Origin: Halorubrum rubrum | GTDB lineage: Archaea; Halobacteriota; Halobacteria; Halobacteriales; Haloferacaceae | Assembly (NCBI RefSeq): GCF_024494685.1 | Contig: NZ_JANHDM010000002.1 | Location: forward strand, 1-64,000 | Direction of reading: 5' to 3' | Length of the DNA stretch: 64,000 nucleotides | Shown here: piece by piece, positions 1 to 64,000 of the stretch | Position numbering within the stretch: position 1 is the first letter of the stretch | Layout of the letters: the number at the start of each line of letters is the position of its first letter | Translations under genes and position numbers: made by a program | The notes under the pieces: generated by a model | Told to the model about the DNA's origin: nothing | Database searches by the model: none | What the model saw: the letters and a program-made list of their open reading frames with translations, nothing else

Positions 1-104
1 TTGAGGTGCTGTACGAGCACTACGATGTTCGGACAGATCAGGAGAAGATGACCGTCCGCAAGAGAGCCCTCGATGATGTGGAGGTGTTGTCAGATGACCG
101 ATAA
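1..104 (+). CDS. C-terminal tail of a probable tyrosine integrase (5' end outside window)
   Basis: Only the last 33 codons lie in the window (reading frame begins at base 3, stop at 102-104). The visible tail contains YDVRTDQEKMTVRKRALDD, a pattern I associate with the residues that follow the catalytic tyrosine at the extreme C-terminus of haloarchaeal phage or plasmid integrases. No catalytic residue is inside the window, so the call rests on tail resemblance and on the A/T-richer DNA that follows. It could equally be the end of an unrelated basic/acidic helical protein. If correct, the downstream 1.2 kb would be the end of an integrated element. Confidence 0.4.
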   Translation, partial: EVLYEHYDVRTDQEKMTVRKRALDDVEVLSDDR

Positions 105-383
105 AGCTCCTGCCCCGCGAGTCCATAGCAGTCTCCCGTTTCTGCGAAGGTCTCGAATCGACCAGAAGAAGAGCTTCCTGTGTCGTTTCGAGAGAGAGAA
201 GACCGGAAAGAAGAGGATCGGCAAATCGAGTTAAACAGGCAGCCGCATCATCCCGCCGCCGTCTGGCGAAGGAAATCGATCGGATCGGAGAAATGACTTT
301 CCGTATCGTGTTTCATGAATACTAGACGATGTGCTTAGAATTCTCACAGTCGGATATTGAAACACGATCTACGAGAGATAACT
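105..383. other. A/T-richer spacer with no recognised gene
   Basis: No open frame with coding character was seen in this spacer. The base composition is clearly less GC-rich than the rest of the window. The bases around 353-360 (gatattga) lie about 27 bases upstream of the ATG at 384 and could be the TATA element of the next gene. No tRNA or obvious attachment-site duplication was found. Confidence 0.4.
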
Positions 384-1268
384 ATGACTGATCTCAACCG
401 AATAAAAGAGGCGAGTGATTACCTCAAGTCGACGCATATTCTGTTGGGGCTTTCGACTGCTGGCATGATTCTAATCGGATACACATATTACTATCAAAGT
501 CCGGAAAAACTACAGGCTGTCTCAACTGTCGTACTGGTCGCGATTACAGCATGGTATGCGTATCAACTTCGGGAAACAGTTGAAGAGACACGAAGGGGTA
601 GAGAAAGAGGTGCCATCATCAGAATCATCAGTGATGGCATCGATCCGATGTTGTCAATTATTGAGAGACACGATAGTACAGATTCTAATTATGACTCAGA
701 TGATCTTGAACCGCTCCCAGATTATTCTTGGAAAGATCCGTCTAGTGAAACTAGAGGACCACTTGTCGTAAATTTGGGAGGACCATCTATTCCGATCAAC
801 GAACCTATCAGAAAAGATCTAGAAAGAGATAGTTCGGAAATAATCAAGCTATGTGAAGACTACAGAGATATTTATAAAGAATATTCGGACGTGAGATCAG
901 ACGTTAAAAACGGCATAGAGAAATATATAAGAGATAATTTTATAGATGACAAAGAAGATTGGATTGAAAGCCTAGATGGACGACCGGAAGATCAGAAATA
1001 TGCGATCAGACAGAGATACAATCAATACGCTGATCTTGTGATACAGCAGGCCTGGGAACGACGGATGGAAATTAGTGAAAATAAAGCGTATTTTGAATCA
1101 ATCCGTGAGATCTATGACGAAGAACTGGCCAAACTCCAAGATATTCGATCTGATCTAATCGAAAAAAGGGAAGAAGTCAGACGACTTTTGAATGACCAAC
1201 GTCAACAATATATTTCAACGTATCATATCAGAGAGATCCAACTCGAAGACGATGTAGACGACACGTAG
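384..1268 (+). CDS. Hypothetical membrane-anchored coiled-coil protein
   Basis: Function not recognised. From the ATG at 384 the protein has 294 residues. Two hydrophobic segments sit near the N-terminus (about residues 18-37 and 47-60), followed by a long charged region rich in Glu, Lys, Arg and Asp with predicted helical, coiled-coil character to the end. The topology suggests an N-terminal membrane anchor with a cytoplasmic helical domain. A TTG nine codons upstream (357) also opens the frame, but the ATG has a TATA-like sequence at the right distance. Codon use is visibly A/T-rich (many aga, ata, aaa codons), unlike every neighbour to the right, which suggests acquisition with the integrase-associated segment. 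It may be an accessory or defence-related gene, but nothing in the sequence proves this. Confidence 0.6.
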   Translation: MTDLNRIKEASDYLKSTHILLGLSTAGMILIGYTYYYQSPEKLQAVSTVVLVAITAWYAYQLRETVEETRRGRERGAIIRIISDGIDPMLSIIERHDSTDSNYDSDDLEPLPDYSWKDPSSETRGPLVVNLGGPSIPINEPIRKDLERDSSEIIKLCEDYRDIYKEYSDVRSDVKNGIEKYIRDNFIDDKEDWIESLDGRPEDQKYAIRQRYNQYADLVIQQAWERRMEISENKAYFESIREIYDEELAKLQDIRSDLIEKREEVRRLLNDQRQQYISTYHIREIQLEDDVDDT

Positions 1269-1312
1269 GATGATCCTGTGTTCCACGTTCATCGCCTGTA
1301 AGTCACGACAAG

Positions 1313-1320
1313 ATTTTACA
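1313..1320 (+). promoter_or_regulatory. TATA-like element of the split-barrel flavoprotein gene
   Basis: The sequence attttaca is centred about 27 bases upstream of the ATG at 1343, the usual haloarchaeal spacing for a leaderless transcript. Confidence 0.5.
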
Positions 1321-1342
1321 AACATCATCTCGATCGGTCCGC

Positions 1343-1906
1343 ATGACCGATCCGACGCCCGCCGACGTCTCCGACGAGATCCGCTATCAGGGGAAGGCGA
1401 TCGACGATCCGGAGTGGATCCCGGAGTTCCTCGCCGACCAGGAGACGGGCGTGCTCGGGCTCGTCGACGACGACACGCCGCACCTCGTGACGCAACTGTT
1501 CGTCTACGACTCCGAGGCGGGCGCCATCTACCTCCACGGCGCGCAGGGCGGGCGGGCTCACGACCTCGTCGAGGAGGGCGACGGGCCGCGAGCCAGCTTC
1601 ACGACGAGCGAGAAGGGGCGGTACGTCCCGGCCGATGAGCCGGTGAATTTCACCGTCGAGTACTCCAGCGTCGTCGCCTACGGGACCGTGGACTTCGTCA
1701 CGGAGCGGCCGGCGAAGCGGCGCGTCCTCGAACGCTTCATGGAGAAGTTCGCTCCCCAGTTGACGCCGGGCGAGGACTACGAGGAGATGGCCGCGGAGTC
1801 CATCGACCGGACCGCCGTCTACCGCCTCGACGTGGACTCCTGGAGCGGCAAGGAGGGCTGGAAGGAACCCGACCACCCGGACGCCTACGATCTGGACGCG
1901 GTCTGA
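1343..1906 (+). CDS. Pyridoxamine 5'-phosphate oxidase-like FMN-binding split-barrel protein
   Basis: A 187-residue cytoplasmic protein of the FMN-binding split-barrel superfamily (PNPOx-like, NimA/COG3467 type). The core runs from about residue 25 to 145: a strand segment ETGVLGLVDDDTPHLVTQL, then YLHGAQGGRAHDLVEEG, then RASFTTSEKGRYVP and a conserved SSVVAYGTVDFV strand. This order of GxL, HGA..GR..D and SVxxxG motifs is typical of the family. Members bind FMN or F420 and act as oxidoreductases or simple flavin-binding proteins; the substrate cannot be assigned from sequence. It is probably monocistronic, because the next plus-strand gene starts more than 300 bases later. The start is supported by the TATA-like element at 1313-1320. 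Confidence 0.8.
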   Translation: MTDPTPADVSDEIRYQGKAIDDPEWIPEFLADQETGVLGLVDDDTPHLVTQLFVYDSEAGAIYLHGAQGGRAHDLVEEGDGPRASFTTSEKGRYVPADEPVNFTVEYSSVVAYGTVDFVTERPAKRRVLERFMEKFAPQLTPGEDYEEMAAESIDRTAVYRLDVDSWSGKEGWKEPDHPDAYDLDAV

Positions 1907-2226
1907 GCCGTCCCGGTCGAGCGGTCTCGGTCGCGCGTCGGGCGAGCGGTCCCCGGAGCGCTCGGTGCCCGCCGGACCGAGGCGGAGCCCGACCGCCCAC
2001 GCGATCTCGAACGGCCCGGCGAGGATCGGGAGGAATCACGACGTATCGGATCGGCGTTCTTCTCGGACCGCGCGCGAGGTTCGGGGTTCCGTCGACTCGC
2101 GTCGGGGCGTCGCATCGATTCCGGGGCGTGGAAGACGGGAAGACGAGGTGACCGGTTCGACCGCTCCCGGCAACGCCGGCGTCTACCCGCGGGGTTATGC
2201 CCGCCCCGGATGAGATCCGGACATCG
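1907..2226. other. Intergenic stretch, no gene seen
   Basis: This 320-base GC-rich spacer holds no frame with convincing coding character. The only signal I can support is ggttatgcc near 2193-2201, which sits about 30 bases upstream of the ATG at 2227 and may be the promoter of the MFS gene. Confidence 0.45.
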
Positions 2227-3495
2227 ATGGACGCGAACGAGCGACGCATCGTCGCCTTCACGGCGAGTTCCCACGGGCTCGTCCACACCTACGAGCTCTC
2301 GATCCCGATCCTGCTCACCGTGTGGATCGCGGAGTTCTCGACCACGGCCGCGACGCTGGGCGCGCTCGTCACCGTCGGCTACGGGCTCTTCGGCGTCGGG
2401 GCGCTCCCCGGCGGCGTGGTGGTCGACCGCTTCGGCTCGAAGCCGGTCATCCTCGCGTGCCTGCTGGGGATGGGCGGCGCGTTCCTGCTCGTCGGGGCCG
2501 CCCCGAGCCTGCCGGTGCTCGCGTTCGCGCTCGCGGTGTGGGGCGTCACCGCGAGCGTCTACCACCCGGCCGGGCTCACGCTGCTCTCGAAGGCGGTCGA
2601 GCGCCGCGGGACCGCGCTCGGCTACCACGGCATCGGCGGCAACCTCGGCATCGCGCTCGGCCCCCTCGCGGCGGTCCTGCTGCTCCTCGCTTTCGACTGG
2701 CGGATCGTCGCCGCGCTGCTCACGATCCCGGCGTTCCTCGTCGCTGGCTACGGCGTCACCGTCGACGTCGACGCCGCGCTCGCGGCCGCCGGCGAGGCCG
2801 ACGGCCGGGACGAAGCCGAAGGTGAACCCACGAACGCCTCCCTCGCCGACTCGCTCGCCGGGTTCGTGGGCGACACGCGGGCGTTGTTGACGCTCGGGTT
2901 CGCGCTCGTGTTGGTGTTCGTCACGTTCAGCGGGCTCTACTACCGGACCTTCCTCACGTTCCTGCCGGACCTGCTCGGCGACACGCTCGGCGGGTTCGCC
3001 GACCTCCAACTGGTCGATCCCGAGGGCCCCTACGCCGAGGAGTTCGACCCGGCGCGGTACCTCTACGTCGCGATCCTGATGGTCGGCGTCCCCGGCCAGT
3101 ACCTCGGCGGCCGGATCGCCGACCGGATCCCACCCGAGCGGGGGCTCGTCTACCTCATGTCGATCCTGGCCGCGCTCGCGCTGGCGTTCGTGCCCGCTAC
3201 CGGTCGGATCTGGTCGTTCCTGCTCGTCTCCGGACTGCTCGGCGTCGCGCTGTTCACCGTCCAGCCGCTCTCGCAGGCGACCGTCGCCGCCTACTCGCCG
3301 CCGGGAACGCGGGGGCTCTCGTTCGGGTACACCTACCTCGGGATCTTCGGCGTCGGGTCGCTCGGCGCGGGGCTCGCGGGGTTCGTCCTCACGGTCGCCG
3401 GCACGCGGGAGCTGTTCTTCGTGCTCGCGGGTATCGCCGCCTGCGGCGCGCTCGCCTCCGGCTCCGTCCACCGGTTCGGCGACTCTCGGGAGTAG
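2227..3495 (+). CDS. Major facilitator superfamily transporter (Fsr-like)
   Basis: An integral membrane transporter of 422 residues from the ATG at 2227. About 12 hydrophobic segments are split by a hydrophilic central loop (about residues 185-215), the usual 6+6 MFS arrangement. The segment around residue 115, YHPAGLTLLSKAVERRGTAL followed by GYHGIGGNLGIALGP, resembles the fosmidomycin-resistance (Fsr) branch, and the loop after the second helix (GVVVDRFGSKPV) matches the MFS signature between helices 2 and 3. The substrate is unknown; drug or metabolite efflux is a family-level guess. An ATG ten codons upstream (2197) overlaps the putative TATA element, so the downstream start is preferred. 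It is not obviously in an operon with kynU, which has its own promoter-like sequence. Confidence 0.82.
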   Translation: MDANERRIVAFTASSHGLVHTYELSIPILLTVWIAEFSTTAATLGALVTVGYGLFGVGALPGGVVVDRFGSKPVILACLLGMGGAFLLVGAAPSLPVLAFALAVWGVTASVYHPAGLTLLSKAVERRGTALGYHGIGGNLGIALGPLAAVLLLLAFDWRIVAALLTIPAFLVAGYGVTVDVDAALAAAGEADGRDEAEGEPTNASLADSLAGFVGDTRALLTLGFALVLVFVTFSGLYYRTFLTFLPDLLGDTLGGFADLQLVDPEGPYAEEFDPARYLYVAILMVGVPGQYLGGRIADRIPPERGLVYLMSILAALALAFVPATGRIWSFLLVSGLLGVALFTVQPLSQATVAAYSPPGTRGLSFGYTYLGIFGVGSLGAGLAGFVLTVAGTRELFFVLAGIAACGALASGSVHRFGDSRE

Positions 3496-3513
3496 TCGGC
3501 CCGATCCCCGGAA

Positions 3514-3523
3514 GGGCTTAGTC
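3514..3523 (+). promoter_or_regulatory. TATA-like element of kynU
   Basis: The sequence gggcttagtc is centred about 27 bases before the kynU ATG at 3546. Confidence 0.45.
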
Positions 3524-3545
3524 GCCGGCGGCGTCCCTCCCCCGT

Positions 3546-4964
3546 ATGGACGATCGACGCGACGAAGCCAGGAGAGGGGACGGAGCCGATCCGTACGCCC
3601 CTGCGACGACGGCACTCGACCGCGGGGCGTTCGAAGCGGACCCGGCGGCGGTCGCCGCCCGACTCGACGCGGACGACCCGCTCTCGGGCCTCGCGGATCG
3701 CTTCTCGGTCCCCGGCGACGCGTTGTACATGGACGGCAACTCCCTCGGCCCCGCGAGCGACGCCGCGCTCGCGAGCCTCGACCGGGTCGTCGACGAGTGG
3801 CGCGACCTGCTGATCGGCGGGTGGACCGACGCGGACCCGCCGTGGTTCGAGGTCGGCGAGCGGATCGGCGCGGCGCTCGCGCCGCTCGTCGGGGCCGACC
3901 CGGCGGAGGTCGTCGTCGGCAACTCGATCACGGTGAACGTTCACACGCTCGTCGGAACGTTCCTCGACGAGTTGCTCGCCGGCAACGGCCCGGACCGGGC
4001 GGGGCACGCGGCCGCCGACGGGAACTGGAATCCCGACGTCGAGCCCGCGGTGCTCGTCAACGACCTCGATTTCCCGTCCGACCACTACGCGATCCGCGCA
4101 CAGCTCCGGCAGCGCGGGATCGACCCCGCCGAGAAGCTCCGGATCGTCGAGAGCCGCGACGGGCGGACGATCGACCCCCGCGACATCGAGGCCGCGCTCG
4201 GGGCGCACGACGACGTGGGTATCGTCTTCATGCCGACCGCGCTCTATCGGTCCGGACAGCTGTTCGACGTGGCGCGGATCGCCGAGGCGGCCCACGACGC
4301 GGGGGCGTACGCGGGGTTCGACGCGGCCCACTCGGTCGGGGCGGTCCCGCACGCGTTCGCGGACGCGGGCGTCGACTTCGCGGTGTGGTGTACGTACAAG
4401 TACCTCAACGCCGGCCCCGGCTCCATCGGCGCGCTGTTCGTCGCCGAGCGCCACCACGGGCTCACGCCGGCGCTGGCCGGGTGGTGGGGTCACGAGAAGG
4501 CGACGCAGTTCGAGATGAACCTGACCTACACGCCCGCCGACTCCGCGGGCGCGTGGCAGATCGGCACGCCGCCGCTGCTCGCGGCGGCCCCCCTGGAAGG
4601 TTCCGTCGAACTCCTCCGAGAGGCGGGGATCGACCGGATCCGCGCGAAGTCGCTCGCGCTCACCGACTTCCTGATCGCCCTCGTCGACGAGAGACTTCCC
4701 GAGGTCTCGGTCGGGACGCCCCGCGAGCGCGACGCCCGCGGCGGCCACGTCGCCCTCGAACATCCCGAGGCGGAGCGGCTGAGCAAGGCCCTGACGGACC
4801 GCGGCGCCGTGGTCGACTTCCGGCCGCCGAACGTGGTCAGAGTCTGTCCGGCCGCGCCGTACACGTCCTTCGCGGACGTGCTGGCGGTCGTCGACCGGAT
4901 CGAGGCGCTCCTCGAGAGCGGGGACCACCTGGCGTACGCGGTCGGCGAGGGCGGCGTGACGTAG
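3546..4964 (+). CDS. kynU: Kynureninase
   Basis: A PLP-dependent fold-type I hydrolase of 472 residues that cleaves kynurenine (or 3-hydroxykynurenine) to anthranilate (or 3-hydroxyanthranilate) and alanine in tryptophan degradation. Recognisable parts are LYMDGNSLGP near residue 60, the NSITVNVHTL region near residue 125, the cofactor-contacting GFDAAHSVGAVPH near residue 260, and CTYKYLNAGPGSIGALFV near residue 285, in which the Lys of TYKY is the expected PLP-linked residue. Length and motif order fit the family. The first roughly 30 residues are a hydrophilic extension, so the true start could be internal. No tryptophan 2,3-dioxygenase or kynurenine formamidase lies next to it, so the rest of the pathway must be elsewhere or absent. 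Confidence 0.9.
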   Translation: MDDRRDEARRGDGADPYAPATTALDRGAFEADPAAVAARLDADDPLSGLADRFSVPGDALYMDGNSLGPASDAALASLDRVVDEWRDLLIGGWTDADPPWFEVGERIGAALAPLVGADPAEVVVGNSITVNVHTLVGTFLDELLAGNGPDRAGHAAADGNWNPDVEPAVLVNDLDFPSDHYAIRAQLRQRGIDPAEKLRIVESRDGRTIDPRDIEAALGAHDDVGIVFMPTALYRSGQLFDVARIAEAAHDAGAYAGFDAAHSVGAVPHAFADAGVDFAVWCTYKYLNAGPGSIGALFVAERHHGLTPALAGWWGHEKATQFEMNLTYTPADSAGAWQIGTPPLLAAAPLEGSVELLREAGIDRIRAKSLALTDFLIALVDERLPEVSVGTPRERDARGGHVALEHPEAERLSKALTDRGAVVDFRPPNVVRVCPAAPYTSFADVLAVVDRIEALLESGDHLAYAVGEGGVT

Positions 4965-4990
4965 GGGTACGCCGATCATCCAGCGACGGG

Positions 4991-5318
4991 GCGGTGGCGC
5001 GCCTGCGAGCGCCCGGCAGGGCGCGAGCAGCCCGCGAGGGAGTCGGTCGCCCGGAGCGACGCGGAGGGCGGCCGACGAGGCTGGGGAGGCACGAGGTGCG
5101 GGGCGGGACTCAAAGGGGCAGCCGCGAGGACTCGATGCGCTCGCTGCGGTCCTCAGTCGGTCGCTACCGCTCCCTCCTTGCGGTCCTTACGTCGCGCGTC
5201 TTCGCCCTCGCGGCTGGGGCTTTGGAGGCGTTCTCCGCAGTCACGTTTTCCGTGTCGTACAGCCGAGCGACTGGGGCTTTGGTGATGTTCACCGCGCTAA
5301 CAACGAGATACGATCGCG
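4991..5318 (+). repeat. Structured intergenic repeat, copy 1
   Basis: First of six related elements in the window. Module A (4991-5107) contains hairpin A, GCGCCC 5009-5014 with GGGCGC 5019-5024, and hairpin B, GTCGG 5042-5046 with CCGAC 5072-5076, followed by the conserved GAGGCTGGGGAGGC block (5077-5090). Module B (about 5118-5217) is a long hairpin, CAGCCGCGAGG pairing with CCTCGCGGCTG across a loop rich in cgctcgctgcgg-type sequence. Tail units ending in GGGGCTTTGG occur at 5210-5225 and 5267-5282, spaced 57 bases. The element lies between kynU and the helicase gene. No coding frame in it looks real. Confidence 0.75.
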
Positions 5319-5427
5319 CAACTACGGCTTCGGCGAGCGGCACTACACCGCCGACACTCAGCTAAAGACGTTCCTCGTACAGCGACGAACTTAATCGGCC
5401 GAGCGCCCAACGTCCGACGATCAGACG

Positions 5428-8334
5428 ATGGCGGAACCGTCGGGTATGGACGCCTTCACCCGCCTCGGGAGCGAGGTCCGCGGGGCGCTCTCCGAGCGGG
5501 GCTTCTCGACGCCCACGGAGCCGCAGCGGAAGGCGATCCCGCCGATCGCGGCCGGGAGGAACGCCCTCGTGCTCGCACCCACGGGCACCGGGAAGACCGA
5601 GACCGCGATGCTGCCCGTCCTCGACGCGATCCACCGCGCCCGCGACGCCCCCGGCGACCCCCCGCGTGAGGGGATCTCCGCGCTCTACATAACCCCGCTC
5701 CGCGCGCTCAACCGCGACATGATGGACCGGCTGGAGTGGTGGGGCGACCGGCTCGGGATCGAGGTCGCGGTGCGTCACGGCGACACCACCCGGTACGAGC
5801 GGTCGAAGCAGGCCGACGACCCGCCCGACGTGTTGATCACGACGCCCGAGACGCTCCAGGCGATCCTGACGGGATCGAAGATGCGGGTCGCCCTCGAGGA
5901 CGTCGAACACGTCGTGGTCGACGAGGTCCACGAGCTGGCGTCGGCGAAACGCGGCGCCCAGCTGACGGTCGGGCTCGAGCGGCTCCGGCGGGTCGCGGGG
6001 CCGTTCCAGCGGATCGGGCTGAGCGCGACGGTGGGGTCGCCGGAGGAGGTGGGGCGGTTCCTGGTCGGCTGCGGGCGGCGCGACCCGGACCGGGAGGGTG
6101 ACCGCGCGTTCGAGACGGTCGAGGTCGCGGCCGGGACCCGGACCGACGTGCGCGTGCTCGACCCCGAGATCACGGGGGCGGATTCGCGGCTGGCCGGCGA
6201 GCTCGCGACCGACGAGACGACCGCGAGTCACGTCCGCGCGATCCGCGAGACGGTCCGCGAGAACGACTCGACGCTGATCTTCGTCAACACGCGCCAGACC
6301 GCGGAGGCGCTCGGATCGCGGTTCAAGACGCTCGCCGAGGGCGACCCCGAGGACGAGACGGTCACGATCGAGGTCCACCACGGCTCGCTCTCGACGGAGG
6401 TCCGCGTCGACGTCGAGGACCGCTTCAAGGCCGGCGCGGTCGACGGGCTCGTCTGTACGTCCTCGATGGAGCTGGGCATCGACGTGGGGCGCGTCGACCA
6501 CGTGGTCCAGTACGGGAGCCCCCGCGAGGTCGCCCGGCTGCTCCAGCGGGTCGGGCGCGCGGGCCACCGCCGCGACCTGGTCTCGGAGGGGACCGTCGTG
6601 ACGCAGGGGGGCGACGACACGCTGGAGGCGATGGCGATCGCCCGGCGGGCCGGCGAGGGGCTCGTCGAGCCGGCGAGCATCCACCACGGCAGCCTCGACA
6701 CGGTGGCGAACCAGGTCGTCGGCGTCGTGATGGACGAGGGGGAGGTCCACGCCAGGACGGCCTACGAGACGATCACGAACGCGTACCCCTTCCGCGACCT
6801 CTCCGAGCCGACGTTCCAGGAGATCGTCCGCGAGCTGGACGGGAACCGCCTGCTGTGGCTCGACGAGGAGTCGGACACCCTCGAGAAGTCGGGGGGGACG
6901 TGGCAGTACTTCTACGCGAACCTCTCGATGATCCCCGACGAGTCCACCTACGAGGTGTACGACATGTCCTCCCGGCGGGGGATCGGCACCTTGGACGAGC
7001 GGTTCGTCGTCAACTTCGCCGGGCCGGGCGAGACGTTCGTCCAGCGCGGCGAGATGTGGCGGATCACGGAGGTCGACGAGGAGGAGGAGCGCGTCGAGGT
7101 CACGCCGATCGCCGACCCCGCCGGAGAGGTTCCCTCGTGGGTGGGTCAGGAGATCCCCGTCCCGAGGCCGGTCGCCGAGGAGGTCGGGCGGATCCGCGGG
7201 GAGGTCGCGAGCGCGCTCGAGGCGGGGTCGACGCCGGCGGCGGTCGCGGGCGACCTGGCCGACCGGTACCCGGCGGACGAGCGGACGGTCCGGGAGGCGA
7301 TCGGGACGATCGCGGACCACGTCGACGCCGGCCACCCCGTGCCGACGGACGAACGGGTCACCATCGAGGGGAGCGCGCGGACCGTCGCGGTGAACGCGAC
7401 GTTCGGCCACGAGGTCAACGAGACGCTCGCACGGCTGCTCGCCGCGCTCGTCGGCCAGCGCACGGGGTCGTCCGTCGGGATGGACGTCGACCCCTACCGC
7501 GTCGAGTTCGAGGTGCCGGGCGGGGCCGACTCCGGCACGTTCCGGGAGGTCCTCGAGACGACCGATCCCGATGGGTTGGCGGCGTACCTCGAGATCGCCG
7601 TGAAGAACTCGGACGCGCTGAAGTTCACGCTCGCGCAGGTCGCCGCGAAGTTCGGCGCGGTCAAGCGCTACCGGGAGGGTCGCGGGAAGTTCGGCGGCGA
7701 TCGACTCCTCGCGGCGCTGGAGGGGACGCCAGTCTACGACGAGGCGCTCCGGGAGGTGTTCCACGCCGACCTCGCGGTCGCGGAGACGGCCGACGTGCTC
7801 GAGGCGGTCCGGTCCGGCGGGATCGACCTCGCGACCGCTCGCGAGCGCACGCCCCTCGGCACGGCCGGCCGGTCCGCCGGAACGGAGTTCCTCGTGCCCG
7901 AGAACGCCGACGCCGACGTGATCGAGACGGTCCGCGAGCGCATCCGGGACGACCGGGTTCGCCTCTTCTGTCTCCACTGCCGGGACTGGGAGCGCACCAC
8001 GAAGGTCAGGCGGGTCGGAGAGCGGCCGGAGTGTCCGGAGTGCGGATCGACGCGCGTCGCGGCGCTGAACCCGTGGGACGAGGAGACCGTCGCCGCGGTC
8101 CGCGCCGCGGAGAAGGACGACGAGGAGGAGCGCCGCACGGAGCGGGCACACCGGGCGGCGAGTCTCGTCCAGTCACACGGGAAGCGCGCGGTGATCGCGA
8201 TGGCCGCTCGCGGCGTCGGCCCGCACAACGCCGCCAGGATCATCAACAGGCTGCGCGAGGACGAAGACGAGTTCTACCGCGACGTGCTGCGCCAGGAACG
8301 CGAGTACGCGCGAACGCAGTCGTTCTGGGACTGA
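5428..8334 (+). CDS. lhr: Lhr-family DEAD/DEAH superfamily 2 helicase
   Basis: A large ATP-dependent nucleic-acid helicase (968 residues) of the Lhr family, implicated in DNA repair and recombination. Visible motifs are the Walker A APTGTGKTE near residues 50-58, YITPLRALNRDM (motif Ia), the DEVH box in VVDEVHELAS near residue 165, SATVG (motif III), CTSSMELGIDVG and QRVGRAGHR (motifs V and VI, about residues 345-385). An Lhr-specific winged-helix/core region follows, and the C-terminus carries a zinc-ribbon-like CLHC...CPEC pair near residue 848 and a helix-rich tail. Length and zinc pair fit archaeal Lhr proteins. The start at 5428 has acttaatcgg upstream (5389-5398); an internal ATG six codons later is an alternative. 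It stands alone after repeat copy 1. Confidence 0.9.
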   Translation: MAEPSGMDAFTRLGSEVRGALSERGFSTPTEPQRKAIPPIAAGRNALVLAPTGTGKTETAMLPVLDAIHRARDAPGDPPREGISALYITPLRALNRDMMDRLEWWGDRLGIEVAVRHGDTTRYERSKQADDPPDVLITTPETLQAILTGSKMRVALEDVEHVVVDEVHELASAKRGAQLTVGLERLRRVAGPFQRIGLSATVGSPEEVGRFLVGCGRRDPDREGDRAFETVEVAAGTRTDVRVLDPEITGADSRLAGELATDETTASHVRAIRETVRENDSTLIFVNTRQTAEALGSRFKTLAEGDPEDETVTIEVHHGSLSTEVRVDVEDRFKAGAVDGLVCTSSMELGIDVGRVDHVVQYGSPREVARLLQRVGRAGHRRDLVSEGTVVTQGGDDTLEAMAIARRAGEGLVEPASIHHGSLDTVANQVVGVVMDEGEVHARTAYETITNAYPFRDLSEPTFQEIVRELDGNRLLWLDEESDTLEKSGGTWQYFYANLSMIPDESTYEVYDMSSRRGIGTLDERFVVNFAGPGETFVQRGEMWRITEVDEEEERVEVTPIADPAGEVPSWVGQEIPVPRPVAEEVGRIRGEVASALEAGSTPAAVAGDLADRYPADERTVREAIGTIADHVDAGHPVPTDERVTIEGSARTVAVNATFGHEVNETLARLLAALVGQRTGSSVGMDVDPYRVEFEVPGGADSGTFREVLETTDPDGLAAYLEIAVKNSDALKFTLAQVAAKFGAVKRYREGRGKFGGDRLLAALEGTPVYDEALREVFHADLAVAETADVLEAVRSGGIDLATARERTPLGTAGRSAGTEFLVPENADADVIETVRERIRDDRVRLFCLHCRDWERTTKVRRVGERPECPECGSTRVAALNPWDEETVAAVRAAEKDDEEERRTERAHRAASLVQSHGKRAVIAMAARGVGPHNAARIINRLREDEDEFYRDVLRQEREYARTQSFWD

Positions 8335-8570
8335 CGCGGATCTCCGGGCGACGCGAGGTCGCGATCGCCCTCCACCCGACGTCGTCACCGGGGGACCGCC
8401 GCGGATCGGTGGTCGAACGCGGGCGCGAGATCCCGCACATAGATCAGTAACGACCATTAGAGAAAGAAAATCGATAGTAATACCTCTTCGATGACGATAT
8501 ACGCACAGATTATCACGCCTCTCCTTCATGATCTGATACTGGAGGACTGTCGGAGTGGATGAACCACATA

Positions 8571-8578
8571 TTTATATA
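8571..8578 (+). promoter_or_regulatory. Strong TATA box of the first peptide-binding protein gene
   Basis: The sequence tttatata is a near-consensus archaeal TATA box. Transcription would start near 8601, a few bases before the ATG at 8606, so the start at 8606 is plausible; the ATG at 8627 would leave a leader of about 25 bases. Confidence 0.7.
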
Positions 8579-8605
8579 CTTCCTACCGAAACGGTGGGTT
8601 GATCC

Positions 8606-10348
8606 ATGGTTAGGTCAGACGCGGACATGAAACGGCGTGACTTCCTGAAAGCGACCGGTGCCGGCGGCACGGTCGGAATTACGGCCCTCGCCGGCTGTTC
8701 CGGTGGCGGCGGTGGCGGCGGCGACGACGGTTCGGGCGACGACGGCTCCGGTGACGACGGTTCGGGCGACGACGGCTCCGGTGACGACGGTTCGGGCGAC
8801 GACGGCTCCGAGAACGGCGGCGGGAGCAACCTCCCGACGTACACATACGTTAACAACGCACAGAGCTACAACCCGCCGCGACACGACGCGATCAACCTGA
8901 TCGCGAGCCAGTTCGACGACGAACTCGGCCTCGACATCGAGGTCGACGTGCTCGAGTGGGGGACCCTGTTCAGCCGGGTCTCCGAGGAGTACGACTACAG
9001 CTTCTCGACGTGGCACACGTTCTTCGTCTCGGAGCCGGTGACCGAGCTGAACAACCTGCTCAACTCCGGCAACACCGACCCCGGACAGGGGAACTACGCG
9101 GGCTACGTGAACGAGGACCTCGACGAGCTGATGTCGAGCTACCTGGCCGAGCCGGACGCCGACACGCGGATCGACCAGTGTCACGAGATCCAGCAGACCG
9201 TGATGGACGACGTGCCGATGATGCCCGTCACGCATATGCCACAGACGGCCATCTACAACAACAACCAGGTCTCCAACTGGGAGTCCGACCTCGCGAACGG
9301 GTTCAACTCCTACTGGACGATGATCAACCTGGAGATGGAGGGCGACGAGGACACCCTCAAGGGCTACTGGCCGGAGACGCTCTCGACGATGAACGTGCTC
9401 GGGCACAACGACGAGAGCAAGCACGTCTACCAGTTCAACATGCTGTACGACTTCCTGGTCCAGTACAACGGCGACGCCGAACCGGACCCGGAGGTCAGCC
9501 TCGCGACGGACTGGGAGCGCGTCGACGAGACCACGATGGAGTACACCATCCGGACGGACCACTCGTGGCACGACGGCGAGGACGTCACGGCCGAGGACGT
9601 CGCGTTCTCGTACAACTACATCGTCGATAACGAGGTGCCGCTGTACTCCACCCAGGCCGGCTACATCGAGGGTGCGGAGGTCGTCGACGACGAGACCGTT
9701 CGGATCAACATGTCCGAGCCGCTCGGGCCGTTCAACCTCTCGGTCGCCAACCTCATCCCGATAATCCCCGAACACAAGTGGGCCGACCGGGACAACCCGA
9801 GCGAGGCCAGCATCGAGGAGCCGGTCGGCAGCGGTCCGATGATGTTCGACTACTGGGAGCAGGGCAGCGAGTTCGGCATGACGAAGTTCGACGAGCACTT
9901 CGCGCCCGTCGACTTCGATCGCCGCTTCTGGCGGGTCATCCCCGAGGCGTCGACGGTGTGGGAGAACCTCATCGACGGCGACCTCAACTACGAGCCGTTC
10001 GGCCGGATCGACCGCCAGCTCAACGAGAACCAGGACAACGAGAACATCGGGACCCAGTTCAACCCCGCGGCGACGTTCTGGCACTTCACCCCGAACGAGC
10101 GTCAGGAGGGACTCGACGACCCGCAGATGCGGAAGGCGCTCGTCGAGGCCATCCCGCGGACGCCCATCGTCGACCAGATCCTGTTCGGCTTCCCGGAGCC
10201 CGGCTTCAACGTCGTCTCGGAGGCGTTCGGTCCGCTCCACACCGAGGACGTCACCGAGTACGAGGAGAGCATCGACGCGGCCCGCAGCCGGCTCGAGGAG
10301 GCCGGCTACTCCTGGAACGACGAGGGCGCGATCCAGGCACCCGAATAG
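8606..10348 (+). CDS. Peptide/nickel-type solute-binding lipoprotein with permuted domain order
   Basis: Extracytoplasmic binding protein of ABC family 5 (DppA/OppA type), 580 residues, feeding the permease encoded next. The N-terminus carries a twin-arginine signal (KRRDFLKATG, residues 9-18) and lipobox LAGC with Cys31 as the probable lipid anchor, then a Gly/Asp/Ser linker. Segment order is unusual: the part that normally closes the protein (VDVLEWGTLFSRV, then YAGYVNEDLDELMSSYL near residue 166) comes first, and the part that normally opens it (SWHDGEDVTAEDVAFSYNYI near residue 320) comes second, with the C-terminus ending at ARSRLEEAGY. This is the pattern of a circular permutation. The substrate is likely peptides or similar, but not provable. 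An ATG at 8627 directly before the Arg pair is an alternative start. Confidence 0.88.
   Translation: MVRSDADMKRRDFLKATGAGGTVGITALAGCSGGGGGGGDDGSGDDGSGDDGSGDDGSGDDGSGDDGSENGGGSNLPTYTYVNNAQSYNPPRHDAINLIASQFDDELGLDIEVDVLEWGTLFSRVSEEYDYSFSTWHTFFVSEPVTELNNLLNSGNTDPGQGNYAGYVNEDLDELMSSYLAEPDADTRIDQCHEIQQTVMDDVPMMPVTHMPQTAIYNNNQVSNWESDLANGFNSYWTMINLEMEGDEDTLKGYWPETLSTMNVLGHNDESKHVYQFNMLYDFLVQYNGDAEPDPEVSLATDWERVDETTMEYTIRTDHSWHDGEDVTAEDVAFSYNYIVDNEVPLYSTQAGYIEGAEVVDDETVRINMSEPLGPFNLSVANLIPIIPEHKWADRDNPSEASIEEPVGSGPMMFDYWEQGSEFGMTKFDEHFAPVDFDRRFWRVIPEASTVWENLIDGDLNYEPFGRIDRQLNENQDNENIGTQFNPAATFWHFTPNERQEGLDDPQMRKALVEAIPRTPIVDQILFGFPEPGFNVVSEAFGPLHTEDVTEYEESIDAARSRLEEAGYSWNDEGAIQAPE
8721..8810 (+). repeat. 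Three 30-base tandem repeats encoding a Gly/Asp/Ser linker
   Basis: Units 8721-8750, 8751-8780 and 8781-8810 are almost identical and encode (GDDGS)6 just after the lipidated cysteine of the binding protein. The near identity, including codon choice, points to recent expansion by slippage. The encoded acidic linker probably acts as a flexible spacer from the membrane. Confidence 0.85.
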
Positions 10349-10383
10349 AGCGCACGGGCGCTTACCCCACCTCACGGCGCAAT

Positions 10384-10391
10384 CTTTAAAC
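10384..10391 (+). promoter_or_regulatory. TATA-like element before the permease genes
   Basis: The sequence ctttaaac lies about 34 bases upstream of the ATG at 10422 in the 73-base gap after the binding-protein gene, suggesting that the permease/ATPase genes can be transcribed separately from it. Confidence 0.45.
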
Positions 10392-10421
10392 GAACCACAA
10401 GGATATTAGTGACTAAGTAAC

Positions 10422-11405
10422 ATGGGAAAAGCTAGCTTCGTTGTCAGGCGCACGCTCCAACTCGTCGCGACGTTGTGGGCGGTCGGAACGGTGCTGTTCG
10501 GGCTGTTCAGGCTCATGCCCGGCGATCCGACGTCGTACGTGGTCTCCTCGCAGATGACACAGGAGGCCCGCCAACGGCTCATCGAGAGCTACGGCCTCAA
10601 CGACCCGTTGTACGTCCAGTACATCCGGTTCCTCCAGAACCTGGTCCAGCTGAACTTCGGGCAGTCGTTCCACTCGAATCAACCCGTCACCGACATCATC
10701 GCGACGTACATGCCGAACACGCTCGTGTTGATGCTGTCGGCGTTCGTCGTCGCGTACGCCATCGGGATCACGCTCGGCGTGTTGTCCGGCTGGTACCGCG
10801 GCTCCCGGTTCGAGCGGAGCACGGTCATCACGGCGTTGACGGCCCGGAGCGTGCCGACCTTCTACGTCGGGCTCATCGTGCTCTGGATCTTCGGTGCCGA
10901 ACTCGGCCTCATCCCGATGAGCGGGATGACCAGTCTGGGGACCGGCGGTCAGAGCACGGGGTTCCTCGACATGGTCCTCACCGTGGACTTCCTCAAACAC
11001 CTCATGGCGCCGGCGGCGGTGCTGGCGTTCTACTACATGGGATACCCGCTCCTGATCATGCGCTCGAGCATGCTCGAGGTGCTCTCGGAGGACTTCATCG
11101 ACGTCTGCCGCGCGAAGGGGCTCAAGGAGCGGACGATCATGTTCAAACACGCCGCCCGGAACGCCCTGCTCCCGATCGTCACGGCGGCGGCGATCGCCCT
11201 CGGCTACGCCGTGGGCGGGAGCGTCCTCATCGAGACCGTGTTCGCGTGGCCCGGGATCGGTCGGGAGATGGTCCGCGCGGTCCTCCGGCGCGACTTCCCG
11301 GTCGCACAGGGCACGTTCATCGTGCTCGCGTCGACCATCATCTTCCTGAACTTCGTGGCCGACCTCGCGTACGGCTACCTCGACCCGCGGGTGACTTACG
11401 ACTAG
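10422..11405 (+). CDS. dppB: ABC transporter permease, DppB type
   Basis: Inner-membrane subunit of a peptide/nickel-type importer, 327 residues. The first helix region (LVATLWAVGTVLFGLFRLMPGDP) and the following TQEARQRLIESYGLNDP match the DppB/OppB N-terminal signature. About six hydrophobic segments follow, and the EAA-type coupling loop appears near residue 225 as DVCRAKGLKERTIMFKHAARN. This loop docks onto the ATPase subunits encoded downstream. The next gene begins four bases after the stop, so the two are co-transcribed. The gene symbol denotes family membership; the substrate is not shown by sequence. Confidence 0.9.
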   Translation: MGKASFVVRRTLQLVATLWAVGTVLFGLFRLMPGDPTSYVVSSQMTQEARQRLIESYGLNDPLYVQYIRFLQNLVQLNFGQSFHSNQPVTDIIATYMPNTLVLMLSAFVVAYAIGITLGVLSGWYRGSRFERSTVITALTARSVPTFYVGLIVLWIFGAELGLIPMSGMTSLGTGGQSTGFLDMVLTVDFLKHLMAPAAVLAFYYMGYPLLIMRSSMLEVLSEDFIDVCRAKGLKERTIMFKHAARNALLPIVTAAAIALGYAVGGSVLIETVFAWPGIGREMVRAVLRRDFPVAQGTFIVLASTIIFLNFVADLAYGYLDPRVTYD

Positions 11406-11409
11406 ACCA

Positions 11410-12390
11410 ATGGCCCAAGAAGAACAATCAAGTCGGTCGATATACACCGACCTCGACGACGGCGGCTCCGACGAGGAGATAGACAAGTGGCAGCGGACGT
11501 TCCGCCTCTGGCGGGAGACGCTCCGGGAACACTGGGGAATGCTGACCGACGAGCTGTCGGTCAAGCTCTCGATGCTCACCGTCGCGGGGTTCATGCTGAT
11601 CGCGATCTTCGCGCCGTTCATCGCGACCCACCAGCCGCTCCAGCGGCAGTACCAGGGCGAGGCGGGGATCATCATCGAGGACTGGGCCGAACCGTCGCTT
11701 CTCGGCGCGGACACCGAGTACCTCCTCGGGACGACCGCGGAGGGATTCGACATCTTCAGCCAGCTCATCTACGGGACGCGCGCCGCGCTGCTGGTCGGGC
11801 TCGTCGCCGCGATCTTCACCGCGGGGATCGGGACGCTCGTCGGCCTCGTCGCCGGCTACTACGGCGGGAAGGTCGACGACGCGCTGATGCGGATCGTCGA
11901 CTTCCTGTACGGGATGCCGCTTCTACCGACGGTCATCGTCCTGGTCGCGGTGTTGGGACCGGACCTCTGGAACATCATCCTCGCGCTGATCGTTCTCCAG
12001 TGGCGCTCGACCGCCCGCGTCATCCGCTCGCAGTCGCTGTCGCTGCGTGAACGGCCGTTCGTGAAGGCCGCGGAGGTCGCCGGGGCGGGCGACTGGCACA
12101 TCATCAGTCGACACCTCGCGCCGAACGTCCTTCCGATGACGTTCCTCTACGGCTCCTTCGGGATCGCATGGGCCATCCTCGCCGAGGCGGGGATCTCGTT
12201 CATCGGCCTCGGCGACCCCAACACGGTCTCGTGGGGAACGATGCTGCAGGCCTCCCGTGCGTACTCCGCGCTCTCGTTCGGCGCGTGGTGGTGGTTCGTG
12301 CCGCCGGGGATCTGTATCGGTCTGCTCGTCATCAGCGGTTTCCTCATCGGCCGCGGCTACGAAGAGATCACTAACCCCAAACTACAATGA
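11410..12390 (+). CDS. dppC: ABC transporter permease, DppC type
   Basis: Second membrane subunit of the importer, 326 residues. A hydrophilic N-terminus of about 55 residues precedes the first membrane helix (SMLTVAGFMLIAIFAPFIA), then LLGTTAEGFDIFSQLIYGTR, the DppC/OppC landmark that precedes the core helices. Five further hydrophobic segments and the coupling loop FVKAAEVAGAGDWHIISRHL (about residues 217-236) follow, and the C-terminus carries the family segment GDPNTVSWGTMLQ. Its stop overlaps the start of the ATPase gene by four bases, indicating translational coupling. Confidence 0.9.
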   Translation: MAQEEQSSRSIYTDLDDGGSDEEIDKWQRTFRLWRETLREHWGMLTDELSVKLSMLTVAGFMLIAIFAPFIATHQPLQRQYQGEAGIIIEDWAEPSLLGADTEYLLGTTAEGFDIFSQLIYGTRAALLVGLVAAIFTAGIGTLVGLVAGYYGGKVDDALMRIVDFLYGMPLLPTVIVLVAVLGPDLWNIILALIVLQWRSTARVIRSQSLSLRERPFVKAAEVAGAGDWHIISRHLAPNVLPMTFLYGSFGIAWAILAEAGISFIGLGDPNTVSWGTMLQASRAYSALSFGAWWWFVPPGICIGLLVISGFLIGRGYEEITNPKLQ

Positions 12391-13427
12391 GTCAACTGGA
12401 AGTCGAAGACCTCGAAGTCTACTACGAAACCGAAGAAGGGCCGGCACAGGCCGTCGACGGCGTCTCCTTCGAACTCGAAGAGGGCGAGAACCTCGGTATC
12501 GTCGGCGAGTCCGGCTGTGGGAAGACCACGCTCGCGAAGGCGATCATCGGGATCCTCCCCGACGCCGGCTACATCAACAACGGCAGCATCAACTTCAAGG
12601 GTGACGACCTGACGGAGATGTCCGGACCGGAGCGTCGCCGCCTCAAATGGGAGGAGATCTCCATGATCGCCCAGTCGGCGATGAACTCGCTGGATCCGGT
12701 GTACACCATCCGCGAGCAGATCGTGGAGGCCATCGAGACCCACCGGCCGGGGACCGGCCGCGTCGAGTCCGACGAGATCGTCACCGAGATGTTCGAACTC
12801 GTCGGGCTCGACCCCGAGCGCGCCGACGACTACCCGCACCAGTTCTCGGGCGGAATGCGCCAGCGCGCGATGATCGCGATGGCGCTCGCGCTCGAGCCGT
12901 CGCTGATGCTGGCCGACGAGCCGACCACGGCGCTCGACGTGATCATGCAGGACCAGATCCTCAAGCGGATGGGGTCGATCCAGGAGGAGATCAACTCCTC
13001 GATGCTCGTGATCACCCACGACGTGAGCGTCGTTGCCGAGACCTGCGACCGGGTCATCGTGATGTACGCGGGGAAGATCGCCGAGGAGGGTCCCGTCGAG
13101 GAGATCTTCAACCGGCCGTATCACCCGTACACGATCGGGTTGAAACGCGCGTTCCCGAACATCCGCAAGAGCAGCCAGGACCTGCTCTCCATCGCGGGAT
13201 ACCCGCCCGAACTCGTCGACCCGCCGCAGGGCTGCCGGTTCGCCGCGCGGTGCCCGATGGCGACGGACAAGTGTCGCGAGGAGGAGCCGGAGGCACACTA
13301 CGAGAACGGCCTCCGCTCGTACTGTCACTACGCCGACGAGATCGACACCGAGCTCCGACCGTACGCCGACGACTCGGACACGTGGAGTCAGACTGCCGCG
13401 GCCACCGACGGGGGTGTCGAGGAATGA
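12387..13427 (+). CDS. dppD: ABC transporter ATP-binding protein, DppD type
   Basis: Cytoplasmic ATPase subunit, 346 residues. Walker A is GESGCGKTT near residue 37, the signature is FSGGMRQR near residue 153, Walker B is LMLADEP near residue 173, and the switch histidine is in VITHD. The C-terminal oligopeptide-type domain has the cysteine cluster GCRFAARCP...C...C (about residues 281-315), reported to hold an iron-sulfur cluster in related archaeal transporters. It starts inside the last codons of the permease gene and ends overlapping the next ATPase by four bases. It pairs with the following gene as a heterodimer. Confidence 0.92.
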   Translation: MSQLEVEDLEVYYETEEGPAQAVDGVSFELEEGENLGIVGESGCGKTTLAKAIIGILPDAGYINNGSINFKGDDLTEMSGPERRRLKWEEISMIAQSAMNSLDPVYTIREQIVEAIETHRPGTGRVESDEIVTEMFELVGLDPERADDYPHQFSGGMRQRAMIAMALALEPSLMLADEPTTALDVIMQDQILKRMGSIQEEINSSMLVITHDVSVVAETCDRVIVMYAGKIAEEGPVEEIFNRPYHPYTIGLKRAFPNIRKSSQDLLSIAGYPPELVDPPQGCRFAARCPMATDKCREEEPEAHYENGLRSYCHYADEIDTELRPYADDSDTWSQTAAATDGGVEE

Positions 13428-14518
13428 GCGGGAAGGAGGCCCTCCTCGAGGTCGACGGCCTGAAGAAGCACTTCAAGGTCAATCAGGGCTGGATCGCCAG
13501 CCTGATGGAGTCGTTCGGCAGCGGGGAGCCGGACTACGTCCACGCGGTCGACGGCGTCAGCTTCGAACTCCGCGAGGGGGAGACGCTCGGACTCGCCGGC
13601 GAGTCCGGCTGCGGGAAGACGACGACCGGGATGTCGCTGGTGAAGCTCCACGAGCCGACCGCCGGCGACATCATCTACGACGACCAGCGGCTCTCGGAGG
13701 CGACCGACGCGGAGATCAAGAAGTTCCGGCAGAACGCCCAGATGATCTTCCAGGACCCCTTCGAGAGCCTGAACCCGCGGATGACGGTGTACGACACCGT
13801 CGCCGAGCCGCTGCGCATCCACGACATCCCCAACGAGACGGCGCGGGTCCAACGCGCCCTGGAGTTCGCGGAGCTGCTCCCGGCCGAGCACTACTTCGAC
13901 CAGTACCCGCACGAGCTGTCCGGCGGACAGCGACAGCGGGTCGCGATCGCGCGGGCGCTCGTGCTCGATCCCGACTTCATCGTCGCGGACGAGCCGGTGT
14001 CGATGCTCGACGTGAGCCTCCGTGCGGGGGTGCTCTCGCTTCTCGACCGCATGACGGACGAGTTCGGCCTCTCGGTCGTCTACATCAGTCACGACCTCTC
14101 GCTGCTCCGGCACATGTGTGACCGGCTGGCGATCATGTACATGGGCAAGATCGTCGAGAAGGGGCCGACGGACCAGATCATCGAGAACCCGCAACACCCG
14201 TACACGCAGGCGCTCATCAACGCCGTCCCGGTCCCCGATCCGGGCGTGGGTCGCGACCGCGTCGAGCTACAGGGCGAGGTCGGCGACGTCATCGACATCC
14301 CGACCGGCTGTCGGTTCAAGAACCGGTGTTCCGAGTACATCGGCGACGTCTGTGACCAGGTGGTGCCGCCGTTAGAGCAGAAGACGGAGTTCGAACAGGA
14401 CGTCGCCTGTCACCTCTACGAGAGCGCGGCGGGGTACGATCCCTACGAGGAGATGAGCGGGAGTCCGAGCGCCGCCGAGACGGGCGACGGGGCCGAGTCG
14501 ACGCCCGCCGACGACTAG
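13424..14518 (+). CDS. dppF: ABC transporter ATP-binding protein, DppF type
   Basis: Second ATPase of the importer, 364 residues from the ATG at 13424, which overlaps the dppD stop as ATGA. Walker A is GESGCGKTT, the signature LSGGQRQRV, Walker B FIVADEP. The C-terminal domain carries [12 protein letters not shown], then Cys at GDVCD and ACHLYE. Family-specific text [15 protein letters not shown]-like sequence appears as [16 protein letters not shown] in the Q-loop region. The gene closes the plus-strand operon and its stop overlaps the stop of the convergent TldD-like gene. A disordered Ser/Ala/Glu-rich tail follows residue 335. Confidence 0.92.
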
Positions 14519-15975
14519 TTCCCGTCCGTCAGCGGCGCTTCGAGCCGGATCCCCGGCGCGGTCACCGCGAACGGGATCTGGGATTTGTGTTTCTCACAGA
14601 CGCCGGTCACCGTCCCGCGAGCGTCGCCGATACGCGAGACGCTCCGGAGCACGTCCGGCGTGTACTCCAGAGCGACCCCGTCGACGCGACCGGCGCGCGC
14701 GCCGTCCTCGAGCCGGTACCCCTCGGCGATCGAGAGCTCCGCGGAGCCGCAGTCCGGTCGCTCCTCGGTCATGTCGTCGATGTCCTTCGCGTAGAGGGCG
14801 CTCGCCGGGAACACGCCCTGCCGCTGAACTCGCTCGAACTCGTCGCGGAGCCACGGCTGTTTGAATCGCTCGACGTACACGTCGGCGTCCTCGCGGAGCG
14901 CGGCGGCGTCGGCGTCGCCGGCGGCCACCTCCAGGTGGCGGGCGTGGATCCGCGGCGGCTCCGTGAACCCGAGGCTCGGGACGCTGTTTCCGGCCGGGTA
15001 GACGTCCTCCTCCGCGGCGGTGGTGGTGTTGTGGAGCAGTCGCTCGATTCGTCCGTTCGAGACCAGCCGCGTGGGCGTGGTCGGTTTGACCTCGGCGTCG
15101 TACGCGCGGGCGGCCCAGGAGCCGGCGTGGACCGTGTCCTCGATCGCGAGGTCAGCCGGCCCGATCCGGTCGCCGACGTCGTAGGGGCTCAATCCCATGT
15201 AGCCGGTGTCGGCCTCGAGGTAGTGTGAGACGAAGTGGAACAGCTGCCCGGACGCCTCCGGGCTCAACGCGACGGTCGTCTCTCCGGTCGACGCCTCGAC
15301 CGAGTCGGCGTTCGCGAGCGCCCGAGCGTCGGCGGCGGCGGCCTCGAAGTCGTCTCCGATCTCCTCGAGGAACGCGGCGCCCTCCGTCGACCCGGCGTGG
15401 CGACTCACCTTCGGCCCGTCGGCGAGCGTGAGGCTGAAGTTCACTCTCGCCCGGTCGAGCGTCGTGCGGACGACGCTGCCGGTCGTCGTCCCGACCGCCT
15501 CCTCGACGTGTGCGTCCACGTAGTTCGCCCACCGACGGTCGAGGTCGAGGTCGTCGGCCGCCGCGAACCCCTCCTCGACGGCGGCGACCTTCTCGTCGAG
15601 GTCGCGCTCGTGTATCCCCTCGCTCGCCCAGCCGCCGTGGGTTCCCCGGTGGGTGGTGTAGGCGTCGAACCGCCCCGGCTCGTCCTGCGCGAGCACCTCG
15701 CCGCTCCGGATCGCGCGGTCGGCAACGTCGCGCAGGCTCTCCTCGTCGAGCGAGTTCGTGTAGCGGTAGTCGGCGGCCCCGTCGGCGAAGACCCGCAGCC
15801 ACACGCCCGTCTCCGTGAACTCCGTTCGGTTTCGGGGGCCCTCGTCGGTGACGACGATGTCCGTCTTCTCCTGGTAGACGCCGCCGACCTCCGCGTACGA
15901 CACCGCGTCGTCGGCCTCGAGGCTGTCGAGCAGCCAGTCCATCGCGTCCAACGCCTCCTCGCGTTCGTCGCTCAT
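14515..15975 (-). CDS. TldD/PmbA-family protein with altered metal-binding motif
   Basis: A member of the TldD/TldE (PmbA) family, 486 residues from the ATG at 15975. In bacteria and some archaea TldD and TldE together form a metalloprotease that processes modified peptides. The family fold is visible in YRYTNSLDEESLRDVADRA near residue 80 and RLVSNGRIERLLHNTTTA in the C-terminal half. At the place where active TldD has HExxxH, this protein reads FHFVSH followed by YLEAD, so the first His is Phe and the Glu is His. Metal chemistry is therefore doubtful, and it may be a TldE-like partner or a diverged enzyme. No second family member lies beside it. A GTG/ATG nine codons upstream is possible. 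Confidence 0.78.
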   Translation of the reverse strand: MSDEREEALDAMDWLLDSLEADDAVSYAEVGGVYQEKTDIVVTDEGPRNRTEFTETGVWLRVFADGAADYRYTNSLDEESLRDVADRAIRSGEVLAQDEPGRFDAYTTHRGTHGGWASEGIHERDLDEKVAAVEEGFAAADDLDLDRRWANYVDAHVEEAVGTTTGSVVRTTLDRARVNFSLTLADGPKVSRHAGSTEGAAFLEEIGDDFEAAAADARALANADSVEASTGETTVALSPEASGQLFHFVSHYLEADTGYMGLSPYDVGDRIGPADLAIEDTVHAGSWAARAYDAEVKPTTPTRLVSNGRIERLLHNTTTAAEEDVYPAGNSVPSLGFTEPPRIHARHLEVAAGDADAAALREDADVYVERFKQPWLRDEFERVQRQGVFPASALYAKDIDDMTEERPDCGSAELSIAEGYRLEDGARAGRVDGVALEYTPDVLRSVSRIGDARGTVTGVCEKHKSQIPFAVTAPGIRLEAPLTDGN

Positions 15976-16062
15976 GAACGTGTGATCTCCGCTCTCACAC
16001 ATGAAACCCTTGACTTCCGGGGACGGCGGTCGACAGTGCGGTGACTCGACACGCCGCGTACG

Positions 16063-16305
16063 TTAGCGCTTGTCCTCGCGGCGCTGCTCCTCGGCTTCCG
16101 CCTCGTACCGTCTCGCCACCCGCTTCTCCTGGAGCTTCTTTTTGTATTCCCAGTAGCCGGCACCGAGGATGAGGACGGCGAGCACCGTGCCCTGAAACAG
16201 CGAGCCGTCGAGCGCGAGGTAGACGAACGCGCCGACCGCGAAAAACAGCGAGAGCCCGAGCGTCGCCCTCGCCCACCGCTGTTTCGGCGCGCGAGGGAGG
16301 TTCAT
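16063..16305 (-). CDS. Small two-helix membrane protein
   Basis: A hypothetical 80-residue protein. Two hydrophobic segments (about residues 15-31 and 36-48) are followed by a highly charged C-terminal helix, WEYKKKLQEKRVARRYEAEA to the end. This layout suggests an integral membrane hairpin with a cytoplasmic basic/acidic tail. No family was recognised. It sits between the TldD-like gene and glutaredoxin on the same strand, with small gaps, and may be transcribed with either. Haloarchaeal genomes contain many such short conserved membrane proteins of unknown role. Confidence 0.65.
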   Translation of the reverse strand: MNLPRAPKQRWARATLGLSLFFAVGAFVYLALDGSLFQGTVLAVLILGAGYWEYKKKLQEKRVARRYEAEAEEQRREDKR

Positions 16306-16374
16306 GCCCGTGGATTCGTCTCAATACGTATCAACGTTGGCCTTCGGACCGCCGCGATCGACCGGTCGCCGGGT

Positions 16375-16629
16375 CTAGCTCGCGCCGCCGTACGTCTCCT
16401 CGAGGTACGCGACGATGTCGTCGCTCTCGGGCATCGCGTCGATCCCGTTCGCCTCGTCGACGAGGACGGGGACGCCCGTCTGGCCGCTCACCTCCTCGAC
16501 TTCGGTTCGCTCCCCGTGCGGGCGCGGGACCATGATCGACTCGTACTCCAAGTCGAGCTCGGCGAGCTTCTCTTTGACCTTCGCACAGTACGGGCACCCC
16601 TCCAGTTCGTAGAGTTTCAGGTCCGTCAT
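16375..16629 (-). CDS. Glutaredoxin-like protein
   Basis: An 84-residue thioredoxin-fold protein. The redox motif CPYC follows LKLYELEGC at residues 11-14, and the cis-proline loop TGVPVLVDEANG lies near residue 50, with a final helix ESDDIVAYLEETY. These are the hallmarks of glutaredoxin/NrdH-type dithiol oxidoreductases that reduce protein disulfides or mixed disulfides in the cytoplasm. The frame is open further upstream, but the ATG at 16629 gives the normal family N-terminus (MTDLKLYE). In haloarchaea the electron donor could be gamma-glutamylcysteine-based rather than glutathione; that is inference. Confidence 0.9.
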   Translation of the reverse strand: MTDLKLYELEGCPYCAKVKEKLAELDLEYESIMVPRPHGERTEVEEVSGQTGVPVLVDEANGIDAMPESDDIVAYLEETYGGAS

Positions 16630-16786
16630 CGTCCGAGAACACGGGCCCGGGAGGTAAAGAACCTCCGCGGTCGGTGTACCCGGCGCGCACGGACGCTGGT
16701 GACGTGGCGGGACGACGGTGGCGACGGCGGTGGAGGCGCGACGACGGCGCGGCGACGACCGCGCGGCGACGACCGCGATCACCGCC

Positions 16787-18166
16787 CTAGAGGATCACGT
16801 CGCGCGTCTGGAGCACGTAGTAGACGACGAGCAGTGCCGCGATAACGTACTGGCCGCGGTCGACGTCGTCGTACTCGCCGGTCGCGACCTTGATCAGCGG
16901 GTACGCCACGATGCCGGCCGCCAGCCCGTCGGCGATGGAGTAGGCGAACGGCATCACGGTGACGGTGAGCCCGGCGGAGACGGCCCACGCGGGGTCGCTC
17001 CAGTCGACCTCGACGAGCCCCTGGAGCATCATCACGCCGACGACGATCAGCGCGATGAAGGAGGCGTACGCGGGGATGGCGGCCACGAGCGGGATCACGG
17101 CGAGCGACGCGAGGAACAGGAGCGCGACGACGAGCGCGGTGAGTCCGGTGCGGCCGCCCTCCTCGACGCCGGTCGACGACTCGATGAACGTCGTCACGGT
17201 GGAGGTGCCGAGCATCGCGCCGGCGGTGGTGCCGACCGCGTCGGCCATCAGCGGCTTGTCCATCTCCGGGAGGTCGCCCTCGTCGTCGAGGAAGTCGCCG
17301 AACTGCGAGACGCCGATGAGCGTTCCGGCGGTGTCGAAGAAGTCGACGAAGAAGAACGTGAACACGACCAAGGCGAACGTGAGCGGATCGACGTCCGCGA
17401 GCCCGTCGACGAACGCGCCGGCGATCGGCGTGATGTCGTACTGGGCGGACGGCAGCGACTCCGGGGTGACGACGCCGCGTTCGAAGAGTCCGGCGAGCGT
17501 GAGTCCCCAGCCGACGACGGAGGTCGTCAGGATGCCGATCACGATCGAACCCGTGATCCCGCGCGCCCAGAGGACGAAGGTGAACGCGAGCCCGAGGATC
17601 CCCAGGATCGCCCACGGGTTCCCGAAGATCCCGCCGAGCGTGACGAGCGTCGCGTCGTCGGGGACGACGATCTGGAGCTCCTGAAAGCCGATGAACAGGA
17701 GGAACAGCCCGATCCCGGCACCGACCGAGCGCTTCACCGGTTCGGGGAACAGCCGGATGACGTACTCGCGTGCCCCGACCGCGGTCAGCGCCATGAACAG
17801 GACCCCTTCGACGAAGACGGCCGCCAGCGCCGTCTCCCACGGGATCCCGAGGCCCAACACGACCGTGAACGCGAAGAACGCGTTGAGCCCGAGCCCCGGT
17901 GCGAGCCCGAACGGTCGGTTGGCGTAAAGCGACATCACGAGCGTCGCGAGCGCCGAGGAGAGGATCGTCGCGATCGCGATCATCTGGACCACCTCGAAGA
18001 ACTCGTAGCCCGGAATCTGGATCGCTTCGGCGAGGATGAAGGGATTCACTACGATAATGTAGGACATCGCGAGGAACGTCGTGAGCCCCGCCACCAACTC
18101 GGTCCGGAAGTCCGACCCGTGCGCTTCGACGTCGAATCGCGCCGCCAGCGTGTCTGCGATCCCCAT
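16787..18166 (-). CDS. NCS2-family purine permease (AzgA/PbuG type)
   Basis: A polytopic membrane transporter of 459 residues with about 13 hydrophobic segments. The N-terminal motif ELVAGLTTFLAMSYIIVVNP and NRPFGLAPGLGLNAFFAF match the AzgA-like branch of the nucleobase:cation symporter 2 family, whose members take up adenine, guanine or hypoxanthine. The conserved FFVDFFDTAGTLIGVSQ segment near residue 270 belongs to the same signature. Upstream on the same strand lies a helix-turn-helix/phosphoribosyltransferase gene, fitting a purine-salvage context. A TATA-like tract is present at 18194-18203, so the gene appears to have its own promoter. Confidence 0.9.
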   Translation of the reverse strand: MGIADTLAARFDVEAHGSDFRTELVAGLTTFLAMSYIIVVNPFILAEAIQIPGYEFFEVVQMIAIATILSSALATLVMSLYANRPFGLAPGLGLNAFFAFTVVLGLGIPWETALAAVFVEGVLFMALTAVGAREYVIRLFPEPVKRSVGAGIGLFLLFIGFQELQIVVPDDATLVTLGGIFGNPWAILGILGLAFTFVLWARGITGSIVIGILTTSVVGWGLTLAGLFERGVVTPESLPSAQYDITPIAGAFVDGLADVDPLTFALVVFTFFFVDFFDTAGTLIGVSQFGDFLDDEGDLPEMDKPLMADAVGTTAGAMLGTSTVTTFIESSTGVEEGGRTGLTALVVALLFLASLAVIPLVAAIPAYASFIALIVVGVMMLQGLVEVDWSDPAWAVSAGLTVTVMPFAYSIADGLAAGIVAYPLIKVATGEYDDVDRGQYVIAALLVVYYVLQTRDVIL

Positions 18167-18193
18167 TGGTTACTCGTGGATACTCTCGGTGTT

Positions 18194-18240
18194 CAACATA
18201 AGGATTGCTACCTGAAATACGCAAATATACACAAATGTGG
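18194..18240 (-). promoter_or_regulatory. Promoter and A/T-rich upstream region of the purine permease
   Basis: Read on the minus strand, ccttatgttg (18194-18203) lies about 30 bases before the permease ATG. Further upstream the DNA is unusually A/T-rich for this genome (caaatatacacaaatgtgg at 18222-18240), a plausible site for regulator binding. No riboswitch fold was recognised. Confidence 0.45.
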
Positions 18241-18321
18241 ACATGACTGGAGTCGAAATGTTTTCTCGCCGTCAAAAACTGGTCGAACGTGTGTTCCGGG
18301 AGACGGCGGCGGGTTCGGACG

Positions 18322-19035
18322 CTACTCGAAGGCCGTTAGCGCGCCGACCGGCGCGTCGGTTATCTCGCGGGCCCGGCGCATTCCCTCGTCGCCGACGGCG
18401 ATGAGCGTGAACACCCCGCCGACGTCGGCGTCGGCCTGAAACGCGATGTCGAGCAGGAGCTCCTGGGTCTCGCCCGAGCGGATCAGGTCGTCGACGACGA
18501 GGACGGTGTCGCCGGCCTCGATGGCGCGCCTCGGAAGGTAGTAGGTGAGCTCGATGCCGGAGGCGAGCCGCTGGCGCGACTCGATGAACTCCTCGACGGC
18601 GGTCTCCTTCGACTTCTTGGCGTACGCCAGCCGCGCGTCGAAGAAGGAGGCCATCGCCGCACCGAGCGTGATCCCGTCGGTCGCGGCGGTCAACACCACG
18701 TCTGGCGAGGTGAACTCGAAGGTCTCGGCGGCGACTGGCGCGACGAGGTCGAGGAACGACTGGTCGAAGACGACTCCCGAGTTGTCGACGTACCCCTCGT
18801 CGTCGAAGGCGACGCGGGCGACGAGCTCGTCGGCGAGCGCGTCGCGGCCCACCTCGGAGACGACCTCGCGCGCCCGGTCGGCTCCGGGGAGCACGTGGCC
18901 GTTCACGTACCGGTTCAGATCACCCGCCGGCAGCCCCGTGAGCGTCGACAGCTCCTCGTACGTCCGCGTCTCCTTCAGCGTCCGCAACACGGCGACCGCC
19001 TGTAGCTGGAGGGCCGCCTTCTCTGCGCGGTTCAT
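18322..19035 (-). CDS. Helix-turn-helix/phosphoribosyltransferase fusion protein, probable regulator
   Basis: A 237-residue protein with an N-terminal DNA-binding-like segment (about residues 1-60: TYEELSTLTGLPAGDLNRYVNG reads as a helix-turn-helix) fused to a type I phosphoribosyltransferase domain. The PRPP-binding loop is VLVVDDLIRSGET near residue 180. Similar fusions in bacteria (PurR) and haloarchaea (GfcR) regulate transcription in response to PRPP or related ligands, and some family members retain enzyme activity. Its position beside a purine permease suggests regulation of purine uptake or salvage. The ATG at 19035 has a TATA-like element at 19057-19066 and a GTGATCAC palindrome at 19046-19053 near the transcription start, which could permit autoregulation. 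Confidence 0.8.
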   Translation of the reverse strand: MNRAEKAALQLQAVAVLRTLKETRTYEELSTLTGLPAGDLNRYVNGHVLPGADRAREVVSEVGRDALADELVARVAFDDEGYVDNSGVVFDQSFLDLVAPVAAETFEFTSPDVVLTAATDGITLGAAMASFFDARLAYAKKSKETAVEEFIESRQRLASGIELTYYLPRRAIEAGDTVLVVDDLIRSGETQELLLDIAFQADADVGGVFTLIAVGDEGMRRAREITDAPVGALTAFE

Positions 19036-19045
19036 ACCGATGATC

Positions 19046-19066
19046 GTGATCACACAACTATGAATA
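19046..19066 (-). promoter_or_regulatory. Promoter and palindrome before the HTH-phosphoribosyltransferase gene
   Basis: On the minus strand attcatagtt (19057-19066) is at TATA distance from the ATG at 19035. The perfect 8-base palindrome GTGATCAC (19046-19053) lies between it and the start codon and could be an operator. Confidence 0.4.
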
Positions 19067-19134
19067 CATCGAAGTCACACGACGCAGAGAATATCCACGA
19101 ACGAACGACCCTCAGCGAACGATTCGCGGACGAA

Positions 19135-19977
19135 CTACCGTTCGCGAACGACGACGAACTCCGCGAGATCCCGGAGGTACTCGATCGCCTCGGTCTCGGG
19201 CGGGTCCGCGTCCTCGAGCGCGGCGAGCGCGAGCTCGGACTGGTTGCGCGCTCGCTCGTCGACCTCGTCGGGCGAGAGCGAGGTCACCTGGACGACGCTC
19301 GGCCGGTCCATCTCGGCGTCCTGGCCCGTGGGCTTGCCGAGGTCGTCGGCGTCGGCGGTGGCGTCCAACACGTCGTCGCGCATCTGGAAGGCGACGCCGA
19401 CGCGCTCGGCGTACTCGCCGAACGACTCGATCGCGGCTGGCTCCGCGCCGCCGGCGACCGCGCCGAGTTCCGCGGCCGCGCGGAACAGCGCGCCGGTCTT
19501 CCGGCGGGCCAACTCCATGTACTCGGCCTCGGTGGCGGGGCGGGCGGCGAGCTCCGTCGCCTCGCCCTCGCCGAGTTCGACCATCGCCTCGGCGACGGTC
19601 CGCATCGCCCGCTCGTCGGTCGAGAAGAGCGCGAACGCCTCGCCGAGCAGCCCGTCGCTCGTGATCATCGCCGGGCCGTAGCCGAACTCGGCCCACGCGG
19701 AGGGCGTCCCGCGCCGGACGTCCGAGCGGTCGATGATGTCGTCGATCACGAGCGAGGCGTTGTGGACGAACTCGATGCCGGCGGCGAAGTCGACCGCGTC
19801 GTCGGGGTCGCCGTCGAACGCCTCGCAGGCGAGGATCGTCACCGCGGGGCGGACGCGCTTGCCGCCCGCGAGCACGACGTGAGCGAGCTCGTCGGACAGC
19901 TCCTCCGGTTCGACGCGGTCGATGACCTCCTCGAGACGGTCCTCGACCAGCGCGACCCGGCGCTCCAGGTACTCCAT
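19135..19977 (-). CDS. idsA: Trans-polyprenyl diphosphate synthase (GGPP/FPP synthase type)
   Basis: A 280-residue isoprenyl diphosphate synthase that condenses isopentenyl diphosphate with allylic diphosphates, supplying C20 chains for archaeal ether lipids. The first aspartate-rich motif DDIID sits in ASLVIDDIIDRSDVRRG (about residues 75-91), preceded by GGKRVRP; the second is DDVLD in FQMRDDVLDATADA (about residue 205). The protein is slightly shorter than common FPP/GGPP synthases (near 300-350). The ATG at 19977 gives the usual N-terminus, and aggcctttgc about 27 bases upstream is a plausible TATA element. Product chain length cannot be fixed by eye, and haloarchaea carry several paralogues. 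Confidence 0.85.
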   Translation of the reverse strand: MEYLERRVALVEDRLEEVIDRVEPEELSDELAHVVLAGGKRVRPAVTILACEAFDGDPDDAVDFAAGIEFVHNASLVIDDIIDRSDVRRGTPSAWAEFGYGPAMITSDGLLGEAFALFSTDERAMRTVAEAMVELGEGEATELAARPATEAEYMELARRKTGALFRAAAELGAVAGGAEPAAIESFGEYAERVGVAFQMRDDVLDATADADDLGKPTGQDAEMDRPSVVQVTSLSPDEVDERARNQSELALAALEDADPPETEAIEYLRDLAEFVVVRER

Positions 19978-20107
19978 CCACTGACCGGAGGGGACGGCCG
20001 AGCAAAGGCCTAACGGAACGTCCGGACGAGAGGACGACGGGCGGAGCCCGGAGTACGCCTCCGAGGCGTCGTACACGCTCCGCCATACGTGCCACTCGCA
20101 CGCGCGC

Positions 20108-20260
20108 TACCGCGGTGGCGCGCCTCCGAGCGAGCCAGCGGCTCGCGAGGAGCCCGCGAGGGAGTTGCGAGCGCGAACGCGCGAGCAACGAGGCTGGGGA
20201 GGCGTGAGGTACTGTGCGGGGTGGGGCTCTGGGAACGTTCACCGGGCCAGCAACGACCTC
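20108..20260 (+). repeat. Structured intergenic repeat, copy 2 (short form)
   Basis: Hairpin A is GCGAGCC 20128-20134 with GGCTCGC 20138-20144. Hairpin B is GTTGC 20164-20168 with GCAAC 20185-20189, enclosing a second paired run GCGCG...CGCGC. The conserved GAGGCTGGGGAGGCGTGAGG follows at 20190-20209. CGCCTCC near 20119-20125 can pair with GGAGGCG near 20198-20204 to close the whole module. Module B is missing; one tail unit (ggggctctgggaacgttcac) follows, ending close to the stop of the F420-reductase gene. Confidence 0.75.
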
Positions 20261-20275
20261 GGCCCGATCTCCGAC

Positions 20276-20944
20276 CTACTGGAACCGGATCCCGAGGTCG
20301 TGGAGTCGCTCGTTGTTGCTCGCGACGTTGATGAGAAGCGGGGTGAGCCCCTCGATCTCGGGGGCGTTCGCGATCCCGCCGGCGTCGAGCGCGCGGAGCC
20401 CCTCGATCCCCTCGGCGACGTCGGTGACGATCCCCTTCGCGTCCTCGTCGTCGCCGATCACGAGGGTGTCGATCCCGAGATCCGCGTCGAGGTTCGCGAG
20501 GCGCGCGGCCGCGAGGTTGTGGAACGCGCCGACGACCGCGACCTCCTCGGGTGCCGCGTCCGCCGCGATCCGCGTGACGGAGCCCGCACCGGGCTTGTGG
20601 TAGTGGAAGCCCTCCTCGTCGCGTTTCATCCCGGTGGCCGGCGAGACCAGGATGTCGCCGTCGTCGAGCGCGTCGCCGACCTCCTCGACCGTGTCGCCGA
20701 CGTGGTACGGCGGCACCGCGAGCACGACCACGTCCGCGCGCTCGGCGGCCGCGACGTTCTCGAACCCGTACACCTCGCGGTCGAGTCCGCGGCTGTCGAG
20801 TTCCGTGGTGTACTCCTCGGCTTTCGTCTCGGCCTTCTCGGCGTCCCGCGAGCCGATCAGGACCTCGTGGGAAGTGTCGGCGGCGAGGCGGAGCGCGAGC
20901 CCCTCCCCGATGTCGCCGGTGCCGCCGAGTATCGCGATGTCCAT
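20276..20944 (-). CDS. npdG: NADPH:F420 oxidoreductase
   Basis: A 222-residue Rossmann-fold enzyme that moves hydride between NADP(H) and the deazaflavin F420. The N-terminal dinucleotide-binding motif is MDIAILGGTGDIGEGLALRL, followed by LIGSRDAEKAE, where the Ser-Arg pair fits NADP phosphate binding. VVVLAVPPYHVGDT and VVGAFHNLAAARL match the archaeal F420-dependent NADP reductase family. The length is normal. ccctaaggtc about 27 bases upstream of the start supports ATG at 20944. The gene lies on the minus strand with repeat copy 2 directly after its stop and is divergent from the MazG-like gene. Confidence 0.9.
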   Translation of the reverse strand: MDIAILGGTGDIGEGLALRLAADTSHEVLIGSRDAEKAETKAEEYTTELDSRGLDREVYGFENVAAAERADVVVLAVPPYHVGDTVEEVGDALDDGDILVSPATGMKRDEEGFHYHKPGAGSVTRIAADAAPEEVAVVGAFHNLAAARLANLDADLGIDTLVIGDDEDAKGIVTDVAEGIEGLRALDAGGIANAPEIEGLTPLLINVASNNERLHDLGIRFQ

Positions 20945-21094
20945 GGGACCCGTCGGCGCGTTACGACCTTAGGGGTTGCGTGACCGGCCGTCCTCGCCGT
21001 CGGCGGCGCTCCCCGACGCCGACGGGAGCCCTCCCGCCGCCGTCGCCGAGCGATCTTCGGTGCGCCTATACGCAGCCCGGTCGATCCGGCCGCC

Positions 21095-21400
21095 ATGGAC
21101 GCACAGGACCGCGTTTCCGCGTTCGTCGACGAGCACGGGCTGGAGGCCGACCTCGCGTACCGCGTGCTCGACCTCGAGAGCGAGGTCGGCGAGGTCGCGA
21201 AGGAGGTGACGACCTCGACCGACTACGGGTCCGCCCCCGACGACGCCGAGGTCGCGACCGACGAGGTCGGCGACTGCCTGTTCGCGCTGCTCGCGCTCGC
21301 CGAGGCGGCCGACGTCGACGCCGGGGAGGCCTTGGAGGTCGCGCTCGCGAAGTACGAGGACCGGATCGAGACGAGCGGGGGAGCCGGCTCGGGAGCGTAG
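21095..21400 (+). CDS. MazG-like nucleotide pyrophosphohydrolase
   Basis: A 101-residue single-domain all-alpha NTP pyrophosphatase of the MazG/HisE superfamily. The metal-binding pattern ExxE...ExxD is visible: LESEVGEVAKEV (about residues 27-38) and then TDEVGDCLFALLALAE (about residues 54-69). These enzymes hydrolyse (d)NTPs to monophosphate and pyrophosphate, usually for house-cleaning of non-canonical nucleotides; the substrate here is unknown. The gene is divergent from npdG and convergent with the PfkB kinase gene. A TATA-like gcctatacgc is about 27 bases before the start. Confidence 0.83.
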   Translation: MDAQDRVSAFVDEHGLEADLAYRVLDLESEVGEVAKEVTTSTDYGSAPDDAEVATDEVGDCLFALLALAEAADVDAGEALEVALAKYEDRIETSGGAGSGA

Positions 21401-21426
21401 GAGACTCCGAGGACGCCCTCGCCCGC

Positions 21427-22533
21427 TCACGCGCGGATCTCGATGAGCAGGTCCGCCTCCGGCGACTCGCCCATGATCGACCGGACTCGGTCCCACGAGA
21501 GGTCCGCGCGGGCGGTGACGGTCTCGGCCGCGATCGCGCCGCAGGCGTTGGCGACGAGCAGCGGCACCTGGTACTCGCGCGGGTCGTGCGCGAAGCCGCC
21601 GTCAGCGATCGCCGGTTCCCTGAGCGCCGCCCCGAGGAACCCCGCGGCGAACGCGTCTCCCGCGCCCGCGGTGTCGACCGCGTCGACGTCGAACCCCGGA
21701 TGCGAGACGTCGCCGTTGGGGGTGTGGACCGTCGCGCCGTCGCCGCCGTGTTTGACCGCCACGATGCGGTCGTCCGGCGCTCGCGGGTCGATGTCGGTCG
21801 CGTCCGCCAGCGCGTCCGCCTCGCGGTCGTTCACGAAGATCAGGTCCGCGGCGTGAAGCGCCGCGTCGTACCCGCGGTCGGTCACCCGGCGACCGGGGTC
21901 GAAGCTCCGGGTCGGACCGAGTTCGGCCGCGGTCGTCGCCAGCGCGGCCGCGGTCTCCGGTTTCTGGCCGGTCAGGTGGAGGTGGTCGGCGGCCGCGAGC
22001 GTCTCGCGGTCGAGGTCGCTCGCGGAGAACGACTCGTTGGCCCCCTCGTTGGCGAGCATCAACAGCTCGCCGTTCCCGTCGACGATCACGTAGGTGACCG
22101 AGGTGGGCGCGTCGGCGTCGACGAGCACGTGGCCGGGGTCGACCCCCGCGCTCGCGAGCTCGCGGAGGGCGAGCGCGCCGGACTCGTCCCCGCCGACGCT
22201 GCCGAAGACGACCGACTGGCCGCCGAGCCCCACGACGCCGACCGCGACGTTGGCGGCGCTGCCGCCGCCGGACTGTTCGAGCCGCTCGATCCGCGTCTCC
22301 CCGTCGCGCTCGGGCAACTCGTCGACGTGGATCGTCACGTCCCAGTTGATGTGACCCGCGGCGATCACCGCCGGCGGTCCGGTCCCGGTCTCCGGCTCGA
22401 GATCGGGATCGACCGCGGGCTCGATCTCGTCGCCGCCGTCGGCGATCGTTCGTCGTGAGCCGTCGTTCGCGTCCGTTCGTCGTGAGCCGTCGTTCGCGTC
22501 CGTTCGTCGTGAGCCGTCGTCCTCGCCGCTCAT
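21427..22533 (-). CDS. PfkB-family sugar kinase, probable ribose-1-phosphate kinase
   Basis: A 368-residue ribokinase-like enzyme. The signature DTAGAGDAFAAGFLG near residue 300 holds the catalytic Asp and anion hole, and SGGGSAANVAVGVVGLG near residue 80 is the substrate-binding start. It is translated with the downstream-strand neighbour: its ATG overlaps the isomerase stop as ATGA. With a ribose-1,5-bisphosphate isomerase, HAD phosphatase and class II aldolase in the same operon, the most likely role is ATP-dependent phosphorylation of ribose 1-phosphate to ribose 1,5-bisphosphate in the non-carboxylating pentose bisphosphate pathway known from halophilic archaea. That assignment is from context. 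The first about 50 residues are a low-complexity acidic extension containing a threefold DGSRRTDAN repeat. Confidence 0.85.
   Translation of the reverse strand: MSGEDDGSRRTDANDGSRRTDANDGSRRTIADGGDEIEPAVDPDLEPETGTGPPAVIAAGHINWDVTIHVDELPERDGETRIERLEQSGGGSAANVAVGVVGLGGQSVVFGSVGGDESGALALRELASAGVDPGHVLVDADAPTSVTYVIVDGNGELLMLANEGANESFSASDLDRETLAAADHLHLTGQKPETAAALATTAAELGPTRSFDPGRRVTDRGYDAALHAADLIFVNDREADALADATDIDPRAPDDRIVAVKHGGDGATVHTPNGDVSHPGFDVDAVDTAGAGDAFAAGFLGAALREPAIADGGFAHDPREYQVPLLVANACGAIAAETVTARADLSWDRVRSIMGESPEADLLIEIRA
22446..22525 (-). repeat. Tandem 27-base repeat in the kinase N-terminus
   Basis: Three nearly identical 27-base units encode DGSRRTDAN, DGSRRTDAN and DGSRRTIAD. The repeat lies outside the conserved kinase fold and looks like slippage-generated disordered sequence. 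Confidence 0.8.
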
Positions 22534-23486
22534 GGCTCGGCCCACGGCTCGGCGGCACCCTCACCGAACAGTTCGCGCATCAGCGTCACGATGCTCTCGG
22601 GCGGGAACTGGCCGTGTTCGGTCACGATCGCGTCCATGTACCGCGGCGGCGTCACGTCGAAGGCGGGGTTCTCGACCGCGATCTCTCCGATCTGCTCGCG
22701 AGACTCCGGGGCGATCACCTCGTCTTCGGCGCGCATCTCGATCTCCACGGTGTGGCCCGTCAGCGTCTCCGGGTGAAGCTTGATCGTCTGCGCGGCGGTC
22801 ATGATCGGCACGCCGCGCTCGCGGGCGTTGACCGCCAGTCCCGAAGTCCCGATCTTGTTGATGACGCCGCCGTCGGCGGCGATCGAGTCCGCCCCGACGA
22901 GGACGTGGTCCGCCTCGTTCAGGTAGCGCCGCGCCGCGGAATCGACGACGAGCGTGACGGGAACGCCCGCCTCGCGGAGCTGCTCGGCGGTGATATGTCC
23001 CTGGTTGCGCGGACGCGTCTCCTTGACTATCGCCTCGATCTCCTTGCCTTGGTCGACGGCGGCCTCGATACACGCGAGCGCGTCCGTCGAGTGACAGTGG
23101 GTCATCACCGTGTCGCCGTCGGCGAGGCGGTTCGCACCGACCTGCCCGAGGTCCTCCTGGGCGCGGTCGAGCTGCGCGACGAACTCCGCGACCGCGTCGG
23201 TCACGCTCTCCCGTAGCGCCTCCACGCTCCGCCCTTCCATCCGACGAAGGACGTACCGGAGGGCGTTCGGGAGCGAGACGGCCGTCGGCCGCGTCTCGCG
23301 GAGCCTCCGGGCGGCCGCGCGCATCGACGCGCGGAACGCCTCCGGGGAGTCGGCGTCGGCCTCGCGCGCCTGCGTGGCGAGCGCCTCCGCCGCGCCGGCC
23401 GCGATCGTCGCCGCGCCGCGGATCTCCATCGACGCGATCGCCGCCGTGGTCTCCTCGACGTCGGGGGCGAGTCGGTGATCGGTCAT
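22530..23486 (-). CDS. Ribose-1,5-bisphosphate isomerase (eIF2B-alpha-like)
   Basis: A 318-residue member of the eIF2B/MtnA/R15P isomerase family. The catalytic Cys is in VMTHCHSTDAL near residue 130 and the catalytic Asp in VLVGADSIAADGGVINKIGT near residue 200, the arrangement seen in archaeal ribose-1,5-bisphosphate isomerases, which convert ribose 1,5-bisphosphate to ribulose 1,5-bisphosphate. The helical N-terminal domain (about residues 1-110) is that of the archaeal e2b2 proteins. The operon supplies a sugar kinase before the reaction and a phosphatase and aldolase after it, and no RuBisCO gene is in the window, so the non-carboxylating route is the natural reading. Confidence 0.88.
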   Translation of the reverse strand: MTDHRLAPDVEETTAAIASMEIRGAATIAAGAAEALATQAREADADSPEAFRASMRAAARRLRETRPTAVSLPNALRYVLRRMEGRSVEALRESVTDAVAEFVAQLDRAQEDLGQVGANRLADGDTVMTHCHSTDALACIEAAVDQGKEIEAIVKETRPRNQGHITAEQLREAGVPVTLVVDSAARRYLNEADHVLVGADSIAADGGVINKIGTSGLAVNARERGVPIMTAAQTIKLHPETLTGHTVEIEMRAEDEVIAPESREQIGEIAVENPAFDVTPPRYMDAIVTEHGQFPPESIVTLMRELFGEGAAEPWAEP

Positions 23487-23583
23487 GTCGATACCGTTTC
23501 CCGCGAGACGGATATAAACCTCACTCGGCCCGCGCCCCTTCCGTTCCCTCCGTCCCCACCGTTACGCGGCCGGCGCTGGACGC

Positions 23584-24228
23584 TCATCCGTCCTCCGGTT
23601 GCTGGCCGTAGCTCTCGAAGCGCTCCTCGACGGTCGCGAGTTGGTCGTCCGTCAGCAGGTTCGGCTCGCCGATCGCCGACGAACGAACGTAGAGCCGACA
23701 GAGGTCCTCGACGTGGTGGGCGTTCTCGATCGCGGTCTCGAGGTCGGGACCAGTCACTACGAGGCCGTGATTCGCGAGGATCGCGGCGTCCGACTCCGCC
23801 TCGGCCATCGCGGCGACGACGTTGGCGGCCAGCTCCTCGGTCCCGTACGGCGCGTAGTCCGCCAGCGGTACCTCCCGCCCCACCGCGACGATCATGTAGT
23901 GGACCGGCGGGAGCGACACCCCGAGCGTCGCCAGCGTCGTCGCCCACGGCGAGTGGGTGTGGACGATCGCGCCGGGCCGCGCGTGCTCGTAGATCCCCGC
24001 GTGCATCGGCACCTCGCTCGAGGGGGCCATCCGGCCCGCACGGCGCTCGCCGTCGACGCCGACCACCGGCACGTCGGCCGCGTCGAAGGCGTCGTACGCC
24101 ACGCCGGTGGGCGTGACGGCGAACGCGTCGCCGGCGCGGACGCTCAGGTTTCCGGTCCGTCCCGGCGTCAGCTCCGACAGCGCCGTGGCGTACGCCACCA
24201 CCGCCTCGCGCTCGGAACGGAGGGTCAC
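23584..24228 (-). CDS. Class II aldolase/adducin family, probable ribulose-1-phosphate aldolase
   Basis: A 214-residue zinc-dependent aldolase of the L-fuculose-1-phosphate aldolase family. Zinc ligands are visible in [11 protein letters not shown] (His-x-His, about residues 90-100) and in [11 protein letters not shown] (about residue 148), and the catalytic acidic residue in [32 protein letters not shown] is the phosphate-binding N-terminal loop. Its start overlaps the stop of the HAD phosphatase by four bases. In this operon the likely reaction is cleavage of ribulose 1-phosphate to dihydroxyacetone phosphate and glycolaldehyde. Fuculose- or rhamnulose-phosphate cleavage is the main alternative by sequence alone. 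Confidence 0.83.
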
Positions 24229-24941
24229 GCGAGCACCTCCGGGAGCGCCGCGAACTCGTCGATCCGATGGTCGGGTCGTCGCGGACCCGCAAGCTCGTCG
24301 CCGGTCGGGTTCTCGCCCGTTCCGCCCGTGAAGAGCACCGTTCGCATGCCGACGGCGTTCGCGCCCTCCACGTCCGCGACGACGTTGTCCCCGACCATGA
24401 CGGCCTCGCTCGCCCGGAGATCGAGCGCCGAGAGCGCCGCCGTGAACGGGAGCGCACTTGGTTTCTCGCGGCCGACCTCCTCGGAGGTGACGAGCCGATC
24501 GATCCGGTCGTCGATATCGAGATGAGCCAGCTTCCGCAGTTGGACTCGCGTCGTGAGATTCGTTACGACGACGACCGCGAGACCGGCCTCACGAAGCGCG
24601 TCGAGCGTCTCCTCGACCTCGTCAAAGAGTTCCATCTCCGCCACGTATCCGTCCCAGTACGCCTCGCCGATCGCGAACGCGTCGGCGGCGTCGTGGACGT
24701 CGGCGTGTCGTCGGAGCGCCCGCTTGAAGTAGACGAACCGCTCGTGTGAGGCCGCGGTTCCCGCCGTCTCGCGTTTCACGTCCGCACGTGCCCTCGCGTA
24801 CAGTTCGTCGAACCGTTCGCGGTCGAGGTCGTACCCGCGTTCGCGGAACGTCGAGAGCGCCGCCCGCTTGCCCGCCTCGTTACAGGGATCGTACGGGTAG
24901 AGGGTGTTATCGAGGTCGAAACAGACCGCTTCGTACTCCAT
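24225..24941 (-). CDS. HAD-family phosphatase, probable ribulose-1,5-bisphosphate phosphatase
   Basis: A 238-residue haloacid-dehalogenase-type hydrolase. Motif I is [13 protein letters not shown] with the nucleophile Asp (residues 8-12), motif [11 protein letters not shown], motif III Lys in [11 protein letters not shown], and motif [16 protein letters not shown]. The alpha-helical cap between motifs I and II is type C1. This is the first gene of the minus-strand operon and starts about 27 bases after cgcttaagtc, a reasonable TATA element. With the isomerase and aldolase it would remove the 5-phosphate of ribulose 1,5-bisphosphate to give ribulose 1-phosphate. Generic phosphoglycolate-phosphatase-like activity is the alternative. 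Confidence 0.83.
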
Positions 24942-24998
24942 GTCGAACCCTCGCGGGGCGGCGACTTAAGCGTGGTTCGGCGGGGTCGGTCACCGGAC

Positions 24999-25460
24999 TC
25001 AGTCGCCGACTCGACTCCCGTGATCGAGGTCGTACTTGAACGAGTAGCAGTACTTCTCGTAGCCGACTTCCTCGTAGAATCGGTGAGCCTCTTCTCGCCA
25101 CAGTCCGGACTCGAGCTCGACCGTCTCACAGTCACGGTCGCTCGCCCACTCGTGAAGAAACGAGAGCAGGGCGGAACCGTGCCCCTCCGACCGCCGCGAC
25201 TCGGTCGTCACCAGGTCGTGGACGAAGACGTGTTTTCCCAGGTAGAAGTTCGTGTCGACGGTGATGCCGGCGACGGCGACGAGTTCAGACCCGTCGTACC
25301 GGCCGAAGAGGAGGTACCCCTCCTCGCGCATTCGCTCGTGGGTCACCTCCATCTCGGCGCGGTCGAGGTGATCCCGTAGCTCACGGAGTATCGGATAGGC
25401 CGCCTCGAACTCGGGACCGGTCGTGAGCTCGCGGACATCGGTCGTGGTGGCGTCGTCCAT
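24999..25460 (-). CDS. GNAT-family N-acetyltransferase
   Basis: A 153-residue protein with the GNAT fold. The acetyl-CoA pyrophosphate loop is visible as TTESRRSEGHGSALL near residue 90, a variant of the R/QxxGxG/A motif, preceded by the strand HVFVHDLV and followed by VELESGLWREEAHRFYEEVGY, a typical motif B and C-terminal strand region. The acceptor (protein N-terminus, polyamine, antibiotic or other amine) cannot be inferred. The ATG at 25460 gives the best family N-terminus, with a GTG/ATG ten codons upstream possible. It lies upstream of the pentose-pathway operon on the same strand but 57 bases away, and that operon has its own promoter. Confidence 0.8.
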   Translation of the reverse strand: MDDATTTDVRELTTGPEFEAAYPILRELRDHLDRAEMEVTHERMREEGYLLFGRYDGSELVAVAGITVDTNFYLGKHVFVHDLVTTESRRSEGHGSALLSFLHEWASDRDCETVELESGLWREEAHRFYEEVGYEKYCYSFKYDLDHGSRVGD

Positions 25461-25723
25461 TCCGAACGAAACGCCTCCCGCCCGATGCAAGTACGTGTCG
25501 GCTCGTGGGTCGTCGAGGGACGCGAGTCCTCGACCGGATGCCGGAACGGCGCCGTACGTTTATCACCGGAAACGCGGCCAGCCCGCCCGTGCGTTGATCA
25601 CGGACCCGGATCGGGCGAGGCGGGCGTCCGGCGGCCCGACCGGGAAGCGCCCTCGCCGGCTGTCCGCCACCTACCTCTCGTCCACCGGCAGGACCGACAG
25701 TACTGCCACCGCCGGATCCGTCC

Positions 25724-26596
25724 TCACTGCTCGTTCATCGCCTCGCTGGCGATGTTGCGTCCGCGCGAGTTGAGCGCCACCTCGCGGCGAACCCGCACCT
25801 CCTCGACGACCTCCAGTTCGATCAGTCGCTCGAACGTCTCCTCGACCTCGTCGACGTCGCTGCCCAGGAACGCGGGGATCTCGAACGGAGAGACGCCCGA
25901 GTACAGCGCCATCAACACTTCCCGATCCCGACTCGAGAGGTCGACGTTCGTCGCGCTCCGCTCCTCGCCCTTCCGGAGCCACGACTCGACGAACCGCATC
26001 CGCCGTGGCGTCCCGGCGAGATGCGTCTCGATGCTGGTGTCTCCGTCGTCGGTGTGTGACACCTCGATCACGGGTTTCTTCTCGCCGTCGACGGTTCGTC
26101 TCGCGGCGTCGAGTCCGCTGATGTCGTCGAGGTCGAACTCCACGAACGCGCCGCCTTCGAGCGCCGCTCCGAGACCGTTCTCGTCGATCTTCACGCGGGC
26201 CTGCTCCCAGCCGGTATCCTGGACGACGCCGCCCTCGACGGCCGGATGTTTGGCCAGCAGCGTCCGCTGGTCGAGCAGCGCGCGGTAGACGTCGCGTTCG
26301 AACGACTCGTGATCGGCGGCGGCCACTAAGAGCACCTCCTCGCCGAGGTCGAAGCTCACGTAGTTGGAGACGCGAGCGATCGACTGGTTGGCGTCGTGGC
26401 GGCCGCCGAGCCGCTCGAGCCGCGAGAGCGGAACCGTGCGCTTCCCGTCGTTGCTCGCGAGTATCAGCCGTCGGTTCGACAACAGGACCCGACCCGGCGT
26501 CCAGGAGACGTCGTTGATGGCTCTCCCCTCGCGGACGGCGACCGCGAACCGCGCCTGCGTGTCCGTGACCTTGTACTCGCCGTCTCCGGTCGGCAT
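25724..26596 (-). CDS. cheF: Archaeal chemotaxis/archaellum adaptor CheF
   Basis: A 290-residue CheF-type protein. In haloarchaea CheF links the CheY-based chemotaxis relay to the archaellum motor. The N-terminal half has a PH-like beta-rich region (WTPGRVLLSNRRLILASNDGKRTVPLSRLERLG) and the C-terminus ends in a winged-helix-like segment (SSRDREVLMALYSGVSPFEIPAFLG and following). It is the last gene of a minus-strand chemotaxis operon and starts immediately after the HEAT-repeat gene, with no gap. I know no enzymatic activity for the family. No cheY is present in this window. Confidence 0.87.
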   Translation of the reverse strand: MPTGDGEYKVTDTQARFAVAVREGRAINDVSWTPGRVLLSNRRLILASNDGKRTVPLSRLERLGGRHDANQSIARVSNYVSFDLGEEVLLVAAADHESFERDVYRALLDQRTLLAKHPAVEGGVVQDTGWEQARVKIDENGLGAALEGGAFVEFDLDDISGLDAARRTVDGEKKPVIEVSHTDDGDTSIETHLAGTPRRMRFVESWLRKGEERSATNVDLSSRDREVLMALYSGVSPFEIPAFLGSDVDEVEETFERLIELEVVEEVRVRREVALNSRGRNIASEAMNEQ

Positions 26597-27805
26597 TTAG
26601 ACACCACCCGCCCGGAGCTTCGAGACCGCCGAGAACACGCGTTTCCGGACCGCCGAGCTCTCGTCGTCGGTCAGGTCTTCCAGTCGATTCAGCGTCTCCT
26701 GTCCGCCGATCTGTCCGAGCACGAACACTGCCTTCGCGCGTACGTCGTCGGGACGTTCGGTACCGAGCCGATCGAGCAGCCGATCCTCGACGACCGGCCC
26801 GCCGAGGTTCGTGAGGCTCGTCGCGGCGAACTGGGCGGTCTGTGCGTCGTCGTCGTCGAGGGCGGCCGCGAGCGCCTCGACGGCCGGTTCGGATCGGGGA
26901 TCGGCGACGCGTCCGAGGATCCACGCCGCGTTCCGACGCTGTCGGCTCTGTGTACCCTCAGTGAGGATCTCGACGAGCGGCTCGACGACCGTCTCGTCGT
27001 CGGCCGCCTTCAGCTCGGATACCACTCGATCCCGGACCGCGTGGCTGTGTTCCGTCGGCACGTTCGAGAGCAGCTCGATGACCGAGTACACGGCCGCGTT
27101 CCTGACGATCGCGCTCTCGTCGGCGAGCGCACGCGCGAGCGGCTCGACCGGTTTCGGATTGCTCGCGTTCCCGAGCGCGCCGGCGGCGATGCGGCGGAGC
27201 GACTCGTCCGAGTCCTCGAGCAGGTCGATGAGCGGGTCGAGCGCGCGGTCGGTCCCGACGGCTCCCAGCGCGTTCGCGGCCGCCCGCCGGACGCGCGGTT
27301 CGTCGTCGAGGCGTTCGATCAGCCCAGGAACCGCTCTCGAGTCGGCGAACGTCCCGCAGGCGTGACACGCCCGGAGCCGAACACGCGGATCCGGGTCCGA
27401 GAGGGCCCCGACGACTGCGGGAAGCGCGCTCGGCTCGTTGAGGCGAGCGAGCCCGTTCGCCGCCGCGATCCGAAGTTCGGCACGGTCCGCCTCGAGTGCG
27501 CGAGCGAACTTCCGGGCGGTGACCCACTCGGCTTCCGACCCGCTCCCGCCGGCGAGTTCCGACAGGAGCTGTTCGAGCGCCTCCTGTCCGATCTCGTCGA
27601 GGGCGTCGACGGCAGCCCCACGGACGCCGGCGTCCTCGTCGACCGTCGCCGCGCGGAGGAGCCCGTCGATCGTCGCCTGGTCGTCCTCGTCGGCGAGTTC
27701 GCCGAGGAACTCGACCGCACGTTTCCGAACCGCGGTGCTGTCGCTCGCCAGCGCGTCCCTGAGACGGTCGACGTTCCCCTCGCGAGCGTGCTGGTACAGC
27801 GACAT
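26597..27805 (-). CDS. HEAT/PBS-lyase-type repeat protein of the chemotaxis operon
   Basis: A 402-residue all-helical solenoid made of about 11-12 HEAT-like repeats of roughly 31 residues with recurring cores such as RAVEFLGELAD, RAAANALGAVG, RIAAGALGNAS and RNAAWILGRVAD. Proteins of this type (E-Z/PBS lyase repeats) mediate protein-protein contacts. Its place between cheR and cheF, with its start sharing one base with the cheR stop (TGATG), matches the HEAT protein that interacts with CheF and the chemotaxis machinery in Halobacterium salinarum. The frame is open 60 codons further upstream inside cheR, but the ATG at 27805 is the natural start. Confidence 0.87.
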   Translation of the reverse strand: MSLYQHAREGNVDRLRDALASDSTAVRKRAVEFLGELADEDDQATIDGLLRAATVDEDAGVRGAAVDALDEIGQEALEQLLSELAGGSGSEAEWVTARKFARALEADRAELRIAAANGLARLNEPSALPAVVGALSDPDPRVRLRACHACGTFADSRAVPGLIERLDDEPRVRRAAANALGAVGTDRALDPLIDLLEDSDESLRRIAAGALGNASNPKPVEPLARALADESAIVRNAAVYSVIELLSNVPTEHSHAVRDRVVSELKAADDETVVEPLVEILTEGTQSRQRRNAAWILGRVADPRSEPAVEALAAALDDDDAQTAQFAATSLTNLGGPVVEDRLLDRLGTERPDDVRAKAVFVLGQIGGQETLNRLEDLTDDESSAVRKRVFSAVSKLRAGGV

Positions 27806-28608
27806 CAGCGCCTCCGAAACACCCGTCGGCGCTTGTCGATCGGATCGTAGCCGTCGCTGCGGTCCGGCGGGATGCTCTCCGTCATCCCGACGACGAGGAC
27901 GCCGCTCGCCGCGAGCGACGCCTCCAGGGTATCGAAGAGCGACCCTTTGTGATCCGCGTCGATGTAGATGAGGAGGTTCCGGCACAACACCACGTCGAAG
28001 GGTCCCCGAGACCCGTCGCTGATCAGGTCGTGGGTGTCGAACGTCACGAGCCGCCTCGGTGCCTCGCGGACGCGGAACGCGTCACCCTCGCGGTCGACGT
28101 AGCGATCCGGCTCCGAGAGCGGCTCGAGCTCCTCGGCGATGTCGGTCGTCCGCGTCGTGTGGTACACGCCCTCGCGGGCGTGATCGAGGGCACCCTCGCT
28201 GATGTCCGACCCCAGCACCTCCAGGCGCGCCTCGTCTACGTCGTCGTCGTCACACGCGAGCATCGCGAGCGAGTAGGCCTCCCGACCGTCCGCACACGGC
28301 GCGGACCAGACGCGGACCCGCCGCTGCTCGTCGGTGAGACGCCGTAACACATCTCGGAGGACCTCCCACATCTCGGCGTTCCGGAAGAACTCCGTCACGT
28401 TGATCGTGAGCGCGTCCATGAGCGCCTCGCGCTCCGCGTCCTCCTCGCGAAGTAGCCGTCGGTACTCGTGGTGCGACTCCATCCCACGACGGCGCATTCG
28501 GGCAGTGATCCGTCTGTCGAGGTACGACTCGTTGTAGTAGCCGGGTTCGAACGGAACCGAGTCGTCGATCTGCTTGAGCACGCCCTCGAAGGCGCTCTCG
28601 CCGGTCAT
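27805..28608 (-). CDS. cheR: Chemotaxis protein methyltransferase CheR
   Basis: A 267-residue S-adenosylmethionine-dependent methyltransferase that methylates glutamates of transducer proteins during adaptation. The N-terminal helical domain contains YYNESYLDRRITARMRRRG, and the catalytic domain shows ALTINVTEFFRNAEMW, the SAM-binding VRVWSAPCADGREAYSLAM near residue 100, VLGSDISEGALDHAREGVY, and FDVVLCRNLLIYID near residue 205. These are classic CheR landmarks. It overlaps the cheA stop by four bases and is co-transcribed with cheB, cheA, the HEAT protein and cheF. Confidence 0.93.
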   Translation of the reverse strand: MTGESAFEGVLKQIDDSVPFEPGYYNESYLDRRITARMRRRGMESHHEYRRLLREEDAEREALMDALTINVTEFFRNAEMWEVLRDVLRRLTDEQRRVRVWSAPCADGREAYSLAMLACDDDDVDEARLEVLGSDISEGALDHAREGVYHTTRTTDIAEELEPLSEPDRYVDREGDAFRVREAPRRLVTFDTHDLISDGSRGPFDVVLCRNLLIYIDADHKGSLFDTLEASLAASGVLVVGMTESIPPDRSDGYDPIDKRRRVFRRR

Positions 28609-30875
28609 AGGCTCACCACGTCGAGGACGGCCACGACATCGCCGTCGCCGAGCACGGCCGTTCCGCTGAGTCCCGGCGTTCCCGACAGCGGGCCGTCGAG
28701 CGGCTTCACGACCACCTCCTCCTGGTCCAACACCCCGTCACAGTGGAGCGCCACCTTCCGGGTTTCCCCGCGGATCCGGACGAGCATCCCCTCGTCGGCG
28801 GCCCCCGCGGCACCGCTCGCGGCCGCAGCGCCGTCGTCGGTGCCGCCGGGATCGTCGGCGTCGCTGTCGCCCTCGATCGAGCCGCCGTCGGTCGCCGCGG
28901 CGTGTGGGTCGGCCGCTCCAGCTCTCGACCCGGCGACGTCGAGTCGGTCCGCGAGCCGGATGACCGAGTAGAGGTCGTCCTCGTGGCGGACGACCTCGTC
29001 GCCGTGAACCGTTTCCACGTCATCGGCGCGGGAGACCTCGGCGATCGATTTGATCGGGATCCCGTACTCCGTCCCGTTCACGTCGACGAACATCACCTTC
29101 ACGATGGCGACGGTGACCGGGAGTCGGAAGCGCACGGTCGTTCCCTCGCCCGGCTCGCTCTCGACCGAGACGGAGCCGTCGAGGTCGCGGGCGGTCGTTC
29201 TGACCACGTCCATCCCGACGCCGCGGCCGGAGACGTCGGTGACCTCCTCGGCGGTCGAAAAGCCCGGATGGAAGACCAAGTCGTACACCTCGCCGTCGGT
29301 CATCGCCTCGACGGTCTCGCGGTCCTCGACGCCCTCCGCGACCGCCTTCTCCCGGAGACGGTCGGCGTCGAGCCCGGCACCGTCGTCGGCGACCTCGATG
29401 ACGACGTGGTCGCGATCGCGCTCCGCCGTGAGCTCGACCCGCCCGACCGGATCCTTGCCGGCGGCCTCGCGCTCCTCGGTGGATTCGATCCCGTGGTCGA
29501 CCGCGTTCCGCAGCACGTGGACGAGCGGATCGCGCATCTCCGTGAGGATCGTCCGATCGAGTTCGACGTCGTCGCCCTCGATCTCGAAGCTCACGCGCTT
29601 GTCGAGGTCGCGAGCGATGTCCCGGACCAGCCGCGGGAACGAATCGGACACCTGTGAGAACGGAATGAGCCGCATGTCCATCGCGGTGTCCTGGAGGCTG
29701 GAGGCGAGCTTGTCGAGTTCATCGAGCGTGTCGGGCTCCGTTCCGGTTCCCTCGAGCTCCCGACGGAGCTTGATCCGGCTCGTCACGAGCTGTTCGACCA
29801 GGCCGTACAGCTCGTCGACCTGGTCGACGTCGACCCGGATCGACTTGATCTCTTCGCGATCGGCCGCTCCCGAGGACTCCGGTTCGTCGGCAGCGCCGTC
29901 CCCGTCGACAGCGCCGTCCGATTCCCCGCCGACGCCGGCGTCGTCCGGTTCGTCGTCATCGTCCGATGCGATGTCGTTCCCGTCGCTCTCTTCCGAGTCG
30001 TCGCCGTTTTTCGAGCGATCCTCGGCAGGGTCGACGGCGGCTTCGGCGTCGGTCGACTCGGTCTCACCGTCCCGATCCGCTCCGGAACCGTCGCTCACGA
30101 GCGCGGTTCGCACGCCAGCCACCTGCGTGAGCGCCTCGAGTCCCTCCGTGACGACCGTCGGGTCGGCGTCGGCGACGAAGGCGTCGAAGGTCCCGTCGTA
30201 CTCGCCCTCCTCCAACGCCTCCGCGTCCGGCCGGGTGGCGTACTCGTCGAAGTTCTCCTCGAGCGCTCGGAGGACGAGCGCCGCGTCGACACCCGGCATC
30301 GCGGTCTCGCCCACGGTCACCTCGGCGTAGGTCGCGCCCTCGAACCTGGCCGCTCCGGCCGGCAGTTCGGGAACGTCGATCTCGGCGTCCGCGTCCCCGT
30401 CCCCGTCGTCGTCGCTGATCTCGCCGCTGTCGTCGTCGCTGACCTCGCCGCTGTCGTCGTCGCCGACGGCTTCGTCCTCGCGGGCATCGGGATCGACGGT
30501 TCCGTGCTCCTCGACCGCTCGGAGCCGCGATTCGAGGCCGGAGGGGTCCGTCGACACCTCGCCGGTCTCCTCGATCTCCGCGACCATCGCCTCGACGGCG
30601 TCGACCCCCTCGAAGAGCAGGTCCATGAGTTCCGGCGTGACCTCTCGCTCGCCCCCGCGGACCGCGTCGAGGAGGTCCTCGAGGGCGTGGCCGAACGAGG
30701 AGACGTCCTCGTACCCCATCGCGGCGGCGTTCCCCTTCAGGGTGTGTGCGACCCGGAACACGTCGTCCATCGCCGCGTCGTCTCCGGGATCTGCCTCGAG
30801 CGCGAGCAGCGCGTTGTTGAGGTCCGTGATCCCGTCTTCGGCCTCCGCGACGAACGCCGCGCGGTGGGAGTCCAT
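28605..30875 (-). CDS. cheA: Chemotaxis histidine kinase CheA
   Basis: A 756-residue cytoplasmic sensor kinase. Domains in order: HPt (about 1-105) with phosphorylatable His44 in VAHTLKGNAA; an acidic linker; a P2-like regulator-binding domain (about 165-260); a long Asp/Ser/Gly-rich acidic linker; the dimerisation helices (about 335-400); the HATPase domain with N-box LVHVLRNAVDHGIES and G boxes ADDGAGLDADRLR and SGRGVGMDVVRTT; and a C-terminal CheW-like domain containing FVDVNGTEYGIPIKSIAEVSR, itself interrupted by an acidic insert. Domain order and length fit archaeal CheA. It starts sharing one base with the cheB stop. Signals come from transducers through CheW, encoded divergently at 32051. 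Confidence 0.94.
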   Translation of the reverse strand: MDSHRAAFVAEAEDGITDLNNALLALEADPGDDAAMDDVFRVAHTLKGNAAAMGYEDVSSFGHALEDLLDAVRGGEREVTPELMDLLFEGVDAVEAMVAEIEETGEVSTDPSGLESRLRAVEEHGTVDPDAREDEAVGDDDSGEVSDDDSGEISDDDGDGDADAEIDVPELPAGAARFEGATYAEVTVGETAMPGVDAALVLRALEENFDEYATRPDAEALEEGEYDGTFDAFVADADPTVVTEGLEALTQVAGVRTALVSDGSGADRDGETESTDAEAAVDPAEDRSKNGDDSEESDGNDIASDDDDEPDDAGVGGESDGAVDGDGAADEPESSGAADREEIKSIRVDVDQVDELYGLVEQLVTSRIKLRRELEGTGTEPDTLDELDKLASSLQDTAMDMRLIPFSQVSDSFPRLVRDIARDLDKRVSFEIEGDDVELDRTILTEMRDPLVHVLRNAVDHGIESTEEREAAGKDPVGRVELTAERDRDHVVIEVADDGAGLDADRLREKAVAEGVEDRETVEAMTDGEVYDLVFHPGFSTAEEVTDVSGRGVGMDVVRTTARDLDGSVSVESEPGEGTTVRFRLPVTVAIVKVMFVDVNGTEYGIPIKSIAEVSRADDVETVHGDEVVRHEDDLYSVIRLADRLDVAGSRAGAADPHAAATDGGSIEGDSDADDPGGTDDGAAAASGAAGAADEGMLVRIRGETRKVALHCDGVLDQEEVVVKPLDGPLSGTPGLSGTAVLGDGDVVAVLDVVSL

Positions 30876-31948
30876 CAGGCCGCACCTCCGAGGATCGCGC
30901 CGGCGACGTCGTCGAGGTCACACACCGAGTCGACCGCGCCGGTCCCCACGGCGCGTTTCGGCATCCCGTAGACGACGCAGGTGTCCTCGCTCTGTGCGAC
31001 CGTCCGCGCTCCGGCGTCGGCCATCGCCCGGACGCCCGCGGAGCCGTCGTCGCCCATGCCGGTAAGGACCACGCCGACGAGCGGGTCAGAGACCGTCCCC
31101 GCGGCCGACCGCATCGTCACGTCGACGGCGGGCGTCACCGACGCGTCGTCGTCCTCGACGAGTTTCACGCGCAGGCGACCCGCTCGGTAGCTCCCGACCT
31201 GCATGTGGCTGCCGCCGGGGGCGACGAGCGCCTCGCCGGCCCCGATCCGCGCGCCGTCGGTCGCCTCCCGAACGTCGTACTCGGAGGCCGCGTCGAGCCG
31301 TTCGGCGAACCGCGGGGTGAACGCCTCGGGCATGTGCTGGACGACGAGCACGCGACAGTCGGCCATCGGAAGCGCGGAGAGCACCCGCTCGACCGCCTTC
31401 GGGCCGCCAGTCGATGCGCCGATGACGGCGGTCAGCGGCTCCTCGAGGTCGACGTTCGCCGCCGAGCCCCTCGCGGCCCCGCTTCGGGGGTTCCGATCGC
31501 GCGTCGCGGCCTCGAGGTCCGCGTCGGCGACCGACCGGACCGCCTCGACGAGCCGATCTGCCTCGCGTGAGACGCCGGTCGACACCTCGCCGCCGGGCTT
31601 CGAGAAGAAGTCGACCGCACCGCGCTCGAGCGCCTCGAAGGTCACCTCGGCACCCTCCGCGGTGTGTGCCGACAGCATCAACACGGGCGTCGGCGTCTCC
31701 GCCATCAGCCGTTCGACGGCCTCGAGACCGCCCATTCCGGGCATCTCGACGTCCATCGTCACCACGTCCGGCCGCGTCTCGCCGACAACTGACAGTGCCT
31801 CCTCGCCGTCGCCGGCCTCGCCGACGACGGCCACCCCCGCGTCGGTCAGGACGTCGCCGATCAGTCCGCGCATGAACGGCGAGTCGTCGACGACGACCAC
31901 TCGCGGGGCGTCGCTCCGGCCGCCACGCCGATCCGTCGTCCTACTCAT
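30875..31948 (-). CDS. cheB: Protein-glutamate methylesterase CheB
   Basis: A 357-residue two-domain response regulator. The N-terminal receiver has VVVVDDSPFMRGL and the phospho-acceptor Asp66 in VTMDVEMPGMGG; the C-terminal methylesterase has the catalytic Ser in GASTGGPKAV, the His in VVQHMPEAFTP and the Asp in LTGMGDDGSAGV. It removes methyl groups from transducers in the adaptation cycle with CheR. First gene of the minus-strand operon: ggtttatgc (31972-31980) is a TATA element at the right distance from the ATG at 31948, so the ATG nine codons further upstream is less likely. Confidence 0.94.
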   Translation of the reverse strand: MSRTTDRRGGRSDAPRVVVVDDSPFMRGLIGDVLTDAGVAVVGEAGDGEEALSVVGETRPDVVTMDVEMPGMGGLEAVERLMAETPTPVLMLSAHTAEGAEVTFEALERGAVDFFSKPGGEVSTGVSREADRLVEAVRSVADADLEAATRDRNPRSGAARGSAANVDLEEPLTAVIGASTGGPKAVERVLSALPMADCRVLVVQHMPEAFTPRFAERLDAASEYDVREATDGARIGAGEALVAPGGSHMQVGSYRAGRLRVKLVEDDDASVTPAVDVTMRSAAGTVSDPLVGVVLTGMGDDGSAGVRAMADAGARTVAQSEDTCVVYGMPKRAVGTGAVDSVCDLDDVAGAILGGAA

Positions 31949-31971
31949 GTCCGAAACCGCTCCCAGAGCGA

Positions 31972-31980
31972 GCATAAACC
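31972..31980 (-). promoter_or_regulatory. TATA element of the che operon
   Basis: Read on the minus strand, ggtttatgc is centred about 28 bases upstream of the cheB ATG at 31948, consistent with a leaderless transcript. Confidence 0.6.
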
Positions 31981-32017
31981 CACGGACCCAGGAATCACCG
32001 GTGATAATTCAGGGGAT

Positions 32018-32028
32018 ACCGTTATTGG
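32018..32028 (+). promoter_or_regulatory. TATA-like element of cheW
   Basis: The sequence accgttattgg lies about 28 bases before the ATG at 32051. It and the che-operon promoter face away from each other inside a roughly 100-base divergent region. Confidence 0.45.
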
Positions 32029-32050
32029 TCGTCTCGACGCGAGTGGAAGC

Positions 32051-32542
32051 ATGCCAGCCACGGAGGCGGACGCCGAACACACGAAGGTACTGGAGTTCGG
32101 CCTCGGCGACGGCACGTACTGTCTGGACATCGGGGTCATCGACGAGATCGTCGACGCCGGCGAGCTCACGCGGATCCCCAACTCGCCCGAGCACGTCGAG
32201 GGCGTGATGGACCTCCGAGGTCGGACGACGACGATCGTCGACCCGAAGACGCTCTTTTCGATCGGGGAGACGGGTCCCCGCGAGCGGATCGTCGTCTTCG
32301 ATGACGACCGAGTCTCGGAGGGCGGGACCGTCGGGTGGATCGTCGACGAGGTGTTCCAGGTCAGAGACGTCGCGCCCGAGGACGTCGACGAGGGGACCAC
32401 CACCGACGACGAGGGCGTCCACGGGATCGTCAAATCCGACGACCGGTTCGTCGTCTGGGTCGCCCCCGACGTCGACGCCGGCGTCGACGTCGAGATCGAC
32501 GGAGAAGGAAACTCGGCGGCCGACGAGTCCGTGGAGGCATGA
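32051..32542 (+). CDS. cheW: Chemotaxis coupling protein CheW
   Basis: A 163-residue adaptor that joins transducers to CheA. The CheW fold is visible from residue 10: KVLEFGLGDGTYCLDIGVIDEIVD-type opening, then ITRIPNSPEHVEGVMDLRG-like sequence (here LTRIPNSPEHVEGVMDLRG) and a final hydrophobic strand VHGIVKSDDRFVVWV. The spacing matches single-domain CheW proteins, with a short acidic, probably disordered tail. It is divergent from the che operon and is followed by a KaiC-like ATPase gene with its own promoter-like sequence. Confidence 0.92.
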   Translation: MPATEADAEHTKVLEFGLGDGTYCLDIGVIDEIVDAGELTRIPNSPEHVEGVMDLRGRTTTIVDPKTLFSIGETGPRERIVVFDDDRVSEGGTVGWIVDEVFQVRDVAPEDVDEGTTTDDEGVHGIVKSDDRFVVWVAPDVDAGVDVEIDGEGNSAADESVEA

Positions 32543-32649
32543 TCGACGAGCGAGGGGCGGATCGGCCCGGATCGATTCCGAGCGGATCGGGTTCTCACCG
32601 CTGAAAAACGGGTGCCAACGCTTATCGGGCCGCCCGCGATGCTCCACGT

Positions 32650-33345
32650 ATGCGAGTCTCCAGCGGGGTTCCCGGATTCGACGAGCTCGTCGACGGGGGG
32701 TTCCCGTCCGACCGGCTGTACGTGGTGAGCGGCCCTCCCGGAAGCGGCAAGACGACGTTCTGCTCGCAGTTCGCGGCGCAGGGTGCCCGAAACGGAGACG
32801 ACGTGCTGTACGTCAGCATGCACGAGACGAAGGAGGGGATCCGCCGCGACATGGGCGGGTACGACTTCGGCTTCGACCGCGCGCTCGACACCGACCGGGT
32901 GACGTTCCTCGATTCCTTTTCGGCGGACGGCCGGCGGTTCTTCGGGCTTCCGGGCGAGCGCCGGGACCGCTCGGGCGTCACGAACCGGCTCACGGGGTTC
33001 GTCAACTCTCGCGACATCGACCGGGTCGTCTTCGACTCGACGATGCTGTTGCGCTTCCTGCTCGACGACGACGAGGACACCATGATCCAGCTGCTCTCCT
33101 CGCTGAAGCGGACGGACGCGACGACGATGCTCATCTCCGAGATGACCGACCCGAGCGCGTACTCCGAGGAGCACTACCTCGCACACGGCGTCGTCTTCCT
33201 CCACAACTACCTGGAGGACGAGGGGATGCGTCGCGGGATACAGGTGTTGAAGATGAGGGGAACCGACGTGAACACCGACATCCAGGACGTCGAGTTCACT
33301 GACGGGGGCATTCGCGTCGGCTCGGCCGCGACGGTGACCCGGTGA
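32650..33345 (+). CDS. Single-domain KaiC/RadA-like ATPase
   Basis: A 231-residue RecA-superfamily ATPase. The start SSGVPGFDELVDGGFPSDRL is the KaiC-type opening, Walker A is GPPGSGKTT near residue 31, and the Walker B strand reads IDRVVFDSTMLL near residue 120. EMTDPSAYSEEHYLAHGVVFL resembles the KaiC C-terminal part. Single-KaiC proteins are common near archaeal chemotaxis and archaellum genes, and ArlH is one of them, but this one is not clearly ArlH. gcttatcg about 27 bases upstream supports the ATG at 32650. The next gene starts in the stop codon, so the two are coupled. Confidence 0.8.
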   Translation: MRVSSGVPGFDELVDGGFPSDRLYVVSGPPGSGKTTFCSQFAAQGARNGDDVLYVSMHETKEGIRRDMGGYDFGFDRALDTDRVTFLDSFSADGRRFFGLPGERRDRSGVTNRLTGFVNSRDIDRVVFDSTMLLRFLLDDDEDTMIQLLSSLKRTDATTMLISEMTDPSAYSEEHYLAHGVVFLHNYLEDEGMRRGIQVLKMRGTDVNTDIQDVEFTDGGIRVGSAATVTR

Positions 33346-33731
33346 TGTACGCCCGGACCTTCGGGACGGACTGGGATCCGGCGGAGCTGACCCGCGAGGC
33401 GGCCATCGATCGGGCGTTCGCGCTCGGCGTTGCGGCGGGCTGCGGGAGCGAACGCCCCGAGGAGCTCGACCGGATCCTCGAGGCGTTCCCCGGCGCGTAC
33501 GAGCGGAGCATGGTCGAACTCGCCTACGACGAGGGACGGACCAAGGCGCTCGACGCCCCGGCAGAAGAACCCGAGGCCGTCTGGGCGGAGCTGGTCGACG
33601 GGGTCGGTACGCCGCGGACGCCGCCGCTGCCGGCGGCGCTCCCCGGAGCCCTCAGTGAACTGACGATCACCCGCTCGCCGAGAACCGGGTCACCGTCCGC
33701 GCTTGACCTGCCGAGGTTCCTCCGAAAGTGA
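33345..33731 (+). CDS. Hypothetical protein coupled to the KaiC-like ATPase
   Basis: Function not recognised; 128 residues from the ATG at 33345, with a GTG one codon earlier. The start shares a base with the preceding stop (TGATG), indicating translational coupling. Residues 1-80 are predicted helical with several acidic and aromatic positions (EELDRILEAFPGAYERSMVELAYDEGR), followed by a Pro/Ala/Thr-rich tail that looks disordered. No cysteine cluster, membrane segment or nucleotide motif is seen apart from one Cys near residue 34. It may be a partner of the ATPase or of the chemotaxis system; this is only guilt by association. Confidence 0.65.
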   Translation: MYARTFGTDWDPAELTREAAIDRAFALGVAAGCGSERPEELDRILEAFPGAYERSMVELAYDEGRTKALDAPAEEPEAVWAELVDGVGTPRTPPLPAALPGALSELTITRSPRTGSPSALDLPRFLRK

Positions 33732-33743
33732 TTCCTCGGAAGG

Positions 33744-33751
33744 GTTTTATC
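33744..33751 (+). promoter_or_regulatory. TATA element before the P-loop gene
   Basis: The sequence gttttatc is centred about 27 bases upstream of the ATG at 33775. The short inverted repeat cggggtcgccccg (33751-33763) lies between it and the start. Confidence 0.55.
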
Positions 33752-33774
33752 GGGGTCGCCCCGATGTGTGAGAC

Positions 33775-34383
33775 ATGAGTCCGCTCCCTGACGCTGTCGT
33801 CTCCGCCGACAGCGTCCTCGTCAGCGGACCACCGATGAGCGGGAAGTACGACCTCTTCAACCGACTGCTCGCCGCGTGGTCGGACGCCCCCGTCGTCGTC
33901 TCGACCGGTCGGACCGCGGAGAAGGTCCGCGCGGATCACGACCGGATCGTCGGGGACGGCGGTGACGACCTCGTCGTCATCGACTGCGTCACCCACCAGC
34001 AGGGAGGGAGTCCAGTCGACACGCCGACGACGAAGTACGTGAGCGGTCCCGGCGACCTCACCGAGATCGGGATCAAGTTCACGGACGTGGTCGAGTCGTC
34101 GATCGGTCGTGAGCGGGCGGTCGGCGTCTACTCGCTCTCCGAGCTGTTGATGTACTGGGATCCCGACCGGGTCTACCAGTTCACCCGCGTCATGGCCTCT
34201 CAGTGCTCGGGACAGGGGTGGCCGTTCGTGAGCGCCGTCGGATCGACGACCCACGACGAGCAGGTGATACACACCCTGTACGAGCCGTTCGACCTGGTCG
34301 TCGAGACCCGCGTCGAGGGCGACGAGCGGCAGTTCAGGGTCCGCGACCGGATGGGAGACCCCTCCGGCTGGGAGTCGTTTTGA
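33775..34383 (+). CDS. RecA/KaiC-like P-loop protein with reduced core
   Basis: A 202-residue protein with a degenerate Walker A loop, SGPPMSGKYDLFNRL (about residues 17-31), and a following strand-helix pattern, DDLVVIDCVTHQQGG, that occupies the Walker B position. SIGRERAVGVYSLSELLMYW and FTRVMASQCSGQGWPFVSAV resemble the later RecA-fold strands. It is similar in design to the KaiC-like protein two genes upstream but shorter and less conserved. Proteins of this sort in haloarchaea are often found in sensory clusters and some bear an 'HTR-like' label. Function is unknown. Confidence 0.7.
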   Translation: MSPLPDAVVSADSVLVSGPPMSGKYDLFNRLLAAWSDAPVVVSTGRTAEKVRADHDRIVGDGGDDLVVIDCVTHQQGGSPVDTPTTKYVSGPGDLTEIGIKFTDVVESSIGRERAVGVYSLSELLMYWDPDRVYQFTRVMASQCSGQGWPFVSAVGSTTHDEQVIHTLYEPFDLVVETRVEGDERQFRVRDRMGDPSGWESF

Positions 34384-34403
34384 ACGCCCGTCGAGGGCCG
34401 TTT

Positions 34404-35006
34404 TCACCCCACCAGCTCGAACTCGATGCCGATCGGCGGGGCGTCGACGACTCCCCAGTAGACGAACCGGTAGGGGCCCGAACCGAGCGGGGGACAGACG
34501 TCGAGTTCGCGTCCCGGAACGGCGTCGACGATGGCCGGCTCCTCCAGATCGATCGACCAGCTGTAGGTGTCGCCCGGCCCGAGCGCGTCGTCCTCGCGGG
34601 GGAGGTCCGCGGCATCGCCGGTCGTGGATCCGCGCACGTCGAGCCACCCCTCACCGGTCCGGCGCTGTATCGAGTACGCGTGCTCGCCACGGGTCGTCAC
34701 CGACGACTCGCCGGCGTTCCGCATCACGAGCCGGAGCGACTGTCCGTACGTCTCGGTGGTCCCCTCCGCGGACAGCTCGAGCGTCGTCCCCTCCGTCTCG
34801 ACGGTTCGCGATTCGACGGAGGCGTCGAACGGGGCCTCGAGCCGGACGAACTCCTCGTCGGGACACGACAGCGTCTCGGGCGTCCCCTCGGGACCCTGCG
34901 GGCCGTCGCCGGCGGCGACGTCGAGACAGCCGGCAGTCGCGGTCGCGCCGAGGACGATCCCGGCCGAACCGGCTCGCCACAGCAGGTCCCGCCGTGAACG
35001 CTTCAT
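34404..35006 (-). CDS. Secreted Tat lipoprotein, unknown function
   Basis: A 200-residue exported protein. The N-terminus has a twin-arginine signal (SRRDLLWRAG, residues 3-12), a hydrophobic stretch and lipobox TAGC with the probable lipidated Cys at residue 27. The mature part is all-beta in appearance, with segments TLELSAEGTTETYGQSLRL, SIQRRTGEGW and GDTYSWSIDLEEP; the pattern resembles immunoglobulin-like domains seen in many haloarchaeal surface lipoproteins. Two further Cys residues (near 48 and 168) could form a disulfide. The frame is open much further upstream, but only the ATG at 35006 creates the signal peptide. It is convergent with the P-loop gene. Confidence 0.82.
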   Translation of the reverse strand: MKRSRRDLLWRAGSAGIVLGATATAGCLDVAAGDGPQGPEGTPETLSCPDEEFVRLEAPFDASVESRTVETEGTTLELSAEGTTETYGQSLRLVMRNAGESSVTTRGEHAYSIQRRTGEGWLDVRGSTTGDAADLPREDDALGPGDTYSWSIDLEEPAIVDAVPGRELDVCPPLGSGPYRFVYWGVVDAPPIGIEFELVG

Positions 35007-35139
35007 GTCCGGGCTACGAACGCGACGGGTTTCAACCCCGCGAGTGTGGCCGGCCCGACGGAGTCGCCGGCGATCGCGTTCGGGACCGCAGGCGCCGGCG
35101 TTCGGAACCGCTTTCCCGCCGGCCGGCCCATGGCCCCGT

Positions 35140-36501
35140 ATGGAGCTGTTCGGATCCAGCGGCATTCGCGGGGTCGCACTCCGGTATCTCACGCCGGAGC
35201 TCGTCCTCGACATCGCGAAGGCGGCCGGATCGACCTGGGAGGCCGACCGGGTCGCCGTCGCCCGCGACACCCGCACCACCGGCGAGCTGTTCGCCAACGC
35301 CGCCGCGAGCGGGCTCGCCGCCGTCGGCTGTGACGTCGACCGGCTCGGCGTCGTCCCCACGCCCGCGGTCGGTCACTACTGTGAGTCCGTCGGCGTCCCC
35401 TGCGTGCTCGTCACTGCCTCGCACAACCCGCCCGAGTTCAACGGGATCAAACTCGTCGGCGACGACGGCGTCGAGCTCGCCGTCGACGTGTTAGAGCGCG
35501 TCGAGCGCCGCGTCCTCGACGACGAGTACGCCCACGCCGACTGGCGGACCGCCGGGAGCGAGACGACCGTCGAGGGCGTCGTCGACGACTACGCCGACCA
35601 GCTCGTCGCCGCGATCGATCGGGAGGCGATCGCCGCCGCCGATCTCACCGTAGCCGTCGATCCCGGACACGGGGCCGCGTCGGTGAGCTCCCCGCGGATC
35701 TACCGCGAACTCGGCTGTGAGGTACTGACGGTGAACGCCACCCCGGACGGCCACTTCCCCGGCCGGGACTCCGAGCCGGTCCCCGAGAACCTCCGGGCGC
35801 TCTCGCGGCTCGTCGCGACCTCCGAGGCGGACGTGGGGATCGCCCACGACGGCGACGCCGACCGGGCCGTCTTCGTCGACGAGACCGGATCGGTGGTCGA
35901 CGGCGACACCTCCTTCGCGGCGCTCGCCGACGACGCGCTGTCGCCGGGTGACGCCGTCGTCAGCGCGGTCAACGTCTCCCAGCGGCTCGTCGACGTCTGC
36001 GAGGCGAACGACGCCGACCTCGAGTTGACGCCGATCGGCGCGACCAACATCATCACCCGGACCCGCGAGCTGGACGAGGATGGCGTTCACGTGCCCATCG
36101 CCGGCGAGGGCAACGGCGGGGTGTTCTTCCCGCCGTACCGGCTCTCGCGGGACGGCGCGTACATCGGCGCGCGCTTCCTCGAGCTCCTCGCGGCCGCGGA
36201 CGCCCCCGTCAGCGAGGCGATCGCGCCCTACACCGACTACCACTTCGTGCGCGTCAACGTCGAGTACGACGACGGCGACGAGCGCGAGGACATGCTGTCG
36301 GCCGCGCGGGCGTTCGTCGAGACCTCGGATGCGACCCCGAACACGACCGACGGCTACCGGCTCGACTACGGCGACGCGTGGGTGCTCGTCCGCCCCTCCG
36401 GGACGGAGCCGAAGATCCGGATCTACGCCGAGTCAGGCGACGCCGACCGCGCCGATCGGCTGGCCGAGGAGATGCGCACGGCGGTCGAGAGCGGTCGGTA
36501 G
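35140..36501 (+). CDS. glmM: Phosphoglucosamine mutase (GlmM-type phosphohexomutase)
   Basis: A 453-residue alpha-D-phosphohexomutase. It begins MELFGSSGIRGVALRYLTPE, the archaeal GlmM start. The catalytic phosphoserine loop is TASHNPPEFNGIKL near residue 91, the metal-binding loop DGDADRAVF near residue 237, the sugar-specificity loop GEGNGGVFFP near residue 320, and the phosphate-binding loop RPSGTEPKIRIYAE near residue 418. It interconverts glucosamine 6-phosphate and 1-phosphate for UDP-GlcNAc synthesis, though archaeal relatives may also accept glucose or mannose phosphates. Length and motif spacing are normal. The upstream extension of the frame is antisense to the lipoprotein gene and not real. 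Confidence 0.9.
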   Translation: MELFGSSGIRGVALRYLTPELVLDIAKAAGSTWEADRVAVARDTRTTGELFANAAASGLAAVGCDVDRLGVVPTPAVGHYCESVGVPCVLVTASHNPPEFNGIKLVGDDGVELAVDVLERVERRVLDDEYAHADWRTAGSETTVEGVVDDYADQLVAAIDREAIAAADLTVAVDPGHGAASVSSPRIYRELGCEVLTVNATPDGHFPGRDSEPVPENLRALSRLVATSEADVGIAHDGDADRAVFVDETGSVVDGDTSFAALADDALSPGDAVVSAVNVSQRLVDVCEANDADLELTPIGATNIITRTRELDEDGVHVPIAGEGNGGVFFPPYRLSRDGAYIGARFLELLAAADAPVSEAIAPYTDYHFVRVNVEYDDGDEREDMLSAARAFVETSDATPNTTDGYRLDYGDAWVLVRPSGTEPKIRIYAESGDADRADRLAEEMRTAVESGR

Positions 36502-36523
36502 GGTCGATTTTCACGAGATCATG

Positions 36524-36742
36524 CGTCGGCGCGCCGGTGAGCGCCCGGCGGGCGCGAACCGCCCGCGAGGGAGTTGCGAGCGCTTGAAAAGCGCGAGCAA
36601 CGAGGCTGGGGAGGCGTGAGGCTGCGGTTGCGGGGCTGTGCGGGAGGGGCGGGGCTTTGGAGATGTTCGTCGGAACCGTGTTTCTCGATCAGTACGGTCA
36701 GGGAGCTGGAACTTTGGAGACGGTCACTGCGCCGGCAACGGG
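36524..36742 (+). repeat. Structured intergenic repeat, copy 3
   Basis: Hairpin A is GCGCCC 36541-36546 with GGGCGC 36550-36555. Hairpin B is GTTGC 36573-36577 with GCAAC 36597-36601, stacked on an inner GCGC...GCGC pair with a TTGAAAA loop. The conserved GAGGCTGGGGAGGCGTGAGG runs 36602-36621. Two tail units follow (ggggctttggagatgttc and gctggaactttggagacggt). It lies between glmM and the convergent zinc-ribbon gene. Confidence 0.75.
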
Positions 36743-36757
36743 TTATGAACGGATCCG

Positions 36758-37429
36758 TCAGTCGAGCGCCGCGAGCGCCTCCGCCGCCTCCCGCGCCGCC
36801 CGCAGGTGGTCGCGAGCGCGGCGCGGGTCGTCCGTCTCCTCCGCCGCGCGGGCGAACCGGTTCAGCGTCCGCGTCAGCGACTCGCGGGCCGCGGTGATCC
36901 CACCGGCGAGGTCGTCGATCGGGGTTCCTCCGGCCGCGGCCTCCCCGGTCCCGGTTCGCGACCCCGCGTTCGGCGTCGACGTTCGCGATCCCGCCTCCGG
37001 CGTCGACGGCGACCGTCCGACGGCCCCGTCCGAGGCGTTACGAGCGCCCTCGATCCCGGTCGGTTCCGGGTCGTTCGCGACGGCGGCATCCCCCGCGGCG
37101 GCGTTCGCCGCGGCGTCTCCCGTGGCGGCGGCGTTTCCGGCGGTCGCGGCGCTGCCGGCGTCAGCCGTGGGTTCCGACTCCTCCGTTCCGGTCTCGTCGG
37201 CCGCGGGGACCTCGAACCCGTCCTCGGTCGCGTGACACGTCGGGCAGAACTCCCGGCCGTCGTGTCGGAATATCGGGTCCCCACACGCGTCGCAGTGGCG
37301 GTTCGTCATCGTCGCGCCCTGTAAGAGCAGCTCCGACATCCGCTGGGTGTGCTCGCGTTTCTTCTCGTCCTCCGCGAACTTCTCGCGGAGCTTCTCGCGT
37401 TCCGCTTCCTTGTCGAACTCGTCGCTCAT
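36758..37429 (-). CDS. SSSCA1/p27-like zinc-ribbon protein with helical ends
   Basis: A 223-residue protein. After an N-terminal charged helix (SDEFDKEAEREKLREKFAED) comes HTQRMSELLLQGATM and a zinc ribbon with two CxxC pairs, CDACG near residue 45 and CPTC near residue 63. This combination is that of the Sjogren's syndrome/scleroderma autoantigen 1 family found across archaea. The middle about 100 residues are Ala/Gly/Asp/Ser-rich and probably disordered, and a C-terminal helix (ARESLTRTLNRFARAAEE onward) closes the protein. Biochemical role is unknown. gacttttgct about 27 bases upstream supports the ATG at 37429. Confidence 0.8.
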   Translation of the reverse strand: MSDEFDKEAEREKLREKFAEDEKKREHTQRMSELLLQGATMTNRHCDACGDPIFRHDGREFCPTCHATEDGFEVPAADETGTEESEPTADAGSAATAGNAAATGDAAANAAAGDAAVANDPEPTGIEGARNASDGAVGRSPSTPEAGSRTSTPNAGSRTGTGEAAAGGTPIDDLAGGITAARESLTRTLNRFARAAEETDDPRRARDHLRAAREAAEALAALD

Positions 37430-37512
37430 GTGCGGCCGAACGCCCTTCACGAGCAAAAGTCCGGTGGGCTCGGCTCGCGCCGGTGCGGATCGGGTCTCCC
37501 GCGATCCGCCCC

Positions 37513-37938
37513 TCACTCCTCGGTGCGGGTCCGGTCGGCGTCGGGGTCGAGCTCGCCGCGGTGGATCTTCGCGCCGTCCTGGGCGACCTGTCGACCGAGC
37601 ACGGCGCACTTGATCCGCATCGGGGAGATGTCGACGCCGAGCATCTCGGTGACGTCGTCGGTGTCGAGCGCGTCGAGCTCGTCGACGGTCATCCCGCGGA
37701 GCCGCTCGGAGAGCATGCTCGCGGACGCCATCGAGATGGCGCAGCCGTCGCCGGTGAACGCCACCGTCTCGATCGTCTCGCCGTCGTCGTCGAGGGCGAC
37801 GTCGACCTTGATCGTGTCGCCACAGGAGGGGTTCTCCCCGACGTGTGTGAAGTCCGGATCCTCGAGTTCCCCGTAGTTGCGCGGGTTCTTGTAGTGGTCG
37901 AGGATCTGCTGTCGGTACATGTCCGAGCCCGTTCCCAT
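37513..37938 (-). CDS. sufU: Iron-sulfur scaffold protein SufU/IscU type
   Basis: A 141-residue U-type scaffold or sulfur-acceptor protein for iron-sulfur cluster assembly. The three conserved cysteines are visible: NPSCGDTI near residue 39, GDGCAISMAS near residue 65, and RIKCAVLG near residue 109. The SufU-type region between the first and second Cys has the insertion typical of Gram-positive SufU rather than classic IscU. It lies directly downstream of sufS on the same strand, matching SufS-SufU pairs in which SufU relays persulfide sulfur. gcttttgaac about 29 bases upstream suggests it can also be transcribed on its own. Confidence 0.9.
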   Translation of the reverse strand: MGTGSDMYRQQILDHYKNPRNYGELEDPDFTHVGENPSCGDTIKVDVALDDDGETIETVAFTGDGCAISMASASMLSERLRGMTVDELDALDTDDVTEMLGVDISPMRIKCAVLGRQVAQDGAKIHRGELDPDADRTRTEE

Positions 37939-38084
37939 ACTGGCTCCGAGTAAGCCCGTCGCGTTCAAAAGCGTTCCGTCGGGCCCGTCACGCCACCGAA
38001 CCGCCCGTTTCTCCCGACGGGTGACCCGCCCTCGCCCGCGAGTGCTCGTCCGCGGACGCGTGCGAGCGACCGGCGTGCGAGCGC

Positions 38085-39362
38085 TCAGGCGAACAGGTCG
38101 CGCGCCTCCCGAACCGCGTCGACGAGGGCGTCGACCTCCTCGACGGTGTTGTAGAGGTAAAAGGAGGCGCGCGCCGAGGCCGCGACGCCCAGTTCGTCGT
38201 GGAGCGGCTGGGTACAGTGGTCGCCCGCGCGGATCGCGACGCCGTAGTCGTTGAGGACGCTCGAGAGGTCGTGCGCGTGGACGCCCTCGACGTTGAACGC
38301 GACGAGGCCGCCGCGCTCGTCGCCCGGCGGGCCGTAGATCTCCACGCCGCCGAGGTCGGTCAGCCGGTCGTAGGCGTACTCGGCGAGCAGGCTCTCGTGG
38401 TCCTCGATGCGCTCCATGCCGACCTCCTCGAGGTACTCGATCGCGGCCGCGAACCCGATCCCCTGGGCGATCGAGGGGGTGCCGGCCTCGAACTTCCACG
38501 GGAGGTCCTCCCAAGTCGACTCCTCGAAGGTCACCTTCCGGATCATCTCGCCGCCGTAGAGGTACGGCTGCATCGCCTCCAGTAACTCCTCCCGGCCGTA
38601 CAGCGCGCCGATCCCGGTCGGCCCGCACATCTTGTGACCCGAGAAGGCGAGGAAGTCGACGTCGAGGTCCTCGACGTCGACGGGACGGTTCGGCACGGAC
38701 TGGGCCGCGTCCGCGAAGATCAGCCCGTCGTGGTCGTGTGCGAGCTCCGCCAGCTCGCGGATCGGGTTGATCGTCCCGAGCGTGTTCGAGACGTGGACCG
38801 CCGACACCATCGCCGTGTCGTCGTCGATCTTCGCCGCGGCGTCGGCCATGTCGAGTCGCCCCTCGTCGGTCACCTCGATGAACCGCACCTCCGCGCCCGT
38901 CTTCTTGCCGATCTGCTGCCAGGTGACGAGCGAGGCGTGGTGTTCCATCTGCGTGAGCACGACGTTGTCGCCGGGGCCGAGCTCCGCGAGCCCCCAGGCG
39001 TACGCGACGAGGTTCATCGCCTCCGTCGTGTTCTTCGTGAATATCACCTCCTCGCGACCGTTCGCGCCGATGAAGTCGGCGACGACGTCGTGGGCCTCCT
39101 CGTAGGCCACCGACGCCTCCTGGCTCAGCTGGTGGATCCCGCGGTGGACGTTGGAGTTGTAGCTCCGGTAGTAGTCGGCGATCCGATCGACGACCGGGTC
39201 CGGCGTGTGCGACGTCGCCGCGTTGTCGAGGTAGACGAGGTCGACGTCGTCCGTCTCGTCCTGCCCGGGCGAGGTGGGGTTGCCGCCGACCAGCCGATCG
39301 AGGATCGGGAAGTCGTCGCGGATGGCCCCCACGTCGAACGGGTACTGTTCTTGAACTCCCAT
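38085..39362 (-). CDS. sufS: Cysteine desulfurase SufS
   Basis: A 425-residue PLP enzyme that takes sulfur from cysteine as enzyme-bound persulfide. Landmarks are YLDNAATSHTP near residue 44, NSNVHRGIHQLSQ near residue 70, DAAQSVPNRPVDVEDLDVDF near residue 215, the PLP Lys in FLAFSGHKMCGPTGIGALYG near residue 240, and the C-terminal active-site loop IRAGDHCTQPLH near residue 380, whose Cys carries the persulfide. It belongs to the type II (SufS/CsdB) group. The ATG at 39362 is favoured by gtgttagtgc about 27 bases upstream. sufU follows 146 bases downstream. The Suf machinery SufBCD is not in the window. Confidence 0.93.
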   Translation of the reverse strand: MGVQEQYPFDVGAIRDDFPILDRLVGGNPTSPGQDETDDVDLVYLDNAATSHTPDPVVDRIADYYRSYNSNVHRGIHQLSQEASVAYEEAHDVVADFIGANGREEVIFTKNTTEAMNLVAYAWGLAELGPGDNVVLTQMEHHASLVTWQQIGKKTGAEVRFIEVTDEGRLDMADAAAKIDDDTAMVSAVHVSNTLGTINPIRELAELAHDHDGLIFADAAQSVPNRPVDVEDLDVDFLAFSGHKMCGPTGIGALYGREELLEAMQPYLYGGEMIRKVTFEESTWEDLPWKFEAGTPSIAQGIGFAAAIEYLEEVGMERIEDHESLLAEYAYDRLTDLGGVEIYGPPGDERGGLVAFNVEGVHAHDLSSVLNDYGVAIRAGDHCTQPLHDELGVAASARASFYLYNTVEEVDALVDAVREARDLFA

Positions 39363-39490
39363 TGCCCGAGGTAGGTCCCGGAGCACTAACACACCTTCGG
39401 TCCGGTACGTGTTGCCCGTATCGGGGAGCTACCCTGATCCGTGTGGTTTGAGCGATCCGACCGATCGAGAGTACGAATCGTGGAATCGGG

Positions 39491-39626
39491 GTACGTGAAA
39501 CGTCTCCAAAGGCCACCCAACCGCACAGCACCTCACGCCTCCCCAGCCTCGCGGCTCCTTTCAGTCGCCGCGTCCCTCGCGGACTCCTCGCGCCCTATCG
39601 GGCGCTCGGAGGCGCGCCACCGCACC
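39491..39626 (-). repeat. Structured intergenic repeat, copy 4 (reverse orientation)
   Basis: Positions are on the plus strand. Hairpin B arms are GCGGC 39551-39555 with GCCGC 39567-39571; hairpin A arms are GCGCCC 39590-39595 with GGGCGC 39600-39605. The conserved block appears as CCTCACGCCTCCCCAGCCTC at 39531-39550. One tail unit (ctccaaaggcc, near 39503-39513) lies on the sufS side. It sits in the divergent spacer between sufS and hemC. Confidence 0.72.
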
Positions 39627-39688
39627 GAAGATCGCTCATTCTCTCATCTGTAGTGTAGTGAGCATCCGCGAACGAAGTGAGCGGTTCA

Positions 39689-39724
39689 CCGACGGCGAGG
39701 CGAACGCCGAGCCGTCGGCTTTTT
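39689..39724 (+). terminator. Terminator-like hairpin with T tract
   Basis: The arms CCGACGGC (39689-39696) and GCCGTCGG (39711-39718) are perfectly complementary and are followed at once by CTTTTT (39719-39724). It lies between the divergent genes sufS and hemC, so it does not end an annotated gene; an unannotated plus-strand transcript would be needed to explain it. Confidence 0.5.
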
Positions 39725-39733
39725 CCCTCCAGG

Positions 39734-39793
39734 TTTTTCGAGGAGCGGTTCCCGCAGCGAACGGAGTGAGCGAGGGAACCGCTCCTCGAAAAA
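39734..39793. repeat. Perfect 20-base inverted repeat, terminator-like on both strands
   Basis: Arms 39734-39753 and 39774-39793 are exactly complementary over 20 bases, starting with five T and ending with five A, around a 20-base centre containing GCGAACGGAGTGAGCG. A transcript in either direction would form a long GC-rich stem with flanking T or A tract. The hemC promoter element lies just downstream. Confidence 0.85.
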
Positions 39794-39812
39794 GGTGGAA
39801 GTGAACTGGTGC

Positions 39813-39821
39813 GCTTTTGAA
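39813..39821 (+). promoter_or_regulatory. TATA-like element of hemC
   Basis: The sequence gcttttgaa is centred 27 bases before the ATG at 39844; the same motif precedes sufU and the pterin-synthase gene. Confidence 0.5.
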
Positions 39822-39843
39822 CGCGGGGGGCCTGGATTCGAGC

Positions 39844-40965
39844 ATGACCGAGACCCTCATCCTCGCCACCCGCGGGTCGGAGCTTGCCCTCCGACAGGCG
39901 GAGACCGTCCGCGACGCGCTCGCGACCCGGAAGCGCGAGGTCGAGATCCGCCGCGTCGAGACCCGCGGCGACCAGATCCCCGACGAGCTGATCCACCGGC
40001 TCGGCCGGACGGGGGCGTTCGTCCGCGCGCTCGACGAGGAGGTGCTCGCCGGCGACGCCGACCTCGCCGTCCACTCGATGAAGGACGTCCCCACCGAGGG
40101 GATGGACGATATGGTCGTCGCGGGCGTTCCCGAGCGCGCCGCCGCCGGCGACGTGCTCGTCCATCCCGAGGGGAAGGCGCTCGCGGACCTCCCCTCGGGC
40201 GCGGTCGTCGGAACGGGCTCGCTCCGGCGGACCGCCCAGATCCTGGCGGCGCGCCCGGACCTCGTCGTCGAGCCGATCCGCGGCAACGTCGACACCCGGC
40301 TGGAGAAGCTGCTCGCGCCCGGCCTCCAGGCGGAACACGAGCGCCGGCTGGTCGCCGCCGGGGAGGACGCCGCGTTGACCGCCGAGGGAGACGGCGAAAA
40401 CGAGGCTACCGACGCTTCCGACGAGACGTTCGACGCGAGCGTCGAGGAGTGGTTCGACTCGCTGTCGGACCTCGAGCGCTCGGCGATGGAGCGGAAGGTG
40501 GACGACGAGTACGACGCGCTCGTGTTGGCGGAGGCGGGGCTCCGCCGGTCGAACCTGCTCGACGAGGTCGGGACGACCCGGCTCTCCCGCGAGGAGTTCG
40601 TCCCCGCGGCCGGACAGGGGGCCATCGCCGTCACCGCCGCGGACGACGCGGTCGCCGAGGCGGTGCGGTCGGCGGTCGACCACCCCCGAACGCGGGTCGC
40701 GACCACCGTCGAGCGGACGGTGCTCGCCGAGCTCAACGGCGGCTGTATCGCCCCGATCGGCGTCTCCGCGCTCGTCCAGGGCGAGCACGTCCACACCCGC
40801 GTTCGCGTGCTCTCGACCGACGGCACCGAGGAGGTGGAGGGCACCCGCGACCTCCCGATCCGGTCGCACGCGACGGCGGCCGCGTCGTTCGCGGGCGACC
40901 TCGCCGACCGCGGCGCGACGGAGCTGATCGCCGAGGCCCGCGAGGAGGTCGACGCGGATGCCTGA
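39844..40965 (+). CDS. hemC: Hydroxymethylbilane synthase (porphobilinogen deaminase)
   Basis: A 373-residue tetrapyrrole enzyme that polymerises four porphobilinogen molecules. Conserved parts are ATRGSELALRQAE near residue 8, AVHSMKDVPTE near residue 76, GTGSLRRTAQI near residue 123, RGNVDTRLEKL near residue 145, and the dipyrromethane-cofactor Cys in LNGGCIAPIGV near residue 300. Between RLEKL and YDALVLAEAGLRR there is an insertion of about 70 mostly acidic residues, as in other haloarchaeal proteins. The frame is open nine codons upstream from a TTG, but the ATG at 39844 matches the family start and the TATA spacing. First gene of a tight three-gene operon. Confidence 0.94.
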   Translation: MTETLILATRGSELALRQAETVRDALATRKREVEIRRVETRGDQIPDELIHRLGRTGAFVRALDEEVLAGDADLAVHSMKDVPTEGMDDMVVAGVPERAAAGDVLVHPEGKALADLPSGAVVGTGSLRRTAQILAARPDLVVEPIRGNVDTRLEKLLAPGLQAEHERRLVAAGEDAALTAEGDGENEATDASDETFDASVEEWFDSLSDLERSAMERKVDDEYDALVLAEAGLRRSNLLDEVGTTRLSREEFVPAAGQGAIAVTAADDAVAEAVRSAVDHPRTRVATTVERTVLAELNGGCIAPIGVSALVQGEHVHTRVRVLSTDGTEEVEGTRDLPIRSHATAAASFAGDLADRGATELIAEAREEVDADA

Positions 40966-41809
40966 GGACGCGGCGGGATCGACGGGCGATCGCGACCACG
41001 ACGACGAGGTCGACACCCGCCACGACGACGAGGTCGGCACGGTGTCCCTCGTCGGCTCCGGGCCGGGCGACCCGGACCTCCTGACGGTGAAGGCGGCCCG
41101 GCTGATCGCGGAGGCGGACGTCGTGCTCCACGACAAGCTGCCAGGCCCGGCGATCCTCGGCGAGATCCCCGAGTCGAAACGCGAGGACGTGGGCAAGCGC
41201 GCCGGCGGCGAGTGGACGCCCCAGGAGTACACGAACCGCCGCATGGTCGAACTGGCCCGCGAGGGCAAGCGGGTCGTCCGGCTCAAGGGCGGCGACCCGT
41301 TCGTCTTCGGGCGCGGCGGCGAGGAGGCCGAACACCTCGCCGAGGCGGGGATTCCCTTCGAGGTCGTTCCGGGGATCACCTCCGCGATCGCGGGCCCGGC
41401 GGTCGCCGGGATCCCCGTCACCCACCGCGATCACGCCTCGTCGGTCTCGTTCGTCACCGGCCACGAGGACCCCACCAAGGCGGAGTCAGCGGTCGACTGG
41501 GACGCGCTCGCGGCCACGGGGGGAACGATCGTCGTCCTGATGGGCGTTGGGAAGCTGCCCGCCTACGCCGCCGAACTCCGCGACGCGGGGATGGACCCGG
41601 AGACGCCGGTGGCGCTCGTCGAGCGCGCGACGTGGCCCGACATGCGCGTCGCGACCGGCACGCTGGAGACGATCGTCGACGTCCGCGACGACGCCGGGAT
41701 CGAGCCGCCCGCGATCACCGTGATCGGCGAGGTGGCGGCGACCCGCGAGCGCGTCGTCGGGTTCCTGGGGAACGCCGACGAGAGCGCCTCCGGAGGTGAC
41801 GGCGCGTGA
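40958..41809 (+). CDS. cobA: Uroporphyrinogen-III C-methyltransferase
   Basis: A 283-residue SAM-dependent methyltransferase (SUMT) that converts uroporphyrinogen III to precorrin-2, the branch point to siroheme, cobalamin and, in archaea, the siroheme-based heme route. After a short acidic N-terminal extension come VSLVGSGPGDPDLLTVKAA near residue 28, VVLHDKLPG, RLKGGDPFVFGRGGEEAEHL near residue 109 and VPGITSAIAGPAVAGIPVTH near residue 137; these are the tetrapyrrole methylase signatures. It overlaps hemC by eight bases and hemD by four. The gene order hemC-cobA-hemD supplies the substrate and its ring closure. Confidence 0.94.
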   Translation: MPEDAAGSTGDRDHDDEVDTRHDDEVGTVSLVGSGPGDPDLLTVKAARLIAEADVVLHDKLPGPAILGEIPESKREDVGKRAGGEWTPQEYTNRRMVELAREGKRVVRLKGGDPFVFGRGGEEAEHLAEAGIPFEVVPGITSAIAGPAVAGIPVTHRDHASSVSFVTGHEDPTKAESAVDWDALAATGGTIVVLMGVGKLPAYAAELRDAGMDPETPVALVERATWPDMRVATGTLETIVDVRDDAGIEPPAITVIGEVAATRERVVGFLGNADESASGGDGA

Positions 41810-42612
41810 GCGACGACGCGGACCGCGCGAGTGACGACGCCCCCCGCGTCGCCATCTTCCGCCCGGACGACGAGCGGATCGACGAGGCGGTCGACCTCCT
41901 CGCGTCGCTCGGCGCGCGCCCGGTTCCGGACCCGATGCTCGCGGTCGAGCCGACGGGCGCGGTCCCGGCCGAGGACGCCGCGTTCGTCGTGCTCACGAGC
42001 AAGACGGGCGTCGAACTCGCCGCGTCGGCGGGATGGTCCCCCGGCGACGCGACGCTCGTCGCCATCGGCCCGTCGACGGCCGCCGCGGCCCGCGACGCGG
42101 GCTGGGCGGTCGACCTCGTCCCCGAGGAGTACACCTCCGCTGGGCTCGTGGCGGCGCTCCGCGACCGGGTCGACGGCGAGCGCGTCGAGGTCGCGCGCTC
42201 GGACCACGGGAGCGACGTGCTCCTCGCCGGGCTCCGAGAGGCGGGCGCGACCGTCACCGAGACGGTCCTCTACCGACTGACGCGGCCGTCCGAGGCGGGC
42301 GAGTCAGCCGAACTCGCCGCCGTCGGCGACCTCGACGCGCTCGCGTTCACCTCCTCGCTCACCGTCGAACACTTCCTCGCGGTCGCCGACGAACGGGGGA
42401 TCCGGGAGGCGGCGGTCGCCGGCGCGAACGACGCGGTCGTCGGCGCGATCGGCCCGCCGACCGCCGAAACGGCGGCAGACCTCGGGATCGACGTCGACGT
42501 GATCCCCGACGCTGCCGACTTCGGCGCGCTCGCCGAGGACGTCGTCGAGGCGGCCGAGGGCCGCTCGAACGGAACCGACGCGATCGAGAGCGAGACCGTA
42601 GAGGACGCCTGA
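41806..42612 (+). CDS. hemD: Uroporphyrinogen-III synthase
   Basis: A 268-residue enzyme that cyclises hydroxymethylbilane with inversion of ring D. The family is poorly conserved, but the two-domain pattern is clear: DAAFVVLTSKTGVELAASAG near residue 60, LVAIGPSTAAAARDAGW near residue 84, YRLTRPSEAGES near residue 158, and LDALAFTSSLTVEHFLAVAD near residue 178 with VGAIGPPTAETAADLGIDVD. It starts with GTG inside the cobA stop (GTGA), so it is translationally coupled and depends on the hemC promoter. A short disordered tail follows. Position in the operon makes the call firm. Confidence 0.9.
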   Translation: MSDDADRASDDAPRVAIFRPDDERIDEAVDLLASLGARPVPDPMLAVEPTGAVPAEDAAFVVLTSKTGVELAASAGWSPGDATLVAIGPSTAAAARDAGWAVDLVPEEYTSAGLVAALRDRVDGERVEVARSDHGSDVLLAGLREAGATVTETVLYRLTRPSEAGESAELAAVGDLDALAFTSSLTVEHFLAVADERGIREAAVAGANDAVVGAIGPPTAETAADLGIDVDVIPDAADFGALAEDVVEAAEGRSNGTDAIESETVEDA

Positions 42613-42800
42613 TCGGCGAGGTCGGCGAGCGCGTCGAAACGGCGCGCCATGGCCGAACCGCCGATATCGTGAACCGAGAACTGGAGACCGTCTCCCGTGA
42701 CCCTCTCACGTCCTTCGGCGGTCACGGCCCGAGAAGCTGGCTCTCCTCACGTCGAGATCGCGCCCATTGTGGATGTCAAATTTGATATCTGAGCACGAGC

Positions 42801-42809
42801 GTTTATGCC
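42801..42809 (+). promoter_or_regulatory. TATA element preceding the small protein gene at 42832
   Basis: The sequence gtttatgcc is centred 27 bases before the ATG at 42832. This makes the upstream ATG inside the element (42805) unlikely as the true start. Confidence 0.55.
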
Positions 42810-42831
42810 GACCGAACCGATAGCTGGTGAC

Positions 42832-43233
42832 ATGGAACCGGGCGAACGATGGTCGATGCGGGTCGACGGGGGCGTCCTCGTCGTCGAGTTTCCACACGGA
42901 ACGGGGATCAGCCCCGCGGCCGGCGAGGCGCTCCTCGATCGGTGGCGAGGCCTGCTCGCCGATCGCGACGTCGACGCCGTCGTGATCGTCGTGCGGACGA
43001 GTCGACCGTGTTCGGACGCGGGTCGGCGAGCGCTCCGCGAGTCCGTACAGATCGCGGTCGCCCGCGGCGTCGACCGCTTCGCCGTCGTCGGGGAGCGGTC
43101 GAAACGGCGGTACCTCGAGCGGACGATCGCCATCGAGGACATCGCGGTCGAAGCGTTCAACGACCCCGCGACCGCCGTCCGGTGGGCGCGGTCGTCGCCC
43201 GAGCCGCCCTCCTCGCTCAGGTCGTCTCCGTAG
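42832..43233 (+). CDS. Small STAS/enoyl-like alpha-beta protein, unknown function
   Basis: A 133-residue hypothetical protein from the ATG at 42832. The visible secondary structure alternates strands and helices: MRVDGGVLVVEFPHGTGISP, then helix ALLDRWRGLLADR, strand VDAVVIVVRTSRP, helix ALRESVQIAVARG, strand RFAVVGE, and helix FNDPATAVRWAR. This beta-alpha pattern is reminiscent of STAS or SpoIIAA-like domains, but I cannot see a defining motif. No membrane segment or metal site is apparent. It follows the hemCD operon with its own promoter and is convergent with a symporter gene. Confidence 0.65.
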   Translation: MEPGERWSMRVDGGVLVVEFPHGTGISPAAGEALLDRWRGLLADRDVDAVVIVVRTSRPCSDAGRRALRESVQIAVARGVDRFAVVGERSKRRYLERTIAIEDIAVEAFNDPATAVRWARSSPEPPSSLRSSP

Positions 43234-43266
43234 CGGTCGACCGTATCTCCGTAGCGGTCGACCGTA
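43225..43266 (+). repeat. Two tandem 21-base units at a gene end
   Basis: Units 43225-43245 and 43246-43266 are identical and each contains the palindrome CGGTCGACCG. The first overlaps the stop codon of the preceding gene. They lie in the convergent spacer before the symporter gene. Confidence 0.8.
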
Positions 43267-43305
43267 TCCCCGTCCCGGCCGTCCTCGAACGCCGACGATA
43301 TCCGG

Positions 43306-44295
43306 TCAGTCGGCGGTCGCCGGCTCCGTCCCTCCGGCGGCGTCGGCGGGCGGGTTCGCAGAGAAGTAGCTCGCCAGCGCCGGCCCCGAGACGTTGTGCC
43401 AGACCGAGAACAGCGCCGGGATCAGCGCCGCCTCCGGGCTGAAAAAGGAGGTCGCGAGCGCGACCGCGAGCCCGCTGTTCTGGAGGCCGACCTCGAAGGC
43501 GCAGGCGCGGGTGCGGTCCTCGGACATCGCGGTCAGCTTCCCGATCCCGTACCCCGCGCCGAGTCCGACGCCGTTGTGGATCACGACCGCCGCGAACGCC
43601 AGCGCCGCGGCGGTCAGGATGTTCTCCACGTTGAGGCCGACGACGGCGGCGACGATGGCAACGATGGCCGCGACGCTCACCGCCGGGAACACGTCGAGGC
43701 CGACCTCGGCCACGCGCGGGGCCCTCCGGTCGAGGACGTACCGGATCGCGAACCCGAGCCCGACCGGGATCACGACGATCCGAACGATGGTGACGAACAT
43801 CTCCATGAACGTCACCTGGAGGCTCTCTCCGAGGATGAACACGACCCACGCGGGCATGACGACCGGCGCGGCCAGCGTCGTGACGGTCGTGATCGCCACC
43901 GAGAGCGCCACGTCACCCTTTCCGAGGTACGTCATCACGTTCGAGGCGGTACCGCCGGGCGCGGCACCGACGAGGATCAGCCCGACCGCGAGCGCGGACG
44001 GGAGGTCGAAGGCGACGACGAGCCCCCACGCCGCGAGCGGCATCACGAGCCACTGGGCAATCGCGCCGATCGCCACGTCGCGGGGGCGCTCGACGAGCCG
44101 CCTGAAGTCCGCGGGCTCGAGCGTGAGCCCCATCCCGAGCATGATGATGCCGAGGAGCGGCGTGATGTACGGCGCGATGGGCGTGAACGTCCCCGGCGAG
44201 TACAGCGCCAGCGCCGAGGCGACGAGCACCCAGACGACGAAGTACTTGCTCGCGATCCGGCTCGCCCGCCGGATCCCGTCGGTTCCGATGCTCAC
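43306..44295 (-). CDS. Bile acid:sodium symporter (BASS) family transporter
   Basis: A 329-residue integral membrane protein with about 9-10 hydrophobic segments. The signature LLGIIMLGMGLTLEPADF near residue 48 and GLILVGAAPGGTASNVMTYL near residue 104 are characteristic of the BASS family (bile acid:Na+ symporter, COG0385), as is the second repeat AFEVGLQNSGLAVALATSFF near residue 268, which carries the crossover region that binds sodium. Family members carry bile acids, pantoate, pyruvate or other organic anions with Na+, a natural coupling ion in a halophile. Substrate unknown. It is convergent with the preceding small protein. Confidence 0.88.
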   Translation of the reverse strand: MSIGTDGIRRASRIASKYFVVWVLVASALALYSPGTFTPIAPYITPLLGIIMLGMGLTLEPADFRRLVERPRDVAIGAIAQWLVMPLAAWGLVVAFDLPSALAVGLILVGAAPGGTASNVMTYLGKGDVALSVAITTVTTLAAPVVMPAWVVFILGESLQVTFMEMFVTIVRIVVIPVGLGFAIRYVLDRRAPRVAEVGLDVFPAVSVAAIVAIVAAVVGLNVENILTAAALAFAAVVIHNGVGLGAGYGIGKLTAMSEDRTRACAFEVGLQNSGLAVALATSFFSPEAALIPALFSVWHNVSGPALASYFSANPPADAAGGTEPATAD

Positions 44296-44389
44296 AGAAC
44301 TCCCCTCCGTCTGCGGTCCATATCGAACGTTCGTCGGATCTACGTTTTCACTCCGTCGCTTCCGGCGAGGCGTTCGGAGGCGGCTCGGG

Positions 44390-45706
44390 TCAGTCCTCGA
44401 TCCCGGCCGCCTCGACGACCCGTTCCGCCTGACGGGTCGCGCGCTCGCGGACCGCCGCGGCGTCGATCCCGACGTGTTCGCCGTCGTCGTACCGGACCGT
44501 GCCGTCGACCATGGTGAACACCACGTCGTCGCCGTGGGCGGCGTACACGAGGTGTGAAAGCGGGTCGTGGACGGGCGTCGCCCGCGTGCGGTCGGTGGTG
44601 AGCCCGATCACGTCGGCGGCGTACCCCGGCTCGAGCCGGCCGATCCGGTCGAACCCCGCGGCGCGCGCGCCGTTCGCCGTCGCCATCCGGAGGACCGTCT
44701 CCGCCGGGAGCCTGGTGGGGTCGCGGGCGTCCACCTTCCCGAGGAGGCTCGCCTGTCGCATCTCCGTGAAGGGGTCGAGCGTGTTGTTACACGGCGGCCC
44801 GTCGTTGCCGAGCGCGACCGCGATTCCGCGCTCGAGGTAGTCGTGGATCGGGGCGATCCCCGAGGCGAGTTTCATGTTCGAGGAGGGACAGTGCGTGACG
44901 ACGGTGTCCGTCTCCGCGAGGACCTCGCGCTCGCTCTCGTCGGTGTGGACGCAGTGTGCGAGCGTCACGTCCGGCCCCGTGAGCCCGACCTCGTCGAGCC
45001 AGTGGACGTTCCGTCTCCCCGTGGCCGCCTCGACCGCCTCGATCTCCTCGGCGTTCTCGCTCGCGTGGGTGTGGATCGTCACCCCGTCGTGGCGGTCCGC
45101 GAGGTCGCGACAGCCGCGCAGGCACGCCTCGCTACAGGTGACGGCGAACCGCGGGGTGACCGCGTAGCGAACCCGCCCGCCGGCCGCGCCGTGGTATTCC
45201 TCGATCAGCGTCTCGCTCTCCGCGAGCGCCTCCTCGGTGTCCTCGAGCAGGCCGTCGGGCGACTCCTTGTCCATCAGCACCTTCCCGAGCCGTCCGCGGA
45301 TCCCCGTCTCGATCGCCGCCTCGAACGCCTCGGCCGCGTGGTTCACGGAGAGGTGGTCGACGACCGTCGTCGTCCCCGACTCGAGACACTCCAGGTAGCC
45401 GAGCTCGGCGGCGGCGCGGGTCGCCGCCGCGTCCATCGCCGCCTCCATCGGCAACACGGCCTCGAAGAGCCAGTCGAGGAGCGCGGCGTCGTCGGCGATC
45501 CCCCGCCCGATCGACTGGACCGAGTGGACGTGGCCGCCGACGAGGCCGGGCGCGACGACGTCGAACTCCCGCTGCTCGTGGTCGGGATACGTTTCGCGGA
45601 GGGCCGCCGCCTCGCCGACCGCCGCGATCGCGTCGCCCTCGATCGCGACCGCGCCGTCCTCGATGACGGTGTCCGCGTCGGCGACGACGGTTCCGGTTAC
45701 CAGCAT
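44390..45706 (-). CDS. Amidohydrolase, TRZ/ATZ-MtaD type deaminase
   Basis: A 438-residue metal-dependent hydrolase. Metal and catalytic residues are in PGLVGGHVHSVQS near residue 58, VTIHTHASENAEE near residue 200, LAHCVHTDE near residue 238 and VALGNDGPPCNN near residue 288, the order expected for amidohydrolases of the 5-methylthioadenosine/S-adenosylhomocysteine and 8-oxoguanine deaminase group. It probably deaminates a purine-type compound in the cytoplasm, but the exact substrate is open. The ATG at 45706 starts directly at the composite beta domain (LVTGTVVADADTV); an ATG 14 codons upstream is also possible. Divergent from the sensor-kinase gene. Confidence 0.85.
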   Translation of the reverse strand: MLVTGTVVADADTVIEDGAVAIEGDAIAAVGEAAALRETYPDHEQREFDVVAPGLVGGHVHSVQSIGRGIADDAALLDWLFEAVLPMEAAMDAAATRAAAELGYLECLESGTTTVVDHLSVNHAAEAFEAAIETGIRGRLGKVLMDKESPDGLLEDTEEALAESETLIEEYHGAAGGRVRYAVTPRFAVTCSEACLRGCRDLADRHDGVTIHTHASENAEEIEAVEAATGRRNVHWLDEVGLTGPDVTLAHCVHTDESEREVLAETDTVVTHCPSSNMKLASGIAPIHDYLERGIAVALGNDGPPCNNTLDPFTEMRQASLLGKVDARDPTRLPAETVLRMATANGARAAGFDRIGRLEPGYAADVIGLTTDRTRATPVHDPLSHLVYAAHGDDVVFTMVDGTVRYDDGEHVGIDAAAVRERATRQAERVVEAAGIED

Positions 45707-45883
45707 GTCCGTCCGTTCCTGACGGGTGACGCTCAAGAGTCTTGCCATCGATCTCGGACCGCCCGGATCGGTCGAGCGTCCGTCCCGCTCGCCCACCACG
45801 TCCCGTTCGCGGTGGCGTGACGCCCGTGTTCGGAATTGCGCGGAAGCGTGTGGGAGCGATCCGCTCCGTTCGATCCGTCCCCG

Positions 45884-45896
45884 AATCTTATCTTTC
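45884..45896 (+). promoter_or_regulatory. TATA-like tract of the sensor-kinase gene
   Basis: The sequence aatcttatctttc lies about 33-45 bases before the ATG at 45929, so transcription would begin about ten bases before the start codon. Confidence 0.4.
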
Positions 45897-45928
45897 GTGG
45901 CGTCCAATCGGCGAGGAACAGGCCGCCC

Positions 45929-48697
45929 ATGAGCGCATCCTCGGACGCGATCCGTGTCCTCCACGTCGACGACGAGCCGGAGCTCGCGGAGATGGCCGCG
46001 ACGTTCCTCGAACGCGAGGACGACCGGATCGCCGTCGAGACCGCGACGAACGCGAGCGAGGGGCTGGAGCGCGTCGCCGACGGCGACGTCGACTGCGTGG
46101 TCTCCGACTACGACATGCCCGGCCGGAACGGCATCGAGTTCCTCGAGACCGTCCGCGAGGAGCACCCGGACCTCCCCTTCGTCCTCTACACGGGCAAGGG
46201 CAGCGAGGAGGTCGCGAGCGAGGCGATCGCCGCCGGCGTCACGGACTACCTCCAGAAGGAGCGCGGAACCAGTCAGTACGCCGTCCTCGCGAACCACGTC
46301 ACCAACGCGGTCGAGCAGTACCGGACCGGCCGGCGGGCCGCCGAACTCGACCGCGTCCGCACGCTCGCCAGCGACGTCAACCAGGCGATCGTGCGTGCGG
46401 ACTCGCGGACGGCGGTGGAAACCCGCGTCTGTGAGGTCCTCAGCGAGTCCGACCCCTACCTGTTCGCGTGGATCGGCGAGGTCGATCCCGAAACGAACCG
46501 CGTCGAACCGGGGACGTCCGCGGGCACGGAACGCGGATACCTCGACGCGATCTCCATCACCGCCGACGAGAGCGACACCGGGCGGGGACCCGCCGGCACG
46601 GCGATCCGCGAACGGCGGGTCGCCGTCTCACAGAACGTCGCCGAGGATCCCGAGTTCGAGCCGTGGAAGGCGGACGCGATCGAGCGCGGGTTTCGGGCGG
46701 TGGCCGCCCTCCCGCTCGAGTATCGGGACACCCTGTACGGCGTGCTGGCGGTCTACGCCGAGCGTCCGAACGCGTTCGACGCGAACGAACGCGACCTCCT
46801 CGCCGAACTCGGGAACGACATCGGCCACGTCCTCCACTCCTTCGAGGTGCGAGCGAGCCTTCGCGAGGAACGTGACTTCGTCGAGCAGGCGCTCGATTCG
46901 CTCAACGACGTCTTCTACGTCATCGACGCCGACGGGACGTTCCGCCGGTGGAACGACCACCTCACGGCGGTCACCGGCTACACGGACGAGGCGATTGGGC
47001 GGATGCGGGCGACCGACCTCTTCCCGGAGGACGAACTGGAGCGGATCGACGACGCGCTCGAGGAGGCGCTCGCCGTCGGGGAGACGACCGTCGAGTCCGC
47101 GCTCCTGACGGCCGACGGCGACCGCGTTCCCTACGAGTTCACCGCGTCGCGTCTGACGGGGCTCGACGACGACCTGATCGGACTCATCGGGATCGGTCGG
47201 GACCTCACGGAGCGCAACCAACGCGAACGGCAGCTCGAACGGCTCGTCGATAACCTGCCGGGGATGGTCTACCGATGCGACAACGAGCCGGAGTGGCCGA
47301 TGGAGGACGTTCGGGGGGAAGTGACGGAACTGACGGGGTATCACCCGTCCGAGCTGACGGATGGGTCCGGGACCTACGGCGAACGGATCATCCACCCTGA
47401 CGACCGAGAGCAGGTCTGGCGTTCGATACAGGACGCGCTCGATGACCGCGAGCCGTTCGAGATCACCTACCGGATCCGCACCAAGAACGGGGAGATCAAG
47501 TGGGTGTGGGAACGCGGACAGGGGATCGATGCCGACGACGACCACGTGGAGGCGCTCGAAGGGTTCATCACGGACGTTACCCGCCAGGAACGATACACGC
47601 GGGTCATCGACGCGCTCCACGAGACCGCACAGTCGGTCGTGCGGGCCGACACGGCCGAGCGAGCCGCCGAGATCGCCGTCGAGACCGTTCACGACGTCCT
47701 CGACATGCCGGCGAGCGCCATTCACCTCCACGACGAGAGCGACGGGACGCTGGTGCCGGTGGCGTGGACGGATCTGACCGAGGAGATCGTCGGCGAACCG
47801 CCGATCTTCACGCCCGGCGAGGGACTCGCCGGAAGGACGTTCGAGACGGGCCAGCCGCTGATCTCCGACGACGTCTCGACGGTCTCCGAACGGTTCAACC
47901 CGGACACGCCCGTTCGGAGCGAGATCATCCTCCCGCTCGACGATCACGGCGTGCTCCTCATCGGGTCGGCCACCCCCGACGCGTTCGACGACGCGGACGT
48001 CTCGCTCGCGGAAACCGTCGCCGCGCACACGACGACCGCGCTCGATCGGATCGAACGCCAGCGGGAGCTCGAACGACAGAACGAGCAGCTGTCGGAGTTC
48101 GCGAGCATCGTCTCCCACGACCTTCGGAACCCGCTGAACGTGGCTTCGGGGCACCTCGAACTCTCCCGTGCGGAGTGTGACAGCGAACATCTCGACGCGG
48201 TGGCGAAGGCACACGACCGGATCGGGGTGTTGATCGACGACCTGTTGAAGTTGGCACGCGAGGGAGGCGGGGTGATCGATCCGGAACCGGTCGATCTGGT
48301 CGACCTCGTCCGGGACTGCTGGGAGAACGTGGACACCGCCGCGGCGACGCTCGACGTCGCCGTCGAGCGCACGGTTCGGGCCGATCGGAACCGGCTCGCA
48401 CGGCTCTTGGAGAACCTGATCCGGAACTCCGTGGAACACGGCGGCGACGACGTGACGATCGCGATCGGCGACCTGGGCGACGGGTTCTACGTCGCGGACG
48501 ACGGTCCCGGCGTACCGGAAGACGATCGCGATCGGGTCTTCGAGTCCGGCTACTCGACGCGTGCGGACGGAACGGGGTTCGGACTCGCGATCGTCGAGGA
48601 GATCGTCGACGCACACGGCTGGAACGTGCGAGTGACCGAGAGCGAGGCCGGCGGCGCACGCGTCGAGATCACCGGTCTCGAAACCGGCGCAGCGTGA
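45929..48697 (+). CDS. Multi-domain sensor histidine kinase with N-terminal receiver
   Basis: A 922-residue signalling protein without membrane segments. Order of domains: response-regulator receiver (about 1-120) with VLHVDDEPELA and phospho-acceptor Asp60 in VVSDYDMPGRNG; GAF (about 150-310); PAS (about 320-435); a second PAS/PAC (about 440-550); GAF (about 565-705); HisKA with His730 in ASIVSHDLRNPL; and HATPase with N-box ENLIRNSVEHGG and G boxes VADDGPGVPED and GTGFGLAIVEEI. Haloarchaea have many such receiver-first kinases sensing redox, light or small molecules through GAF/PAS domains. The ligand is unknown. The ATG at 45929 is preferred over 45836 because it starts directly at the receiver. 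Confidence 0.9.
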   Translation: MSASSDAIRVLHVDDEPELAEMAATFLEREDDRIAVETATNASEGLERVADGDVDCVVSDYDMPGRNGIEFLETVREEHPDLPFVLYTGKGSEEVASEAIAAGVTDYLQKERGTSQYAVLANHVTNAVEQYRTGRRAAELDRVRTLASDVNQAIVRADSRTAVETRVCEVLSESDPYLFAWIGEVDPETNRVEPGTSAGTERGYLDAISITADESDTGRGPAGTAIRERRVAVSQNVAEDPEFEPWKADAIERGFRAVAALPLEYRDTLYGVLAVYAERPNAFDANERDLLAELGNDIGHVLHSFEVRASLREERDFVEQALDSLNDVFYVIDADGTFRRWNDHLTAVTGYTDEAIGRMRATDLFPEDELERIDDALEEALAVGETTVESALLTADGDRVPYEFTASRLTGLDDDLIGLIGIGRDLTERNQRERQLERLVDNLPGMVYRCDNEPEWPMEDVRGEVTELTGYHPSELTDGSGTYGERIIHPDDREQVWRSIQDALDDREPFEITYRIRTKNGEIKWVWERGQGIDADDDHVEALEGFITDVTRQERYTRVIDALHETAQSVVRADTAERAAEIAVETVHDVLDMPASAIHLHDESDGTLVPVAWTDLTEEIVGEPPIFTPGEGLAGRTFETGQPLISDDVSTVSERFNPDTPVRSEIILPLDDHGVLLIGSATPDAFDDADVSLAETVAAHTTTALDRIERQRELERQNEQLSEFASIVSHDLRNPLNVASGHLELSRAECDSEHLDAVAKAHDRIGVLIDDLLKLAREGGGVIDPEPVDLVDLVRDCWENVDTAAATLDVAVERTVRADRNRLARLLENLIRNSVEHGGDDVTIAIGDLGDGFYVADDGPGVPEDDRDRVFESGYSTRADGTGFGLAIVEEIVDAHGWNVRVTESEAGGARVEITGLETGAA

Positions 48698-48841
48698 ACC
48701 GCCTCGGGGTCGCGCCCCGAGGCACTCGGCCTGCTTAGCCTGTAGATCCCCGAGTCCCGTAGCGGTTCCCGGCAGGGATCGGGTTCCGGTCTCCCGCGGT
48801 GCGTTCCCACGTTGTCCAGTGATATCATTGGTTAAGTAACG

Positions 48842-48850
48842 TATTTATTG
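48842..48850 (+). promoter_or_regulatory. TATA element of the small zinc-finger gene
   Basis: The sequence tatttattg is centred about 25 bases before the GTG at 48871, in an A/T-rich patch that stands out from its surroundings. Confidence 0.55.
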
Positions 48851-48870
48851 TAAAACGACATATTATCCGC

Positions 48871-49023
48871 GTGACACGCTGTATTCACTGCGGGAAACCC
48901 TCTTCGGGGCGGTTCAGTCTCGTTTTCGAGCGGGAGTCGGAGCAGCGGGAGATGGACCTCCCGCTCTGCGATCAGTGCGTCGATCGGTTCGAGGCCGCTC
49001 CGGACGTGCGACTGTCCGAGTGA
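48871..49023 (+). CDS. Short zinc-finger protein with two CxxC pairs
   Basis: A 50-residue protein starting at GTG 48871 and ending at TGA 49021-49023. It begins (M)TRCIHCGKPSSGRF and later has LPLCDQCVDRFEA, giving CxxC-x25-CxxC, a compact zinc-binding layout seen in many haloarchaeal small proteins of unknown function. The coding frame is supported by GC-rich third positions, an acidic tail and an appropriately placed TATA element. It lies between the sensor kinase and the convergent SHOCT gene. Likely a small regulatory or nucleic-acid-binding protein; function unproven. Confidence 0.75.
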   Translation: MTRCIHCGKPSSGRFSLVFERESEQREMDLPLCDQCVDRFEAAPDVRLSE

Positions 49024-49045
49024 CGGGGCGACCGCTCCGATCTCC

Positions 49046-49486
49046 TCAGGGCGACGCGGAGTCCGACTCCAGCGCCGTCTCGATCTCCGTCATCTCCTCC
49101 GCTCGTCCTCGCGATCCGTCTCGATCGACCGCTCTCTCGAATTCCTCGGTCTCCAGCAGCCGGTCGAGCCGTCGCTCGAACTCCGGCTCGTCGATCTCGC
49201 CGGTCGCGTACCGTCGCCGGAGCGTCGCGATCGGGTTCTCTCCGTCGTGACTCCTCGTTTCTCCGACATTCGCACTCGTCGTCTCCGCCGGGTCCGCGGG
49301 CTCGACGAGCGGGACGTCGTCGCCGAGGAGCGCCACGAGCGGGAGCAGGAGCAGGAACCCCGTCACGAACGTCGCGGGGACGAGCACGCCGAGCTCGAGC
49401 ACCGCGAAAAGCGAGGTCAGCCCGAACGAGAGCACCGCGACCAGTCCCATGAGCCGCTTCTTTTCGAACGTGGGGAGGGCAGCCAT
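49046..49486 (-). CDS. SHOCT-domain membrane protein
   Basis: A 146-residue protein. The N-terminal half has two hydrophobic segments (about residues 13-28 and 33-52), and the middle carries a SHOCT motif (NPIATLRRRYATGEIDEPEF with following RRLDRLLETEEF, about residues 92-118). SHOCT is a short helical domain often attached to membrane or DNA-binding domains and thought to mediate oligomerisation. The C-terminal tail is acidic and disordered. The ATG at 49486 fits the start of the first hydrophobic domain; the frame is open 15 codons further. It is divergent from the XTP phosphatase gene. Confidence 0.8.
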   Translation of the reverse strand: MAALPTFEKKRLMGLVAVLSFGLTSLFAVLELGVLVPATFVTGFLLLLPLVALLGDDVPLVEPADPAETTSANVGETRSHDGENPIATLRRRYATGEIDEPEFERRLDRLLETEEFERAVDRDGSRGRAEEMTEIETALESDSASP

Positions 49487-49570
49487 GATCGCGATCGTCT
49501 CGTCGCGGCGAAAAAAGCGTGTCGCCGCCATCGACGCCTATTCCCGTCGCGCGCGCGGACTCGTCGCCAC

Positions 49571-50239
49571 ATGCTGCGGTACGTGACGACCAATCCGGGG
49601 AAGGTCCGCGAGGCGGAGAGCTACCTGGCGGACGGCTCGGTCAGCCAACTGGACTTCGACTACGCGGAGATACAGGCGGACGAGCTCGCACCGATCGCGG
49701 CGCGCGGCGCGCGCGACGCGTACCGGGAGGCGGGCGAACCCGTCCTCGTCGACGACGCGGGACTGTTCGTCGAGGCGCTCGACGGCTTCCCCGGTCCCTA
49801 CTCCTCGTACGTGGAGGACACCCTCGGGATCGACCGCGTCTGGGAGATCGTCCACGACCTCGAGGACCGCCGGGCGGCGTTCCGATGTACCCTCGCGTAC
49901 TGCGACGGCGCGGGGTTCGCCGCCAGCCCCGACGCGGTCGACCGCGGCGATCGCGTCGCCGCCGCGGCCGCGGGGCCCGGCGGGGGGACCGACGACGGCG
50001 GCGAGGACGACGAGGGCGGTGGCGGCGAGGGGCGCGCCGAGTCGCTCCCCGTCAAGCTGTTCGAGGGGTACGTTCCCGGCCGGGTCGTGGCCCCACGCGG
50101 CGACGGGGGGTTCGGCTACGACCCGATCTTCGAACACGACGGCGAGACGTTCGCCGAGATGGACACGGAGCGAAAGAACGCGGTCTCACACCGCGGCCGG
50201 GCGCTGGAGAAGTTCGCGGAGTGGTATGCGGACCGCTGA
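49571..50239 (+). CDS. XTP/dITP pyrophosphatase (HAM1/RdgB family)
   Basis: A 222-residue house-cleaning enzyme that hydrolyses non-canonical purine triphosphates (XTP, dITP, ITP). The start LRYVTTNPGKVREAESYL is the family N-terminus; PVLVDDAGLFVEALDGFPGP near residue 57, FRCTLAYCDG near residue 104, DGGFGYDPIF near residue 178 and KNAVSHRGRALEKF near residue 204 complete the signature. Between the last two a Gly/Asp/Glu-rich insertion of about 30 residues lengthens the usual about 190-residue protein, probably a surface loop. gcctattccc about 27 bases upstream fits as TATA element. The gene is convergent with the PIN-like gene, whose stop lies five bases beyond. Confidence 0.9.
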   Translation: MLRYVTTNPGKVREAESYLADGSVSQLDFDYAEIQADELAPIAARGARDAYREAGEPVLVDDAGLFVEALDGFPGPYSSYVEDTLGIDRVWEIVHDLEDRRAAFRCTLAYCDGAGFAASPDAVDRGDRVAAAAAGPGGGTDDGGEDDEGGGGEGRAESLPVKLFEGYVPGRVVAPRGDGGFGYDPIFEHDGETFAEMDTERKNAVSHRGRALEKFAEWYADR

Positions 50240-50244
50240 GGCGT

Positions 50245-50742
50245 TCACCACTCCCGCGCGTCCCGGTCCGGTCCGGGGTACTCCCCGCCGACGACCTCGG
50301 GGTAGAGCCGCTCGGGCGAGAACACGCTCGCGAACGCGCGCGGCTCGCGAACGCTCACGGGGAATCGGCCCTTGAGTCCAGCGGCCGCGCCGGCGCTCGT
50401 CAGCGCCGGATCGAGGCTGATCACCTGCATCGCGCCGCCGCGGTACGCCGACGCCAGCGCCGGGTGGTCGCCCTCGGGGTGGGTGGCGGGCTCGCGCCAC
50501 GCCGCCACCCGCTCGCGCCAGTCGCGGGCGAGTTCCCGGTCGGCGAGCGAGGCCACGACCGCCTCCGCGTCCGCGAGGAGGGCGTCGCTGGCGACGAGCG
50601 TCGTCCAGGCGTGTGCGCGGAGGACGTCGAGCGCGTCGCGGGCGGGACCGCCGACGAGCAGGTCCGCCGCCAACACGTCGGCGTCGGCGACGACCCGAGC
50701 GGGGCTCGGTTCGGGTCGCGCGTCGGTGCCGGCGTCGCTCAT
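50245..50742 (-). CDS. PIN-like domain protein of unknown function
   Basis: A 165-residue protein with a PIN-like layout: an N-terminal acidic site in VVADADVLAADLL (about residues 17-29), an acidic helix LLADAEAVVASLAD, a region GDHPALASAYRGGAMQVISLDPAL (about residues 91-114) with two further acidic positions, and an otherwise helical fold. PIN domains are metal-dependent nucleases, often the toxin of VapBC pairs or components of RNA processing. Its start overlaps the preceding 39-residue gene by four bases, so a two-gene unit is clear. I cannot see a complete set of four catalytic acids with confidence, so nuclease activity is a guess. Confidence 0.65.
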   Translation of the reverse strand: MSDAGTDARPEPSPARVVADADVLAADLLVGGPARDALDVLRAHAWTTLVASDALLADAEAVVASLADRELARDWRERVAAWREPATHPEGDHPALASAYRGGAMQVISLDPALTSAGAAAGLKGRFPVSVREPRAFASVFSPERLYPEVVGGEYPGPDRDAREW

Positions 50743-50858
50743 GCGTCCTCGCCCCCTTCCGTGCCCCGTTCCGCGCGCCGCTTCGCGAGCGCCCGCGAGA
50801 TCGCCTCCTCGTCGACGTCGTAGCCGGCCGCGCGCTCGAACAGGTCGCCGAAGGTCAT
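50739..50858 (-). CDS. Small 39-residue protein coupled to the PIN-like gene
   Basis: A short charged protein beginning MTFGDLFERAAGYDVDEEA and continuing with a basic helix (ISRALAKRRAERG) and an acidic end. The stop overlaps the start of the PIN-like gene as ATGA, a strong sign of translational coupling and hence of a real gene. The size and position resemble an antitoxin-plus-toxin arrangement, though nothing in its 39 residues looks like a known DNA-binding fold. I have no family name for it. Confidence 0.55.
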   Translation of the reverse strand: MTFGDLFERAAGYDVDEEAISRALAKRRAERGTEGGEDA

Positions 50859-51161
50859 GCCCGGACCGTCGCCCGCCGCACGTATCGACCTTCCGGACGG
50901 AACCCGCGGCGCGGCCGCGCGGCGCGTCGACCGCGAATCCCCCTCGGCGACGTGGGACGCTCGTCGGACGGGGGGCACACGTCTGACGCGGATATAAGTC
51001 GGTTCAGTCGGTCGATCTCGGCAGGCGCGTCGCTCCGATCGACCTCGGGGTGGGGTGCCATTCCCCCGGTTTTTCCGACGGCGGCACGGCTCGTCGCCGC
51101 GCGCCCTACCCATGCCTACGCGTACCAAACAACGATGTGGATGGAACCCGTACGCGGGGGT

Positions 51162-51593
51162 ATGCTCGGATCACCGTCCACGACCGACGTCGCGACCGGC
51201 GACGCGGGTCGCATGGGCTCGCTCGCCTCGGCGCACTGGGTCGGGATCGCCGCCGCGGTCGTGAGCGCGCTCGTCCACCTCGCGTTGGGGGTGGGGTTCC
51301 TCGGCGACTTCCTCGAGACCGGCCTCACCGTCTCGCTGGCGATGGGCGTCTCCTTCCTCGTCGCAGTCGCGGGGTTCCTGGTCGGCATCTGGTTCGTCCT
51401 CACCGACCGCTTCCGGCCGACCGTCTACCTGCTCGGGATCCCCTTCACCGCCGGCCAGATCGTCCTCTGGTACGCCTTCAACAGCCCCGGACTCCCCGCG
51501 CCGCCGGCGATAAACCCGCTTTCGGCGGCCGACAAACTCGCGCAGATCGTCCTGATCGCGGTGCTCGTGGTCCTGTACCGCCGGGAGTCGTGA
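51162..51593 (+). CDS. Four-helix membrane protein, unknown function
   Basis: A 143-residue integral membrane protein with four hydrophobic segments (from about residues 24-45, 51-72, 82-101 and 121-139), separated by short loops: WVGIAAAVVSALVHLALGV, VSLAMGVSFLVAVAGFLVGI, VYLLGIPFTAGQIVLWYAF and KLAQIVLIAVLVVLYRRES. The pattern is shared by haloarchaeal proteins of unknown function. The ATG at 51162 is chosen because it begins the short polar N-terminus; ATGs at 51135 and 51213 are also in frame. It is convergent with the CDP-alcohol phosphatidyltransferase gene downstream. Confidence 0.7.
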   Translation: MLGSPSTTDVATGDAGRMGSLASAHWVGIAAAVVSALVHLALGVGFLGDFLETGLTVSLAMGVSFLVAVAGFLVGIWFVLTDRFRPTVYLLGIPFTAGQIVLWYAFNSPGLPAPPAINPLSAADKLAQIVLIAVLVVLYRRES

Positions 51594-51629
51594 CCGAGTC
51601 GCCGCCGAGACGTCGTCACGCGATCGTAC

Positions 51630-52385
51630 CTACAACCGGCCGCTGGCGACGAGCCAGTCGCGCGCGAACGAGGCGACGACCGGCACCGCCACCGCGGCCG
51701 TGAGGAGCCGCGAGATCCCCTGCCCCGGCACCGGCGACAGCGCCAGCCACGTCGCGAGCATCGTCGCCGCGCCGATCGGCCGACGGAGCCGGCTCGGGCG
51801 CAGGTCGTGGGTCGGGAGTCCCAGCCGTCGTCGCCGTCGGAGCCCGTAGGCGAAGAGCGGTCGGGCGCCACCGACCGCGAGGAACGCGAGCGGGGCCGCG
51901 CCGGCGACGACGGCGGCCGTCGCGCCCACGAGGACGGTCGCCCCGTCGACCTCGACGTCGAGTTCCGCGCCGAGGTCGGTCACCGCGTCGGTCGCGCGCG
52001 CGACCGCGCCGTCGACCGCGTCGCCGCCGGCGGCGACCGCGAACAGTCCGCCGGGGAGCCAGCCGCTCGCGGCCCCGCCCGCGACCGGGTCGACGACGAG
52101 GTACGCGCCGAGCAGCGCGAGCGCGGACGCGCGGAGGGTCGTCACGACGGTCGCTGCCGTCACCGGCTCCCGGCCGGCCGCCTCGCGGGCTCGGCCGGCC
52201 GCGACCCGGATCGCCGCGACCGCGACCACCCCGCCGAGCGCGACGCCGCCGAGCGCGACGAGGGGGAGCCCGGCGGCGAGCAGTCCCGCCGCGCCGATCC
52301 CGGTCGGGACCGCCCACAGCGCGACGAGCGGGAGCCAGCCGCCGTCGATCGGGAGCCGGCGGACGACGCGATCCCTCGAGGTCAT
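51630..52385 (-). CDS. CDP-alcohol phosphatidyltransferase family protein
   Basis: A 251-residue membrane enzyme. The catalytic signature DxxDGxxARx8GxxLDxxxD is present at GDAVDGAVARATDAVTDLG with following AELDVEVD (about residues 122-147). About six hydrophobic segments surround it, including the N-terminal helix WLPLVALWAVPTGIGAAGLL. Such enzymes transfer a phosphoalcohol (glycerol phosphate, inositol phosphate, serine) from CDP-diacyl- or CDP-archaeol, making archaeal membrane lipids; the acceptor alcohol cannot be read from the sequence. The ATG at 52385 gives the family-like N-terminus. It follows the FAD oxidoreductase gene on the same strand after 74 bases. Confidence 0.86.
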   Translation of the reverse strand: MTSRDRVVRRLPIDGGWLPLVALWAVPTGIGAAGLLAAGLPLVALGGVALGGVVAVAAIRVAAGRAREAAGREPVTAATVVTTLRASALALLGAYLVVDPVAGGAASGWLPGGLFAVAAGGDAVDGAVARATDAVTDLGAELDVEVDGATVLVGATAAVVAGAAPLAFLAVGGARPLFAYGLRRRRRLGLPTHDLRPSRLRRPIGAATMLATWLALSPVPGQGISRLLTAAVAVPVVASFARDWLVASGRL

Positions 52386-52459
52386 CGATCCCACCAGGGG
52401 ACCGCCGGGAAAACCCCTTTCGGCGGGCGGGGAGAACAGCGGCGGGACCCCTCGTCCCG

Positions 52460-53572
52460 TCACTCGAAGCGGTTCGGAGACAGGTACGCCGCGATCTCCG
52501 GATCGACCGCCTCCCCGGCGAGTCGCCTCGCGAGGACGTCGCCGACCGCGGGCGCGAGCGTGACGCCGAGGCCGCTCATGCCGGCGGCGAGGTGGAAGCC
52601 GTCGACCGCCGACTCGCCGACGACGGGGATCCCGTCGGGCGTGAGCGTCCGGACGCCGACCCAGTCGGCGACCACCTCGGCCCCCTCGAGCCGCGGGATC
52701 GCCGCCTCGATCCGCTCGCCGATCTCGAGGTAGAAGTCGTGGTCGACCGAGCGCGCGTCGGTCGGGTCGAGGCGCCCGGCGTCCCCGTAGCTCGCGCCGA
52801 AGCGCCCTCCGAACGCCCGGTTCCGTCCCTCGCCGCGGACGTAGCGGCCGTCGCCGAACTGAACGAAGGGGAGCGAGAAGGGGTCGTCCTTCCCGAGGAC
52901 GACGACCGGCCCGCGGTTGTGTCGGAGGGGCAGCGAGACGCCGGCCATCTCGTTCACCGCCGGTGCCCACGGCCCCGCCGCGTTCACCACCGCGGCGGCC
53001 GGCCGCGTTCCAGCCGCGGTCTCGACGCCGGCGACCCTCCCGTCCTCGACGCGGACGTCCGTCACGGCGGTGCCGGTCTCGACGGTCACGCCGTCGTCGG
53101 CCGCTGTCGCCTCGCGGACGGAGTACTGGACGATCTCCGCGGGGTCGAGGTAGCCGTCGTTCGGGGTCCACATCGCGCCGGCGACCGCGTCGGGGTCGAG
53201 CCCGTGGTCGGCGAGCGCGGCCGGCTCGAGGATCGACACCTCGACGCCGAACTCCGAGAGCGCCGCCGCGGCTTCGCGAATCTCGGCCAGCTCCCGATCG
53301 GTCCGAGCGACGTCGAGCGTCCCGATCCGCTCGAAGTCGAGGGTGCCGTCCTCGATCAGCGGCTCGTAGTGGTCCCACGCGCGCTCGCGAAGTTCGTGGC
53401 TCAGCGGGTCCGGATCCGATTGGTGGCGGACGAAGATCGCGACGGAGTCGCCGGTGGTCCCGGAGCCGAGCGCGTCGCGCTCGTAGAGGACGACGGGTCG
53501 CGGGTGGTCGCGCAGGCAATACGCGAGGCTCGCGCCGACGATGCCGCCGCCGACGATGACGATCGGGTCCAT
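52460..53572 (-). CDS. FAD-dependent oxidoreductase (DadA/glycine-oxidase type)
   Basis: A 370-residue flavoprotein of the DAO superfamily. The FAD dinucleotide motif is IVIVGGGIVGASLAYCL at residues 4-20, followed by VVLYERDALGSGTTGDSVAI, and the C-terminal FAD segment reads GFHLAAGMSGLGVTLAPAVGD near residue 330. The middle part includes AAAVVNAAGPWAPAVN near residue 170. These match D-amino-acid dehydrogenase, sarcosine oxidase and glycine oxidase relatives; the substrate is probably an amine or amino acid. The frame is open far upstream, but the ATG at 53572 gives the exact start of the Rossmann fold. Repeat copy 5 begins about 95 bases upstream. Confidence 0.88.
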   Translation of the reverse strand: MDPIVIVGGGIVGASLAYCLRDHPRPVVLYERDALGSGTTGDSVAIFVRHQSDPDPLSHELRERAWDHYEPLIEDGTLDFERIGTLDVARTDRELAEIREAAAALSEFGVEVSILEPAALADHGLDPDAVAGAMWTPNDGYLDPAEIVQYSVREATAADDGVTVETGTAVTDVRVEDGRVAGVETAAGTRPAAAVVNAAGPWAPAVNEMAGVSLPLRHNRGPVVVLGKDDPFSLPFVQFGDGRYVRGEGRNRAFGGRFGASYGDAGRLDPTDARSVDHDFYLEIGERIEAAIPRLEGAEVVADWVGVRTLTPDGIPVVGESAVDGFHLAAGMSGLGVTLAPAVGDVLARRLAGEAVDPEIAAYLSPNRFE

Positions 53573-53666
53573 CGGATTCTCGGTCTCCGCAGTCCGGTAA
53601 AAACCCCGTGTTCGGCTCGAGGAAGCCGGCGGTCGCTTGGCTGATCGAGGAAACGTCGACCGGAAG

Positions 53667-54075
53667 TGCGGTGGCGCGCGCCTCCGAGTGCCCGGAGGGC
53701 ACGAGGAGCGCGTGCGAGGGACGCTGCGAGCGCGTGGAACGCGCGAGCAGCAGCGAGGCACTACGCGCCTCTGGCAGCCGGACGTAGTCCGGCGACGAGG
53801 CTGGGGAGGCGTGAGGCGCGGGGCTGTGCGGGGCGGGGGGGATTCAAGGGGGCAGTCGCGAGGACGAAGCACGGCGACGTAAGCAGCGTGGCGCTACGCG
53901 CCACGGGCAGCCGGCGGCTCCGCCGCCGGCGACACTGGAAGGAAGTGAGCGACTGAAGCGCGCAACGGGGCCCCCGAGTCCTCGCGACCGGGGCTTTGGC
54001 GGTGTTCATCGTGCTAGCAACGGCGTAGTACCGAGCGGCTGGGACTTTGGAGACGCTCATCACGTCGGCACCGGC
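53667..54075 (+). repeat. Structured intergenic repeat, copy 5 (longest form)
   Basis: Hairpin A arms GTGCCC 53688-53693 and GGGCAC 53697-53702. Hairpin B arms GCTGC 53723-53727 and GCAGC 53747-53751, with an extra inner GCGCG...CGCGC pairing. An additional about 40-base insert with two short hairpins precedes GACGAGGCTGGGGAGGCGTG (53791-53810). Module B pairs GTCGCGAGGAC with GTCCTCGCGAC across an expanded loop. Two tail units, each with CTTTGG, end near 54075. Also inside is an inserted arm, ggcagccggcggctccgccg. All of this lies between the FAD oxidoreductase start and the pterin-synthase gene. Confidence 0.72.
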
Positions 54076-54172
54076 CCGGCAGCCGCCGATTCGATGCCAT
54101 ACGGTGGGGTGGTGCTCGGGGTCGTTCCGTGACGTCGCCCGCACGACCGATCTCCGATCGGGGCGGGGACAC

Positions 54173-54182
54173 GCTTTTGATC
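54173..54182 (+). promoter_or_regulatory. TATA-like element of the pterin-synthase gene
   Basis: The sequence gcttttgatc is centred about 26 bases before the GTG at 54203, a leaderless arrangement like that of hemC and sufU. Confidence 0.5.
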
Positions 54183-54202
54183 GCTCGGTCCGTGGTGATC
54201 CC

Positions 54203-54586
54203 GTGTACTCGGTTCGCGTCTCCCGGCGGTTCATCGCCCAGCACTTCCTGACCGTGCCGGACGCCGGCCCGGAAGGGGAGCTCCACTCACACCGCTTCGA
54301 GGTCGACGTCGAGGTGGCCGGCCCCGAGTTGAACGAACACGACTACCTCGTCGACATCGACGACCTCGCCGGCCGGATCGACGAACTCGTCGACGAGTAC
54401 GCCGACGCGACGCTCAACGACCGCCCCCGGTTCGAGGGGAACAACCCGAGCGTCGAGCGGTTCGCCCGCGTCTTCTGTGACCGCCTGCTCGAGGGGATCG
54501 AGACCGAGGGGATCGAGACGGCGAGCGTCACGATGTGGGAGGACGAGACCGCGGCCGCGAGCTACCAGACGACCGTGGGGGAGTAA
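54203..54586 (+). CDS. 6-pyruvoyl-tetrahydropterin synthase family protein (QueD/PTPS-like) with Cys-to-Glu change
   Basis: A 127-residue PTPS/QueD-family protein starting at GTG 54203. Zinc ligands of the family are recognisable: His in RFIAQHFLTV (about residue 14) and the HxH pair in ELHSHRFEVDVEV (about residues 28-40). Where QueD and eukaryotic PTPS have Cys four residues before the HxH pair, this protein has Glu (EGELHSH). That Cys-to-Glu exchange is the hallmark of PTPS-III enzymes, which act in the folate pathway on 7,8-dihydroneopterin triphosphate and remove the side chain. The later His of the canonical active-site region also appears replaced (DATLNDRP). So it may belong to pterin rather than 7-deazaguanine biosynthesis. 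Function is inferred. Confidence 0.75.
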   Translation: MYSVRVSRRFIAQHFLTVPDAGPEGELHSHRFEVDVEVAGPELNEHDYLVDIDDLAGRIDELVDEYADATLNDRPRFEGNNPSVERFARVFCDRLLEGIETEGIETASVTMWEDETAAASYQTTVGE

Positions 54587-54640
54587 ACCGAGACGGTTGC
54601 TGCCGCGATTAGCGTCTCCGAACCCTCAGTCGCTCGATCC

Positions 54641-55009
54641 CGTGTCGTTGCTGGTGCGGTGACCACCGCCAAAGCCCCAGTCGCTCGGCTGTACGAAGTG
54701 AAATGAACGACTGCGGTGACCACCGCCAAAGCCCCAGTCGCTCGGCGATACGCAGTTGCCGACACGGTAAACACCGCCAAAGCCCCAGTCGCGAGGCGGC
54801 CGTACGCTCGCTGCGCTCCTCACTCGGTCGCTATCGCTCCCTCGTTGCGGTGCTTGTGTCGCCTACGGCCGCCTCGCGACTGCCCCGTTGAGTCCCACCC
54901 CGCACAGCCCCGCACCTCACGCCTCCCCAGCCTCGTGGCTCACTTCGTTCGCCACGTCCCTCGCGGGCTCCTCGCGCCCGTTCGGGCGCTCGGAGGCGCG
55001 CCACCGCAG
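54641..55009 (-). repeat. Structured intergenic repeat, copy 6 (reverse orientation)
   Basis: On the plus strand the arms of hairpin B are GTGGC 54935-54939 and GCCAC 54951-54955, with CGAAGTGA-type loop sequence; hairpin A is GCGCCCG...CGGGCGC (54973-54988). Module B is a long stem whose 19-base arm CAGTCGCGAGGCGGCCGTA pairs with its complement. Three tail units contain the identical 16-mer CCAAAGCCCCAGTCGC at 54669-54684, 54726-54741 and 54777-54792, spaced 57 and 51 bases. It lies between the pterin-synthase gene and the dehydrogenase gene. Confidence 0.78.
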
Positions 55010-55054
55010 GATCGTTCGACGGCTTCCTCACCTGACTCCGCCTCGCGATCCCTC

Positions 55055-56062
55055 TCAGTACGTCAACAGCACGCCGACCGCCTCCTCGGGTCGTTCCTCG
55101 AGCAGTTCGTAGGCGTCGGCGGCCTCCGCGAGCGGGACCCGGTGGGTGAGTATCGGGTCGAGGTCCAGTCCCGCGAGCCGCTCCCAGGCGACCTCACGGC
55201 GTCGTTCGAGCGACCAGCGACCCCGGAGCGCCGGCTCGACCGTCGACACCTGGCTGCTCTCGATCGCGATCCGGTCGCGATGGAAGCTCCGCCCGAGGTC
55301 GAGCTCGGCAGGTTTCGTCCCGTACCACGAGCCGACGACGACACGCCCGTCGTACCCGGTGGCCGCGATCGCGTCGTCGAGGGCGTCGGGCGCACCGCTC
55401 AGCTCGTAGGTGAGGTCCCGTCCGGGCGGGTCGCCCTCGCGGAGGCGCTCGATCGCGTCCGCGCCCGGCGGCAGGCTTCGGTCCGCGCCGATCCGCTCGG
55501 AGCGCTCCCGGCGGGCGGGACAGGCGTCGACGGTGGCGAGCTCCGCGAGCGGCGAGTCCGCCAGCAGCGCCGCCGTCGCGAGGCCGATCATCCCCTGGCC
55601 GAACACGCCGACGCGCTCCCCGATTCGAGGGTTCCCGTCCATCAGGAAGTTGACCGCGGTCTCCACGGTCGGGAACAGCGCGGCCTGCGCGTCGCTGACC
55701 CCGTCGGGGACGGGCTGGAGTTCCCCCGGCGACGCCGTGAACGCGCTCGCGTGCGGCTCGAAGGCGAACACCCGTCGTCCGTGCCACTCGGGGTCGACCG
55801 CTTCGCCGACCGCGTCGACCTCGCCGACCGCGGCGTAGCCGTACGACAGCGGGAACGAGAGGTCGCCGTCGAGCGACTCCAGCGCCGGGTCAGCCGGGAG
55901 GTCCGTCGGTGCCTCTCCCCGATAGACGAGCCGCTCCGTGCCGGAGCTGATCGCCGAGACCGTCGTCCGCACGCGGACCTCGTCGCTCTCCGGAACCGGG
56001 TCCGGGACCGACTCCACCTCGACCGTCCGCGGCTCGGTGAACCGCAGTCGGCGCGCCGTCAT
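55055..56062 (-). CDS. Zinc-type medium-chain dehydrogenase/reductase
   Basis: A 335-residue MDR-superfamily oxidoreductase. The N-terminal GroES-like domain has VPDPVPESDEVRVRTTVSAIS and SYGYAAVGEVDAVGEAV; the nucleotide-binding domain has RIGERVGVFGQGMIGLATAA (about residues 150-169), and the C-terminal segment contains VPLAEAADAYELLEERPEEA. The catalytic zinc-binding Cys of classic alcohol dehydrogenases is not obvious in the expected place, so the reaction could be that of a zinc-free reductase. The ATG at 56062 fits the family start. The neighbouring pterin-synthase gene is on the opposite strand, so a shared pathway is only a possibility. Confidence 0.82.
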   Translation of the reverse strand: MTARRLRFTEPRTVEVESVPDPVPESDEVRVRTTVSAISSGTERLVYRGEAPTDLPADPALESLDGDLSFPLSYGYAAVGEVDAVGEAVDPEWHGRRVFAFEPHASAFTASPGELQPVPDGVSDAQAALFPTVETAVNFLMDGNPRIGERVGVFGQGMIGLATAALLADSPLAELATVDACPARRERSERIGADRSLPPGADAIERLREGDPPGRDLTYELSGAPDALDDAIAATGYDGRVVVGSWYGTKPAELDLGRSFHRDRIAIESSQVSTVEPALRGRWSLERRREVAWERLAGLDLDPILTHRVPLAEAADAYELLEERPEEAVGVLLTY

Positions 56063-56400
56063 CGCCGGGACCGACCCCGAGAGACCGGTTCGGCGCGGTC
56101 GACGGCTCGACGTCGAGGTCGATCCGTCCGCGCGATCGGCCGTGCGGCCGGATGGATGCGTGGATACATACGCTCCCCATGGGTGTGAGGACCGTAAACG
56201 TTGGCCGTGACGGTGGCCGCAGGTCGGTCGCGTCGATCGCCCGGCCGCGACGCCCCGGCCGGGAGAAGCCGGTCGGACGTCACGGTGCGGACGCCGCCAC
56301 CGCATCCGCCGTCCGATCCGCCTCCCGCTCGCTCCGCCGAACGTGCGGGTCGCCGTTCCGGCGAAGCGCGTCCGACCCGTAGATCCGTCGTCGACGACGG
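56063..56400. other. Spacer between ABC operon end and dehydrogenase gene
   Basis: This 338-base GC-rich spacer holds no convincing gene on either strand. It contains the upstream region of the minus-strand dehydrogenase gene, but no clear TATA element is visible at the usual distance. The end of the minus-strand ABC operon lies at its right border. Confidence 0.4.
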
Positions 56401-57819
56401 CTACTCCGCCGACCCGGCCGGTTCCGACCCGTCCGCGAACGTCCCGGCCTCCTCGTCGAACTCCCCGTCGTACCGGAGACACGCGATCCCGTGGTCCGCG
56501 CCGACGTCGTACTCCGTCGGGTGACGTCGCTCGCAGGGGGAGACGAACGCGGCGTCGAGCAGTTCCGCGGCCTCCCCGATCCGGTCGTCGCGGAGCGCGT
56601 CGATCGCCTCGGCGACGGCAGCCTCGGCGTCGGGGTCCGAGAGCGGATCGGGGAGGCCGAACTCCTCGCGAACCAGCGCGTCGAACGTCTCTCGGGACGC
56701 CTCTGTCGGGCCGGTCGGACCGGCCGGATCGATCGCGTCGGCCGGATCGAGAGCGCCGCCGTCGACCGGCGACCCGTCGCCCTCCCTCGACGTCCTCGCG
56801 GCCGTCAGGGACGTCACGCCGTCGGCCTCCCTCGCCCGGAGTTTCAGGTCCGTCAGGGAACGCCAGGTCTCCCCGGAGAGGTCGTACTCGGCGCTCGGGA
56901 CGAGTCGCGGACATCGAGTGTGAAACCGACAGCCCGAGGGGGGATCGACCGGGGACGGGACCGTCCCGGTGAGGCGGATCCCGTCGCCCTCCCACAGCGG
57001 GTCGGGTTCGGGGATCGCGGAGAGCAGCGCCTCGGTGTACGGGTGGTACGGCGGTTCGAACACCGTCTCGGTCGGCCCGCGCTCGACGAACTCGCCGAGG
57101 TACATCACGGCCACCCGGTCCGAGACGTGCTCGATCACGCGCAGGTCGTGCGCGATGAACACGTACGCGAGCCCGAACTCCGCCTGGAGGTCGGAGAGCA
57201 GGTTGAGGATCTGCGCTTGAACGCTGGCGTCGAGCGCGGACACCGGCTCGTCACAGACGATCACCTCGGGATCGACCGCGAGCGCGCGGGCGATCCCGAG
57301 TCGCTGGCGCTGCCCGCCGGAGAACTCGTGCGGATAGCGGGCCGCGTGGTTCGGCTTCAACCCGACCGTCTCCAACAGCTCGCGGACCCGCTCGTCGCGT
57401 TCCGCGCCCGCCGCGAGCCCGTGGACGTCGAGCGGCTCGCCGACGATGCCGCCGGCGGTGAGGCGAGGGTTCAGACTCGAGAGGGGATCCTGAAAGACGT
57501 ACTGGAGGTCCTTCCGGCGGTCGCGCAGCTCGGCGCTCGACAGCGCAGTCAGGTCCTCCCCGCGGTGATACACCGACCCCGCCGTCGGCTCGACCAGTCC
57601 GAGCACGCTCCGGGCGAGCGTCGTCTTCCCGCAGCCGGACTCGCCGACGACGCCGAGCGTCTCGCCCGCCCGAAGATCGAAGTCCACGCCGTCGACCGCC
57701 CGCACCCGCCGCGACCGCCCGAGCAGCCGGTCGAGGAACCCCTCGGTCGAGTCGTAGTGCGTCTCCAACCCCTCGACGCGGAGGACCGGTTCGACGGCGT
57801 CGCCGTCATCGTCACTCAT
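56401..57819 (-). CDS. dppF: ABC transporter ATP-binding protein, DppF type, with a large C-terminal insertion
   Basis: A 472-residue ATPase, about 110 residues longer than the DppF homologue at 13424. Walker [10 protein letters not shown] (about residue 60), signature [11 protein letters not shown] and Walker B VIVCDEP are normal. The C-terminal domain keeps [11 protein letters not shown], but the second cysteine pair (SPCERRHP... GIACLRY) lies about 130 residues further on. The inserted part holds a helical segment, [20 protein letters not shown] and [14 protein letters not shown], joined by Gly/Pro/Asp-rich linkers. The four-Cys set is thus complete but split. It is the last gene of the minus-strand operon. 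The ATG at 57819 overlaps the preceding gene by eight bases; a GTG four codons earlier is possible. Confidence 0.9.
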
Positions 57820-58882
57820 CGGCGGGGTCACCCCCGGCGCGTTCGTCCCGCGGTTCCTCGACCTCCACGGAGTAGTCCAGCCCGCCCGAGAGCCCCTCCG
57901 TGTACTCGAGGCAGGCGGCAGCCCGGTCGTCGTCGAGCGTCGCCGCCTCGCCGGTCTCCGGATCGACGAGCGAGGGGTGCGTCCGGGTACACGCCTCCTC
58001 GGCGAAGGGACACCGCGGGTGGAACCGACAGCCGGAGGGCGGATCGACCGGATCCGGCGTCGTTCCCGGAATCGTCCGGAGGCGATCCCGGCCGTCGCCG
58101 ATCCGCGGGATCGCGCTCATGAGCCCCGCCGTGTACGGGTGTTTCGGGTCGTAGTACAGGTCCTCTATCGGGGCCGTCTCGACGGCCTCCCCCGCGTACA
58201 TCACCATCGCTCGGTCGCACGTCCCGGCGATCACCCCGAGGTCGTGGGTGATGAGCTGGACCGCGACGTCGAACTCGTCGGCCAGCTCGTCGAGCAGCTC
58301 CAGGATCCGCGCCTCGACGGTGACGTCGAGAGCGGTCGTCGGCTCGTCGGCGACGATCAGGTCCGGCTCACACGACAGCGCCATCGCGATGGTCGCGCGC
58401 TGGCACATTCCGCCGGAGAACTCGTGGGGGTACTCGGAGTACCGGGCCTCCGGATCGGCGATCCCGACGCGGTCGAGCAGCCGGATCGCTCGCGTTTTCG
58501 CCGCCGCCGGGTCGTATCCCATGTGGTGTTCGATCGTCTCGGCGATCTGCTCGCCGACGGCGTAGACGGGGTTCAACGCGGCGCGGGCGTCCTGAAAAAC
58601 CATGCCGATCTCGTCGCCGCGGACCGACCGGAGGGCGGACTCGTCCATCGACAGGAGGTCCTCGCCCTTGAACCGGACCTCGCCGCGTTCGATCCGGCCA
58701 GGTCGGTCGATCAGCCCGAGCACCGACCGCGCGGCCACGCTCTTTCCGGCCCCGCTCTCCCCGACGACGCCGAACGTCTCCGCGGCCTCGACCCGGTAGG
58801 AGAGGTCGTCGACGGCGGTCACGACGCCCTCATCGGTGTGAAACCGAACCGTCAGGTCCTCGACCTCCAGGAGGGCGGTCAC
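57812..58882 (-). CDS. dppD: ABC transporter ATP-binding protein, DppD type
   Basis: A 356-residue cytoplasmic ATPase that pairs with the following DppF-type subunit. Walker [10 protein letters not shown] near residue 38, signature FSGGMCQRA near residue 153, Walker B LIVADEP near residue 173. The C-terminal oligopeptide-type domain has [20 protein letters not shown] near residue 281 and a last Cys in AACLEYTEG, the same four-cysteine set as in the first operon. It starts four bases inside the permease stop and overlaps dppF by eight bases. Confidence 0.92.
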
Positions 58883-60096
58883 GGCTCGTCACCTCGGCTC
58901 TCGCGGTTCTCGCCGTCGTCCCGCAGATCCCCCCGATCCCCGCGTCCCCCACGGTCCACGCCGATCCGGCGCGCGTCGAGCGCGTCGTTGATCCCGTCGC
59001 CGATCACGTTCATCGCCAGCACGAAGACGAAGATCGCCGCGCCGGGGTACACCGTCGCCCACCACGGGATCTCCCCGCCGGGCCCCTGGATCAGCGTCTC
59101 GCGGGTCGCGTCGAGCATCGTCCCCCACTCGGCGGTGCTCGGGTCCATCCCGAGTCCGAGGAAGCCGAGCGCGGCGACGCCGATCACGACGTTGCCGACG
59201 TTGAGCGACGCCAACACGACGAGCGGCGACAGCGCGTTCGGCGCGACGTGTCTGCGGATGACGCCGCGGTCGCGCGCGCCGATCGCCCTCGCCGCCAGCA
59301 CGTAGTCGCGTTCCGCGATCGACAACACCTCCCCGCGAACGAGCCGGGCGTACCCGGCCCACCCGAAGAGGCTGAACGCGCACACTAGCTGCCAGTAGCC
59401 GCCACCGAGCGTGGCGACGACGACGAGCGCCAACACGAGGCCGGGGAACGCGAAGACCACGTCGACGATCCGCATCATGACCTCGTCGACCGTCCCGCCG
59501 TAGTACCCCGAGACCGCCCCGTAGACCAGCCCGAACGCCGCCGTCAGCCCGACGACCACGAACCCGATCGAGATGCTGTAGCGCCCGCCGACGAGGACCC
59601 GAGAGAACAGGTCGCGTCCCGCGCCGTCGACGCCCATCGGGAACCGCGCGGACGGCGGGTCGTACGGGCTCACGCTCGGGTCCACGGAGAGGTAGAGGAT
59701 CGTCGTCGGGTCGTAGGGCGCGAGCGCGAACGGCTGGACGACCACGCCGAAGACCTCGACGGGCCGCGCGAGAAGCGAGACGAGCGCCATCGCGACGACG
59801 ACCGAGAGGGCGACCATCGCCGAGCGGTCCCGTCGGAACCGTCGGAGCCCGCGTCGCCACCGGCCGGCCGCCGCGCCGTTCGTCGCCCTCTCGGCGCTTT
59901 CCCCGTCGTCGCCCTCGCCGGTCGCTCCCCGACCCTCGCCGGTCGCGCCGTCCGTCTCGCTCCACTCGGAGAGCGGATCGCGGTCGCGGACGCGGTCCGC
60001 GTCGAACCCGACGACCCGGATCCGTCCCCGCTCGGCGGTTCGACCGCGCGCTCGACTCCCGTCCGAGCCGGTCCCGCGCTCCCCGTTCTCAGTCAT
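58879..60096 (-). CDS. dppC: ABC transporter permease, DppC type, with a long polar N-terminus
   Basis: A 405-residue membrane subunit. The first about 90 residues are charged and Gly/Asp/Arg-rich and contain no membrane helix, making it about 80 residues longer than the DppC in the first operon (326). After RRFRRDRSAMVALSVVVAMA the normal core begins: PMGVDGAGRDLFSRVLVGGR, six hydrophobic segments, the coupling loop YVLAARAIGARDRGVIRRHV near residue 275, and the family end segment PSTAEWGTMLDATRE. The N-terminal extension is likely cytoplasmic and may contact the ATPases. Its start overlaps the DppB-type gene stop by eight bases. Confidence 0.9.
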   Translation of the reverse strand: MTENGERGTGSDGSRARGRTAERGRIRVVGFDADRVRDRDPLSEWSETDGATGEGRGATGEGDDGESAERATNGAAAGRWRRGLRRFRRDRSAMVALSVVVAMALVSLLARPVEVFGVVVQPFALAPYDPTTILYLSVDPSVSPYDPPSARFPMGVDGAGRDLFSRVLVGGRYSISIGFVVVGLTAAFGLVYGAVSGYYGGTVDEVMMRIVDVVFAFPGLVLALVVVATLGGGYWQLVCAFSLFGWAGYARLVRGEVLSIAERDYVLAARAIGARDRGVIRRHVAPNALSPLVVLASLNVGNVVIGVAALGFLGLGMDPSTAEWGTMLDATRETLIQGPGGEIPWWATVYPGAAIFVFVLAMNVIGDGINDALDARRIGVDRGGRGDRGDLRDDGENRESRGDEP

Positions 60097-61045
60097 ACCT
60101 GATCCTCGGGTCGAGCACTGCGTACAGGACGTCCGCGAGGAAGTTCGCGAGGACGACGGCGACGGCGGTCACGACCGTGATCGCCATCACGACGTTGACC
60201 TCCCGTCGGTTGATCGCCCGGACGAGCTCCGAGCCGAGTCCGGGCCAGTTGAACACGCTCTCGACGACGACCGAGCCGGCGACGATGCCGGCCGTCAGCG
60301 TGGCCGCGAGCGTGACCACTGAGACGAGCGAGTTCCGCAGAACGTGTTTGAACACGACCGTGCGCTCGGGCAACCCCCTCGCGCGCGCGGCGGTGACGTA
60401 CTCCGCGTTCAGCTCCTCGACCATCGACGTCCGCATCACGCGCATGAGGCTCGCGGCCGCCGCGGTCCCGATCGTCACCCCCGGTAACAGGAGATACCGG
60501 AGCGTCTCCGGGTGATACAGCGGCAGCCGCGAGGGGGGCAACACCGGGAACAGTCCGAGGTACAGAGAGAAGACGAGGATCAACAGCAGGCCGAGCCAGA
60601 AGTTCGGGAGCGAGACTCCCGACAGCGCCAGCACGCGGCTCGCGACGTCGCCGAGCTTCCCCTTGTTCACCGCCGCGTAGATCCCCGTCGGGATCGCGAT
60701 CGCGACCGCGAAGACCCAGCCGAAGAGCCCCAAGGCGATCGTCTCTGGAAGCCGTCGCCACACGAGGCCCGAGACCGCCCGTCCCGTCCGGATCTCTCGA
60801 CCGAAGTCGCCGACGAGCACGTTCGAGAGCCACTCGAGGTACCGTCTCCACACCGGTCCCGAGACGCCCCACCGCTCGCGGAGTCGCGCCTCCTCGGCGG
60901 CGCTCACGTCCGGGTTCAACGCGACCACCTGCGAGACCGGATCGCCGGGCGTCAGGTGGAACAGCCCGAAGGTGACCACCGACACGCCGAACAGGACCGG
61001 GATCACGGCGAGCGCACGCCGGAGGACGAACCGTCTGAGACTCAT
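60089..61045 (-). CDS. dppB: ABC transporter permease, DppB type
   Basis: A 318-residue membrane protein with about six hydrophobic segments. It opens with SLRRFVLRRALAVIPVLFGV and TFGLFHLTPGDP, the DppB signature, followed by AEEARLRERWGVSGPVWRRY. The cytoplasmic coupling loop is YVTAARARGLPERTVVFKHV near residue 215, and the end reads FLADVLYAVLDPRIRYD. The ATG at 61045 is 20 bases after the binding-protein stop; the frame is open 24 codons upstream inside the binding-protein gene, but the ATG gives the family start. It is second in the minus-strand operon. Confidence 0.91.
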   Translation of the reverse strand: MSLRRFVLRRALAVIPVLFGVSVVTFGLFHLTPGDPVSQVVALNPDVSAAEEARLRERWGVSGPVWRRYLEWLSNVLVGDFGREIRTGRAVSGLVWRRLPETIALGLFGWVFAVAIAIPTGIYAAVNKGKLGDVASRVLALSGVSLPNFWLGLLLILVFSLYLGLFPVLPPSRLPLYHPETLRYLLLPGVTIGTAAAASLMRVMRTSMVEELNAEYVTAARARGLPERTVVFKHVLRNSLVSVVTLAATLTAGIVAGSVVVESVFNWPGLGSELVRAINRREVNVVMAITVVTAVAVVLANFLADVLYAVLDPRIRYD

Positions 61046-61064
61046 CGTCGAGCGGACTCCGCGG

Positions 61065-63050
61065 TCACGGCGACTCGCCGTACTCGGCGGCCATCTCCTC
61101 GAGCAACTCCTCCGCACGCTCGACGTCGTACTCGTTCAGCGGCTTGACCGTCGCCTCGAGCGCGTCGTAGTCGGCCGTCCCCGCCCCCCGCGCGATCCGC
61201 GGGATGGGCGTCCAGGCGGGTTCCGCCCAGCCGTTCAACACGTTGTCGACGATCCGCTGACGGGGAACGAGGTGGTTGACCGCCTCCCGAAGCCGCGGAT
61301 CGTCCCACGGCTCGACGTTCACCGGATACTGGAGGTAGTCGTATCCGCCGGCCTCGACGGCGTGGACGACGAAGTCGTCGGCGTCGTCGAAGTCCTCGAG
61401 CGTCCCGCTCGCGACGTCGTAGGTGAGGTCGACCTCGCCGTTCCGGAGCGCGCCCGCCCGCGTCGCGTCGTCGGGAACGACCTCCACCTCGACGGCGTCG
61501 ATCGCGGGGCCGTCCGGGAACGCGTCGGGGCCGTCGAACCACGCGAACGCCTCCGCGACCCCGCGGGATTCGACCCAGTAGTCGTCGAACCTCGAGACCT
61601 CGAGGTACTCCTCGTCGACGAACTCGCCGAACTCGTACGGGCCGGTTCCGATCGGCGTGACCCCCTCGCGCGGGTCGATCCCGCCCTTCTCGACGTCGGC
61701 GATCTGGTCCGCGCTGAGGACGTATATCCCCGGCAGTTCGCGCTCCGCCTCCGCGTCGGGGACCTGCGCGTACACGTCGACGACGTGGTCGTCGACCGCG
61801 ACGGCGGCGAGCACGGAGTCGAACGTCTGGGGGGCGGTCGCCGAGTTCTCGTAGTACTCGTAGCTCGCGACGACGTCCTCGGCGGTCAGCTCGCTCCCGT
61901 CGTGGAACTCGACTCCCTCGTGGAGCTCGTAGCGGAACCACATCCCGTACGTCCCGTCCGCGGCCGCCTCGCGAGCGTCCTCGGGCAGCAGGACGCGGAC
62001 CTCGTCGTCGGCCGCGGGGTCGTCCTCGGGGTGTCTGGCGATCACCTGCTCGTCGGCGTCGACCGCGCCCTCCGCCGTGGTCCCCACGACGCGCATGTAC
62101 TCCTCGTAGGCCGTGCGGTCGACGTCCCGAACGTCGCGAAGCTCGTAGCGCTCGGCGAGCCACGGATGGACGTTTCCCTCGGCGTCGTTGACGACGAGCC
62201 CCTCGAAGAGGAGGTTCTGAACCATCGTCGACGTCGTGTCGCTGCTGTGGGGGGGATCGAACGAGCCGGGATTCGTCGAGATCGCACCCGTCAGCGTTCC
62301 GCCCGTCACGAGGTCCGCGAGGTCCGCGTCTCCCGCCCGCCGCTCCCGGTCGATCCAGGCGACCTGCTCGTCCTGTGGCGCGTACAGGGCGTAACCGAAC
62401 AGCCCCTCCTGGAACGGCCACGTCGCGAACCCGTGGACGGCCGCGTCGGTCACGGCGGTCGCCACGCTGAAGTGGGTGAAGGAGGTGTATCGCTCCTCGG
62501 CGAGCGTCCGCCAGATCTCGTCGTACGTCTCCGCGCGGAGGTCCGCGTCCTCGGCGACCTCGATCCCGTACCGGGCGGAGTCGAGCAGCTCGTCCAGCTC
62601 CGGATCGGAGATGCCCGTCAGGTTACAGCACGCGCCGACGTTCGCCGAGTTGTGGATCACGTTACAGAAGCTGTGGGGGTTGAACGTGCCGGAGAGGCCG
62701 ATGGCGGGGAGGTAGCCGTTCTCCCGATACGTCGGGTTGATGACTCGGTCGAGGTACGCGTTCCACTCGTAGGTCTCCACCTCCGTCTCGAAGTAGCCGG
62801 TCTGTTGGAGCGACTCCGCGATGAGTTCGACCATCCGAATTCGTTCGTCCTTCCCGCCGGTCTCGAGACGAACCGAGAGGGGAAACAGCCCGTCGTCGTC
62901 CGAATCGGAGCCCGCGGACCCCGAGGGCTCGGTGGCCCCCTGACCACCGCATCCGGCGAACCCGGCGGTCCCCGCGGCCCCGATCGTCGCGAGGAGGTTC
63001 CGCCGGTCGAGCCGCCGACCCCCGTCGGCAGCTTCGTGTCGATTTGCCAT
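61065..63050 (-). CDS. Peptide/nickel-type solute-binding lipoprotein with permuted domain order
   Basis: A 661-residue extracytoplasmic binding protein, first gene of the minus-strand operon. Its N-terminus has a twin-arginine-like signal (LDRRNLLATIGAAGTAG) and lipobox FAGC with probable lipidated Cys near residue 34, then an acidic linker. As in the first operon, the order is inverted relative to typical family-5 proteins: SDPELDELLDSARYG-type sequence (about residue 145), normally near the C-terminus, precedes GTLTGAISTNPGSFDPP (about residue 240), the usual mature start, and VEFHDGSELTAEDVVASYEY (about residue 380). The protein ends at DVERAEELLEEM. Two Cys-Cys pairs occur around residue 138. 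Substrate is unknown; peptides are the family default. Confidence 0.88.
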   Translation of the reverse strand: MANRHEAADGGRRLDRRNLLATIGAAGTAGFAGCGGQGATEPSGSAGSDSDDDGLFPLSVRLETGGKDERIRMVELIAESLQQTGYFETEVETYEWNAYLDRVINPTYRENGYLPAIGLSGTFNPHSFCNVIHNSANVGACCNLTGISDPELDELLDSARYGIEVAEDADLRAETYDEIWRTLAEERYTSFTHFSVATAVTDAAVHGFATWPFQEGLFGYALYAPQDEQVAWIDRERRAGDADLADLVTGGTLTGAISTNPGSFDPPHSSDTTSTMVQNLLFEGLVVNDAEGNVHPWLAERYELRDVRDVDRTAYEEYMRVVGTTAEGAVDADEQVIARHPEDDPAADDEVRVLLPEDAREAAADGTYGMWFRYELHEGVEFHDGSELTAEDVVASYEYYENSATAPQTFDSVLAAVAVDDHVVDVYAQVPDAEAERELPGIYVLSADQIADVEKGGIDPREGVTPIGTGPYEFGEFVDEEYLEVSRFDDYWVESRGVAEAFAWFDGPDAFPDGPAIDAVEVEVVPDDATRAGALRNGEVDLTYDVASGTLEDFDDADDFVVHAVEAGGYDYLQYPVNVEPWDDPRLREAVNHLVPRQRIVDNVLNGWAEPAWTPIPRIARGAGTADYDALEATVKPLNEYDVERAEELLEEMAAEYGESP

Positions 63051-63073
63051 GCCGTGAAAAATTCTCTCACCGG

Positions 63074-63082
63074 TATAATATG
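63074..63082 (-). promoter_or_regulatory. TATA box of the second peptide-transport operon
   Basis: On the minus strand catattata (63074-63082) is centred about 28 bases upstream of the ATG at 63050. It is one of the most A/T-rich promoter elements in the window. Confidence 0.6.
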
Positions 63083-63166
63083 TTACGGAGAGTCACCCGG
63101 TCGCAGTCCGGTCGATCCGACGATGCCCGAGGAACCGACAAGTCCGCGCCGCGAACCCGCTTCCCC

Positions 63167-63958
63167 TCAGACGTGATCGGCGATGTAGCGGTCGATCCGG
63201 GACACGAGGTCGGGTTGAAAAGTCCAGAACCCGTCCCAGACGTTGGGCTCGTCCTCGAGCGCGACGAGCGCGGCGTGATCGCCGTTTCCGCCGTCCGTCC
63301 CGGCGTCGGCTCCGCCCGGCGGGGTGAAGACCACGAACCACGACCGATGGTAGGGGTACGACGAGCCCGTGTGGATCGTCACCGGAAGCGTCTCAGAGAG
63401 GTCGGCGTCGTCCACGCCGTAGACGTGGACGTCGACGCCGATCCGCCCGATCGACTCGTACACCTCGTAGGTGCCGCGCTCGTCCCTGAGCCTCGAGAGC
63501 CGCTGGAACGACGAGCGGAGCGTTCCCTCGCCCGTCTCGTTCGCGATCCGCTCTATCACCCGCGAGATGACGATCAAGAGCAGCTTCTCCTTGTTGGACT
63601 GGGGGTATCCCCGTACCCTGAACGGCACCTCGTCGAGCCCGCGGAGCACGTCGGGGAGTTCGACCTCCTCGAGGTCTATCGCGCCACTCTTGTACAGATC
63701 CGAGTTGATCAGAAGCACCGACTCCAGCAGCTCGTCGAGCGTCGACTGCGCGAGCACCTCGCCGCCCTCGATCAGCGCGACCACGTCTGCGTCGCCGTCG
63801 GGAACCTCGACGTCGCGTATCGACACGGGCTGTCCCTCGAGCAGCGAGTCGAGCAGCCCACGGACCGGGTCCGGTGACGATCGGTTGAGCACGACGAGGG
63901 ACCGATCGGGGGCCTCGATCTCCTCGAAGAACGCGCGTAACGACTCCGGTCTCGTCAT
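63167..63958 (-). CDS. DICT-domain-type sensory protein
   Basis: A 263-residue soluble protein. The opening DRSLVVLNRSSPDPVRGLLD and LLEGQPVSIRDVEVP, with DADVVALIEGGEVLAQSTLDELL after it, resembles DICT domains, which in haloarchaea occur as stand-alone sensor-like proteins and in light- or redox-linked two-component systems. Later segments (KEKLLLIVISRVIERIANETG, RGTYEVYESIGRIGVDVHVYG and SSYPYHRSWFVVFTPPGGA) continue an alternating helix/strand fold. No kinase or DNA-binding motif is visible. It is upstream of the peptide-transport operon on the same strand but separated by 116 bases that hold the operon's own promoter. Function unproven. Confidence 0.65.
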   Translation of the reverse strand: MTRPESLRAFFEEIEAPDRSLVVLNRSSPDPVRGLLDSLLEGQPVSIRDVEVPDGDADVVALIEGGEVLAQSTLDELLESVLLINSDLYKSGAIDLEEVELPDVLRGLDEVPFRVRGYPQSNKEKLLLIVISRVIERIANETGEGTLRSSFQRLSRLRDERGTYEVYESIGRIGVDVHVYGVDDADLSETLPVTIHTGSSYPYHRSWFVVFTPPGGADAGTDGGNGDHAALVALEDEPNVWDGFWTFQPDLVSRIDRYIADHV

Positions 63959-64000
63959 GACACTCTCCGGTGAGTGTTCGGGCGAGCCTCACTAATAGTG

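Follow-up and report, generated by a model that had tools for sequence, protein, structure and literature searches.

Six structured repeats in the window

The window, by which we mean the entire 64 kb stretch of Halorubrum rubrum DNA that was analysed, contains six copies of a non-coding repeat, each with an exact match to the core GAGGCTGGGGAGGC (Table 1). This confirms the initial annotation, which had described six elements sharing this block; the arms that it quoted for hairpin B (GTCGG/CCGAC, GTTGC/GCAAC in two copies, GCGGC/GCCGC, GCTGC/GCAGC, and GTGGC/GCCAC) and for hairpin A (GCGCCC/GGGCGC, GCGAGCC/GGCTCGC, and GTGCCC/GGGCAC) are all present. The interval of 4991–55009 encloses the six, but these are separate elements and not a single feature. 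A covariance model, R1, trained on 32 copies including four from the window, recovered exactly these six (all E ≤ 8.6e-9), with the next-best match in the window at 16.9 bits (E 0.07). When up to three mismatches are allowed, GAGGCTGGGGAGGC has 33 matches in the window, compared with a mean of 13.9 and a maximum of 25 in shuffled sequences, none of 100 reaching 33.

Table 1. Positions of the six repeat copies and their parts within the window
Feature	Position	Strand	Core	Basis and remarks
Copy 1, 5′ domain	4993–5101	+	5077–5090 (exact)	R1, 65.1 bits, E 3.5e-12
Copy 1, central hairpin, arms CAGCCGCGAGG / CCTCGCGGCTG	5119–5217	+		Direct reading
Copy 1, two 3′ units	5207–5308	+		Direct reading
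Copy 2, 5′ domain	20114–20214	+	20190–20203	R1, 96.4 bits, E 7e-19; without central hairpin
Copy 3, 5′ domain	36525–36626	+	36602–36615	R1, 92.2 bits, E 5.6e-18; without central hairpin
Copy 4, 5′ domain	39526–39621	−	39537–39550	R1, 104.7 bits, E 1.2e-20
Copy 5, 5′ domain	53669–53821	+	53797–53810 (exact)	R1, 49.3 bits, E 8.6e-9 at 53670–53770
Copy 5, central hairpin and 3′ units (limits approximate)	53821–54080	+		Direct reading
Copy 6, 5′ domain	54910–55005	−	54921–54934	R1, 103.4 bits, E 2.3e-20
Copy 6, central hairpin, 19-bp outer stem	54786–54882	−		Folded: RNA z −7.2, DNA z −4.5
Copy 6, tandem 3′ units GAGCGACTGGGGCTTTGGCGGTG..CACCGC (limits approximate)	54605–54785	−		Direct reading

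The conserved 5′ domain is about 100 nt long and entire elements span several hundred nucleotides. Its order in copy 1 is hairpin A, AGGGA, hairpin B (here lacking the GA/GA mismatch), and the core, a 20-nt unpaired stretch with the conserved unpaired block GAGGCTGGGGAGGCGTGAGG; copies that were selected via the core conserve AGGGA as well as this unpaired stretch. Beyond the core the elements extend into 3′ units, each of which in copy 1 comprises GGGGCTTTGG, a small hairpin, and a AACAACGA-like end, and a central hairpin is present in copies 1, 5, and 6. The central hairpin of copy 6 ends in an apical ladder, AC-GA-GG-GA-GC-(GATA)-GC-GA-CC-GA-GT. Copy 1 has an apical GA ladder in its central hairpin as well, there inverted with respect to the core strand, and hairpin B of copy 5 is interrupted by an inserted two-palindrome module.

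The family is larger than first described, being about 100 strong in the H. rubrum genome (100 places with the core at no more than one mismatch, versus 15 for the reversed control pattern), and a closed genome, G281, holds 194 cores. The core was found in all 19 sampled Halorubrum genomes, where the exact pattern occurs 10 to 130 times per genome, and in 13 of 17 genomes of a second genus (5–40 copies); it is sparse beyond, with 0–3 exact matches in 42 sampled genomes of other genera of the same family. Counts from the order-wide model search are not copy numbers, because at most 13 candidates per genome were scored. The initial annotation did not recognise the element as a named family; none of the 4227 Rfam covariance models reached its gathering threshold in the window, and there was no match at E ≤ 1 in positions 54600–55050 or in loci L042 and L343.

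Pairing, GA mismatches and strand

The paired changes are real: 83 two-sided cells were counted, versus 22.5 ± 3.1 in shuffles (none of 500 reaching 83) and 0–13 in slid controls. Their reading as selection on a fold stands in so far as pairing is kept, but many of the changes replace both arms whole and not stepwise, so the covariation partly records module exchange. Hairpin B is identical in only one of 19 orthologous pairs that share site and orientation, same-site copies across species having the same orientation in 35 cases and the opposite in 10 (leaving aside 12 matches from one self-overlapping locus). An alternative closing helix proposed by RNAalifold, CGCGCC/GGCGTG, is nearly invariant and is thus neither favoured nor dismissed. 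More generally, covariation in repeats may stem from module exchange and calls for caution in its interpretation.

Arms are exchanged, but base pairing within the hairpins is maintained and so are the tandem GA mismatches. In hairpin A, 112 of 121 fits made without any requirement for GA/GA (113 of 122 with symmetric scoring) have a tandem G-A/G-A mismatch as the internal loop, and GA/GA is present in 66 of 96 simple fits of hairpin B. Distinct ladder hairpins in element windows use GA in 44 cases, TC in three, CG in six, and no other dinucleotide, CG being self-pairing; one GA ladder and two TC ladders occur in the other 759 kb of these loci. Among perfect hairpins with a stem of 7 bp or more, GNA or TNC loops account for 59 of 106 in elements versus 21 of 147 elsewhere, and the ratio of 3-nt to 4-nt loops is 106:19 versus 147:162. 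In hairpin B most loops are GNA (54 of 66); among the four-base loops in hairpin A, GNYA is seen 18 times and GNRA four. Motifs in which 2-bp steps alternate with tandem GA are known mainly through oligonucleotide chemistry, and the ladders described here, with their varying steps, would, if correctly read, be a natural example of them. DNA mini-hairpins of the d(GCGAAGC) type, in which a GNA or GNNA loop is closed by two or more G-C pairs, are described as extraordinarily stable (PMC4686876); the loops of our elements resemble them, although those are synthetic oligonucleotides and the hairpins here are parts of naturally occurring repeats that carry tandem GA ladders.

The same features bear on whether these are simply dead repeats, their arms complementary only via template switching or arm-to-arm correction, with no selection on the fold. 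Wholesale arm replacement and the small perfect palindromes found inserted within elements are what such a process could leave, but arm correction would erase tandem GA mismatches, which 112 of 121 hairpin A fits keep; the ladders, moreover, tolerate no mismatched dinucleotide besides GA apart from the three TC, and the core-selected copies have kept AGGGA and the unpaired core. We consider this reading very improbable.

The GA blocks lie almost always on the core strand (GA 44 versus TC 3), which argues against a symmetric DNA cruciform, as does an excess of G-T over A-C pairs that is confined to hairpin A. With equal scoring, G-T and A-C pairs number 73:10 overall and 28:10 in distinct arms; distinct hairpin A arms contribute 24 versus five, and hairpin B shows no asymmetry (4 versus 5). 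The alternatives of folded RNA or DNA cruciform in the initial annotation are thus upheld as regards a structured element with pairing kept, whereas the symmetric cruciform is disfavoured. Strand specificity is not absolute, because the ladder of copy 1 is inverted. ViennaRNA z-scores for three stretches were −1.7, −4.1, and −7.2 with RNA parameters and −1.0, −3.1, and −4.5 with DNA parameters. The latter leave the inner stem of hairpin B open, and the proposed fold of hairpin A is the DNA optimum, not the RNA optimum. The opposite strand folds about equally well as DNA (z −1.8, −3.1, and −4.6), and the strands are indistinguishable by folding energy alone. Overall, we lean weakly towards single-stranded DNA over RNA.

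Relation to known repeats and evidence for copying

Near-identical dispersed pairs (99.7% over 351 bp and 98.4% over 431 bp) point to recent copying. With both flanking genes in place, the site of copy 6 measures 386–539 bp in four genomes versus 45–85 bp in three, and empty sites occur in relatives for copies 3 and 5, the element being absent or reduced at the orthologous site of copy 3 in some related genomes (L159, L160, L163). At the site of copy 1 the element is present in H. rubrum and in L130, L143, and L146; the comparison covered 30 loci and was informative for these four, since at the other 26 the upstream gene did not turn up next to it. Many sites are shared by descent and others are empty in relatives. 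The empty sites gave no exact ends and no clean insertion junction, and the conserved unit differs from clade to clade. By eye, the near-identical pairs, whose ends are approximate, have no obvious target duplication, and the ends of a recent H. rubrum unit (ARTACAG.../...CTACAAGCA) are not inverted repeats.

REP, BIME, and REPIN repeats are likewise high-copy, extragenic, palindromic, and mosaic, and evolve as populations; REPs are described as 20–40 bp long, carrying a GTAG or CGTC tag and accompanied by a REP-associated tyrosine transposase (PMC2817692, PMC3116915, PMC8049555, PMC3733652). The present family reaches the roughly 100 copies or more of REP/BIME in H. rubrum (100) and G281 (194), some congeners having as few as 10, but about 100 nt are taken up by the 5′ domain by itself, which has tandem-GA hairpins and a 20-nt unpaired core, and no linked Y1 transposase was found at the 31 Y1 loci examined. 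The PATEs and SMRs of Haloquadratum walsbyi, whose movement is called enigmatic in the case of SMRs, are similar in being haloarchaeal, transposase-free, palindromic, and heterogeneous, with nested small modules (PMC3119063). Our elements too are palindromic and too short for a transposase gene; PATE palindromes, however, resemble IS605-type ends, whereas the present elements occur at IS605-type loci of the H. rubrum genome only as neighbours. Haloarchaeal names have no occurrence in the main text of PMC12306157 and PMC3733652, PMC10927574 reports EV-RNA of Haloferax and Halobacterium and not these elements, and no description of this population was found in the open-access literature searched for such repeats.

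That the elements are degenerate IS200/IS605-type ends, PATEs in the strict sense moved in trans by a Y1 transposase, would fit the Haloquadratum precedent, in which PATEs are transposase-free, palindromic, partly heterogeneous, and without target duplications (PMC3119063). It is nevertheless the least probable of the readings considered. No core is present at 15 of the 17 TnpB loci in the H. rubrum genome, and the other two hold one because they adjoin a copy; 11 of the 17 have no match at all, two match the L036 query solely outside the limits of the L036 element, and in two the best matches are 21–30 nt at E 0.001. The only Y1 (PF01797) gene of H. rubrum is interrupted, none of 31 Y1 loci examined, out of 104 matches, holds the element, and 11 of 52 Halorubrum genomes have no Y1 match, though some of these hold 66–99 cores. 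Y1/RAYT and IS605 parentage is accordingly unsupported, and our searches found no enzyme for copying. A phage or viral origin was also set aside, the core plus GTGAGG occurring in no stretch of viral contigs and copy 6 having no similar phage record.

Interpretation and genomic placement

The explanation that we prefer, with real reservations, is that these interspersed, modular, non-coding repeats form a population spread throughout the genus, with a mobile origin and a REP/BIME- or PATE-like character. The mobile non-coding element was the best-fitting of the roles suggested initially, and the initial interpretation as a whole is partly supported. For the element to be copied, the core strand would have to fold while single-stranded, and an enzyme or recombination step may use the fold together with the unpaired block GAGGCTGGGGAGGCGTGAGG; resident copies would be repeatedly overwritten by others, leaving the fold intact and the arms replaced at fixed sites. 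A bolder version, which we hold to be rather unlikely, is an undescribed class of archaeal element in which the folded single strand (RNA or DNA) with its GA-ladder hairpins is the unit of replication, propagating itself to about 100–200 copies per genome and overwriting resident copies via a dedicated putative enzyme. If the population is as proposed, haloarchaea hold a large, structurally constrained set of repeats matching no Rfam family, and the exchange of arms at constant sites offers a direct test of copying or conversion in a genus amenable to experiment.

Structured non-coding RNA genes or 3′-UTR RNA elements, the transcribed core strand acting as folded RNA, are possible but less probable than a mobile population. 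The one-sided GA blocks, the G-T excess in distinct hairpin A arms (24 versus 5), RNA z-scores that beat those for DNA in all three stretches, and the conserved unpaired block are all consistent with RNA. A small-RNA gene, as suggested earlier, is a possible but unproven role. Copies from other species have a TATA-like box a short way upstream of the element in 31 of 67 cases and in 11 of 12 (control sequence farther upstream: 1 of 64 and 0 of 12), but the box precedes only 2 of 62 copies in H. rubrum and none of six in G021 (counts exclude copies lacking a recognisable 5′ start: 15 of 77 in H. rubrum, 18 of 85 in GTDB, and 2 of 8 in G021). The TATA-to-start distance is about 26 nt; a box at −15 would therefore put the RNA start inside hairpin A. 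GNYA loops outnumber GNRA in hairpin A, and in tandem gaps the folded strand is antisense to its neighbours as often as sense (sense:antisense 14:15 and 16:13).

The copies prefer convergent gene ends; one in the window lies between a PTPS gene (54047–54586) and a zinc-dehydrogenase gene. Gaps with an element are convergent in 28 of 64 cases versus 17 of 154 without (p 2e-7), and at the H. rubrum loci in 26 of 60 versus 3 of 26 (p 0.006); gene contexts are from a home-made codon-usage gene caller, and orientation counts exclude 10 H. rubrum and 12 GTDB copies “inside” gene calls and 8 and 17, respectively, at locus edges. On the closed G281 chromosome there are no orientation domains (excursion p 0.15, runs not below expectation; 92 of 93 and 100 of 101 cores, among the cores listed) and thus no sign of lagging-strand bias, which leaves a replication-strand bias unsupported there. 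Any host benefit, for example at convergent gene ends, is unproven and in the preferred reading secondary to mobility. A DNA-topology or chromosome-organising element, BIME-like and serving convergent gene ends, seems improbable: convergent gaps are also the least harmful place for insertions, the copy number of the exact pattern ranges between 10 and 130 across the 19 Halorubrum genomes and falls to 0–3 in the 42 of other genera, and the one-sided GA blocks disfavour a symmetric cruciform. Such a role would nonetheless accord with the six-fold odds of a convergent-gap location, the presence of 194 cores along the 3.0 Mb of a single closed genome, and the retention of site and orientation across species (35 same versus 10 opposite).

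Size and architecture of the repeat family

The repeat family to which the six window copies belong is real, large and unusual in structure. Direct reading of the window confirmed the six 14-nt cores and every hairpin arm quoted in the initial annotation, and a covariance model recovered the same six copies, and no other sites, from the 64-kb window. In the H. rubrum assembly (3.23 Mb, 25 contigs), 100 sites match the 14-mer with at most one mismatch, compared with 15 for the reversed control; the own-genome alignment, drawn from 60 further stretches and the 8 initial loci, comprises 78 copies lined up on the core.

Parts of the element, read 5' to 3' on the strand of the core, and positions of features
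Feature	Position	Arrangement
5' start		GGTGGCGCG, then hairpin A
Hairpin A		P1 (CGCG or CGCGCG), 1x2 internal loop, P2 (4 bp), GA/GA, P3, loop
Linker between hairpins A and B		AGGGA
Hairpin B, commonest form		5 bp, GA/GA, 2 to 6 bp, loop
Unpaired block 3' of hairpin B		GAGGCTGGGGAGGCGTGAGGTGCGG
Downstream of unpaired block, usual		GGGACTCAAAGGGGCAG, then long central hairpin
3' units, one or more, after central hairpin		GACTGGGGCTTTGG plus small hairpin
Copy 1 core	window 5077, +
Copy 1 apical ladder	window 5130-5206
Copy 2 core	window 20190, +
Copy 3 core	window 36602, +
Copy 4	window 39530-39804	core at 39537, -
Copy 5 core	window 53797, +
Copy 6 core	window 54921, -
Y1 transposase gene (locus L179)	C24:25584-26267	interrupted

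P3 of hairpin A is mostly 6-7 bp, with a maximum of 9, and the GA/GA tandem mismatch block of hairpin B is present in 66 of 96 simple fits. The apex of the central hairpin consists of 2-bp steps alternating with GA/GA blocks (a GA ladder); the central module is missing from short copies such as copies 2 and 3. The apical ladder of copy 1 has the reverse orientation with respect to the core strand, as though recombination between the central-hairpin arms had flipped it.

Some copies carry palindromes inserted in hairpin B. By eye, one such insert is a small two-palindrome module, GAGGCGC TAC GCGCCTC ... CCGGAC GTA GTCCGG, with variants, carried by copy 5 and by loci L006, L031, L049, L060, L100 and L101; its first palindrome also occurs in reverse (L045). 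The module resembles the small mobile repeats found nested within PATEs.

Covariation and the folded strand

On 32 aligned copies, selected for simple hairpins carrying GA/GA, 99.5% of cells in the named structure are paired. The paired hairpin changes reported earlier are borne out, with 83 two-sided cells versus 22.5 ± 3.1 after shuffling (0 of 500 shuffles as high) and a covariation score of 0.443 versus 0.163; when the 3' partners are slid by 1-3 columns, 0-13 two-sided cells remain. Counting the pairs that show a two-sided change gives a weaker excess (10 versus 7.9; 9 of 500 shuffles as high), and pair types are not raised over shuffles in these copies (18 versus 20.4). In a larger set of 265 copies with the core, 231 have AGGGA and 121 fit hairpin A; GA/GA occupies the internal loop in 112 of these 121 fits, the fit itself being made without a GA/GA requirement. 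Single P2 and P3 positions in the 112 copies show up to 55 two-sided changes.

The initial annotation had proposed a folded RNA or a DNA cruciform. The kept pairing stands, but a symmetric cruciform is disfavoured by the one-sided GA blocks and by an excess of G-T over A-C cells (73 versus 10, both scored equally), which together point to one folded strand. Counted over distinct arms, the excess is 28 versus 10 (binomial p 0.0025, descent ignored), and it is confined to hairpin A (24:5), hairpin B showing none (4:5). Folding energies are less clear on strand and molecule than the GA blocks and G-T counts: in the order hairpin A, hairpin B, central hairpin of copy 6, the z-scores are -1.7, -4.1 and -7.2 as RNA, -1.0, -3.1 and -4.5 as DNA and, when the opposite strand is folded as DNA, -1.8, -3.1 and -4.6. 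The DNA optimum forms the proposed hairpin A and leaves the inner stem of hairpin B open; the RNA optimum closes that stem and lacks the proposed hairpin A.

As to the molecule, we lean slightly to single-stranded DNA over RNA because of the loops and ladders. A scan for hairpins in which 2-bp steps flank two or more X/X dinucleotide blocks gave 44 distinct GA ladders in the element windows, with 3 for TC, 6 for CG (self-pairing) and 0 for other dinucleotides, compared with 1 GA and 2 TC in the other 759 kb of these loci. Among perfect hairpins with stems of at least 7 bp, GNA/TNC loops account for 59 of 106 inside elements (39 GNA, 20 TNC) versus 21 of 147 outside, and 3-nt to 4-nt loops number 106:19 inside versus 147:162 outside (Fisher p 5e-12 and 2e-13, respectively, shared descent ignored). 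In the fitted sets, 54 of 66 hairpin B loops are GNA, and the 112 hairpin A loops comprise 34 GNA, 18 GNYA, 4 GNRA and 56 others. DNA mini-hairpins with a GNA or GNNA loop on a stem of two or more G-C pairs are described as extraordinarily stable (PMC4686876).

Just upstream of the element, promoter-like AT boxes occur in 31 of the 67 copies from other species and 11 of the 12 from genome G281; the corresponding counts are 2 of 62 for own copies and 0 of 6 for genome G021. Boxes resembling TTTATAAA are seen shortly upstream of the 5' domain in loci L184-L294 and L342-L352 (the latter from G281), in some copies doubled ~33 bp upstream, and also between tandem 3' units; they are nearly absent from the window's own clade.

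Known repeat classes and the search for an enzyme

The family behaves most like REP/BIME or PATE populations. It fails tested defining features of both, however, and is therefore filed as a variant, not a member. The own genome has a single Y1 (PF01797-type) transposase gene, which is interrupted; among 52 genomes of the genus, 11 have no Y1 match, genomes with 66, 68, 92 and 99 cores among them. Of the 104 Y1 matches, 31 loci were examined and held 0 elements. Eleven of the 17 own TnpB loci lack similarity to own elements; two adjoin a copy, two match just sequence beyond the L036 element, and two have matches whose best is 21-30 nt (E 0.001). The 20-mer (core plus GTGAGG) was found in 0 viral contigs. 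Most deserving of follow-up are the GA ladder, the missing enzyme and arm turnover at fixed sites. The own Y1 gene is split by ~325 bp including a hairpin that ends GGGTGGGGCTTTG, and a TnpB gene adjoins it.

Distribution, site persistence and module turnover

All 19 genomes sampled from the own genus, evidently Halorubrum judging from the pattern scan by species name, carry the pattern; they have 10 to 130 copies each, compared with 0-2 per strand for the reversed control. In 42 genomes from the family's other genera, copies number 0-3. A second genus, which we infer to be Halorussus, has 5-40 copies in 13 of 17 genomes and 0-1 in the remaining four, and a third has 4-6 in 3 of 4; among the matches listed in the pattern scan are Halorubrum, Haloparvum, Halorussus, Halobellus captivus and some MAGs. 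Of 293 genomes searched with the model, 64 were positive; these fall in 16 of the 87 genera and include 15 of the second genus's 17 genomes. There, loci L073-L086 keep the 5' domain and core with a usually different 3' end, CAGTAGCTAGCT being conserved in many of those read.

Convergent gaps make up 28 of 64 gaps with an element versus 17 of 154 without in named-species loci, and 26 of 60 versus 3 of 26 in own loci. Within tandem gaps, elements lie sense and antisense with near-equal frequency (14:15 and 16:13), and no orientation domains were found along the closed chromosome of G281.

Near-identical dispersed own pairs (L055/L056, 99.7% over 351 bp; L042/L046, 98.4% over 431 bp) define a recently copied unit bounded by ARTACAG and CTACAAGCA. 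Each end is recognised in 21 of the 78 own copies; among the 187 others, the first is recognised in 7 and the second in 2. At the copy 6 site, the element is present in four genomes (own included) and absent from three, with both flanking genes present. The copy 3 site is empty in G231, holds a 3' unit alone in G021 and a remnant without core in G300; that of copy 5 is empty in G231 and G300, and both copies are present in G033 and G068.

Flanks of own copies gave 233 matches to named-species loci, 176 not adjacent to an element and 57 adjoining one on the expected side, some pairs being counted from both flanks. Orientation is the same in 35 of the 57 and opposite in 22, 12 of which come from one locus with a neighbouring copy in the query flank, leaving 35 versus 10. 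Hairpin B could be read in both members of 19 pairs that share an orthologous flank on one side or both. It is identical in one pair, the others mostly having another sequence type; in some pairs (copy 1 versus L146) the outer arms are kept, with paired changes inside. Two copy 5 pairs outside this count (stored under L100 and L101) keep the arms in one case and not in the other. Thus the sites persist, and their modules turn over.

A synteny breakpoint coincides with copy 4 in G068 and G021, which suggests rearrangement between repeats. Four G021 copies at contig ends (C10, C15, C25 and C31) have an equal model score of 109.7 bits, which suggests a recent expansion breaking the assembly.

Follow-up and report, generated by a model that had tools for sequence, protein, structure and literature searches.

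The P0001 locus and its dpp operon

The window analyzed here, that is, the whole stretch of 64,000 nt from Halorubrum rubrum, contains an ORF (8606-10348, +) for a protein of 580 aa, P0001, in an operon of the DppB/C/D/F type (Table 1). The operon is preceded by a gene for a large Lhr-type helicase (5428-8334), itself downstream of a kynureninase gene (3546-4964, +), and directly past it, on the opposite strand, lies a gene for a PmbA/TldD-type metallopeptidase (14515-16002, -), which could process imported peptides. The TATA-like box TTTATATA is possibly a haloarchaeal promoter of a near-leaderless transcript, although this is only an inference. The N-terminus of P0001 carries an export signal with RRDFLK and the lipobox LAGC (Cys31); the Pfam TAT_signal model scored 20.6 bits, slightly below its cut-off of 22.7. 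A second family-5 binding protein, L002, is encoded near the other end of the window, where its gene comes first in an operon that also holds dppB, dppC, dppD and dppF (whole transporter 56401-63050, -). RefSeq labels proteins of the kind described below only as 'ABC transporter substrate-binding protein'.

Table 1. Coordinates of features of the two transporter loci in the window.
Feature	Position (nt)	Strand	Basis
TATA-like box TTTATATA, ~28-35 bp upstream of the start codon	8571..8578	+	Read in sequence
P0001, coding part	8606..10345	+	ORF
Tat-type lipoprotein signal, residues 1-31 (MKRRDFLK ... LAGC31)	8606..8698	+	Sequence
Gly/Asp/Ser low-complexity linker, residues 32-74, tether of the new N-terminus	8699..8827	+	Sequence; pLDDT mostly <50
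C-terminal third of canonical chains, here N-terminal, residues ~75-240	8828..9325	+	Sequence matches, domain mapping, modelling
Fusion linker from canonical C-terminus to canonical N-terminus, residues ~241-252	9326..9361	+	Median gap; pLDDT ~91-96
Canonical N-terminal two thirds, residues 253-569, with motif WHDGEDVTAEDV	9362..10312	+	Sequence and fold matches
Short post-helix tail, residues 570-580	10313..10345	+	Sequence comparison
DppB-type permease	10422..11405	+	Single clade of relatives next to permuted binding proteins
DppC-type permease	11410..12390	+	Operon annotation
DppD-type ATPase	12387..13427	+	Operon annotation
DppF-type ATPase	13424..14518	+	Operon annotation
Second transporter, permeases and ATPases	56401..61117	-	Operon annotation
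DppF of second transporter	56401..57831	-	Operon annotation
DppD of second transporter	57812..58882	-	Operon annotation
DppC of second transporter	58879..60096	-	Operon annotation
DppB of second transporter	60089..61117	-	Operon annotation
Second permuted family-5 binding protein, L002 (661 aa)	61065..63050	-	Order test, tree, operon comparison

Segment order and predicted fold of P0001

P0001 scored 187.6 bits with the SBP_bac_5 profile (PF00496), whose cut-off is 32.4. The match falls into two stretches, the better of which places residues 297-574 on profile positions 4-284. In a phmmer comparison with PDB sequences, residues 277-548 aligned with 49-333 of Bacillus subtilis DppE (E 2.7e-14) and residues 88-219 with 374-500 of the same chain (E 7e-6); likewise, residues 276-570 and 84-206 aligned with 48-346 and 365-484, respectively, of AppA (1xoc). 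A profile made from residues 75-250 of the family alone found the C-terminal region of solved family-5 chains, such as 356-497 of DppA (1dpp, 507 aa; E 6.6e-20) and 384-524 of 5f1q (E 7e-21). Residues 75-240 of P0001 hence match the last third of solved family-5 chains (DppA 356-497 of 507) and residues 253-569 the first two thirds. Since the C-part stands before the N-part, P0001 does not have the DppA/OppA chain order and was classed as a permuted variant. This confirms P0001 as a family-5 (SBP_bac_5, DppA/OppA-type) binding protein of circularly permuted order.

The initial annotation had suggested this permutation from a few motifs, and both the inverted order of the matches and the domain mapping given below bear it out. 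GYVNEDLDELM begins at residue 166, ahead of WHDGEDVTAEDVAFS at ca. 321, and the protein does end at a usually internal helix, with ARSRLEEAGY finishing at residue 568, 12 residues from the C-terminus. By alignment, the new termini fall, as had been proposed, in a single loop of the C-lobe, directly past the LLxEAGY helix and inside domain III, and the old termini are fused through a short linker, the gap between the two parts having a median of 13 aa in 124 permuted proteins. The tail (residues 570-580) keeps a remnant of the canonical loop, W.DDG.L..P, that is retained in the main permuted clade. The lipoprotein anchor and its linker were likewise correctly assigned to the new N-terminus, where a Tat/lipobox signal and a Gly/Asp linker are present. 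Conversely, the further conclusion that secretion and assembly of the fold have to follow this order is unsupported: the signal MKRRDFLK...LAGC is of the Tat-lipoprotein type and Tat substrates normally fold before export, so a secretion order does not follow.

An AlphaFold2 model of the whole of P0001, made with 50 aligned permuted relatives, reached a mean pLDDT of 87.9 and a pTM of 0.83, with most of the folded part above 90. Foldseek matched this model to family-5 proteins in the PDB over ca. 350 of 500 residues with a TM-score (target) of at most 0.57, as expected because a sequential aligner cannot align one of the permuted pieces. The N-terminal piece modelled alone was poorer (pLDDT 81.8, pTM 0.57) and again retrieved family-5 proteins (TMq up to 0.68). 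P0001 is thus predicted, by modelling only, to adopt the two-lobe family-5 fold. Using OppA domain limits that we take from general knowledge, residues 257-569 of P0001 correspond to 21-354 of mature OppA and residues 98-211 to 377-485. Residues 75-211 would then be C-lobe (domain III) and 212-240 the return to domain I, and residues 253-569 would comprise domains I and II followed, from residue 490, by the start of domain III. The prediction supports a domain III that, continuous in canonical proteins, is built in P0001 from both ends of the chain (75-211 and 490-569), with domains I and II and the tail that returns to domain I in one continuous stretch (residues 212-489).

Distribution of the permuted order

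The permuted order prevails among the family-5 proteins of the genome (five of six), rather than being a curiosity of one protein, and it is recurrent. A two-part order test on the proteins fetched classed 127 as permuted and 28 as canonical; the latter are those that similarity searches returned, and the split is not a census. The two orders are separated by a junction model, A4, which in four test genomes matched permuted proteins in one piece (ca. 4-249) and canonical proteins separately over 125-249 and 5-103, with a best E of 2.5e-30; a permuted junction was called at E up to 1e-40. With this threshold, the junction was found in 53 of 393 genomes sampled from the phylum of the window, among them 52 of the ca. 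80 Halobacteria in that sample, as well as in 34/299 Bacillota, 2/201 Chloroflexota and 1/398 genomes from the phylum of Halomonas. Other named carriers are Martelella, Nitratireductor, Stappia, Dethiosulfatibacter, Trueperaceae, Atribacteria and Desulfobacteraceae. P0001 is one of a large group of rearranged archaeal and bacterial proteins that apparently have not been described. Four permuted genes had no transporter genes found nearby (G000:C18:223922-225787, L006; L128, L147 and L154), some of them on short contigs.

A DppB-type permease gene lies nearby on the same strand in 49 of 53 named permuted loci. In a DppB tree, the 49 permeases found beside permuted proteins formed one clade as against 27 found beside canonical ones (SH-aLRT 99), and a clade of 48 rows was recovered in a later tree (SH-aLRT 97). 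Most likely, therefore, the main permuted clade, P0001 included, has a permease lineage of its own, with which it was inherited.

Putative function and tethering

P0001 is best explained as the substrate-binding subunit, anchored by a lipid, of an ABC importer of the DppBCDF type, with a permuted version of the two-lobe family-5 fold. We infer that it may work as an ordinary Venus-flytrap protein that binds its ligand between the lobes, although neither function nor ligand has been tested, and that it may dock on DppB/DppC with its tether on the C-lobe and not on the N-lobe, for which there are no docking data. The positions aligned to R383 and D436 of DppA are Q and F in P0001, in a loose part of the alignment; these residues are apparently not conserved, and the substrate may therefore be something other than a dipeptide. 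A dipeptide specificity inferred from the DppA ligand residues thus finds no support in P0001, within the limits of that alignment.

The permutation necessarily shifts the anchor to the other lobe, and could have been an adaptation to tethering if moving it from the N-lobe to the C-lobe favoured docking or closure. A similar idea has been put forward for TpMglB-2 (PMC4990184), and 98 of 124 permuted proteins contain a lipobox. Nevertheless, permuted proteins from Halomonas, alphaproteobacteria, Trueperaceae and others lack one, the linkers are of similar length in canonical lipobox-bearing relatives (medians of 37 and 34 aa), and the permuted archaeal protein L184 is apparently anchored at its C-terminus. 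Given the many permuted proteins of bacteria without a lipobox and the similar length of canonical linkers, we consider tethering an unlikely cause of the permutation. The rearranged gene may have arisen by duplication and fusion, followed by loss of the outer parts, an origin that is inferred; no duplicated intermediate gene was present among the 127 proteins checked.

Recurrence of the permutation

L002 represents a permuted lineage separate from that of P0001 and has close relatives of canonical order. In other members of the family, the binding proteins of orthologous operons are permuted in L249, L250 and L251 and canonical in L246, L247 and L248. L246, of canonical order, shares 73% identity with permuted L249 in each half; the two have nearly identical signal peptides and DppB proteins 86% identical, and are sisters with a support of 100/99; sisters of opposite order imply at least two topology changes within this small family. 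Residues 80-481 of L246 correspond to 250-653 of L002, and 487-668 to 56-236, which locates the cut within a few residues. The shared linker of the permuted members ends in D.DL.DL..GGTL, whereas canonical members share GEI.EGGTL. Two permutations would account for this, as would a single one combined with a reversal or with recombination.

All class 1 proteins share a single breakpoint loop, including several outliers that are closer to canonical proteins (L184, the L175/L181 group, L185 and L002). L184 (L217:6733-8496, -), with an apparent PGF-type membrane anchor, has colinear relatives ca. 35% identical in the same class, and its locus contains E. coli-like dppB/C genes. Class 2, with seven proteins from Bacillota (L171-L174 and L177-L179), has the order N2-C-N1, with the cut after NPNYW; it falls within or beside the main permuted clade in the trees, consistent with already permuted proteins having been permuted again. 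Locus L225 has two class 2 genes side by side.

All permuted family-5 proteins could in principle descend from one ancient permutation, if the scattered lineages were long-branch artefacts or had exchanged their permeases. In agreement with this, besides the breakpoint loop common to class 1, a first tree of 60 rows did not reject a single permuted clade (p 0.45), and outliers added singly against the main clade gave p values of 0.125 and 0.097, which are not individually decisive. However, in a binding-protein tree enlarged by canonical and outlier proteins, forcing all permuted proteins together cost 87 log units (AU p 0.022), and in the permease tree it cost 83 units (p 0.0015), so that both genes reject a single origin. 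Furthermore, the nearest relatives of the outliers are canonical proteins, their permeases fall among canonical DppB types, and the tail at the class 1 cut varies by lineage, with 2 or 9-11 residues. The seven orthologous operons oppose a single origin strongly, since orthologues of either order, 73% identical and in the same operon, need at least two topology changes. The deep trees were obtained with a quick search method and include long branches. We judge a single origin improbable. The tests thus indicate a recurrent permutation, with an exact number of origins that the single-outlier tests do not fix, and its best explanation is that a break directly past the LLxEAGY helix is tolerated, making this loop a hot spot that was permuted more than once.

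Finally, joining of two genes by a frameshift or misassembly, which had been named as a refutation, or a chance likeness of motifs, can safely be dismissed: there was no evidence in favour, both parts of the protein match with strong E-values, and full-length orthologues 62-89% identical keep the identical order across very many independent assemblies; in Haloprofundus, Haladaptatus and Natrialba magadii they lie on complete plasmids. We hold it as very probable, taken as a whole, that P0001 is a binding subunit of permuted order, with function and origin as inferred above, from a family permuted repeatedly at one hot spot, and that its main clade was co-inherited with the permease. A broader proposal, for which we see even chances, is that chain order is labile in family 5, with one loop permuted many times, a second breakpoint added on top, swaps of permuted and canonical proteins in orthologous operons and, possibly, reversal to canonical order.

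Comparison with known systems

SBP_bac_5 proteins (DppA, OppA, NikA, AppA; cluster C) are homologous to P0001 in both pieces and resemble it in operon partners, signal and lipobox, and predicted two-lobe fold. P0001 differs from them in its permuted order: the new termini lie in the C-lobe, the old ones are fused and the anchor is on the other lobe. Escherichia coli DppABCDF has the same five-gene make-up as the first dpp operon of the window; DppA sits there on DppB and DppC, with a scoop of DppB between its lobes, and its R383 and D436 contact the dipeptide termini (PMC12136057). DppA is unpermuted, unlike P0001, where these dipeptide-binding residues have no evident counterpart.

We found no description of a permuted family-5 protein in the open-access literature, subscription papers being outside the scope of the search. 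There was no permuted chain among the matches listed to solved structures, and the matches shown for profile A2 had the canonical N-part early. Profile tools assume chain order, and so cover only part of a permuted protein per stretch. The permutation is recurrent at one site and was caught between orthologues 73% identical that serve nearly the same permease; this makes the role of chain order in folding, export, tethering and docking directly testable, as well as the origin of the permutation, and builders of biosensors have at hand a natural permuted scaffold.

As a precedent, TpMglB-2 (Tp0684) from Treponema pallidum comes closest, being a natural circular permutation of an ABC substrate-binding protein described as 'Type Ic / Cluster Bc' (PMC4990184). 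It is like P0001 in being a lipoprotein and in sharing its permutation with a wider set of relatives (PMC4990184), but its fold is of the sugar-binding type I/cluster B kind, its breakpoint lies in the N-lobe, and it is not a family-level homologue of family 5. P0001 does not have that fold (type I, with permuted N-lobe strands), its listed matches being family-5 proteins. Natural permutation of a substrate-binding protein has a well-described case in another fold class, and is widespread here in one of the largest families for nutrient uptake.
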